A DNA stretch of 64,000 bases from Engraulis encrasicolus (lineage: Eukaryota; Chordata; Actinopteri; Clupeiformes; Engraulidae): contig NC_085867.1 of NCBI RefSeq assembly GCF_034702125.1, positions 49,303,898 to 49,367,897 of the forward strand. Reading direction: 5' to 3'. A model generated the notes under the pieces. It worked only from the letters and a program-made list of their open reading frames with translations, made no database searches and had not been told where the DNA came from. This document shows, piece by piece, positions 1 through 64,000 of the stretch (its first letter is position 1; each line of letters opens with the position of its first letter). The translations under genes were made by a program, and so were the position numbers.

Positions 1-640
1 ATTATCTTACAGCCTTATTCCAAATGCTACAAATGAATCTCTGTTGTCAAAATCCTACACAAATTATTCCATTATGACCATGTGAAAAACAAGTCGTCGT
101 GACAGTTTTGAAAATGTATAAAAATAAAAAACAAAGAAATCATTTTTACAAAAGTATTCACAGCCTTTGCTTAATACTTTTATAGAACCACCTTTGGCAG
201 CAACTACATTCATTTTTTTCATTTCGAAATGAAAAGGGATTAAAAGGGAGGTCATCGGTGTGTGTTTCAACCTTTCAGTACATTGAAATTGTAAATTTTG
301 AGCCTGCACCTGGCTAAGATAGATGGGTGTGAGTTTTGAATGAAATCCTATGGAGAGTATCATGATCTGCTTCTGTAGTCACAGTGCATGTTGACATGCA
401 TGCTTCTTTAGGTGTAATTCAGATTTCCAATGTTGACGGCATCCATACATCGCCAAACCATGTCAGTCCCACAACCATGCTTGACTAGCCAGATGATGCA
501 CTTTTTGTGTAAAACTCACTTGTTTACCACCATACAAGCTTGACGCCATCTAAAGCAAATTTGTTTGTCTTGGTCTCAAGAGAGATGAACAGACCAAGGA
601 TATGGATCACTGGAACCATGTCGTGTGGTCTGATGGCTAT
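1..640 (-). mobile_element. truncated copy of a Tc1-derived palindromic element
   Basis: From about 218 to 640 this matches the left arm and centre of the palindromic element at 7091-8373 (shared landmarks: ttcatttcgaaatgaaaagg, agtcacagtgcatgttgaca, gaccaaggatatggatcact). The right arm is missing. The stretch actggaaccatgtcgtgtgg is the Tc1 transposase region coding HWNHVVW. No intact frame remains. Confidence 0.6.
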
Positions 641-650
641 GAGGTGTTAT

Positions 651-776
651 ATAATGTAATGTAATGTAATGTAATGTGTCCTATGAGGTGTTATGTAGTG
701 TAATGTAATGTGTCCTATGAGGTGTTATGTAATGTAATGTAGTGTAATGTAGTGTAATATAATGTAATGTAATGGG
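651..776. repeat. (TAATG)n pentanucleotide repeat
   Basis: Imperfect TAATG / TAGTG array with interspersed gtcctatgaggtgttatg units; it abuts the donor of wdr41 exon 12. Confidence 0.9.
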
Positions 777-779
777 TAC

Positions 780-17348
<16,569 letters not shown>

Positions 17349-17589
17349 GGTGACCTACTGGCTCCTGTAGGCCTACCAAGGGAGCTTATTGGTTCTATTA
17401 TGATACAAATATAGAGTAAAGAGTGGAGTGCTTTTATTAATCCAGAAGGAAATGAATGTGTGTGTCAGCTTACATAAATGCACAATACATAGCCTAAAGA
17501 CTGTATACACATAATTGTACATTACAGTAAAAATATGGCACACCCTTGAGTACAGCCATCTGCCGTATACACACATGCTCTCATACTCA

Positions 17590-17671
<82 letters not shown>

Positions 17672-19799
17672 CCTGGTATGGTATCATGTTGCATACACAC
17701 ACTCACTCACAAAAAAAACAGCAAAAAGAACTGTGCAGTAATATGTCTTGTCTGGCTATTTAGGAGAAAACAAAATGGACAGTGACTGGGAGCCACAAGG
17801 GTGCATCAGAGACAGTTAAGGGGAGGAACTTTACTTAAGGTGCATTTGGATGATGCTTTCTACTGTTGCTCATGGTAAGCAGCAGCGCCTGTGCAGTAGC
17901 CTAGAGCCTGGATATTTGTGACAGACAGACTGTATGAATGCATTCAAGACATGGTAGTGGTGGGTAGCCAATTATCCACATCAATACATCACCCAGTTTT
18001 GATCAAAGGACAGGCTATGGTTCGTGATGAAATGTTGTCGAAATGAATTTCTCTGTCTCATTCAAGACACTGGCAGAATGTTGTACGTCCGAGCTGTCAA
18101 ATAGAGTGCTGACTTGTCAACAAGACTGTTAATTGATCTGTGTCGCTTGATTTCTGTGGTGCTAGTTCCCATCCGCCATTTCTCCAAATAATGTGTCGGA
18201 ATCGCACAATATCTGTCAGATTGAAATACGTCGTATTCAATTTTGTACAAAGCTCAATTATCGATAAATAGCTTTAGCCTAGTGAGAGATAAAATACTGT
18301 TTGTAAACAGAGCTAGCAGGCTTGCCTAGGAAGCTAAGCAATGTATTACCTTGTAGCACAAACAAACGATGCCTTACCTGTTAACCGGCTGCAGGGTAGC
18401 TCTCTGGTTATATTTCTTTCTACAAATCAGACTTACGAGGTAACATGCTCAACGTTGCATTCGCGGATAAATTGTCAACAAGCAAGAGTGTGGTGACAGA
18501 CATCTCTGGCTCTTGCCTTGTGACTACGGAAGCTCATTGGTGTCAAAACTCTGAGACGCACTCTGACACGCTGCACAACCACAGCAGAGGTTCTACCAGA
18601 GACGGTTTAAATGCAGAATAGAATAGAGAATCTTTGGTTCTACTATGGTTAGCCAGACGCAGACCACAGACCAGACGACACGAGAGACGCCTCCTGCTGG
18701 AACCGTGTAGGTCAGCGTTTCTCAAACTTTTCCGGCCATTGCCCCCTTCAGAACACACACGAACACATGCACACACACACACAGAAGCACGCCCACGCAG
18801 AGCAAGACTACTGCAAAGACTGATATAAGGACAGGGAATAGGGAACAAAGATTTAGTGCACCAAAGGGGTTCGAGACGGAAAAAGATTGGTATTCTGAGC
18901 TTGACCTCTGAGAAAACAAAGTTACCACTGGCATTGACAGACCCCAGACGTTAACTTAACCCACTGTATCAACTGGTAATGAAATTACGTATGTCAACAA
19001 TGTAAAGAAAGACTGGTTTAATATCCAGTCTCCCTTACTTAATGAAAAACGTGTGTGAAATTGAAAAGACTTAATATCCAACTAACGTTCATTTTCTTTT
19101 ATTTCTTTTAACAAATACAATGTCTGTGCCTTTATGGCTTGAATGAAGATAGAACAGTGAAACGAATGGGAGAGAGAGATGGAAGAGAGTTGGTATTTGA
19201 CCCAGGCCGGACTCGAACCAGGGTCCCCATGGACAAGTATAGCCCATGTACTGTAGGCCTATGGTATGGTGCATTTACACGATGCTCAACTGAACTTCCC
19301 ACTAATGTTTATTTTCAATGAAAGAACCAGGAGCCGAAGTAAGCAACTGAAAGAGTTATGGTGGTGGTGGTGGTGCCTTCCCCTCCAACAATAGGTAGTA
19401 ATAATTTAAAGTATGTTTCACTTTGACAGCAGCCATCACAAGGGAAATCAAAACAAATGGATGAGAGATGTTCTGTCTGTGTTCCATAATAATGTGCCCC
19501 CGACATAATCACTAAATTCTGTCAGAAGTCTTATATCAATGTTCGTTCAAAAACCATAACTCTTAAACCAGTATGGGTCTCACATGGGGAGGCCAGAAAC
19601 CAATGCTGAATATAAATACTGCTAGGGGCAAACTAGAACTTAACAGAAGTTGACAGCCTCTCTTGATAGCTTAGTAGCATTTTCTGTGAGCAGTTTATGC
19701 TTTTATTCTGTGTGGCCATTTCCCCAGGGTCTATTGCGCTGCCCTAATTCTTAGTCAACACTGGTGTTCAGACACACAACTCTGTGTGACTGCCTTAGT
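17349..19799. other. upstream region of wdr41, no gene recognised
   Basis: Contains a (CA)n run at about 17600-17670, a short CA tract near 18770-18783 and a (GGT)n tract near 19360. No convincing exon besides a possible 5' UTR exon ending at 18378. The wdr41 promoter is expected here, but no clear core element can be assigned. Confidence 0.5.
18372..18384 (-). promoter_or_regulatory. candidate splice donor of a wdr41 5' UTR exon
   Basis: On the minus strand the sequence CAG|GTAAGG ends a possible exon at 18378, about 1 kb upstream of the WDR41 start codon. AG acceptors (ttggtag, ctacag) lie shortly upstream of that ATG. The donor is a near-perfect consensus but no transcript evidence can be seen. 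Confidence 0.3.
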
Positions 19800-20247
19800 C
19801 CACTGCCACCATCAAGAAGGCACAACAGAGACTGTACTTCCTTAGGGTCTTACGGGCTAACCATCTACCCCAAAGTCTACTGGTGGCCTTCTACCGGAGC
19901 TCCATAGAGAGCATCCTAACATACTGTTTATGTGTGTGGTATTCCAGCTGCACAGCAGCGGACAGAAGAGCTCTTCAGAGAGTGGTCAGCACAGCTCAGA
20001 AGATCACCAGCTGTCCCCTGCCCTCTTTAGAGGAGTTGTTCTCCTGTCGCTGTCTAAAGAAAGCCAAGCAAATCATCAGAGACCCCTACCATACTGGACA
20101 TAAACTGTTTGAGCTGCTGCCATCAGGCAGGCATTACAGGGCTCTGGGTACAAAAACAAACAGGCTAAAAGACAGTTTTTATCCAAAAGCAATCTACACA
20201 CTTACAGCTGACTTTTTAATATCTGAATTATTTTTGTACAGTATATA

Positions 20248-21864
<1,617 letters not shown>

Positions 21865-21998
21865 TATATAGGTTTCTTTGTTGATTTTTAAGCACCGTGA
21901 GCATCTGCACTTTACCAATTTCGTTGTACCTGTACAATGACAATAAAGTTTCATTCATTCATTCATTCATTCATTCATTCATTCATTCATTCATTCAT

Positions 21999-22461
21999 AT
22001 TACCAGATAACTGGTCAGAAAAAAAACATTGTCATCTGAGGAAATGAATTGCCGACGCTTTAATGAGATAAATGAATGATTATCGGAAAAAAGGGGAAAA
22101 AAACACTAAGATTTTTACTCTTCTAAACTTTAAGACATCTTGACTCTTGAATCTCGTTTATAGATACGTCACGGTCCATCCCTGCACCTGCACTGTCTCC
22201 TCTGCAGCCAGGCATGCTGGGCTGACCCTTGATGCTCAGGTCCAGGTTTCTAATCCAGGCCTGCCCTCTTGTGGTCAATGGCCTGAAACTACACCACAAC
22301 ACCACCAACTACAAGCCAACCACAAACAAGCCTGCCTATAACTACTGCCAGGGCTGTTCCGAATGTATTAGGCATAGAGGGACTTGGAGACCTTCTTTTC
22401 AGACTATTGAGGAGGGGCCCCCTCAGGACAAATTTTAATGGCAGTATCATTGCACTTCTCA
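21999..22461. other. no gene recognised
   Basis: Unique-looking AT-rich sequence between the LINE tail and the SINE. Confidence 0.5.
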
Positions 22462-22774
22462 ATGGGCAGTCATGGGTGAGCGGTTAGGGCGTCAGACTTG
22501 CATCCCAGAGGTTGCCAGTTCGACTCCCGACCCGCCAGGTTGGTGGGGGGAGTAATCAACCAGTGCTCTCCCCCATCCTCCTCCATGACTGAGGTACCCT
22601 GAGCATGGTACCGTCCCACCGCACTGCTCCCCATGGGGCGCCACTGAGGGCTGCCCCCTTGCACAGGTGAGGCATAAATGCAATTTCGTTGTGTGCAGTG
22701 TGCAGTGTTCACTTGTGTGCTGTGGAGTGCTGTGTCACAATGACAATGGGAGTTGGAGTTTCCCAATGGGCTTC
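22462..22774 (+). mobile_element. tRNA-derived SINE with 9-bp TSD
   Basis: tRNA-like head with an A box near tgggtgagcggttag and a B box GTTCGACTCCC at 22518-22528, a central core and a tail ending tgacaatgggagttggag. The flanking CACTTCTCA (22453-22461, 22775-22783) is duplicated, so the ends are exact. A second copy is at 963-1284. Confidence 0.85.
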
Positions 22775-23162
22775 CACTTCTCATTTTATTTAGGAAGGTG
22801 CTGCTGCCACACTCACAAAGTTGTCACTTTTGTCATTTGAATTGAAGTACATAGTCATTACACCCCCTTCAGCTAGGGGCCGTAGGCAATTGCCAAGTTT
22901 TCTTGCCTGGCTGGTGACAGGCCTTCCTAAAATGTGGACCAATGACATCAGGAGTAGAACAGAAGTCACTAATTTGGTTGCTATGGGTTACGATTTATGA
23001 CATAATTTACCTTGATGATGTAAGCTATTCTGAACACTGTTCTGAAGTTCTACTGTCAGTTGTTAATGTTGTAGTTTTGATGACCTTCATATGGCCTTCA
23101 TCTGTTAGTTAAACAATGATAAACAACTAATATAGAATATATTTGATCATTTTCCTCCTGAA

Positions 23163-23181
23163 ATGAATTCCTCAAATAAAG
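23163..23181 (+). CDS. unknown gene, coding exon 1
   Basis: ATG AAT TCC TCA AAT AAA G then the donor gtaagt. Encodes MNSSNK with a split Asp codon completed by exon 2. Confidence 0.65.
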
Positions 23182-25154
23182 GTAAGTGGCATCTTTGGAA
23201 GGAAAGATATTGACATTCAAATTGTTTTGTGAAGGTTCTCACTTGCAACAGGGTTTCTACTGTAGGCCTATGATACTTTGTGTAAACATTAATTTTTATT
23301 TAGCCTATTGTTTTATTTATAAAACTATGCTCATTGTTATTTCTGCGTTATTACTTTGTATATCCTAGCATAAAACAACTTATTTCATCTACCTGGCAAC
23401 AAACATAATGCAAGTGTTTCAAACTCTGTGTAGGCTTTATCATGCATTCTTAAATTGTCATTTTCATGCTCTCTAATGCCTGGGACTCGATGTTTTGTTG
23501 CATTGTCAGATTCAGAAAATCCCTCTGAGCCAGAGCCTGGCCCATCCAGACCCTCTGATGGCTCACCCCAGCAGGATTCCCCCTCATTTTTACAGGGCCA
23601 CATTCAAAATCTCTCTGACAAGTAAGTGCAGCTACTTAAATATTATAATATGGCTACTTAAAAGTAGGAAAGGTGATACGAGTGTGTTCACCCACAGAGA
23701 TCTGTGTTCTCTTTATAATAACTGGACCGGGGATTATTGATTCCAGTTATTGAATAACTGGACCGGGTCTTTTTCCTATTTCCTTCTTTTTCCCCCGCTC
23801 ATTTCCCATCACTCTTACTGTCCTGTCCAAAGTGAAGACACAAAAGCCCCCAAAATATCTTTAAAGTAATAAAATGAGTTGAATCAGGTAATTTGAGCCA
23901 TTATGGTAAAATGAACCAGCTAAAAGTTTTGGGTCCAGGACCTCTTGAAATGAGAGCCAGTGACTACAAAGGATTTTAAACTGTTAGTCAAATTATTATA
24001 AGGATATCCTGACCGAAAATAAATTAATGCAGAGGGACATACAGGACATATGAAGAGAGACAAAACAGGAGGAACCAGGTCCAGAGATATGTGGCTGCCG
24101 CTGTACACAATTGTGTTTTAGCATTAAAATTAATGACACCCCATGTACCAAAAACTATCTAAATTTACCTGATGTCACAAGTAAATTGACGTAATGCCCC
24201 ATTATTATTATTTTTCTTGTCAGTGAGTGGGCGGTTCTCAGCAGGATATTGGATCCTTCTGTGAGTATTTCTGATTAATTTAATGTGATAATAAAAACCT
24301 TCTGTCTTACTTCAAGATATGACTGCATTCACTTTTGTCAAAGAGTAAAACAAAATCACATTTTGTCATTGACAACAGATGACTAGGGCCCAGTTTGCAG
24401 AGCTCTGCCAGTCCCTCTTGATGCCTATTCTGGCCGCCACGTCCTCCTCCACTTGTCATGTTGAGGTAACTCACCGCACTACTGAGGAGGCCTGCCGTGC
24501 TGATGAGCAGCTCCACAGAGCCAGAGATGGAACTGAAAACTCTGAGCAGGTGAAGACCTCAGGAAGCCCCTCTCTGGATGCAGACGGCCGTCTGCACCAG
24601 GCTGTTCCAGACTTCACTGCTGCCCCAGCAGCCCTGGGGGCGGGGACTTCACCCTCCCCTGAGCCAAGATGGCTGAGATTAAAGAGCTTCCTAGCCAAAA
24701 CTAGGATACACTTCAATTTCAAGGTAGCCAATCTATAAATTTGCCATGTGTGTCATTTCATTTGGTATAAATGCCCTATTTTGACAACTGCAATATTTTG
24801 TTAATTATGTGAATGTATAGCCCACAAGTAAAAATGTCATATCTATTCATACATTAATTCAGATTCCAACAAGACGCCACAGGAAAGTGGATCCCGGTCC
24901 GACTCCTTCCAACATGGACTTAGGTAGGGTTTAAGAATCACTCAATTCAAATATTCATCACGCATTGTTGTTGCTGTCTGATGCTGCTTTTTCTTGTCTT
25001 GTGGTTGTTTTGTTTTGTGTGATCCTCATTTGCACGCTCTTCAGCAGGTCAGAATGTGGACACATCTGCCATCCATGATGCACCTGCCTGTTCCCCTCAG
25101 CAGAAACCTCACAAGCGCTCCTTTTTTAGGATCTTTGCTTCCTGCTTTGGGTAG
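23163..25154 (+). CDS. unrecognised six-exon gene, 227 codons
   Basis: Assembled by hand from six exons: 23163-23181, 23510-23621, 24224-24260, 24379-24723, 24863-24923, 25045-25154. All introns are GT-AG and every split codon resolves without a stop, giving 227 residues. The N-terminus is Ser/Pro/Glu-rich (SENPSEPEPGPSRPSDGS). Residues 44-75 form an acidic-then-helical block (NEWAVLSRILDP, RAQFAELCQSLL). A low-complexity middle and a basic stretch (PTRRHRKVD) follow, and the protein ends KRSFFRIFASCFG. The end resembles a short amphipathic/basic membrane-binding tail with a cysteine that could be lipidated (inference). No signal peptide or transmembrane segment. I do not recognise the family. 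It may be teleost-specific. No start upstream was confirmed; the 19-base first exon and its donor decide this one. Confidence 0.75.
23510..23621 (+). CDS. unknown gene, coding exon 2
   Basis: Acceptor ttgcattgtcag, donor gtaagt. Encodes the Ser/Pro/Glu-rich segment ending HIQNLSD plus a split Asn. Confidence 0.75.
24224..24260 (+). CDS. unknown gene, coding exon 3
   Basis: Tiny 37-base exon between the strong acceptor atttttcttgtcag and donor gtgagt. Encodes EWAVLSRILDPS. Confidence 0.75.
24379..24723 (+). CDS. unknown gene, coding exon 4
   Basis: Main exon, 115 codons, phase 0 at both ends, from MTRAQFAELCQSLLMPIL to KTRIHFNFK. Donor gtagcc. Confidence 0.8.
24863..24923 (+). CDS. unknown gene, coding exon 5
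   Basis: Acceptor acattaattcag, donor gtaggg. Encodes IPTRRHRKVDPGPTPSNMDL. Confidence 0.75.
25045..25154 (+). CDS. unknown gene, last coding exon
   Basis: Acceptor gcacgctcttcag followed directly by a second CAG (NAGNAG), so the product may or may not include one Ala. Encodes QNVDTSAIHDAPACSPQQ through SFFRIFASCFG and a TAG stop at 25152-25154. Confidence 0.78.
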
Positions 25155-27189
25155 ATTATGGTCAAGACCCGTCACACTGTGAGCACCACAGCTATAGGAA
25201 AACATGACAAAACATGAAGAATACATCTACCATTTCAGATGTTGAAATCATGTCCAACACAGAAACTAACACTGTTTATATTAAATCTAATCAGTTAATG
25301 GAATTAAGCATTGAGTGTTGTCTTTTTTGTTTGTAGTCTTCTTCAACATACATGCTGCCTCTTATTGGCCCTGTCCCAACTATTTTGAGACATGTTATTT
25401 TTTCATATTCATGAATATCCCTCTGAACATTTTTTTTTTTTGGGGGGGGGGGGGGGGGGGTTATTATTTCCCTTTCACTATTTAAGTCTTGGGACTGTGG
25501 GGAGACCCTGGTGTAAGCCTATCCCTTTAAATACCGGTAATCAGAAGTACGGCTTCATAATGACTCGCCCGTTCCTGAGGTCAATAAGTGAATGTGAATG
25601 AGTATTGGTTTGGGTCAAACTGGTGAAGACCAGATGAAACTGGTCCAAAGTGCTTCAGACTTGTTGGGTTTAATCTAGTTCAAGCAGGATCAAACTGGTT
25701 AAAACAGATTTGGATCAAACTATTTCAATCTGGTTTGGTTCACACCTGTTCTCCTGTCCACCTGTTGAGCCTGTTCACAACTGGTTAAAACTTGATCAAA
25801 CTGATTTGAACCATCTCAAACCATTTCAAATCCGTTCAGACTGGTTTGGCTGTGGATCTTCAAGATCTTCATTTTAGATTTTTGTTTTCAACAGGATTCA
25901 GTAAAGACACTTCTCCATTTCAAGAAGCACTAAGAAGTACACAGATAACCCAGCTTAACACCTCTCAATTAATAAAGTACAACTTCACTCGTGTTTTTAC
26001 ATGTGTACTGCTTAGTAAATATGCAAACAAGATACAGTACGTTTTCCCATAAGCTTCTAAAGCCATGCATTACCTCAGTACTTAAATTTCATCTGTCCAT
26101 TAATTTAAACTCATATAACATCATATAACAGTGTGCTGACAGTGTGTTAACCAATATTGCAAAATAATTAGGAAACAAAAGTATGGGCTGTCATATTTTA
26201 GCATTTATTAAGTGTGCTAAAACAATGGAGTGGTGTGAAGAGAGCAGATCCTGAGAAGTGCTGGCTCCTTCTCAGGTGTGGGTGATTGTACATATCTTGA
26301 GCTGTAAAAAAGAATGGAATGGAACATGAAAGGTGAGGAGAACAGGAGCCATGTCATACACAAACTATCAATGCAAAATCAATAATTAAATACTTGACAT
26401 GTACATAACGTTGGGACTCGGCAAGACAGTGCAGGTCTGCATACATGTGAATGAGCTGGCTCAGTCTTTTAAAACTGAGTGCATGAACAAAACATATAAA
26501 TGTAATAATCCATAAATGCATGTACCATTTCATACCAATACAACCTATGATGTGCTATGCGGGTATGTGAGGACATTTGCTTTACAATAGTATATACTTA
26601 TTATATACTATAATATATACGTAAGAACACTAGGTACCATAAGGAGTAACATGGATGGCAGTGGTCCTCCCCAGATGTGGATGATGGAAGCAGTGATGGC
26701 AGCACAGGTCCTTGGTCCAAGTGTTGACAATGGCGGTGGCTCCACCTCAGATGTGGGTGACGGCAGCACCGGCCCTTGGTCCACATGTTGCCAATGGCGG
26801 TGGCCCCTGATGGAAGCGGTGGTGGTGGGATAATAGGAAGGAGAATCCCACTTTCCAGCACTTCCACCATCACCAGAAAAAGACAAGTATTAGCTGTGCA
26901 GGTCCATGTCATATAACAAGTCAGAATCAGATGAGCGTCATCATTTTCTACAAAAAAAAACAAAAAACAAAACAAAGCAAAAAAATAAACAAAAAAACCC
27001 CACATTGGTAATAAATACACAGCCAAGAAAAAAAAGAGAATCACTACTTCTAATTTAAAACCACAGTTTGTTATTGCTACGTGATAATTACAAACAGGCG
27101 GCAAGACCAAAGGCACTATACATCAGATGTACGCTTTTTTGTACTGGGTCACAAATCCAGTGCCCTTCTAATGCCCCCACTGGAAGTAT
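25155..27189. other. no gene recognised between the unknown gene and the SGNH pseudogene
   Basis: Contains a poly-G tract near 25442-25460, the degenerate repeat at 25612-25850, an AATAAA at 25971-25976 (possible polyadenylation signal of the upstream gene, but 0.8 kb away) and two diverged tandem units near 26700-26810 (ccttggtcca motifs). Confidence 0.45.
25612..25850. repeat. degenerate tandem repeat (AAACTGGTT-like)
   Basis: Many diverged units of caaactggtt / tcaaactg in about 240 bases. Confidence 0.6.
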
Positions 27190-27919
27190 CTGAGGAAAAT
27201 GTCATGTCCGAGGTCCGTTGAGTGGACCCCATCAGCTAAAAACATCCCAGGCCAATTGTGTTTAATTTCGGGGTGCCGAATTGAATCTCCCCCTACAGAC
27301 CCCACAAATGTGGACATGACATTGTTGAGGCACGCTGATGATTAATTCTGGAGGGATGCCCACATCTTTACACGCGCCTTTCATTGATGCATGAGAAAAT
27401 TAACCTAATTGTGGGGTACCTCTCATGCACCTGGCCTAAATAAATAAATCCACTTCATTTGGGTGACCAATTTAGTCCCTTCAGAGGGTGTTCACTCACC
27501 GGTGATTCTGTAGGCTAGTTGGCGTTCGCAGGCAAGTGAATGGATATCAATGGGGTTTTCACATACCCGCGTTCGCCCCTACTGGGCATCCAACCGGAAC
27601 TGCAAAAGCTTACTGGCTACAATGGGAACCAATGAGAGTGAAGCTTCTCCTCTATTCTAATTTCTCTGCTCCCTTTTACCTGTCCTAGGTCATTTCCTCT
27701 GACTTGCAAGGCTACCATGTCTGGGGCGGGTCTGGAGCGCAATAGAGAGTCCAGCCGAGACATGAAGGACCCCCATTGCAGGCCTCCAACTCCAGACCAA
27801 CTCCTGCCGGCAGCCAGGTCTAAATTCTTACCCATTCTTACCCTTGCCCTCTCAGATGCCCGACGGATGTAGCTGTCCCCGACGATCCACACAGCTGCTC
27901 TGGTCTGACGATGGTCCAT
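27190..27919 (-). pseudogene. SGNH-hydrolase-like pseudogene
   Basis: The minus-strand frame from 27919 reads VWIVGDSYIRRASERARVRM, with the SGNH block I (GDS), and then DMVALQVRGNDLG, the block III Asn. Block V (DGVHSTDLG, at 27207-27233) appears after a stretch out of frame. The order of the three blocks fits a single SGNH/GDSL hydrolase domain of the type that is often carried by, or duplicated around, fish retroelements (some Ngaro/DIRS-type elements carry such an ORF). A partial, non-functional copy. Whether it belonged to a retroelement cannot be seen here. Confidence 0.6.
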
Positions 27920-28337
27920 CTTGAAATGTTCTTGAAATTGTTTTTGCTTAACAAAAATGTAGGGAAGAGCAGGGTAATGTGAGCTCTGGTCAAGCTAAAA
28001 TTACATATGCATGACCATGGAAATGGTCAGTCTTCGGGAAAAAAGTCACTTGGGACAAATATCACTGTTAAAAAGTGTCTTACCAATAAAACCATATAAT
28101 GCAATATTTCAAAAAATACATGTTTAGGACCCAATTAGGCCTAAGTGTCTCACTTCCCAATCACTGTTTGTGTCACTTTATCAATAACATGTTATGCAAC
28201 AAACAGCTCACAACAACTGTATATAAACAACAAAAACTTCACCTTTGACTGACTTTGAGTAGCTGTTACAGCAGATTCCTGGAACATAAACAGAACAGTC
28301 CACTTCATCAGTTATACCAGCGACATTTCTATCTAGC

Positions 28338-28690
28338 TAGCTTGGTTAAGCAATATCCATTGGCAGTTATCCAAAACAATCGTTCAGTTTGTGATACAAG
28401 CATGAAATTTGGTACACATATAGCCAAAGGTATTCCAAAAAGATTTAGATATGGAGGCATCATGAATTTTCAACATGGCGCCCATGGCAGCCATTTTTCA
28501 AAAATGGCCGTCAGCAATAACTGTTTTATTATGAGTAATGGATATAATATGATATTTTAGACATATTTACCATTCATAGTACTTAGTAAATGTCTTATAG
28601 ATAATTGAAAAGTTGTCATGAATATTCAAGATGGCTGCCATTTTCAAGATGGCCGCCATTTTCAAGATGGAAAGTCTGATATATGTGATA
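28338..28690. repeat. left terminal inverted repeat of the 14-kb element
   Basis: Matches the inverted sequence at 42100-42401; includes AATCGTTCAGTTTGTGATAC and two aagatggccgcc-like motifs. Confidence 0.75.
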
Positions 28691-30223
28691 TCGGTGTCAA
28701 ATCAGTAGTTTTTTATGATGCAGAATACAAATTTGGAACTTTGTAGTTGACCAGAAGCTTCCTTTTATCTCACTTTATCCTTAATGTACAGTATAGGAAA
28801 AACAGACGATTCGTTCAATGCATTTTTCCGATCGGACATTCCGTTCAAAACTTGAGACCATTCGTATAAGGCCTGGGGCATTTCGTAGAGGACGTTCCGT
28901 TTACCACAAAGACCTATTATTTTTAGGCAGTGTTGCCAGATTTTTGAAGACAAATAAGCGATCGACTGGTGTCTTAAAAACAAGCCCAAAAGATGGGACC
29001 GAAGACTAAAAAAAACAACAACAAAAAACAGTCATGTGCCGTCAGAGAAGACCTTGCTCGTTGCGAGTGTCTCTGGGGCAGTCTAGCTAAAATCCACGTA
29101 AGGGGCCGTGAAAGACACAGATAGTGGTACATGACAATGCTGTAGTAGGGTAACATGCAATGAGTGAGAATAACCGACTTGCCATTCAGAAACATTGAGT
29201 TACAAACATCCAAACACATTTCAATCACCGGCAGAGCAGAAGAGAACATCAAGGCCAACCCTGAAAAGAACAAGCCCAAAAAAACACAACCAGCGACTTT
29301 TTGAAATTTAAAGCGACTGCTCTGAAAAAGAAGTCATTGCATTGTGGTGGTAGGCACACACGTTTAATAAAATATAAAAATCATAAAAAATGGGTAGCCT
29401 GAACTAAACGTCTGCCCAGTTGCACAAAACGTTTGCATGGGTTGAACGGTACGTCCTTAGGTCTTCCACAAAACGTCTTCAGGTCCCTAGGCTTTCTACA
29501 AATGGTCTCAGGTTTTGAACAGAACGTCTGATCAGATAAATGCTTTGAACGAAACAACTGTTCCCCCTGTATAGTATCACTGTTTCTTTTAGGATGGCAG
29601 CCACATGGCCAAAATAACAATTATATTTGCAAGAAAACAGAGTTATTATCTATTTTGTTAACATTTGATCTATATCAGCAACAACTGAACCATTCGATGA
29701 ATGGACATGTAATAGAGTGGATGTTTAAGCACAGCCAGGGCACACTGGCAACACCACTGCTTTGAAACTCGTCATGGGGTTCAGTGCCAGCTAAATACAC
29801 TCCGCTTAATAATGCCATAGTTTCTGTTATTAATGTGCTGGTTGTGGTAATGGTTTAGTGGTAGTGTATATTAGTTTCCTAAATGCTATCTAATGTTAGC
29901 CCCACATCCATGTAGTTTACATTAGATGTAGTTAGATAGCCGCACCTGAATGGACAGGATGTGCCAGCGCGGGAGAGCCGAGCCAAGGGTAACGGGGCTT
30001 TGAATGACTTTCATACAGTTACCCGGATGGTGTACAGATCGCACAGGAATTAAATGGTACTGGATGAACGATCGGGCTAGGTGTAGGGCAATTATCCGAA
30101 CCTAGTTGTATCCCATACTTTAATGTGTTAATCTAGTAAAAAGTACTAAAAGTACAAGTAGTGAAAGGTGGTAAAAGGGTAGTATTTGTCTACCTCAAAC
30201 AACGTGTTTTGTCAGGTGAGAAA

Positions 30224-32306
30224 ATGTCTAAGAAATTCCAACTTGTGAATTTTGATGGTCAAGGACCACCAATTTCTTGCCCAGCCAAGACTGACTGGAA
30301 GCTCTGCATTATATGCCAAGAAAACACAGCAGAGGCATTGAGATGTCCTTTGCAGTCCAAGCGAGCAGACAAAGGGAGTGCTACACTTCACTTGCAGAGC
30401 ATGTAATCCAGTTTAATGAACTTGGCCTGCTCCCTTCAACATTTCAGATTGGACGACTGGATGAGGGTCATGGTAAAGAAGCAGCCATGGTTGAAAACAA
30501 AGCTATGTTGAAGAGAGCAAAAAAGCGAGCATGCAGTGAAAGTCCTGAGGAAGAATCAGAATGCAAACTCCGAAGGTCCCAGCCAAGTCGGGCTCCTGAA
30601 ATGAGACAAGACATCTGTTTCTTCTACAGACAGCCTGCTGGCAATGAAGGCCTTCGTGAGGCTGCAACTTTTCAATTGGACCAAAGGGTGCGTGCTGCTG
30701 CATCCCTACTTCAAGACACAGAGTTACTTGGACGACTTAGTGCTGGGGACATGGTGGCTATTGAAGCTAAATATCACTCCAAATGTCTAGTAGCTCTCTA
30801 TAATCGTGCCAGAAAAGCTAATTTAGAAGGTCTTGAAGATAATGGCCAGGGACATGCAGCATCAACCTCTGGTGTTATGTTTGCCGAGTTGGTGCTTTAC
30901 ATAGAAGACGCCAGACAACATGAGCACCTGTATTTAAACTAGCAGAACTTTCCCGGCTTTAAAAGGCACGAATGGAACAGCTAGGAGTAGAGGTTGATAA
31001 CGACTTAACTCTACAAGGCTAAAAGAAAAACTTCTTGCTGAGTTCCCTGATATGCAAGCTTACGCCAAGGGAAGAGATGTCCTGATGGCCTTTCAGGAAG
31101 ACATCGGCACTGCTCTTGCCAAAGCCTGTGAGCAGGATGACGACCAAGATGCTTTGCACATTGCACGTGCTGCACAGATTGTCAGCCGTCACATGTTTGG
31201 GGAGGCCAAACCATTTAATGGTTTTTCCGAACAATGCCAGAAGGACTCTGTGCCAAAGCTGTTGTTTACCCTTGTGAACATGGTCCTAGAAGGACCCAGC
31301 ATCAAAGACCAGATGGAAGAAGCAACCTCTCCTGCAGCAAATACCATTGCTCAGTTGCTCAAATTCAACAGTGTTAAGCACAAGCGAGCACCAGATACAG
31401 CAGCTTTTGTCAGACACAATACTGCACAGGAGACACCAGTTCCATTATACGTAGGACTGATGCTGCATGCCCACACACGTAAAAGGGAACTTGTAGATAA
31501 AATGGCACATCTGGGTTTGAGCATATCCTATGATCGGGTTCTTCATCTCTCAACTAAGATGGGGAACCATGTCTGTCAGCAGTTTCATAGAGAAAAAGTG
31601 GTATGCCCTCCACAGTTACGTGGCCATGTGTTTACCACGGCTGCTGTTGACAATATTGACCATAATCCCAGTTCAACAACAGCAAGGGATTCTTTCCATG
31701 GTACGTCAATGTCTTTCATCCAACATCCATCCTTCATTGGTGAAGGGACTGACCGCAGGCTTGATATACTTAGTGGGCCTGAGGGAGGATATTCAAAGAC
31801 CATTGCCCGTTTGCCAGCATACTACACTGAGGTCCCCCCTGTTGCTAGCAAAATCAAAGTCTCACATGTTCCAGAAAGCAGGCTACAATCACTCAATAGA
31901 GATGGCATTAGGAAACATACCAAGGAAGAGTACCAGTGGTTGGACAATGCAAGCGAGGTCATTGAAAATGAGAGCACTGCAAATTATTCATTGGATACAT
32001 CTTGGGCTGCCTTCCATGCTAGCCAGCAAACACAAGGAATTCGTGCCACATGTTCCACTGTTCTCCTTCCACTGTTTCATGAAAGTGCTCACACGGTGGC
32101 CATGATCAAGCATTCACTTGATGTCATAAGTAAAGCTGTGGAACACCTGAATCCTGGCCAGAGTCCAGTGGTCACATTTGACCAACCATTATACGCCCTG
32201 GCAAAACAAATCCAGTTCAAGTGGCCAGAGAAATATGGTGAGAATCAGCTGGTGGTTATGTTCGGTGGACTGCATATTGAAATGGCGGCACTGAAGATGT
32301 TGGGGA
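30224..32306 (+). pseudogene. Academ-like transposase, N-terminal block
   Basis: Starts at MSKKFQLVNFDGQGPPISC. A Cys-rich start (DWKLCIICQENT) and a later KYHSKCLVALYNRAR suggest a zinc-binding module of about 200 residues, split by a frameshift near 30373. Two further disruptions follow at 30925-31027 (frameshift and stop codons). From 31028 one frame runs to the insertion at 32310 and carries what I take as the first catalytic Asp (VDNIDHNP, 31646-31669, followed by RDSFHGT) and the second (VVTFDQPLYALAKQIQF), then GGLHIEMAALKMLGN. The same landmarks occur in the relatives at 33.6 and 54.9 kb. Confidence 0.65.
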
Positions 32307-32309
32307 ACT

Positions 32310-35300
32310 TAGTGTGGTATGAAGTGTCATTCCGTAGGATTTTTGTGCTAAAATTGATTTTTTTGCATGATTTGCTTTGTTTGGGGTCCTACTACTGAAA
32401 AATGATGGGTGTCGAATTTTCTGACCCCGTTATACCCCTCCTCTAGGGGGCGCTTTCTCGCCCTGGCCAGTATAGCTACCGAACCCATATCTCTGCTAAT
32501 AATGATCACATTTTCACAATCTTGGTGTCAATTTCAGGGTTATTGATGATGCTGAGTCCATTTATGACATTTTCATTTTGATCAGAAGTTGCTATTAGAC
32601 ATATTTTTGAGATTTAAAGGCTATTTTGTCCACCGACAAGCCTGCTGTGGGAGATATGACTACGATGGCATCTGTCTCATTGGATCTATGCACATCATAT
32701 ACATAATAAAGATTTCAATTTTATTAGGGTCAGTACTGTGAGAAAATAATGGGTTTCAAATTGATTACGCCTCCAGGGGGGTGCCTTTTCACCTCGGCCA
32801 GGATACGTATTGCAACCATAAATGCAGCAATAAAGATCCTATTTTCACAAACATGGTGTCAATTTAGGGGTTATTGAGGATCCTGAGTCCATTTATGGCA
32901 GTTCTAGTGTGATCAGAAGTTGCTATTACACATATTTTTGACATTTAAGGCTTGTCCACCTACAGGTCTGTTGTGGGAGTTATGACTACTATGGCATCCG
33001 TCCCATTCCGTTACCCAATTTTATGAACAGTTTCAGAGTTTTCTATATTTTTATTAAAATAGATGACAATGAAACTGAGCAGCTCAGTTTCTAATTCACT
33101 TTGTATAAGGCTTGGCCGATTGGCAATATCAGGAGAAAGAAATCGTGATAGAAAAACAAAACTGTTTAACAGAAGATAAGAATTGTCTACTTTTGTGTGT
33201 AGACCAAAGGTTTCCAACGCTACCAGAGCAACTTAAGTTATTATTTCTCTATGGAGGGTCGGGGAATAAAGTAACCAAAGTGAGTAATTTGTATTGGCAG
33301 TGACTACCAAAGAATAATTGGACTCGAAAAACGAATAGGACAAGGTGTTCTGAAATGCATGAACAAGTCGGGTGGGTGTTGTTTACCTGATTTTGTTTAA
33401 AGTAAATGTAAAGTAAATGTTTGGTTTGCCATTTACTGTACAATTTTCTTCTTGGAGCAGGCATCACTCTTAATTATTTGAACCTCTGAGGGTGCTGGAA
33501 CAAATATTAAATTCAATGTTTCAAGAAGGAGGCTGCACCTTGCATAGCAGTGTTTTTTATTGCACAAACATGTTTTGGCGTGTGCCTTCTTCAGTATGCA
33601 ACCATTTACTGTACAACCTTAAACTCCTAGAAAACACCTCACGGGACAGAACACCTTCCATGGCACAGTGCTTGTAATGAATCAAAGAGATGAAGATTTA
33701 GTTGCCGTCAACCAACTCCTTGTCATCCCTGAGAAGCTCCCCACATCTCCCCACATGCACCACATTTGCAGCTACCAATCATAAGGACTAGGCCAGTTCA
33801 ATGTACAACTTTCAAACAAAGAAATGTAGACAACACTGTTTCCAACGCCTTCACTCTTACATGGGCACTTGCTAAATATTTAGCAACAGATGCAACCAAC
33901 AGTATAGCAGCAGAATGTACAGAATAGGAAACTGACCGTGATTATCTCATTCTGTCCATAGATGAACAAACACCCAAACATGCCAAGAAGTTGGTAAAAC
34001 ATGAAGTTATCCATAGTTGGACAGCCACTAAATCTCTACTGATATCCCTGCAATCTGAGACTTATCGCCTGACAAACTCAGAGATCATCGCTCCACTTTC
34101 AAGACCTACCTTAAATTATGCAACCCATTTTCTGTTCTGATGTTGACACAGGGAATCACTGCTGTTTTAGTAGGTCCTGAGAGGAGAACTCTCATCATCT
34201 CTGATCTTGACCTTTTCCAAAACACCTACGAGCAGGTGTTATGCACATAGGTACAGTATGTAGTGCTTGCTGCAATGCATGCTCTTGGCAAAACAACTGA
34301 TGCAAGTGGCATTGACACATGCTCAATTGAAAGAGATTCATACTCTTCAGCAGATCTCCATGGAGTCTTTGGTGGGAAGCATACAAGTGGGCCCTTGAAT
34401 ATCACATCACAACTAGTCTGGCTATTATGATGACAAGATTTGATGCCATTTCCTCTGCTCATCCCCTTGAATCCATTCAAGTCCAAGTGTGTGGATATCA
34501 ATGAGGCTCTGCATCTGCACAGTCCAGATGCATTGCAATTGTACAGTAACACCCAGTTCTATTTGGAAACCTCTTCAAGCAGAAGACACTTCAGAGTTTG
34601 CTCAGTTTCTTGTACAACACCTGTAAGAGCAAGTGGTTGTCGTCCAGTGGACTGGGCATGTTATCTGGCTGCCTTGATGAACCTTATCAAGTACTTCTTT
34701 GCATATGATCTCCTGAGTTATGCCCGCCTCTTGGCAGTCCATCTTGCTCAAATGAATGCTTTGGAACAAGATGATCCTATTACATGGGATGCTCTTGGGT
34801 AAGGGGATTTTGTTGCGTCAAAATCAAAGGTTCCCTTTACTCATTTGTTCACAGATCAGAACCTAGAGCATAAAGGAAAATGAAGGAACTTCATGGCGGC
34901 AAAGTAGGACTGAGTCAGGATGCCACTGCCCATGTCTTGTCACCACAACACCACATCTTGCTCATATTGTGATGCACTATTTGGACAGCTTCCCTCAACC
35001 CAGCAAGTCTGTGCTAAATGAACACTACCAGCTTACGGGAGATGTTGCCATCAAGGGCAAAAGCTGTGAAGATGCAAAATTCAATTGAGCTCTACAGGAC
35101 TGGCAATCCATAAATGTCTCCCTCCATATCATAACTGATGAAGCTAGCCTCATGCATGCTGTTGAAAGACTACAGGTGAAATGCTGGTGTCCCTTCGAAT
35201 GACTGAACCAGGAATAGTTCTAATTGTTGATGCTATGGCTGAAACTGGAGTTACATCTGATCATATCTTGAAGTGATATAGTGTATTTCCTTGAGCCTAA

Positions 35301-36355
35301 GTGCACCTGTTTAGGAGAAAAAATGAAGCAGCAATGCTTAATGACCAGCACTCCTCAGTGCGGGCTGTTTACTATTCATGTTCATGATATTTTGTATAAA
35401 TGAGTTGATATTACCATTACAGTACATGATCTTTTTTTTTACCTCAAAAAATGTTAAGGTTGGAATGTTATAAATGGTTGCTTAAAATGGTAAAAAAAAA
35501 AAAAAAAGTCACTAGGCCTATATGAAACACAGTTACTGTTGTTGTTCACACACAAATTACATAGCTGGTCAGCATCATCTTCCTGAGTGCACACAACCCC
35601 CTCTGGTTGGTTAATATTTAGTCTTTATTTGAAGAAGATCCTGGTATATTCATTTTCAATCGTGTTATTGACAAGTTTGACAACTCTTTGCCACTACCTA
35701 AAAATGAGTCATAACAACTTCTGATCACACTAGAACTGCCATAAATGGACTCAGGATCCTCAATAACCCCTAAATTGACACCATGTTTGTGAAAATAGGA
35801 TCTTTATTGCTGCATTTATGGTTGCAATACGTATCCTGGCCGAGGTGAAAAGGCGCCCCCTGGAGGGGTAATACATTTGAAACCCATCATTTTCTCACAG
35901 TACTGACCCTAATAAAATTGAAATCTTTATTATGTATATGATGTGCATAGATCCAATGACACAGATGCCATCGTAGTCATATCTCCCACAGCAGGCTTGT
36001 CGGTGGACAAAATAGCCTTTAAATCTCAAAATAGCCTTTAAATCTCAAAAATATGTCTAATAGCAACTTCTGATCAAAATGAAACTGTCATAAATGGACT
36101 CAGCATCATCAATAACCCTGAAATTGACACCAAGATTGTGAAAATGTGATCATTATTAGTAGAGATATGGGTTCGGTAGCTATACTGGCCAGGGCGAGAA
36201 AGCGCCCCCTAGAGGAGGGGTATAACGGGGTCAGAAAATTCGACACCCATCATTTTTCAGTAGTAGGACCCCAAACAAAGCAAATTATGCAAAAAAATCA
36301 ATTTTAGCACAAAAATCCTACGGATGCTGTTTTTCAGACAATTCATATCACACTA
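32310..36355. mobile_element. nested Academ-like element, 4.0 kb, TSD ACT
   Basis: Starts TAGTGTGGTATGAA and ends in its inverted copy; ACT flanks both sides (32307-32309, 36356-36358). The inverted arms match over about 650 bases (32310-32960 against 35715-36355), with internal copies of gaaaatgtgatcattatta-like motifs. It carries its own decayed transposase, so it was an autonomous or formerly autonomous relative that jumped into the transposase gene of the outer element. Confidence 0.72.
33640..35270 (+). pseudogene. decayed transposase of the nested Academ-like element
   Basis: Short frames carry landmarks of the same family: NTFHGTVLVMNQ (compare RDSFHGTSMSF of the host element), YDLLSYARLLAVHLAQMNAL (compare DHTHYARWIPVHLRDM) and FTHLFTDQNLEHKGK. 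Many stops and frameshifts; clearly dead. Diverged from the host transposase, so a separate lineage, closer in style to the relic at 54.5 kb. Confidence 0.6.
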
Positions 36356-36358
36356 ACT

Positions 36359-37922
36359 GGTTGCATGTAAGTGGTTGGGTTGAAGCATTAGCACAAGCTG
36401 ACATCTCATCTCAAGGGAAAGCTGAGTCCTTTCTCAAAGCAGCCCATGTATCCCGCACCAGACGAGCCCATCAAATTACAGCAACATCTCTGTATATTCT
36501 GCAGCGCCGGGCTTATGACAACTATTGTCAAACACAAACAGATCAAGTTCCTCTAGCGTTTGGAGACTGGTGTAGCCAGAGAGCAGAAAACATCCCACAA
36601 TTTCAGTACTGGTTTATTGTTCTTGAGCTAGAGCTTCTTGTGCTAGTTTTTGTACGGTCATTGCGAGAGGGGTCTTTCTCCATGTATCTTGATGCATTAA
36701 CAGAACTAGCTAAATGGTTTCATGCAATGGATCATACCCATTATGCAAGATGGATTCCAGTTCACCTGAGAGATATGGCTGAACTACCAAGGACACACCC
36801 AAGCATAGCTCAAGCGTTCAGGGAAGGCCATTTCACTGTCCAGAAGATAACAAATGTGTTTTCCTCCATGGCCATTGACCAGGCCCATGAGCAGATGAAT
36901 GCTTGCATCAAAGGAGATGGTGGTGCGGTCGGGCTGACAGGCAACCCATCTGCTTTATTGCAATGGATGGTAGCAGGGCCAGAAGTTGCCCGATGCATAC
37001 AGGAGTTTGAGATTGGTTCCAAGAAATCGGATAACACACGTCACCATGACCAAACAACAAGTGTCCAGGTTGCATTCATCAAAGATGTACGCTCATTGGT
37101 CGGTGCAATGGAACATTTTGGAAATCCATTTGAAGAGGAAAGCAAGGACCTGATTGTTCTCCACTCAAAGGAACTTGCTGGACCTACAGCCGCTGAGACA
37201 GTCAGAAAGGTGAAGCAGATAGGAGAGCTCCAATTTGAAGCTTTCACTAGAGAGTGCCTTATTGATAGAACGAAGCCAGTGGATGACAGCATACCAAGAA
37301 ACAAGCTAAAGGTATTTGGTGCTTCAACTGTGCAGAGTACATCAAAACAAAAACAGAAACTGGCCTCTCTCAAACAGGACATGGTGCTCTTTTCAAGACT
37401 ATACATTGCTTTTCAGACCAGAGATGGAAACTTACATGAGTTCTTTCGACACGAGAACCAGTCATATCCACCAGCACTGTCTGATGGGGGAGATCTCCGA
37501 CTGGGACAGAAGAGCGATCTGCTTCCATGCCTGGAGCAAGTTCACAGTGCATACTCTGACAGTCCAAACGTTACCTGTACCATTGTAGATGGGGCAGCCA
37601 TCATCCAGATGCTGAAACCAAGCGCAGTAAAAACCTTTGATGACTATGCCCATGTGATCTTCATTCCATATCTGACCAGAAAACTTGAATGTGTGTCGAG
37701 ACTTGATCTGGTGTGGGACCGCTACCTGAATGAGTCTCTGAAAGCTGCAACAAGAGCCAAGCATGGGAGCGGGATTCAGAGACGTGTGGTGGGTGATGCA
37801 ACCATCCCCAGCAACTGGCAAAACTTCCTTAGAGTTGACGGCAATAAGACTGAGTTGTTTGCCTTTCTCTCAAATGCTCTGCTCGGATCACTGGTGCAGG
37901 AAGATAACAACCGTATCACGCG
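36359..37922 (+). pseudogene. Academ-like transposase, middle block
   Basis: Open for about 520 codons. Continues the N-terminal block: after removal of the 32310-36355 insertion and one copy of its ACT duplication, codons join in frame (GN-W-LHVSGWVEALAQAD). FSSMAIDQAHEQMN carries the probable catalytic Glu. Further conserved text: HVSRTRRAHQITATSLYILQ and HYARWIPVHLRDM. The block ends at the second insertion. Confidence 0.65.
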
Positions 37923-40646
37923 CCAGTCGTAAAGTCTTCACGAAAAAAATGTGGGAAATTCTGAGGGAAATTCTGGGGGAAATTCTAGGCAGAATGTACA
38001 AGGACGTGGTGAATTCACGATATTGCCCGTGTTTCGTGGTTGATTTACGGTTTCAGTCTCGTGGTTGATTTACGATATGCATTGAAAACTACGTGGTTGA
38101 TTTACGATATGCATGCGTTGGCATTTTTGCACAGGGGCGGGGACCGGGACCGGCCGCGACAGAAAAGAACCAGGGAACGGTGTGGCAGCTTTTGTGATAT
38201 GCACCGGAATTCTCATCCGCCCTGTATCTGCTTGTAGACGATATGCACTGGAATTCTCATCCGCCCTGTATCTGCTTGTAGACCGAGTAAAGTTAAGTAC
38301 AGGGTACAGTGATGTATCTGCTTGTAGACGATATGCACTGGAATTCTCATCCGCCCTGTATCTGCTTGTAGACCGAGTAAAGTTAAGTACAGGGTACAGT
38401 GGGGTAAATCAGTTAAGTACAGGGTACAGTGGGGTAAATCAAATATACCTGTGTAACAATTCGGTTCCTGCCATTGTCCCACATCGCTTGATTAGAATTC
38501 CGGTGCATATCGGTTCCTGCCATAGCCTACATTTGTCCCACATCGCTTGATGAGAATTCCGGTGCATATCACAAAAGCTGCCACACCGGCCGCGACAGAA
38601 CACTGCAGATACATTCCTTTGATCAAAGTAGCCTACATCAAATGCACTGTAGCCATGACAGAACCGGCCGCCTCCCGATTTAAAACACCGCTGATAGCCT
38701 GATTACACTCATGCCCGTAGCCCTACTCCACACCGCTGATAGCCTGATTACACTTCATTTTATTATTGCCCGTGTTTCGTGGTTGATTTAAGATTTGAGT
38801 CTCGTGGTTGATTTACGATAGGCCTATGCATGCGTTGGCATTTGAAAACTACGTGGTTGATTTACGATATGCATGCATGTAGTCTACATCTTCTGTTTAA
38901 AATGACACGGGGAGGGAGTGACATAAGCCGCCTCCGGATTTAAAACACCGCTGGTAATTACACTCCTGCCCGTAGGCTATCTTTGAATTTACATGAAGCC
39001 GCCCACCGGCGATTTGAAGCCACGGGTAGGACTACTGCGACAGGGCGGTGGGTTAGCGAAAATCCTTCCCAAAACATTTTATTATTGCCCGTGTTTCGTG
39101 GTTGATTTAAGATTTGAGTCTCGTGGTTGATCTACGATATGCATGCGTTGGCATTTGAAAACTACGTGGTTGATTTACGATATGCATGCATGTAGTCTAC
39201 AACTTCTGTTTAAAATGACACGGGGAGGGAGTGACATTTGTGACACACACACTTTGAAAACCACTGGGCAAGGTGGTGACTAGGCCTACATCAGCATCTT
39301 TCAGAGAAAAGGTGAGTAGGAGTGGTGCATCAGCATCAGTAGCATCAGCGTCTGGGACCCACCGCCCTGACGCAGTAGGCTACATATGCATGTGGATACG
39401 GGCAGGAGTGTAAATTCAAAGATAGCCTACGGGCAGGAGTGTAGCCTAATCACCAGCGGTGTTTTAAATCGGTGGGCGGCTTCATGTCACTCCCCGTGTC
39501 ATTTTAAACAGAAGGTGGAAATCAGGAAGATGCGCTGCCATTCATCAGCTGCCAAAACACGTTTTAGTTGTAGACTAGCCTACATGCATGCATATCGTAA
39601 ATCAACCACGTAGTTTTCAAATGCCAACGCATTCATATCGTAAATCCACCACGAGACTCAAATCTTAAATCAACCACGAAACACGGGCAATAATAAAATG
39701 TTTTCGCTTTTCATTGCACCTAACTCCTCACTCCGATATTTTCATTGCACCTACCTCCTCATTCCGATAAAGGAGGCACGAGGGGCTACTTATTTATTCA
39801 ATCGTTATTTTATTTTTTTTTACTGGGAAGGAGTAGGCCTACGGGCATGAGTGTAATCAGGCTATCAGCGGTGTTTTAAATCGGGAGGCGGCCGGTTCTG
39901 TCATGGCTACAGTGCATTTGATGTAGGCTACTTTGATCAAAGGAATGTATCTGCAGTGTTCTGTCGCGGCCGGTGTGGCAGCTTTTGTGATATGCACCGG
40001 AATTCTCATCAAGCGATGTGGGACAAATGTATGGCAGGAACCGATATCGATATGCACCGGAATTCGGCTATATTTGATTTACCCCACTGTACGGCAGGAA
40101 CCGAATTGTTACACAGGTAGGCTATATTTGATTTACCCCACTGTACGGCAGGAACCGAATTGTTACACAGGTAGGCTATATTTGATTTACCCCACTGTAC
40201 CCTGTACAAGGCGGATGAGAATTCCGGTGCATATCACAAAATTGTTACACAGGTAGGCCATATTTGATTTACCCCACTGTACGGCAGGAACCGAATTGTT
40301 ACACAGGTAGGCTATATTTGATTTACCCCACTGTACCCTGTACAAGGCGGATGAGAATTCCGGTGCATATCACAAAAGCTGCCGTTCCCTGGTTCTGGTT
40401 CTGTCGCGGCCGGTCCCCGCCCCTGTGCAAAAATGCCAACGCAAATGCCAACGCATGCATATCGTAAATCAACCACGTAGTTTTCAATGCATATCGTAAA
40501 TCAACCACGAGAATGAAACCGTAAATCAACCACGAAACACGGGCAATATCGTGAATTCACCACGTCCTTGTACATTCTGCCTAGAATTTCCCCCAGAATT
40601 TCCCTCAGAATTTCCCACATTTTTTTCGTGAAGACTTTACGACTGG
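37923..40646. mobile_element. 2.7-kb near-complete palindromic element, TSD CGCG
   Basis: Starts CCAGTCGTAAAGTCTTCACG and ends in its inverted copy. CGCG stands at both edges (37919-37922, 40647-40650) and, kept once, restores the host reading frame. The outer arms match over about 300 bases; inner sequence is again inverted around a centre near 39.28 kb, with many shared units (cgtggttgatttacgatatg, gatatgcaccggaattctca, acaccgctgatagcctgatt). No coding capacity. Superfamily unclear; the 4-bp duplication differs from the 3 bp of its Academ-like neighbours. Confidence 0.75.
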
Positions 40647-41580
40647 CGCGAGATAGGGCTCAAGATAAACAGCTTGTTATCACTAGTGACATGGAAGTAC
40701 TTAGCAAGCCACCACTCTCAGATAGGTCTTCGATTGCTCCTTGTACACATGAGGAAGCTGATAGTCGCATGCTACTACACGTAGCCCATGCAGCAAGAAA
40801 TGGCCATCATAAAATTATGATTCACACGGTTGATACTGATGTTGTGGTGCTAGCTGTGGCAGTGGCTCAGAAGCTACAGGCAGAAGATGAGCTTTGGTTG
40901 GCTTTCAGAACAGGAAAGAATTTCCGCTACTTAGCAGCCCATGAAATTGTAGCAGGGCTAGGGCCTGAAAAGGCACGCGCACTACCAGTGTTCCATGCAT
41001 TGACGGGTTGTGACACTGTGTCAAGCTTTGCTGGCCATGGGAAAAAGACTGCGTGGGCTGTATGGGCTGTGTTTCCTGAGCTTACACATGCCCTGTTGAA
41101 ACTGTCTTCAGCCCCAAATGACATACCACAGGAGATAATGACTACAATTGAGAGGTTTATTATTTTACTCTATGACCGAACCAGCACATGCACAGAAATA
41201 AATACGACAAGGAGGAAGTTATTTGCAAAGAGGCCCAATTCAGAATCAATTCCTCTTACCAAGGCTGCCCTGGAAGAGCATGTGAAGAGAGCTCTATATC
41301 AAGGAGGCCACGTGTAGGGTCAAGTGCTGGTATCAACACCAGAACTACCTTCACCATGCAAATGGGGCTGGTCAAAGACATCAGAAGGGGACTATGAACC
41401 CTTCTGGACCTGCCTACCAGATGCAGGTCAGTCCAGTTATGAACTCATCACCTGCAAATGTAAGAAGGGCTGCGTTGGGTAGTGCAGGTGCAAAAAATCT
41501 CAGTTACAGTGCACTGCTCTCTGTTTATGTGAAGGCGAGTGTGAAGAGTCGTCCTTGTGATAGACCTAAAGCTGGGTTCA
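40647..41580 (+). pseudogene. Academ-like transposase, C-terminal XPG-like nuclease and Cys-rich tail
   Basis: The frame resumes exactly at the CGCG target duplication (R-DRAQDKQLVITSD). Then CTHEEADSRMLLHVAHAA, IHTVDTDVVVLAVAVA and FHALTGCDTVSSFAGHGKKT appear in the order and spacing of the acidic motifs of XPG/FEN nucleases (E-EA, DxD, GxD followed by a helix-hairpin-helix-like stretch). The frame stops at 41315-41317, and a Cys-rich tail follows in another frame (CKCKKGC, CRCKKSQLQCTALCLCEGEC) with one stop inside. Function is lost. Confidence 0.65.
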
Positions 41581-42099
41581 AACCTCTATTCTCTTCTATT
41601 CTAGTGTGATCTATTGCTTCACTTTGGTTGCACCGGTCAGCATTGGTAAAAGAATCATGCCCAGTTTGAATCAAGGCAAAACACCCAGGCAGTCCCAACT
41701 CCAAACACCAAAATTCTGTCTGTCTCCAGACAACATCAATGTTGATTGGCTGTCAGGACACCACGAGTGGAGTTCACGTCATTTGGCCACCCCGGACCCC
41801 TTTTGGATCATTTGTGCTGCCCCCGTTCTCGCTTTGCTCATTTGTGTGTCGTCTTGTAAATTGAATTCACTTTGAATGTAATGATGTCGCTTGAACCATC
41901 CAGGTTTGGACACAGCTTTAGGTCCGGCTTCACTTACAACTTGAGAGCTAAAACGTTTGTAAATATATAAATAAAAATAAAAATAAATAAAAACAAAAAA
42001 CAAAAAAGTTTTAAAAAATAATTAAAAAAAAAAAAACAATGAAAAGAAATTGCATGAAGAAAAATTTATATTTTGACACAGAGGTCATCCGTATGTAAC

Positions 42100-42401
42100 C
42101 AGACTGAGGAAATGGCGGCCATTTTGAATTTTTAATGAAATGTTCAATTATCAAAAAACACATTACCAAGTAAATATGGATAATAAATTCAACAAATCTT
42201 GTCTGCAAAAACATTTTATACCCATCACTCTAGAAAACTGATGTTACTGGCGGCCATTTTGAAAAACAGCTGCCATGGGCGCCATGTTGAAAATTCATGA
42301 TGCCTCCATATCTAAATCTTTTTGGAATGACCTTGGCTACACGTGTACCAAATTTCATGCTTGTATCACAAACTGAACGATTCTTTTACATCCCGGAGCT
42401 A
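42100..42401. repeat. right terminal inverted repeat of the 14-kb element
   Basis: Inverted counterpart of 28338-28690; about 20 bases shorter near its tip. Confidence 0.75.
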
Positions 42402-42965
42402 AGCTATTGCACTAATAGGTCAGTGTTTCTTAACCTTTTTTTCTTAAAGCGCCACTTATAGCTAGGAGGCTTAGACCCTTTTTAAGGCCCGATACTTCAG
42501 TTTGTGATACAAGCGCCAAAATCGGTACAGATACTCCTTAGACATTAGTATTTTCAAAAAGTATGCGGGCCACTTCAAATTCAAGATGGCTGCCTATTTT
42601 CCAAGATGGCTGCCATACAGATATGAATTAGCAACTGAAACAACTGTTCAAATGGTCATACAAGCACCTAAATCGTCATATATGAGTGATTCTACGATTC
42701 CCCTACGTTTTTGGCAAAAGCAAAATGTCAATTATCAGTATTTTTTTTTCAACTAAATGACCTAGATGTTTACATAGTGTATATATTTAAGTTTCCAAAC
42801 AAACAAATTGCCAAGCTTAATCTTAAATCATTTGATAAATACTCTAATGAAAGCGAACATTTGCTTAATTATTTTGTCAACAGTGTTATGGACAAATACT
42901 ATGTAATTTCAAACATATATAAAAATACTAAAGAGTTGAAACAATATATGTTTGAAAGTGCTAAT

Positions 42966-43322
42966 CAGTGTTAATTTCGTCAGCTTTTTTAAATTTAGTC
43001 TTAGTCTTAGTCACAATGACGAAAATCAATTTTAGTCTTAGTCAAATTTAGTCATTGCCTTCAAAATTTAGTCGTAGTCTTCGTCTAAATGACGAAAATT
43101 AATTTTAGTCTTAGTCAAATTTTCGTCATTTTAGTCAACATTTCACATTTTCGTCATTTTAGTCAAATTATTACACAAATTATTACTAGATAGCCTAGTG
43201 CAGCAAATATTCACATTGTTACTAGCTTATTTTCCAGCAAAACCCAAATCAGTCCTGTAAAAGTAATTTCAACAGCATAGAGCAAAGGAGCATTAGACAC
43301 ACACACTTCCAGGTGCAGGTTG

Positions 43323-43354
<32 letters not shown>

Positions 43355-45084
43355 CATTAGAAGCTGCTGCGTATTATTTGCTTTTGAATTTGATCACGTA
43401 GGCTACAGCTCTTCTTCACCTGACCGCGTGACTCATAGCCTGCAGATTGCAGGCAGTGGGAAGACCAGACATCAAGTATTGGCAGAGGACGCGCTCAACT
43501 TCTTGGAAAACCGAAAAGCTTTTGGGTGCGAGATAAAAAGCGTCAACTTAAGGAAGAAGAAATCCAGACATCCCAATGAAGTCCAAGAAGTTTCTCTGAT
43601 ATTTGATAGTGGCTCCCCGATGGCCGCGAGTCAGATAAAATATTCCTGATTTTAGACTATGCAAGTTCGCGTTATTTCGATTGGCAATGCGGGACAGAGA
43701 AATTTATTTTTATTTTTATTTATCCTTTATTTAGCCAGGATTGTCCCATTGAGACTACAGTCTCTTCTGCCAGGGAGTCCTGGTCAAAATGGCAGCATAC
43801 ATATAGTTACAGACACAGACAAACACATAGACAAAAAGGAAAATAAATGTACAAAAAACACATTAAAAGAATAAGTTTACATAAAACGTATTTTGAGATA
43901 AAAAGTAGCCTATGTGCTGCATAGTCAGAGATAGAAGGATAATGGCTCATGCGTCATTCCTGGAATACTTCAAATAGATACAGCGTACTTCGTAGGACGC
44001 CCTGCAAACGTCCTGGGGGAAATGTAGGCAGTTGTTCTATGCAGACGGGACGACAGAAAGGACATTGACAAACAGTGGTTGAACACTAATGCTGTTTTGT
44101 TTGTCGGGATGTCGAGGGTCGATAAGCATCTCCAAGTTTAAGCAATGAGTTTTTAGAACTTAGGATGTTTGGGAGACGCTATACGCATCGCATGAAGGGA
44201 TGTCGGCTGCCTTGGGTCTTTCAGCGTTGCCCTCGATGGGAACAAATTTCAATTCTCCGCACTTTAAACCCTGAACGCCCACACATTGATTATTATCAAA
44301 ACTACAGTAGCCGTGCCTCTGTTTAGACTACTTAAACAACTTTTCCCCTGTGGCACGCGCATCCTTTAAACGTCTCCCGGTGTGTCTGATCTAAATAAAT
44401 GCATGAATCCGATCTTCATGATTTGCTTGCAAACTACCTATTCATACGGTTAAACAACCAATATAGCAAACATTACAAAAGAACAGACAACGGACGTCGG
44501 CGTATGCGTACGTGTAAGTGGAAAGGAGAAGAGAGGAAGCTCGAGGAGGTTTAAAATGACAGCATCAGAGGAAGATTGGCGCGAGTGACGGTAGCACTAT
44601 TATCATGACTGCACAAACACACACGTCTTCGTTATGGACAAAAGGGTTGTTGAACATGTTTCAAAATTAACACTTGCCTCAACGTCGGCTCTTTCTTTTT
44701 CTCTTTCTGGGAAACATTTTAGGGCCTAAACTGAACAGGACTCACTGAACTAGGCTACTACTGATTGAGCCGCACCAGCGCCAGGCAATGCCTGCAGAGA
44801 CAAACAGGGCAACAGCACGTAATCTTCTATGAACTTCAAGAAACGATAACAATTACAAATTAATATTAAACAATTAATTTTTTAATAATGTCCATTCGTC
44901 CATGGCTTGTAAATTTCGTCTCGTCTTAGTCTCCTTAACGAAAATCAAATTTTATTTTCGTCATAATTTTATGTTCTGGAAGCAATTTTTATCATCGTCA
45001 TGTCATCGTCTCGTCATCGTCACGGGAAAAAGGGGCGTTCACGAAATATTTTCGTCATCGTCCTGGTTGACGAAATTAACACTG
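42966..45084. mobile_element. hAT-type element with 8-bp TSD
   Basis: Begins CAGTGTTAATTTCGTCA-like and ends GACGAAATTAACACTG, flanked by gtgctaat and gtgcttat (seven of eight identical). Both ends contain multiple agtcttagtc / gacgaaaat units. A (CT)n run is at 43323-43351. No transposase frame recognised. Confidence 0.8.
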
Positions 45085-45526
45085 GTGCTTATGTCCCTTA
45101 GCAGTAATGTTGTCATTAATCTGTGCAACTGATATAGAAAATGTGATTGTTGAGCTTCATAAGTAGGATTTTATGAGTCACTGTGATACAGACTGACACA
45201 TTTTTCATCATAAATCCCTGTAACGTCTGATTTGAATATAGTCACCCTCCTTACACAAGACTTCCTTCTCCAGAGATAATCCCTAGTGTATGTTCATAGG
45301 ATTTTTCCAACACATAAGGGATCAATAGCGCAAAAACACTTTCAAAACGGTCAACCGTGTTACTCAACTGTGTTACGGTAAACAGTGCAGGGGAACAAGT
45401 CGGCACTTTTTTAGGAGAAAAAAACAGAGCAGACAAACCCATCTCCCTTGAACACAAATTATTTTGTTTGTTTGTCTGTCAATATGGATATAAATTGGCA
45501 AAAACATACTCCTCCTCAACTGTCAT

Positions 45527-45713
45527 CAGTGTTGCCAGATTGGGCTGGTTCCCGCCCAATTGGGCTGCTTAGGATGGCCGTGTGCGGGTAAAAATGGCAT
45601 CTATCAGAAAAACCTTCCCACTGCCATATAAATCAATAGAATTGGGCGGGTTTTTAGGGCGGATTTTGATCATTTTTTGGGCTGGAAATCATCAGCCTCA
45701 TCTGGCAACCCTG
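45527..45713. mobile_element. hAT-type MITE with perfect 8-bp TSD
   Basis: 187-bp element from CAGTGTTGCCAGATTGGGC to CTCATCTGGCAACCCTG, flanked by ACTGTCAT twice (45519-45526, 45714-45721). Confidence 0.88.
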
Positions 45714-45721
45714 ACTGTCAT

Positions 45722-48690
45722 ACTTAATTATAACACCATTGACGGTAACACCGTTGACATTTCAGCCATTTTTATGGTGTTGTGCTAACTGAGGACCTCA
45801 GAAGTTCCACCACAACACCTTAATCAATTCATGTATCTGTATGCTTTATCTGTGTTTTTCTACATGTGATTTCTAATTCAGATTCTTATGAATATGTTGA
45901 TAACACAGTTGACAGGCAATTTTCCCGCTATGAGAACATGAAAAAGAATGGATTAAATTATGGAAGGATGGAGCTCAAAATTTACCAAAAAGTATTCCCG
46001 TATCCTGCCAAAGAGGTTATGACATCACGTGATGTTATTCGTATGGCCTAAGACCAAACCATTACTGATTTATGGAGGAGGTTTCAGACCGTGACACGGT
46101 TAACACAGTTTTCGTGGACACACACAAAATGGCAAATTTCATGTATAATGGAAAGGACAGTGGTCTTTCTGACAGTTTTGTCATATTGTGATGATTACTG
46201 TGAATCAACATTTGCAATCGTCTTGGGCAAAACAAGTTTCTTTACATGCTAATATGAAGACTGAATCTGACATTTGGAAAACAGGACGGCATGAAAATGC
46301 CCAAAACCAGTATTAAATATTCATTCTTGCTGAGGGAAATAATGCTATGTCTACACTTTCTGTATTATATGAAAGATAAATGTTTTCTAATGTCCAAAAC
46401 ATCATTGGATGCAGTTAATAGTTAGTGGAATTGCCAAATAAAATCCAATGACTTAAAAGTGTAGGCGAATTAGAGAATCACTCATATACTCCTTAGACAC
46501 ACATCTGTTGAAAGGCATGCAGGCCACTAGAAATCCAAGATGGCCGCCCATTTTCCTAGGTGGCCACCATATGTGTAAGGCAGTAGCGGCTGGTAGTCTG
46601 TCAAACAGGGGAGGCTGTTCAATTACAATATGTCCAGAACGCAAAAAAAAAAAAAGGGGGGGGGGGTCAATTTTGACACACACCTTATATTGGTCCTGTC
46701 ACATATGGCCTGCCCTCACACACTGAAGGACTCTTGTTGAAACAAATTTGTTAATCATTAATCATTATCCCCCTTGTAGCCTATTCATAGGGAAATGTTT
46801 TCATCATCATTATTATTCATTAGGCCTACCTCCGCCACATAATGATGTGATTGAGTTTGCCTTCGTTGTCTTTGTTCATTACTGGGTGCACGGCTTAACA
46901 GCACAGTAGGAAAGGACTCGCCACTCACGGGACTTGGCAGTTAACCAGTTGATCAGACACCACGAAAGCTCAAAAGAAAAGTTTGTTCTTCCCTACCTTT
47001 TTCACCAAGTCAATATTAGGCAGTGCTCTGCTCTGCTCCTTGATATTCATTTTCTCCTCATAAGGACGACTGGAATTCGCCAGAATTTAATCCACAATGC
47101 TTGGCATTTCATTTTGCATAGCTCTCTAGCTTTCTTGCAAGCTAGCAATAAAGAAAAGTATAGGCAACCTCAACTTTTGAATTGGGAGATTAAAAAGGAT
47201 AAGGACGTGCCACTATTAAGACTTTATTCGCAACACTAGGTTTACAAGAATATGTACACAAAACTGGAGTACAACGCAATGAATAGCTTCCCAACTGGTT
47301 ATCACGACGAAACTTCTCAGTCAAATTAATAACATATCCGCATTTCGAAATGAAAACAATTACTGTAGCCTACTGACACGGGGTTCACCCAATCACAAGT
47401 CGGAGCTCCAGTCTCCGGTCCCTCCCCCCTCCTCTCTCTTCTCCATTCACTCCCAGTGAGGCTCAGTCTCAAAATTAAAAAAATTTCACGGCAATAGCCA
47501 ATGACCGTTTAGCATTTTGCCATTGAAAAAGCGCACAATCCCACATGCCATTGAAGTCCATTGAGACTCGACTTGCTTGCGTTGTCATGAGCGGAAAAAA
47601 AAAAACTCGTGCGAGCTTCGGGATCTTATTACAGATTGGTTTAATCTCTAAGTTGAGCACATGCATCTATGGAGCTGGGTCTGAAATAGCAATGATATTA
47701 AGTCGTGTAAAGCATTAGTTTACATACTATTTCTCCGTGATTTTGGACAGGAGGCGGCGCCTCCCTTGTACTCAAAGAGGAATCGCCTCTGGTGTAAGGT
47801 GACTGAAACATTTGATAATTAGTGATACAAGCATCCCACTTGGTACAAATACTCCATGACATGACAAAAAGATCAACAGCTAACAAAATATGGACCTGCA
47901 GATGGCTATAGCTGCCAGTGTGAGTATAGAGTTCTTCAGTAACGCGGAAGCATGTAGTAGATTGTAGTCTTTCATGTTAGCATTTAAGGACTTCCTGGTT
48001 CGTATCGGCTTCCGGCTTCCATTGGGAATGAATAGGGGTAAATTTCAAATAAGCTCCGAGTGCAAGCACGCGCTTAGCGAACCCCCGCAAACTGTCGAGG
48101 GTGTTAAAAATAGGCTGTAGGTATGACATGGTTGATCATTTTGTGTCAAACTTCGACATAAATACGATGTTGCGTCCATATGCTAAACCCGGAAGCTTTT
48201 GGCGACTACAGAAGCGGCGCCTGTATCTAACGGCATGTACGTGCGGAGGGTTGTACCCATGGCAACCAAAGGAAAGTATGTAGTTCGGAAGTTTTAATGA
48301 TCAGGAAGGGGTTAGCAATATTGAATTATAATCGTCATGATTTAACATGTGAATACACCAACATGATGATACGATCCGTTCCACTAATGAGAAAGGGATG
48401 CGGGGACACGCTAATGTTCGTTGTTGCCGTGCAACTTATATTTTTGCCAAACCTGAATCTCTATGGCGTTTTGCAATGTAAAAAATCGCCATCGAACCGG
48501 AAGTCCAAACGCCGCATACAAGTTGACGTCAACGCTGAAGAGCTCTATTGGGACATTTTAAAATTCCTATACAACAAGATAATCTAAATTCATCAAAGGG
48601 ATTATGGTAATCTCTCAAATGTCCTCAAATCAGAGATTATGAAATATAGCCATATGGTAGCCATATTGGATTATACATGGCCTTGCCATG
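45722..48690. other. interior of the 9.4-kb element, no gene recognised
   Basis: Contains subterminal-repeat copies near 46470-46570 and 47815-47890, a GC-rich repeat bounded by cagtagcggctgg (46573) and ggcgcctccc (47753), and a dispersed GC-rich block at 47980-48260. Small frames here look non-coding. Confidence 0.4.
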
Positions 48691-50127
48691 TTTAAAGTGG
48701 AAATGAAGCACTGACAACTATTATCATTTTTTGGCGGCTTATTTATTTTCATAAACGAATGGATGTTCATTGAACTGCACTTTTAAGTAGTTTTGCTGAA
48801 AAATGACATGTTATTACCGAGTTTCGCCACAAGGGCGCAGCCATGTTCGCCGCCTACGTAACGCGAATGGTAGAACTTGGTGGCTAATGTAGCCTTCCAT
48901 TCACTTAACGTTAGCGTGTGCTAACTACAGCGCTAACTGACTCGAATCGTGGCAGTAAAATTGAAGAAGGACGAGGGGTTCATTTTACATTGTCCCTGGG
49001 TTTTCTATGTTATATACCTACTATCAGATGAAAGAGAAATGCCAAGTGTCATTATCACTTTGTGTCAAAAAGCCTTTGCTACGAGCATGGTGGGATAGCT
49101 GCAGCCATCCACCCATTGCATCCACCATAGGACAGGAGTCAGGACTGGGGCTGCTCGATCTCATAGGTTTGTAGTGACAGACCGTCATCAATAACGTCTT
49201 TTTCCTGCATTGTTGGACGCTAATCTGAAAGCCCATGTCTTTAAGTTGGCTATGTGGTTCAATTCAGTAATAGAAAATAACTTGCAAAATTGGCGGAAGT
49301 TTGGAAAGCTTTGTGAAGGGAAGGGACGCAGCCTGTGTGTGTGGCTATCCCATCCCCTCTCTCGTCTCGCTCTCGGAGTTGGAGGAGCTTTGGGGATTTG
49401 AAGTTGATGCCACGGGAAATGACACGTTAAACTATCATGGCCTACATTAAGTTATGGCATGCTTAAAGTAGCTGCATCTATTGTAGTAAATTATTATGTT
49501 ATTGAAGTCGCGGATGCATCCTCAAACTGGCTGGAATAGCGTTGTTGCCTTGGATTATTGTTGACTGGATAACACCGATAAACGTGGGCACGGAGATGTC
49601 AAAGTAGCCTAATTCAGGTGCTTGGAAAATGTTGGCGAAATCATCGGAAGATGAAGGTAGGGAACTGCAACATTGCACGACATCGCACGATTATGAATAG
49701 TGATCATGTTGGCTCATACCAAAATGTGTTAGCGACTTGTCACCTTAGCAAAAAAAAAAAGCTGCTTGTTTACCTGTGGTTCATGTGATGGGATGTCTTG
49801 TCTGCCTTCATGCCTCATATTTGTTCTGTCCCACCCAAACACGTATTCTTGCTTCATTTGGGTTAAGCAAATAAGCTCATAATCAGCCACGCAAGTCCCA
49901 AATGTTTAATTCACTACTATCATAACAGCATTAGAATAGGAGACTACCATTCGCGTGACGTCACCCGCTGTTGACTGGAAACGTTAACAGAAACGTTACG
50001 TTGTTTGTGCTTTATTTTTTTATTAACGGCTTGAATTTCAGACTTCAAAAAAATATGTATATTTGCTGGCTTATCTTACTGGTGTTATAGACCCCTATAT
50101 TAGGTCACTGCTTCATTTCCACTTTAA
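48691..50127. mobile_element. inverted-repeat element, ends TTTAAAGTGGAAATGAAGCA
   Basis: Perfect 20-base inverted ends plus gtgac/gtcac just inside. About 1.44 kb; no transposase seen. Could be a solo non-autonomous DNA transposon. Confidence 0.6.
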
Positions 50128-50959
50128 AGTAGGCCATTTTTTTCAAAAAGGATAATGTCTAAGGAGCATTTGTGCCGAGTTTGGTGCTTCTATCACAATT
50201 TGGAACTTCTGCAGTAGGTGAATGGGTGGCCATCTTGAACTTCAAATGGTCCATACACCATAACAACAGAGTTGTGTCTGCAGAGTATTTGTAACACGTT
50301 TGGTGCTCACATCACTATTTGAACAATTGCTCTAGTATCTTTCTGGCAGCCATCTTGGAAAATGGGCGGCCATCTTGAATTTCAAGTGACAGGCATGCTT
50401 TTGCAAATTAGTTAAGTCAAAGGAGTATTTGTACCAATTTTGGTGCTTGTATCCTTATTTGAACAATTGTTTTATTTTACTATGAAACATCTGAACTTGG
50501 AAAATGAATCATCTTGGAAAAGTCACCTGCATGCTTTAACAAAAGAGGTACATCTAAGTAGCCTAGCGAGCCAGACCCGTACAGCAAAAAGCTGTACCAG
50601 GGTCTAGGAGGGCTGGGCGGCAGTGTGGGCGGGATAAACGGTTGCTTCAGCACTCAACGCCACGCAATTGGATGGCAAACAACCAATCCCCACACACTTC
50701 TGTGTAACGTCACAGCTGTCTTGTGAAGCGGCAACTCCGAGCCGTCGTAGCAGTGAATGCGTGTGATGACCACAGCCACAAACAAGTTTCCTAATAAATC
50801 GTGTTTTCACTTACATAGTTCAAAAATGCCTCGTTTTTAACCACACGGCCCTCCTTGATCAACCAGCGAAATGTTGAGCAATTTGGGGCTTGTTAAATGG
50901 TTATATTTATGATTGTTGTCAACATGGCATGTCCTGTGTTAACTAGCTAGCTGTATACC

Positions 50960-51310
50960 CATAACTAATACACGGCTGGATACCTACCTCTGTGTAATTG
51001 ACGACAGATTGGCTAGCCGCTAGCTCGGTAGACTAGGTGTCATTCCCATCTATTTAGTAAGCGACTTACAGACTTTCAAAGCTCCCAAATGTCTCGTTTT
51101 TAATGACATGGATCTTACTATAATTTGGGGCAGGCATATAATACAAGGCTGGATACCTAGCTCTGTGTTACTGACGACAGGTTAGCTAGCCACTAGCTTG
51201 GTAGACTATGTCATTCCCATCTATTTAGTAAGCTACTCAAAGACTTTCAAAGCTCCCAAATGTCTCGTTTTTAATGGCATGTGTCTTATTAGAAATTGGG
51301 GCAGCAATTT
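50960..51310. repeat. two-copy tandem repeat, unit about 175 bp
   Basis: Two successive copies share gctggatacc, gtcattcccatctatttagt and caaagctcccaaatgtctcg. A third partial copy lies near 50815-50840. Confidence 0.8.
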
Positions 51311-51892
51311 CATTCTACACCTACAGTAGTGGTCTGATAATAGCATGTGACTATCTGGTTCTGTAAAATGCTCAACTTAGCTTACCGAGCTAGTTTAAAA
51401 CATCGAATGATCAAATGGTAATGTGTTGTGATCTATTTGTGTCCAATAAGTTCATGGTGTATTATTACATCAATCCATGTCAGACACGAAATGTATTATC
51501 ATCCAGGCTTTTTAAATTAAGTGAACACTTTCGTGCTGTACGTAGCACGGACGGACACCATGCTTCTTCTTAGAAAGTTTCCTGTTTACTAAGTAGCCCG
51601 GCCCCCCTCGCGATTTGATTGGCCCTGTCATCGGATAACTTTCAGCCTCGCAAAACGACTGGGGTCCGCTAGACTGCCCCCGGGAGCAAATTCAATTTGC
51701 GGTCGCTAGGGGCGTCGAGTATCCGTACCAAGTTTGGTGTTTGTATGGCGGCCATATTGGAAAATGGGCAACCATCTTGAATTTGAAGTGGCCCGCGTAC
51801 TTTTTGATAATAGTAATGTCTAAGGAGTATCTGTACCGATTCTGGCGCTTGTATCACAAACTGAAGTATCGGGTCACCTATCTCCCTAGCTA

Positions 51893-53909
51893 TTACCTGT
51901 GCCCAAGACAAGCCGCACACCCCCAACCAAAACTTCTACACGGTATACACAGTAAATAATGGATTTAAGTGATTGATTACCGTACTATGATTCTCTGATA
52001 AGACATCAAATGGAGACCAAAATATGACTACATTTGTGTTTGCTTTGACCTAATTATAATGTTCCCAAGCTGGATTTTGGTCACAACCTCAACACAAACA
52101 AAATTCTGCGTGTAAGGTAGGATACTCTGCACAAGTTAAAAATAGATATTGAGCACCCTTTATCAAAGGTTCTTTTCGAGGAGAAGGATAATACTATGAC
52201 CAGTTGGTAAAGTTTGAAAAACATTGCCGGTATTTATTCATAAAAAAAACACTCAAATGTAACCTCTCTGTCTGGATAGACTCTTAAAATAGTCCTTTTC
52301 AAAGAGGAAGAGAAAAGAAATAGAAAAAAAATAGGAAATAGGAATAAATAAGAAAGTAGAAAAGAAAAACCCTCAGAGCTCTGAATTAAAGAAATAAAAT
52401 AAAATAATCAAATAAATAAATAATGCTCAAGTCCAAAAGTGTCCATCTACCCGGGTAGTATATGTTCTGTTTATGTGTCCCACGTGCGGGTGTGTGTAAT
52501 GGATCTCCTTATCTCTGGAGCCTCTGGATGCAGAACGAAACGCGGCTGTAGGAGACGAGTGGCCAGACGCTCCTCTTCTCAGTCACTACTGGCCGCGCGT
52601 GCACCCAGGGAAGTTCGGCGAAAGTTCGTTGGAATCAAGCTCTTAAAAAAACCAACCTGCATAGCAGGGTAACATTACTGTCAACACTTTCCTAATTCTC
52701 TCTTCAGTTCTTCAATATGTAAACTCAAAGTGCAGTATTTGAAACATAAGTCCATTCAGTCCATGAACTGCACAAAACTGAAATTCAGTCGCTAGCTTAG
52801 TAGCTCAATAACATGGATTCTAAACAGTATTCACGAGCATAGGCAGTTAATCAGTTCAGTCCAACTCCAGTTGGTTTTTTAGCTTGCAGTCAAAATACAT
52901 TACAATTTCTCAAAATAAGCCTACACAACAATATCATACAACTATATTCCTGTAACACATCTTCACAAGATGTGTCATATGCTCAGATCATGTTTCTTAA
53001 CCAAATACCATGAATCAAAACAAAGCCAGCTGATATCGCGACTAGCGCTGGAAGACATGAAAATAAAAACTCACCGGAGCAAGGGAAAGAAATAAAAGAT
53101 AACCAGAGCAGTCCGGATCTTCTCTCATACGATTCTTGCTTCTTAAAGGGATCACAACTTAAACAAAAGAATTTTCTTCAACTGAATTATGAAAATAAAG
53201 TAAATAAATTAACTTGTAATTTCTTTCTCTCACAACTGTTCTTCAGTACAATCGTTTCTTTTCATTGGTATCTCGCTCTGTCTCCATAGCAACCAGTGCT
53301 CTTACTCTACGTATCTCTCTTCCTAACAGTGTTTCTACTGCCACCTAGTGGACGGGAATTGAAATTGCAGCTACATAGACAAACACATAGGAAATAGGAT
53401 AATAAATGTAACCGTAATATTTCACTGGGTTACATGCGCACCCCCTGGAATCTCTGGTGCACCCCCAGGGGGTGCCCGCACCCCAGGTTAAGAACCACTG
53501 CAATAGGTGACGGGAAACTATAGCCATATAGACTTGACGTCTGCAAACACAACTCTCATGAAGGTAGAATACCAGTACATTTAACTAAGCTGTGAAAGAG
53601 TGGTGTCACGTCATGTCGTTACATGCAAACAATTATTCTTATGCCGTTATGAGATATTGCTGGGTTACATGTAGGTTATCGACTAATTAATCGTAACTAA
53701 TCGACTATAAAAATTAGTCGACAAGAATTTTCATAGTCGACTAATAGTTTCATTTAATTCAACACTTTATTTACTTTACTAATGCTTTATTTTTTTATTG
53801 AAACCTAAAATTGCCCAGCACGTATGAATTGGACGTTGCGTCAAAGAGTAAATAAGCTACTATCATGATTTAAAGCTCATTGTGAGCTCAGGGACCTACT
53901 TTTAACGGT
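51893..53909. other. no gene recognised
   Basis: AT-rich sequence with low-complexity A tracts near 52310-52430, a remnant of a hAT-type end near 53440-53505 (caccccaggttaagaaccac) and a palindromic ctaattagtcg-type repeat near 53680-53750. Confidence 0.45.
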
Positions 53910-54517
53910 TAGTCTAGACACATTTTTCATATTTGTGAATGTTAGAAGCATTTTTTAGTAAAAGTTGGGAACCTATGTACTTAACATAATTTAAGTGTGC
54001 TGAATTCAACTAGACTGGTTCCCAAGCTGGATTTTGAGGTTTTGACAGTTAAATTTGAAAAACAAAATGGCTGCCAAAATATGCGATTTTTGACAGAGCA
54101 TTTTTACCAAGTATTGCTGTACTTGGAAATAAATGCTCTTTTCTAACATTTTGTGTCCCATTAATGTTTCTTGATGAATGTGTCTACTATAGAGGATTTT
54201 AAAAAGTATCAAATAGCTTCTAGAATGCTAATAATGCTAATATTGTAGGTGTTAGCCTACACGTTTCAAATATTTAGCTTTTCTAATAAGATATTTGTAG
54301 CCTATGTGTGTTTATATGAAAATGTATATAAAGTTTATATAAAGAAAATTGATGTAAGTATTTTAGAAATACTTAGCATAATGTGAAGTATTTAGTGTTT
54401 CCAAAAAATCACTGAAACTTGCTATTGGCACTTTGAAAACTGTCCAGAAATCGCTAGATGACACCATGATGTTACATAGCCTATAGCATAAGTAATTATT
54501 TTGTGCCATTTTGAAAA

Positions 54518-56175
54518 GTGTTTAGACATAAATTAAATATTCTATCAGATGCTATTGCAGACATTCCAGATAGTCTATACATGCTCCTCAGCCTGGTTGT
54601 TAGTGGCCAGACATCTCTTGAAGATGATGGAATTGGTGGCAAGGAAAAACAAAGCAGAGTTCTGAGTGAGGCTAAAGCCCTTGTTTATTGTGTCAGTGAT
54701 GGCAAAAAAATGGACTCCTTATCAAGCTATTGGGTAAAAGACCTAATACGACTATTCAACCAGGCAGGTCATTGTCTGAGTTACGACCAGGTCCTCCAAG
54801 TCCAGGACCTCCTTAGCTGAGAGCACTCTAAAAACACTGAACCAAGACAGTGGTGCCATTATTCCAACAAACATTGCGGCAGATAAATTCATCCACTACA
54901 CATGTGATAACATTGATATCCTGGATAAAACACTTGATGGGAAGAATACTTCCCATGCAACACAAATAGCAGCATGGACAAGAGGCCAACCAATTGATGA
55001 TTCTGTTAAAGATATAGAGGTGTCCACTAGACATACATTAAATGTGCCAAATGCCCTGATGGAGCTAGGATTACTCCTAGGACATTCAAACCAACTTTTT
55101 CAGCACCCATTGCTGAATCATGCTTTGGCAAATCTGGAAAGGAGCACACGTATGCTAGACAAGCAAAGGCTACGGGTCTAGCTTTCTTCTTGCACCTTCA
55201 AAACTTAGACATGAAGACTTCTTGGTCAGTGTTCAATCAGTCACTGTCATCAAAGGAACAACAGACTGCTGCGGGGTATTTGCCAATAGTCCTCGCTACT
55301 ACACAGGATTTTGATACTTTGAATACAGATGCATTGTTATATCTTCACATTTTGGACAGGAACATAGCGTTATCACAGTTGACCAAGCATTGTACTGCAG
55401 ACTTAGAACAACAAATGAATACCTCGCCTAGGAGGACTTCACATGTCAATGAACTGTCCTAAGGCCATAGGAGAACATATGATTGGTTCTGGACTGACCA
55501 ATGTATGGATGGTGGATTGCTTGGATAAGGCCCTGTTGAACTTGTTCTGGCAGGAAAGGCATATAACAAAGCCATGGCACACAAGTTGACTCTGCAATCC
55601 ATTTAGGGTCTTCTCATGCCAAGTCTTCTATACCTGTCTTTCTAGGATGGCTAATGGTGATGATCCTCAGACAATTAGTGAACTGATTTCATTCCATGAT
55701 CAGGAAAAGGACAGAAGTCTTCTGCATGATATTGTTGAGAGTCAATCTGATGATGTGAACTGGTGGCAGTATATGGATATGGTTACTGTTCTGCTGCAAT
55801 ACACAAGAGCACAATGTGAAGCTACCTGGGATCTTCATTTTCACTCTTTCAGCCTGATGTTGCCCTACTTTAAGCGGTATGACCATCTTAATTATGCACA
55901 ATGGGGTCTGAATTCCAAAAAGGCCACTTTGTGGTCAAGAGATCGGCTCACAAGTTTAGCCAGATTCTGATCAGGCTATGAAGTGGGTTAATGTCACAGG
56001 TAATAAAAGAGCATCATTGTGATCACAGAGACAGCCTCAGCTTTGTGTAGGTGGACACTCTCTTTTAACCTGAGATCACACATTGCAGATCAAACATTTG
56101 GAATGTACAGTGTCCTCCATGGCAGCAAGAAACTTCACAATGACAGAATCTACTCACGGCAGATTAGAGACGATA
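54518..56175 (+). pseudogene. decayed Academ-like transposase
   Basis: Pieces in several frames follow the order of the 31-37 kb transposase: HCLSYDQVLQV (compare LSISYDRVLHL), YTCDNIDILDKTLDGKNTSH (first Asp), LGGLHMSMNCPKAIGEHMIG (compare GGLHIEMAALKMLGN) and LPYFKRYDHLNYAQWG (compare HYARWIP). The frame is broken at about 54818, 55070, 55460 and later. No XPG-like domain is visible, either lost or never present. Confidence 0.6.
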
Positions 56176-56879
56176 CCAAGTAAAAGTTCTTTACACACAT
56201 TTGTGCGTACCCGGTTCCTTGGACTCACGTCTCCTGACTGAGTTCACGAGTACCCTGAACGACACGAGTTACGAGAGCTTGACTAGTTCTAGCCCGCTCT
56301 GTCCCTTTGTTCTCTTGACTATGGTCGACTGCTGGCAACGCATTTCAGTGGAGTCAGACTCTGACTCCCCTCTGGCAAAGCGCTCCGATCTTCCGCCTAC
56401 GGTGAACGACTCTTTATCCCAACTCCCTGCCTCCCAGAGAATCTCATACAGCAGGGACTGACCACCACCCTAGTGGCTGATGTGGCTTCCCCAGCTCGAG
56501 CAGCTGCCTCGGAGCCCCTTGGGCAACCGCAGGCCACTGCACTTTGCATGAAAGCGCACCCTGTCACCAGACACGGCGCGCTTGTAGACTCCAAAAGTCC
56601 TGCATAATGCACCACGGGGCTCAGGGGCCTCAGCTGAGAGCGTAGGGGCTTCGCCCCCTCCTGCTACTTTCCCCTCGCCCGTAGGTTTGAGTCTGGCTCC
56701 GGACCAGGAGGAGGACATGCCCCAGCCCAGGGGCCACCTGCCCCTATGGGTCTGGCAAGGGAACATTTGAACCTAACCAGTTTTCTGGATAACGTTATCA
56801 GGACAATTCAAGGGGCCAGGGCCTAATCTACTGGGACACTGTATGAAACTGAAGTGGTCTGTCTTCGAATGCTAGTGTG

Positions 56880-57506
56880 ACCAACGCGACAAGACAACTT
56901 TTCAGTGTTCAGTACCGACGCTGTTGTCCTTTCTACAAGACTTCCAACACTCTGAGTGCCCATCCACTAGATACTTGCGCCCCGTGCTACGTCAGACAAT
57001 TACCCCCTGGGATATCTCTCTAGTACAGGAGGCTATGTGTGGGGCCCCTTTTGAGCCCCTCCAAGAGGGGCCCCTCCAAACTGCTTTTGCACACCACCTT
57101 TCAGATCCGTGGAAGAGAGGTGACAACACAACTTGTGCCCTGTGCACGCTTTACGCATCTACATGAACAGGACTCACTCTTTAAGGAACACTGAGCAGCT
57201 GTTTGTATGCTTCATCAAGCCCTCTACAGGGCTCAGAGTTTTGAAATAGAGGTTTCCAAATAGTTGGTTCAAACCATTGCCCTGGCATACGAGTCCAAGG
57301 GTCACCAACCCCCGGCTCAGATTAGGGCTTACTTTACCAACGCGGTCTCTACATCTTGTCCTCTCTTCAAGGGTGCAGCAGTTTCAGAGGTGTGCAGAGC
57401 GTCTGGTTGGGCCAACCCCGCCACCTTTGTCCGGCTCTACCGGCTAGATGTGACCACGTTGCCAGGGGAATATAGGGTTCTGGGCAGGACCACTGATTGT
57501 CTGTAG
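56880..57506 (+). pseudogene. DIRS-type tyrosine recombinase relic
   Basis: Frames at 56924-57166 (ITPWDISLVQEAMCGAPFEP) and 57264-57506 (PPAQIRAYFTNAVSTSCPLF, SEVCRASGWANPATFVRLYR) read like the C-terminal part of the tyrosine recombinase of fish DIRS retrotransposons. The conserved His and Arg of the active-site block are replaced (Y and N) while the Tyr-bearing FVRLY remains, and several stops and shifts occur. Sequence from about 56200 may be its upstream ORF, but I could not confirm that. Inactive. Confidence 0.65.
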
Positions 57507-58659
57507 GGTGATGGAATGCTATCCTTAGGGCCAAAACATACCAAGGCGGAACGGAACGGTCGCGGGACGAACGCAGTCTTTCTGCTTAGTTTTGGCCGGT
57601 GTGTTTTTCTCTGCCTTTCACACTGACAGCGTCGGTGTGCGCGGCCAGTCCTGTTTAACCCCCCCCACAGCTAAAGCTAGCTGCTACTTTGTAATTCATT
57701 TGAATGAGACACCGCCGGTCGTGAAACGGCGTGAAAAGTACGCTCAAGTTCTATTTTCCAAATGCAGCGCCATGCCGCTGATGCCCGACTACCGCCGGTT
57801 AGTGTGTAAGGACAGATATGTTTCAATGTATTTTCACCGACGCCGGTAAAAAAACGCGTCCGTTCTGCGACGCTTTACCGCCCTGGTGTTTAAGACCCCT
57901 TACCGTGCGAACACAGCGCCGACGTTCAACGTGTGGAAAGATGCAGAAGTAACTGACTTTGTATGGGAGAGGAGGCGGCAGAAGCGTGAAAAGCAGCAAA
58001 CGTCATTCGAAGAGAGGTTTGGCATCAAAGTGGCTTATTCACATGCAACCGTTCGGTTTTGACAAAGTGGACATCCCGCCCACGACACAGTTGATTGGAC
58101 CTTTGGCGTGATTGCAAAGGTCTTCAGCTAATCGTACAGCTGAGAGTGTGCTCCCATAGAGATGGACATTCATGTCCTAATATTTAGTCTTTAATTTAGA
58201 TAATACTATCTTCTTTCTCTCTCTTCTTCTTTCCAAATCTTATTGAATGACAAATGTGTATGATGATGTGCTTTTACAGAGACTATTACTATTGAATGCC
58301 AGTTTACGAGGATATCACATTAAAAAGGCATAATTATAGTTATTTTTATCTTGTTGCCATGACATTTTGCCTTTGAGTAAGTGTAGGAATACATGTTGAA
58401 TGCAAACATGTGAGCATTGCACATTTATTTCCATGGAGAAGTGGTACTTTCTAACGCATTCTGCCCAAAATCAAGAATTTCGGCGGCCATTTTGTTTTTT
58501 GCTCATTTCATGGTCAAAAACTCAAAATTCAGCTTGGGAACCAGGCTAGCTGAATTCGGGGTACTTTAATTGTCTTAGAAAACTAGGTTCCCAACTTTTA
58601 CTAAAAAATGCTTCTAACACCCTTATAAAGGGCCTTTTTCTGGAAATGCTTCTAGTCTA

Positions 58660-59516
58660 GGTCTCTTTCTTTTTCCCCCAATTTCCTTGAAGATTAGTTA
58701 CAGTTTTTCTCAATTGGTTTTGTACATTTCTCACAACAGAAAAATGATTATCAAAAGTCTTTGTTCAATTGTGACTTCCTGGTGTTACCTGTGCACATGG
58801 TCAAATCAGTTTCTCATTGTTTTCGGCATATAGCAAATGCTCTCGTCCACCATGCCATGGCTGTGTACAATTCTCAGTGATTTCGTACATTATCAATTGC
58901 TTTTGTCATATCACTCAAAAAGCTTTGTCACTGAATGCATGAAACTATCTCAATCTTATCTGATCAATGTAATATAAAACTGAATTTACAACATTTCCCA
59001 TTAGTATAGGCAATGGGTGAAAAAATCGCTCACAAGGTGATACAAGCATGAAAATTGGCACAGGTGTTCATTAGGACATGCTTATCAATATCAGGGGTGG
59101 AGGCACTCAAAATTCCATGTTGCATAGCAACGGTTGCTAGGCAAAGCATTTCCCTTAGCAACCAGCATCAATTATGCAGTTTCTAATTGATTTTGTGGTA
59201 TTAAGGCATATGTACCCTGAGCCATTGTCTTAAAATCAATGTAGCAATGCTGAGAAAGGCTCCATATTACAAATATGCACCCTTTTCCTTACAGTAGCAA
59301 CCAGCATCAATAAAAAAAGGTTCCGAGCAATTATGTGGTATTGTGATGTTTGACTATTGAACGTGTGTCCTAAAATCACTACATGAATCCTTCAAGAGGT
59401 TATACATTAGCAACGTGTGACAATGGCCCCTTTGATGTCATTTTGTTTCCATTTAAGTAAACTTAAAAATACAATTTACACTTCAATTTACTTTTTGAGG
59501 ACATATGTCTCAATAG
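58660..59516. other. no gene recognised
   Basis: AT-rich DNA with one more Academ-like terminal relic near 59035 (gtgatacaagcatgaaaatt) and tagcaacggttgctaggc, a short palindrome. Confidence 0.45.
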
Positions 59517-60271
59517 TGTCACGCTCCGGTCCTGACTGTACGCAGTGGTAGCCCTGCACTTTCCACTCCATGGTTTCCTTGTGACCATGCCCTCTGGTGG
59601 CCTAGGCGCTGAACTTCCACCACTCTTCCAACAACCTATCACCAGCCTGGTTTCAGCTTCACCTGTGTCAACTCTCCTAATCACCCTCGGCTTTAAATCC
59701 TGACATGGGACTCTGCTCATTGCAAGTTTGTTGTTTTCTGTCTGTATGTGAAACATTCTTGTCATGCCCTGATCCTGATCAAGTGCCACGTGAGTTTTTG
59801 GACTGCTTTTGAGATTTTTTTCCTTTTTAATGAACTTTTGGATTTTTGCCACATGTGCTTTGCATTGGACTACTGTTTGGAACTGAGCTTTGAGTTTTTG
59901 CCATGTGTGCCTCGCATCTTGATTTTTGAACCATTTTGACTGTTCTGGAGTTTTTTGCCACGTGAGCTTTGCATTTTGATTTTGAACTGTTCTAACTGTC
60001 TTGGAGTTTTTGCCACTTGTGCCTATTTTTTGTTTATGGATTTTCGGAGCATTTTGCCACCGTGACCTTCCTGTGTTTTGACCTTTTTGCCACGTGAATA
60101 TTTTTGTGAAGACCTGCCTTTCATTTTTTGCCCACTGATACCCTGAACTGTGCTTGTCCTGAACATTGTTTTTTGCCTCACCCCACCAACTTCTTGCCCT
60201 GAAATAAACCTCACTCTGATTGCCATTTTTTGTCCTGGTCTGCTTCTGGGTTTCCAAGTACTGTTCTGACA
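59517..60271 (+). repeat. 5' LTR of a Ty3/Gypsy retrotransposon
   Basis: Runs from TGTCACGCTCCGGTC to ...TTCTGACA, TG..CA ends. A polyadenylation signal AATAAA lies at about 60202, and the body has many tttttgccacgtg units. Start of gag lies 17 bases downstream. The 3' LTR is outside the window, so the ends are judged from one copy. Confidence 0.75.
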
Positions 60272-60287
60272 GAACAAACTTGCCAAC

Positions 60288-61235
60288 ATGGACCCAGCAG
60301 ACCTGGAACTGGTGAGGACCGCAGTGAAGGAACAGGGAATAATGTTAGGAGGTCATGAACAAGGCCTGATTCAAGTAAATAACAATATTGGGGCCGTTGC
60401 TGAACAGCTAAACTCCCTCTCTGCACAGGTGCAACAACTTTTGACTAACATCTCTCAGCCCCAGCAGAACCCTCCACACTCTGATCCGCCTCCTAATGCC
60501 CCTGCTACGCCCTCCCCATTCAGAGAACCCAGGCTGCCTGCTCCTCAGCCCTATGACGGTAACCCCGACACCTGTCGTTCTTTCCTTTCACAATGCTCAT
60601 TGTCCCTGGAGCTCCAGTCTCTCGCCTTTCCTACAGAACGATCCAGAGTAGCTTACCTCATCACCCTCCTCACTGGCAAAGCCCGGGACTGGGGTACTGC
60701 TGTGTGGGATGCCAACGATGCCTGCTGCTCTACCTACAAGAAATTCACTGATGAGATGAAAAAGGTGTTCGACCGCTCCTCTTCTGGCAGAGAAGCAGCG
60801 AGAGAGATCATGGCACTCCGTCAAGGTACCCGTTCAGTTTATGATTATGCCATTGAATTCCGTACCCTGTCTGCTTCATGCAAATGGAACGATGATGCCT
60901 TGTATGATGCCTTCTTGAATGGCTTGTCTGACTCTGTTAAGGATGAGCTTGTCCCCAGAGAGTTACCCCCCAGCCTTACAGAACTCATGGACCTGGCCGG
61001 ACGCATCGATGCCCGCATTAGGCAGAGAGCCAGGGAGAAGTCTTCAGCCCCTTTTCGAGCAGTTGTGAAGCTCACACCGACTGAAGTACCACCACCTGAA
61101 CCCATGCAGATTGACTGTGCCAAAGTCACCCCTGAGGAACGCCAACGCAGACGAGACGCAGGTGCCTGTTTCTACTGTGGAAAGGTGGGCCACTTTTGTT
61201 CTGCATGTCCTCTAAAAGACAAAGCCCGCCAGTGA
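60288..61235 (+). CDS. Ty3/Gypsy gag
   Basis: 315 codons starting [17 protein letters not shown]. Proline-rich segment at about 60-90, then a retrotransposon gag/capsid domain (about 90-230) and a single zinc knuckle [15 protein letters not shown] (C-X2-C-X4-H-X4-C) near 295-309. Packages the element's RNA in the cytoplasm. The frame is intact. Overlaps pol, which is in the -1 frame, so pol is likely made by ribosomal frameshifting. Confidence 0.9.
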
Positions 61236-63082
61236 GAATAGGGGGCCTGGTGGGCACTGCAACCAACTCCTCCCCTCTCCAGCGCACCTATCTCTCTGTC
61301 TCTCTCTCATACAAAGGCCAATGTCATGACCTCCATGCCCTCATTGATTCAGGCGCAGACAGGAATTTAATGTGTTCTGCTACAGCCAAACGGCTTGGAA
61401 TTCCTTCAACACCTTTAGACAGCCCTCTCTATGTCCAGACACTTAATGGCAGCAGTTTGGGGACCATTACCCATAAAACAGCCCCTGTCACTCTAAGAAT
61501 ATCTGGGAACCACTCAGAGTTAATCTCTTTCCATATCATGACTGATCCACATGTCCCAATAGTTCTTGGATTCCCCTGGCTGTCTATACACAACCCCCAT
61601 GTTAAATGGTCTGACAATAGCATTTTGGGTTGGAGCCCCTTTTGCTTGTCATCATGCCTTGGATCTGCTTTCACCTCTGTTTCTCCATCCCCAGCTCTTG
61701 AGGAGTTTCCTGACTTGTCTAATGTTCCTAAGGAGTATATGGACCTCAAGCCTGTATTCAGCAAGTCCCAAGCCGTGTCCCTACCCCCTCATAGGCCGTA
61801 TGACTGTGCGATCGAGCTTCTGCCTGGTACGTTTCCACCCAAAGGTGGCCTGTACTCTCTCTCCCCTGCTGAAAGGGAAGCCATGAAGAAATACATCTCT
61901 GACTCCCTGGCTGCCGGAATCATTCGTCCATCATCATCGCCCGCTGGGGCTGGCTTCTTTTTTGTGGGGAAGAAGGACGGGTCCCTACGCCCCTGCATAG
62001 ATTACAGAGGACTCAATGACATCACTGTAAAAAACAGGTACCCCCTACCCCTTATGTCTACTGCCTTCGAGCTACTCCAAGGAGCCTGCATTTTTTCTAA
62101 GCTTGATTTAAGAAATGCGTACCATCTAGTCAGGATTAGGGAGGGGGACGAATGGAAAACGGCCTTCAATACCCCGACTGGCCATTACGAATACCTGGTC
62201 GTACCCTTTGGTTTAACCAATGCTCCTGCCGTCTTTCAAGCTCTAGTCAACGATGTCCTACGAGATTTTTTGAATATTTTTGTTTTTGTTTACCTTGATG
62301 ACATTTTTATTTTTTCCCCTTCTCTTGAGGCCCACAGACACCATGTCAGGCAGGTTCTCCAGCGGCTGCTGGAGAACAAACTTTTTGTGAAAGCTGAAAA
62401 ATGTGAATTTCACAAACGCACTGTATCCTTTTTGGGATTTGTCATCTCCCCCTCTGAGATACAGATGGATCCCTTGAAGCTGAAAGCCGTGAAGGACTGG
62501 CCCACTCCCTCCTCTAGACGAGCACTCCAGCAGTTCCTGGGATTTGCCAATTTTTATCGGCGGTTCATCAGGGGGTTTAGTTCCATGGCTAGACCCCTCA
62601 CCGCACTCACCTCTACCCGAACCTCCTTCCGCTGGAGTGAGGAGGCAGAGAAGGCTTTCACTGACCTGAAAAGTAGGTTCACTTCTGCTCCAATTCTAAC
62701 ACTCCCTGATCCCTCTCTCCAGTTTGTTGTTGAAGTAGATGCCTCTGAGTCAGGTGTGGGGGCTGTTCTGTCGCAGAGGTCACCAAAGGATAACAAGCTA
62801 CATCCATGTTCCTACTTCTCCCACCGTCTCTCTCCTGCTGAGAGGAATTATGATATTGGAGACAGGGAGTTGCTAGCAGTCAAGTTAGCATTAGGGGAGT
62901 GGAGACACTGGCTGGAAGGGGCCAATCCTCCTTTTCTAGTATGGACCGATCACAAGAATCTGGAATACCTCCGAACGGCCAAGCGCCTAAATGCCAGACA
63001 AGCCAGGTGGTCACTGTTTTTCTCACGATTTAATTTTTCTCTCTCCTACCGCCCGCCCTGGTTCCAAGAATGGCAAGCCTGA
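61196..63082 (+). pseudogene. Ty3/Gypsy pol, protease-RT-RNase H part, ends in a frameshift
   Basis: Order of domains: aspartic protease ([11 protein letters not shown]), reverse transcriptase ([23 protein letters not shown] carrying the catalytic Asp pair), RNase H ([26 protein letters not shown]). At about 63052-63060 the sequence cgcccgccctgg contains an apparent 4-base tandem duplication (GCCC). The frame shifts there and ends at the stop at 63080-63082, just before the integrase. The change may be a genuine lesion or an assembly error. The rest of pol lies in the frame starting at 63060. Confidence 0.9.
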
Positions 63083-64000
63083 TGCCTTATCCAGACAGTT
63101 TTCCTCAACAATGGAACCCCGCACCCCAGAGACCATCCTCCCTCCTAGATGTCTGGTGGGTGCAGCCATGATGGAGATTGAAACCATCGTTCAGGAGGCT
63201 CAGGATCAAGAACACAGCCCAGGTAACAAACCACCTAACTCTCTCTTTGTGCCCTCCACAGTCCGCTCTCAAGTGCTTATATGGGGACACAGCTCCAAGT
63301 TAGCCTGCCATCCTGGGACAAAGAGAACGGTGGAAATGATCGAACAGCGCTTCTGGTGGCCATCTTTGAAGAGGGACGTCCAACTGTTCGTGGCTGCTTG
63401 TGATATCTGCAGGAGAAACAAGTCAGGTAACAGGCCTCCAGCCGGTCTCCTAAGGCCACTTCCTGTTCCTCACCGCCCCTGGTCACACATAGCTGTGGAC
63501 TTTGTTACTGGGCTTCCCAAATCTGACGGCAACACATGCATTTTGACAGTGGTAGATCGTTTCTCTAAGGCTGCCCATTTCATACCCCTACCTAAATTAC
63601 CATCTGCTAAAGAGACAGCAGAGCTATTGGTCCTCCATGTTTTCCGTCTGCACGGCTTGCCCTCCGATATTGTCTCTGACCGTGGCCCACAGTTTTCTGC
63701 CCAGTTTTGGAAAGCTTTTTGCAGACTAATCGGTGCCTCTCCCAGCTTGTCTTCAGGTTTTCACCCTCAGACTAATGGACAAGCAGAGCGAGCAAATCAG
63801 AAGCTGGGGGCCTCCCTCAGGTGCATGTCTTCTCGGGACCCCTCCTCATGGAGCAAGATGCTGCCCTGGGTGGAGTATGCACACAACACCCTACCTACCT
63901 CTGCCACAGGTCTGTCCCCCTTTCACTGCTGTATGGGCTACCAGCCCCCACTGTTCCCTTCTCAGGAGGAGGAGGTGGCAGTCCCCTCGGCCCAAGCCTT
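63060..64000 (+). pseudogene. Ty3/Gypsy pol, integrase part, runs off the window
   Basis: Open frame to the window edge, in a different frame from the upstream part. Shows an integrase HHCC finger ([21 protein letters not shown]) and the catalytic core: [36 protein letters not shown] (D, D and E). The C-terminal end and 3' LTR are missing from the window. Confidence 0.9.

Follow-up and report, generated by a model that had tools for sequence, protein, structure and literature searches.

Antibody gene assembly is governed by the 12/23 rule, and the origin of this rule from transposon ends is still debated. RAG signals have spacers of 12 and 23, and the spacers of ProtoRAG are 27 and 31 (PMC8289069). 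Similarly, the Drosophila P element has bipartite ends with a spacing of 9 versus 21 bp (PMC7776569). Within Academ, AcademX is described as having 3–4 bp duplications and as linked to a nuclease, while AcademH has 9–10 bp duplications and is linked to a helicase (PMC10045372). Here, we describe four elements in a stretch of 64,000 nucleotides from Engraulis encrasicolus (the window). We conclude that they are very probably AcademX cut-and-paste DNA transposons with bipartite ends, in which the spacers at the two ends are offset from each other by roughly one turn of the helix (two in E1).

Results

The initial annotation of the window had placed four elements that begin with TAG and end with CTA between the flanks AGC, ACT, TTA and GGT, and all four coordinate pairs are exact to the base. 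E1 (28338–42401, plus strand; target site duplication, TSD, AGC) is an AcademX element with a transposase gene. E2 (32310–36355, plus strand; TSD ACT), a second element of AcademX lineage, lies in the E1 gene and has inverted arms of ~620 bp. E3 (42459–51892; TSD TTA) is a non-autonomous E1 relative enlarged by later insertions, several of them nested, and E4 (53910–58659, plus strand; TSD GGT) is again of AcademX lineage. The tip common to E1 and E3 is also real, as are the additional tip relics at about 47.8, 50.2 and 59.0 kb, with eight matches (at most one mismatch) against a chance mean of 1.4. While the four elements themselves stand, their description as large has to be qualified, as the size of E1 and E3 is mainly due to later insertions: E1 minus its three recognised inserts amounts to ~6.5 kb (by arithmetic), and the shortest E3-family copy with both ends and a TSD is 1153 bp. 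The suggestion that the elements target each other found no support, as E2 is the only element of the set inside another one, E3 and E4 lie next to each other, and the region has also received insertions of other types.

Several further features are present in the window. A later, highly palindromic insertion with long inverted repeats and a possible 7–8 bp duplication (AAGATAA) splits the E1 nuclease region (37911–40658), and a small inverted-repeat element is located in the left part of E1 (28796–29567). E3 contains an element (42681–46484) that has TATGAGTGATTC...GAATCACTCATA as its inverted ends and TA or ATAT as its duplication, as well as a hAT-like element with CAG tips and the 8-bp duplication GTGTAAGG (46581–47791). 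The motif AANATGGCNGC, which we take to be YY1-like, has 18 matches in the window (28487–58493; chance mean 0.48), 15 of them in the arms of E1, E3 and E4 and none in E2. Outside the four elements, there are further long inverted repeats without TAG/CTA plus 3-bp ends at 229–9531 (229/8108, 1613/9531, 2094/5571 and 3042/5038), a Tc1-type transposase on the minus strand (20467–21213; Pfam), and retroelement frames for aspartyl protease, reverse transcriptase and RNase H (60288–63082).

The window has 41 inverted-repeat pairs, and TAG/CTA together with a 3-bp repeat is confined to the four outer ones; within 80 bp outside the arms, this combination is found in 1.5% of 4000 random place pairs. 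Within 80 bp outward of the long arms, one such pair is present in each of E1 and E2 and two in each of E3 and E4. The second pairs in E3 and E4 would fit a reading in which the ends are chance combinations picked from many possibilities; the probability of this reading is close to nil, however, as a common 3-mer tip type of any kind was found in none of 1500 random sets of four and as the genomic copies refute it. The host genome (1.43 Gb, with the window on contig C11) contains 99 exact occurrences of the E3 tip (reversed control, 0), 291 occurrences of the E4 tip (at most two mismatches) and 53 of the E2 tip (at most one mismatch). As copies of these three families, convergent tip pairs were taken, counted by eye and irrespective of end type. 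Outside the window, these were 25 of 27 pairs for E3 (the two longer than 15 kb were left out) and 12 of 12 for E2; for E4, they were the first 20 pairs among the matches listed (first 100 of 291 places). Including the window elements E2, E3 and E4, this amounts to 60 copies. Both ends match the long or the short type over their full length (at most 20% mismatch) in 53 of them, referred to as intact; the remaining seven have lost the match at one end or both. The initial annotation had named copies with other ends, or flanks without 3-bp duplications, as refuting results, and the genomic copies speak in its favour. Perfect duplications are present at the predicted tips in 43 of the 53 intact copies (E2 family, 9/11; E3 family, 16/22; E4 family, 18/20 among the matches listed), and these duplications differ from copy to copy. 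Thus, copies elsewhere in the genome with shared tips and 3-bp duplications settle the borders of the elements and, in the case of E3 and E4, favour the original borders 42459–51892 and 53910–58659 over the rival ones. For E4, the rival border 53915–58654 was rejected; TAGTC and TAGAC recur beside it in the fetched copies.

The empty site of E2 can be read in the E1 transposase frame, in which the flanks of E2 joined with one ACT give the open frame GGLHIEMAALKMLGNWLHVSGW. In this joined frame, the distance from GGLH to SGW is 22 residues. Among 149 homologs with GGLH, 38 are without S.W within 60 residues, and the GGLH-to-S.W distance, which was not fixed beforehand, is 22 residues in 111 of the 111 measurable E1-lineage homologs. 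The agreement between the joined frame and the homologs therefore supports a 3-bp duplication for E2 independently of the ends of E2.

The E1 gene is present on the plus strand in several parts. The N-terminal part up to the E2 insertion (30224–32309) is broken by frame changes and contains the D1 motif AVDNID (31643–31660) and the D2 motif TFDQPLY (32174–32194), while the continuation (36356–37932) contains the helical insertion, the Glu motif DQAHEQ (36877–36894) and the start of the nuclease with VDGAAI (37585–37602) and LVWDRY (37708–37725). The second part of the nuclease (40667–41314) has HEEADSR (40748–40768), VDTDVV (40829–40846) and TGCDTV (41003–41020), and the C-terminal part with the CXC tail (41318–41557; profile positions 798–872) is preceded by one in-frame stop and contains another. 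By homology and structure prediction, the E1 protein is a DDE transposase with an Exo1/FEN1-type nuclease and a cysteine-rich CXC tail. The DDE region, in which the D, D and E motifs are conserved, has an RNase H-like core with a helical insertion in the predicted structure, and its predicted fold is nearest to that of the P element transposase (among the families in the VIA lists); on this model, the E1 transposase belongs to the P/hAT/RAG fold group. With Foldseek alone, the DDE model had no usable match, none of four E1 pieces was above the cut-off in Pfam, and a PDB sequence search with the nuclease piece returned nothing significant (best E 0.87). No THAP domain was matched in Pfam scans of the E1 pieces and homologs; the fold predictions cover less than the full N-terminus.

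As had been proposed, three of the elements contain matching transposase relics, those of E1, E2 and E4 being homologous. The E1 profile matches E2 with E=1.5e-8 (best tblastn, 1.8e-10) in a plus-strand relic at 34257–34874 (best-matching piece, 34596–34874) and E4 with E=8.4e-7, 3.2e-4 and 0.019 in a plus-strand relic at 54515–55978, and in both elements the matches are colinear and on the same strand. In E3, no relic was detected with the E1 profile at E<=1 or with tblastn, and 0 of 25 fetched E3-family copies match transposase profiles, compared with 8 of 12 for E2 and 9 of 20 for E4. A read-through of the E4 relic leads to 67 relatives, one of which (P0282) matches the E1 profile across nuclease and tail (E=3e-148), and nuclease and tail are also encoded by L088, an E2-family copy of 8,989 bp with TSD GTA. 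Separately, E4 contains a GC-rich stretch (56200–58060) with only a sub-threshold Pfam match to HTH_18, which may be a tyrosine-recombinase retroelement relic. In the host genome, an E1 relative with 93% identity over the searched piece and an open frame of 1591 aa is located at G000:C12:46446163-46447719. The E1-type protein family is widespread in animals; no relatives were confirmed in viral and prokaryotic contig collections. Matches to the 17-nt tip in these collections (6 and 25 stretches) mostly align over ~17–24 bases, at most over 39 at 82%, and were dismissed as chance.

The proposal of an Academ-like superfamily with several lineages and a large multidomain protein was borne out and can be made more precise: with a nuclease, a DDE transposase and 3-bp duplications, E1 falls into AcademX, the branch of Academ with a nuclease. 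The relics in E2 and E4 belong to diverged lineages within Academ. The name AcademX is assigned by domain make-up and duplication length rather than by sequence comparison to Repbase Academ entries. AcademH, which has a helicase and not a nuclease and shares the superfamily by name, was rejected because it requires a 9–10 bp target duplication (PMC10045372), and membership of the P element superfamily was rejected because it requires 8 bp; the duplications here are 3 bp. It is improbable that the elements form a separate superfamily related to Academ in fold only. In favour of this reading, the assignment to Academ is by traits, and Pfam has the E1 protein region as DUF6589 only, a label not mentioned in the literature searched; against it, a nuclease and a 3-bp TSD are the very traits stated for AcademX (PMC10045372), and the protein family occurs widely among animals.

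In each of the four AcademX elements, a short tip beginning with TAG is followed by a spacer and then by a long inverted block. The two spacers are 40 nt (left, 5' of the gene) and 19 nt (right) in E1, 21 and 31 in E2, 29 and 19 in E3, and 31 (left, 5' of the gene) and 41 (right) in E4, i.e. the difference is 21 in E1 and 10 in each of the others; a spacer test on these four elements alone gives ~1e-3, a post hoc value. One long and one short end are present in 53 of 53 sampled intact copies (for E4, among the matches listed), and an E2 derivative of just 375 bp also has such a pair. Window and copies together gave the expectation of a difference of ~10 elsewhere. We fetched the flanks of seven transposase loci with open frames of at least 1400 aa, chosen among 88 matches, and the difference is 9–11 in all five resolved lineages, the transposases of the new lineages being 27–44% identical to that of E1. 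The spacers are 41/31 in C7 (TSD TCA; the difference is 10 at a second candidate border as well), 41/32 in C16 (TSD TAT), 30/19 in C8 (TSD ACA), 22/32 in C1151 (TSD TAA; a second candidate border has a poor tip) and 20/30 in C1 (TSD TAT). In C12, the closest E1 relative, the 19-nt end is present, but the opposite side has its nearest TAG 22 nt outward and without a TSD; C1094 has no inverted repeat in the fetched pieces. The probability of five of five at 9–11 is ~1e-5 under spacers uniform over 0–44 nt, for lineages that are not fully independent.

Altogether, spacers of unequal and fixed length are present in nine of nine resolved lineages (11 examined), with a difference of 9–11 or 21. By BLAST, the nine lineages make up about five end-sequence groups (E1/E3/C1151, E4/C7/C16, E2, C8 and C1), C16 being joined to E4/C7 through 18 bp only. 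E1, C7, C16, C1151 and C1 have their long end 5' of the gene and E2, E4 and C8 have it 3', while E3 is without a gene. For instance, E4 and C7 have by eye similar long tips (TAGACTAG) and similar short tips (TAGTCTAG) with the gene in opposite orientation. Thus, the feature retained across lineages is the long/short pair and not its polarity. The length difference between the two ends, which amounts to roughly one helical turn (two turns in E1), and its recurrence in nine lineages are new; the literature searched, which did not include Kojima 2020, reportedly the main Academ paper, contained no text on unequal Academ ends in the parts available.

Discussion

Based on these data, we suggest a model for the ends of AcademX elements. 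It starts from what the data show: the domain make-up, as indicated by homology and predicted fold, the tips and 3-bp duplications, the fixed long/short pairs in genomic copies, and their recurrence in nine lineages. As the two spacers of an element are offset by about one helical turn (two in E1), every element has a long end paired with a short one. In this model, insertion makes the 3-bp duplication adjoining the TAG tip. By analogy, the catalytic part of the transposase would most likely meet this tip while another part binds the inner block, the long inverted block providing putative binding sites, and an asymmetric paired complex would need an extra helical turn at one end. The nuclease may trim DNA intermediates such as flaps or hairpins.

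By analogy to the 12/23 rule, transposition would need one long and one short end, for which we see slightly better than even prospects; descent alone could also give long/short pairs in all sampled copies, so that we infer this requirement rather than observe it. In its full form, i.e. a transposase that would join only a long to a short end with a helical-turn offset, whichever end adjoins the gene, the rule has in our judgement an even chance of being correct. A tenable though less probable account is that the elements are AcademX as described but that the spacer difference has no function, ancestral unequal ends having been inherited by the descendants. Copies of one family have both ends in common by descent, and related ends are found in E1, E3 and C1151 and likewise in E4, C7 and partly C16, all of which neutral inheritance would explain; yet a difference of 9–11 is kept by eight of the nine resolved lineages even as they vary in spacer sequence, in the tip past TAG and in gene polarity, and the five end groups are unalike by BLAST.

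The pairing rule that we propose for AcademX has counterparts in other systems. The P element resembles the elements described here in predicted transposase fold and in bipartite ends with differing spacing, while 8-bp duplications, a THAP domain, a GTP-binding insertion and the lack of a nuclease are its own (in part from PMC7776569). RAG and ProtoRAG likewise have paired ends with unequal spacers, but 5-bp duplications, CAC tips and RAG1/RAG2-type proteins (PMC8289069). Galileo, of the P superfamily, has long, internally repeated arms like E2 and E3; unlike the elements here, it has a THAP-domain transposase, and the part of its description available to us contains no unequal spacers (PMC3688188). 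AcademX, compared by description only, is like E1 in its DDE transposase with nuclease and 3-bp target duplication, while the part of the description available to us does not mention unequal ends (PMC10045372).

Thus, AcademX is a further transposon group with such end asymmetry, and several lineages with long open frames are present in one genome. In AcademX, the reasons for the use of unequal ends by transposases, and the question of an ancestral or a convergent origin of this trait, can therefore be put to the test. The TAG tip, the 3-bp duplication and the unequal spacers also make a simple signature by which AcademX elements, along with their non-autonomous copies, can be recognised. If a rule similar to the 12/23 rule holds in AcademX, then, together with P elements and RAG, unequal paired ends would be general among DDE transposases with a helical insertion.
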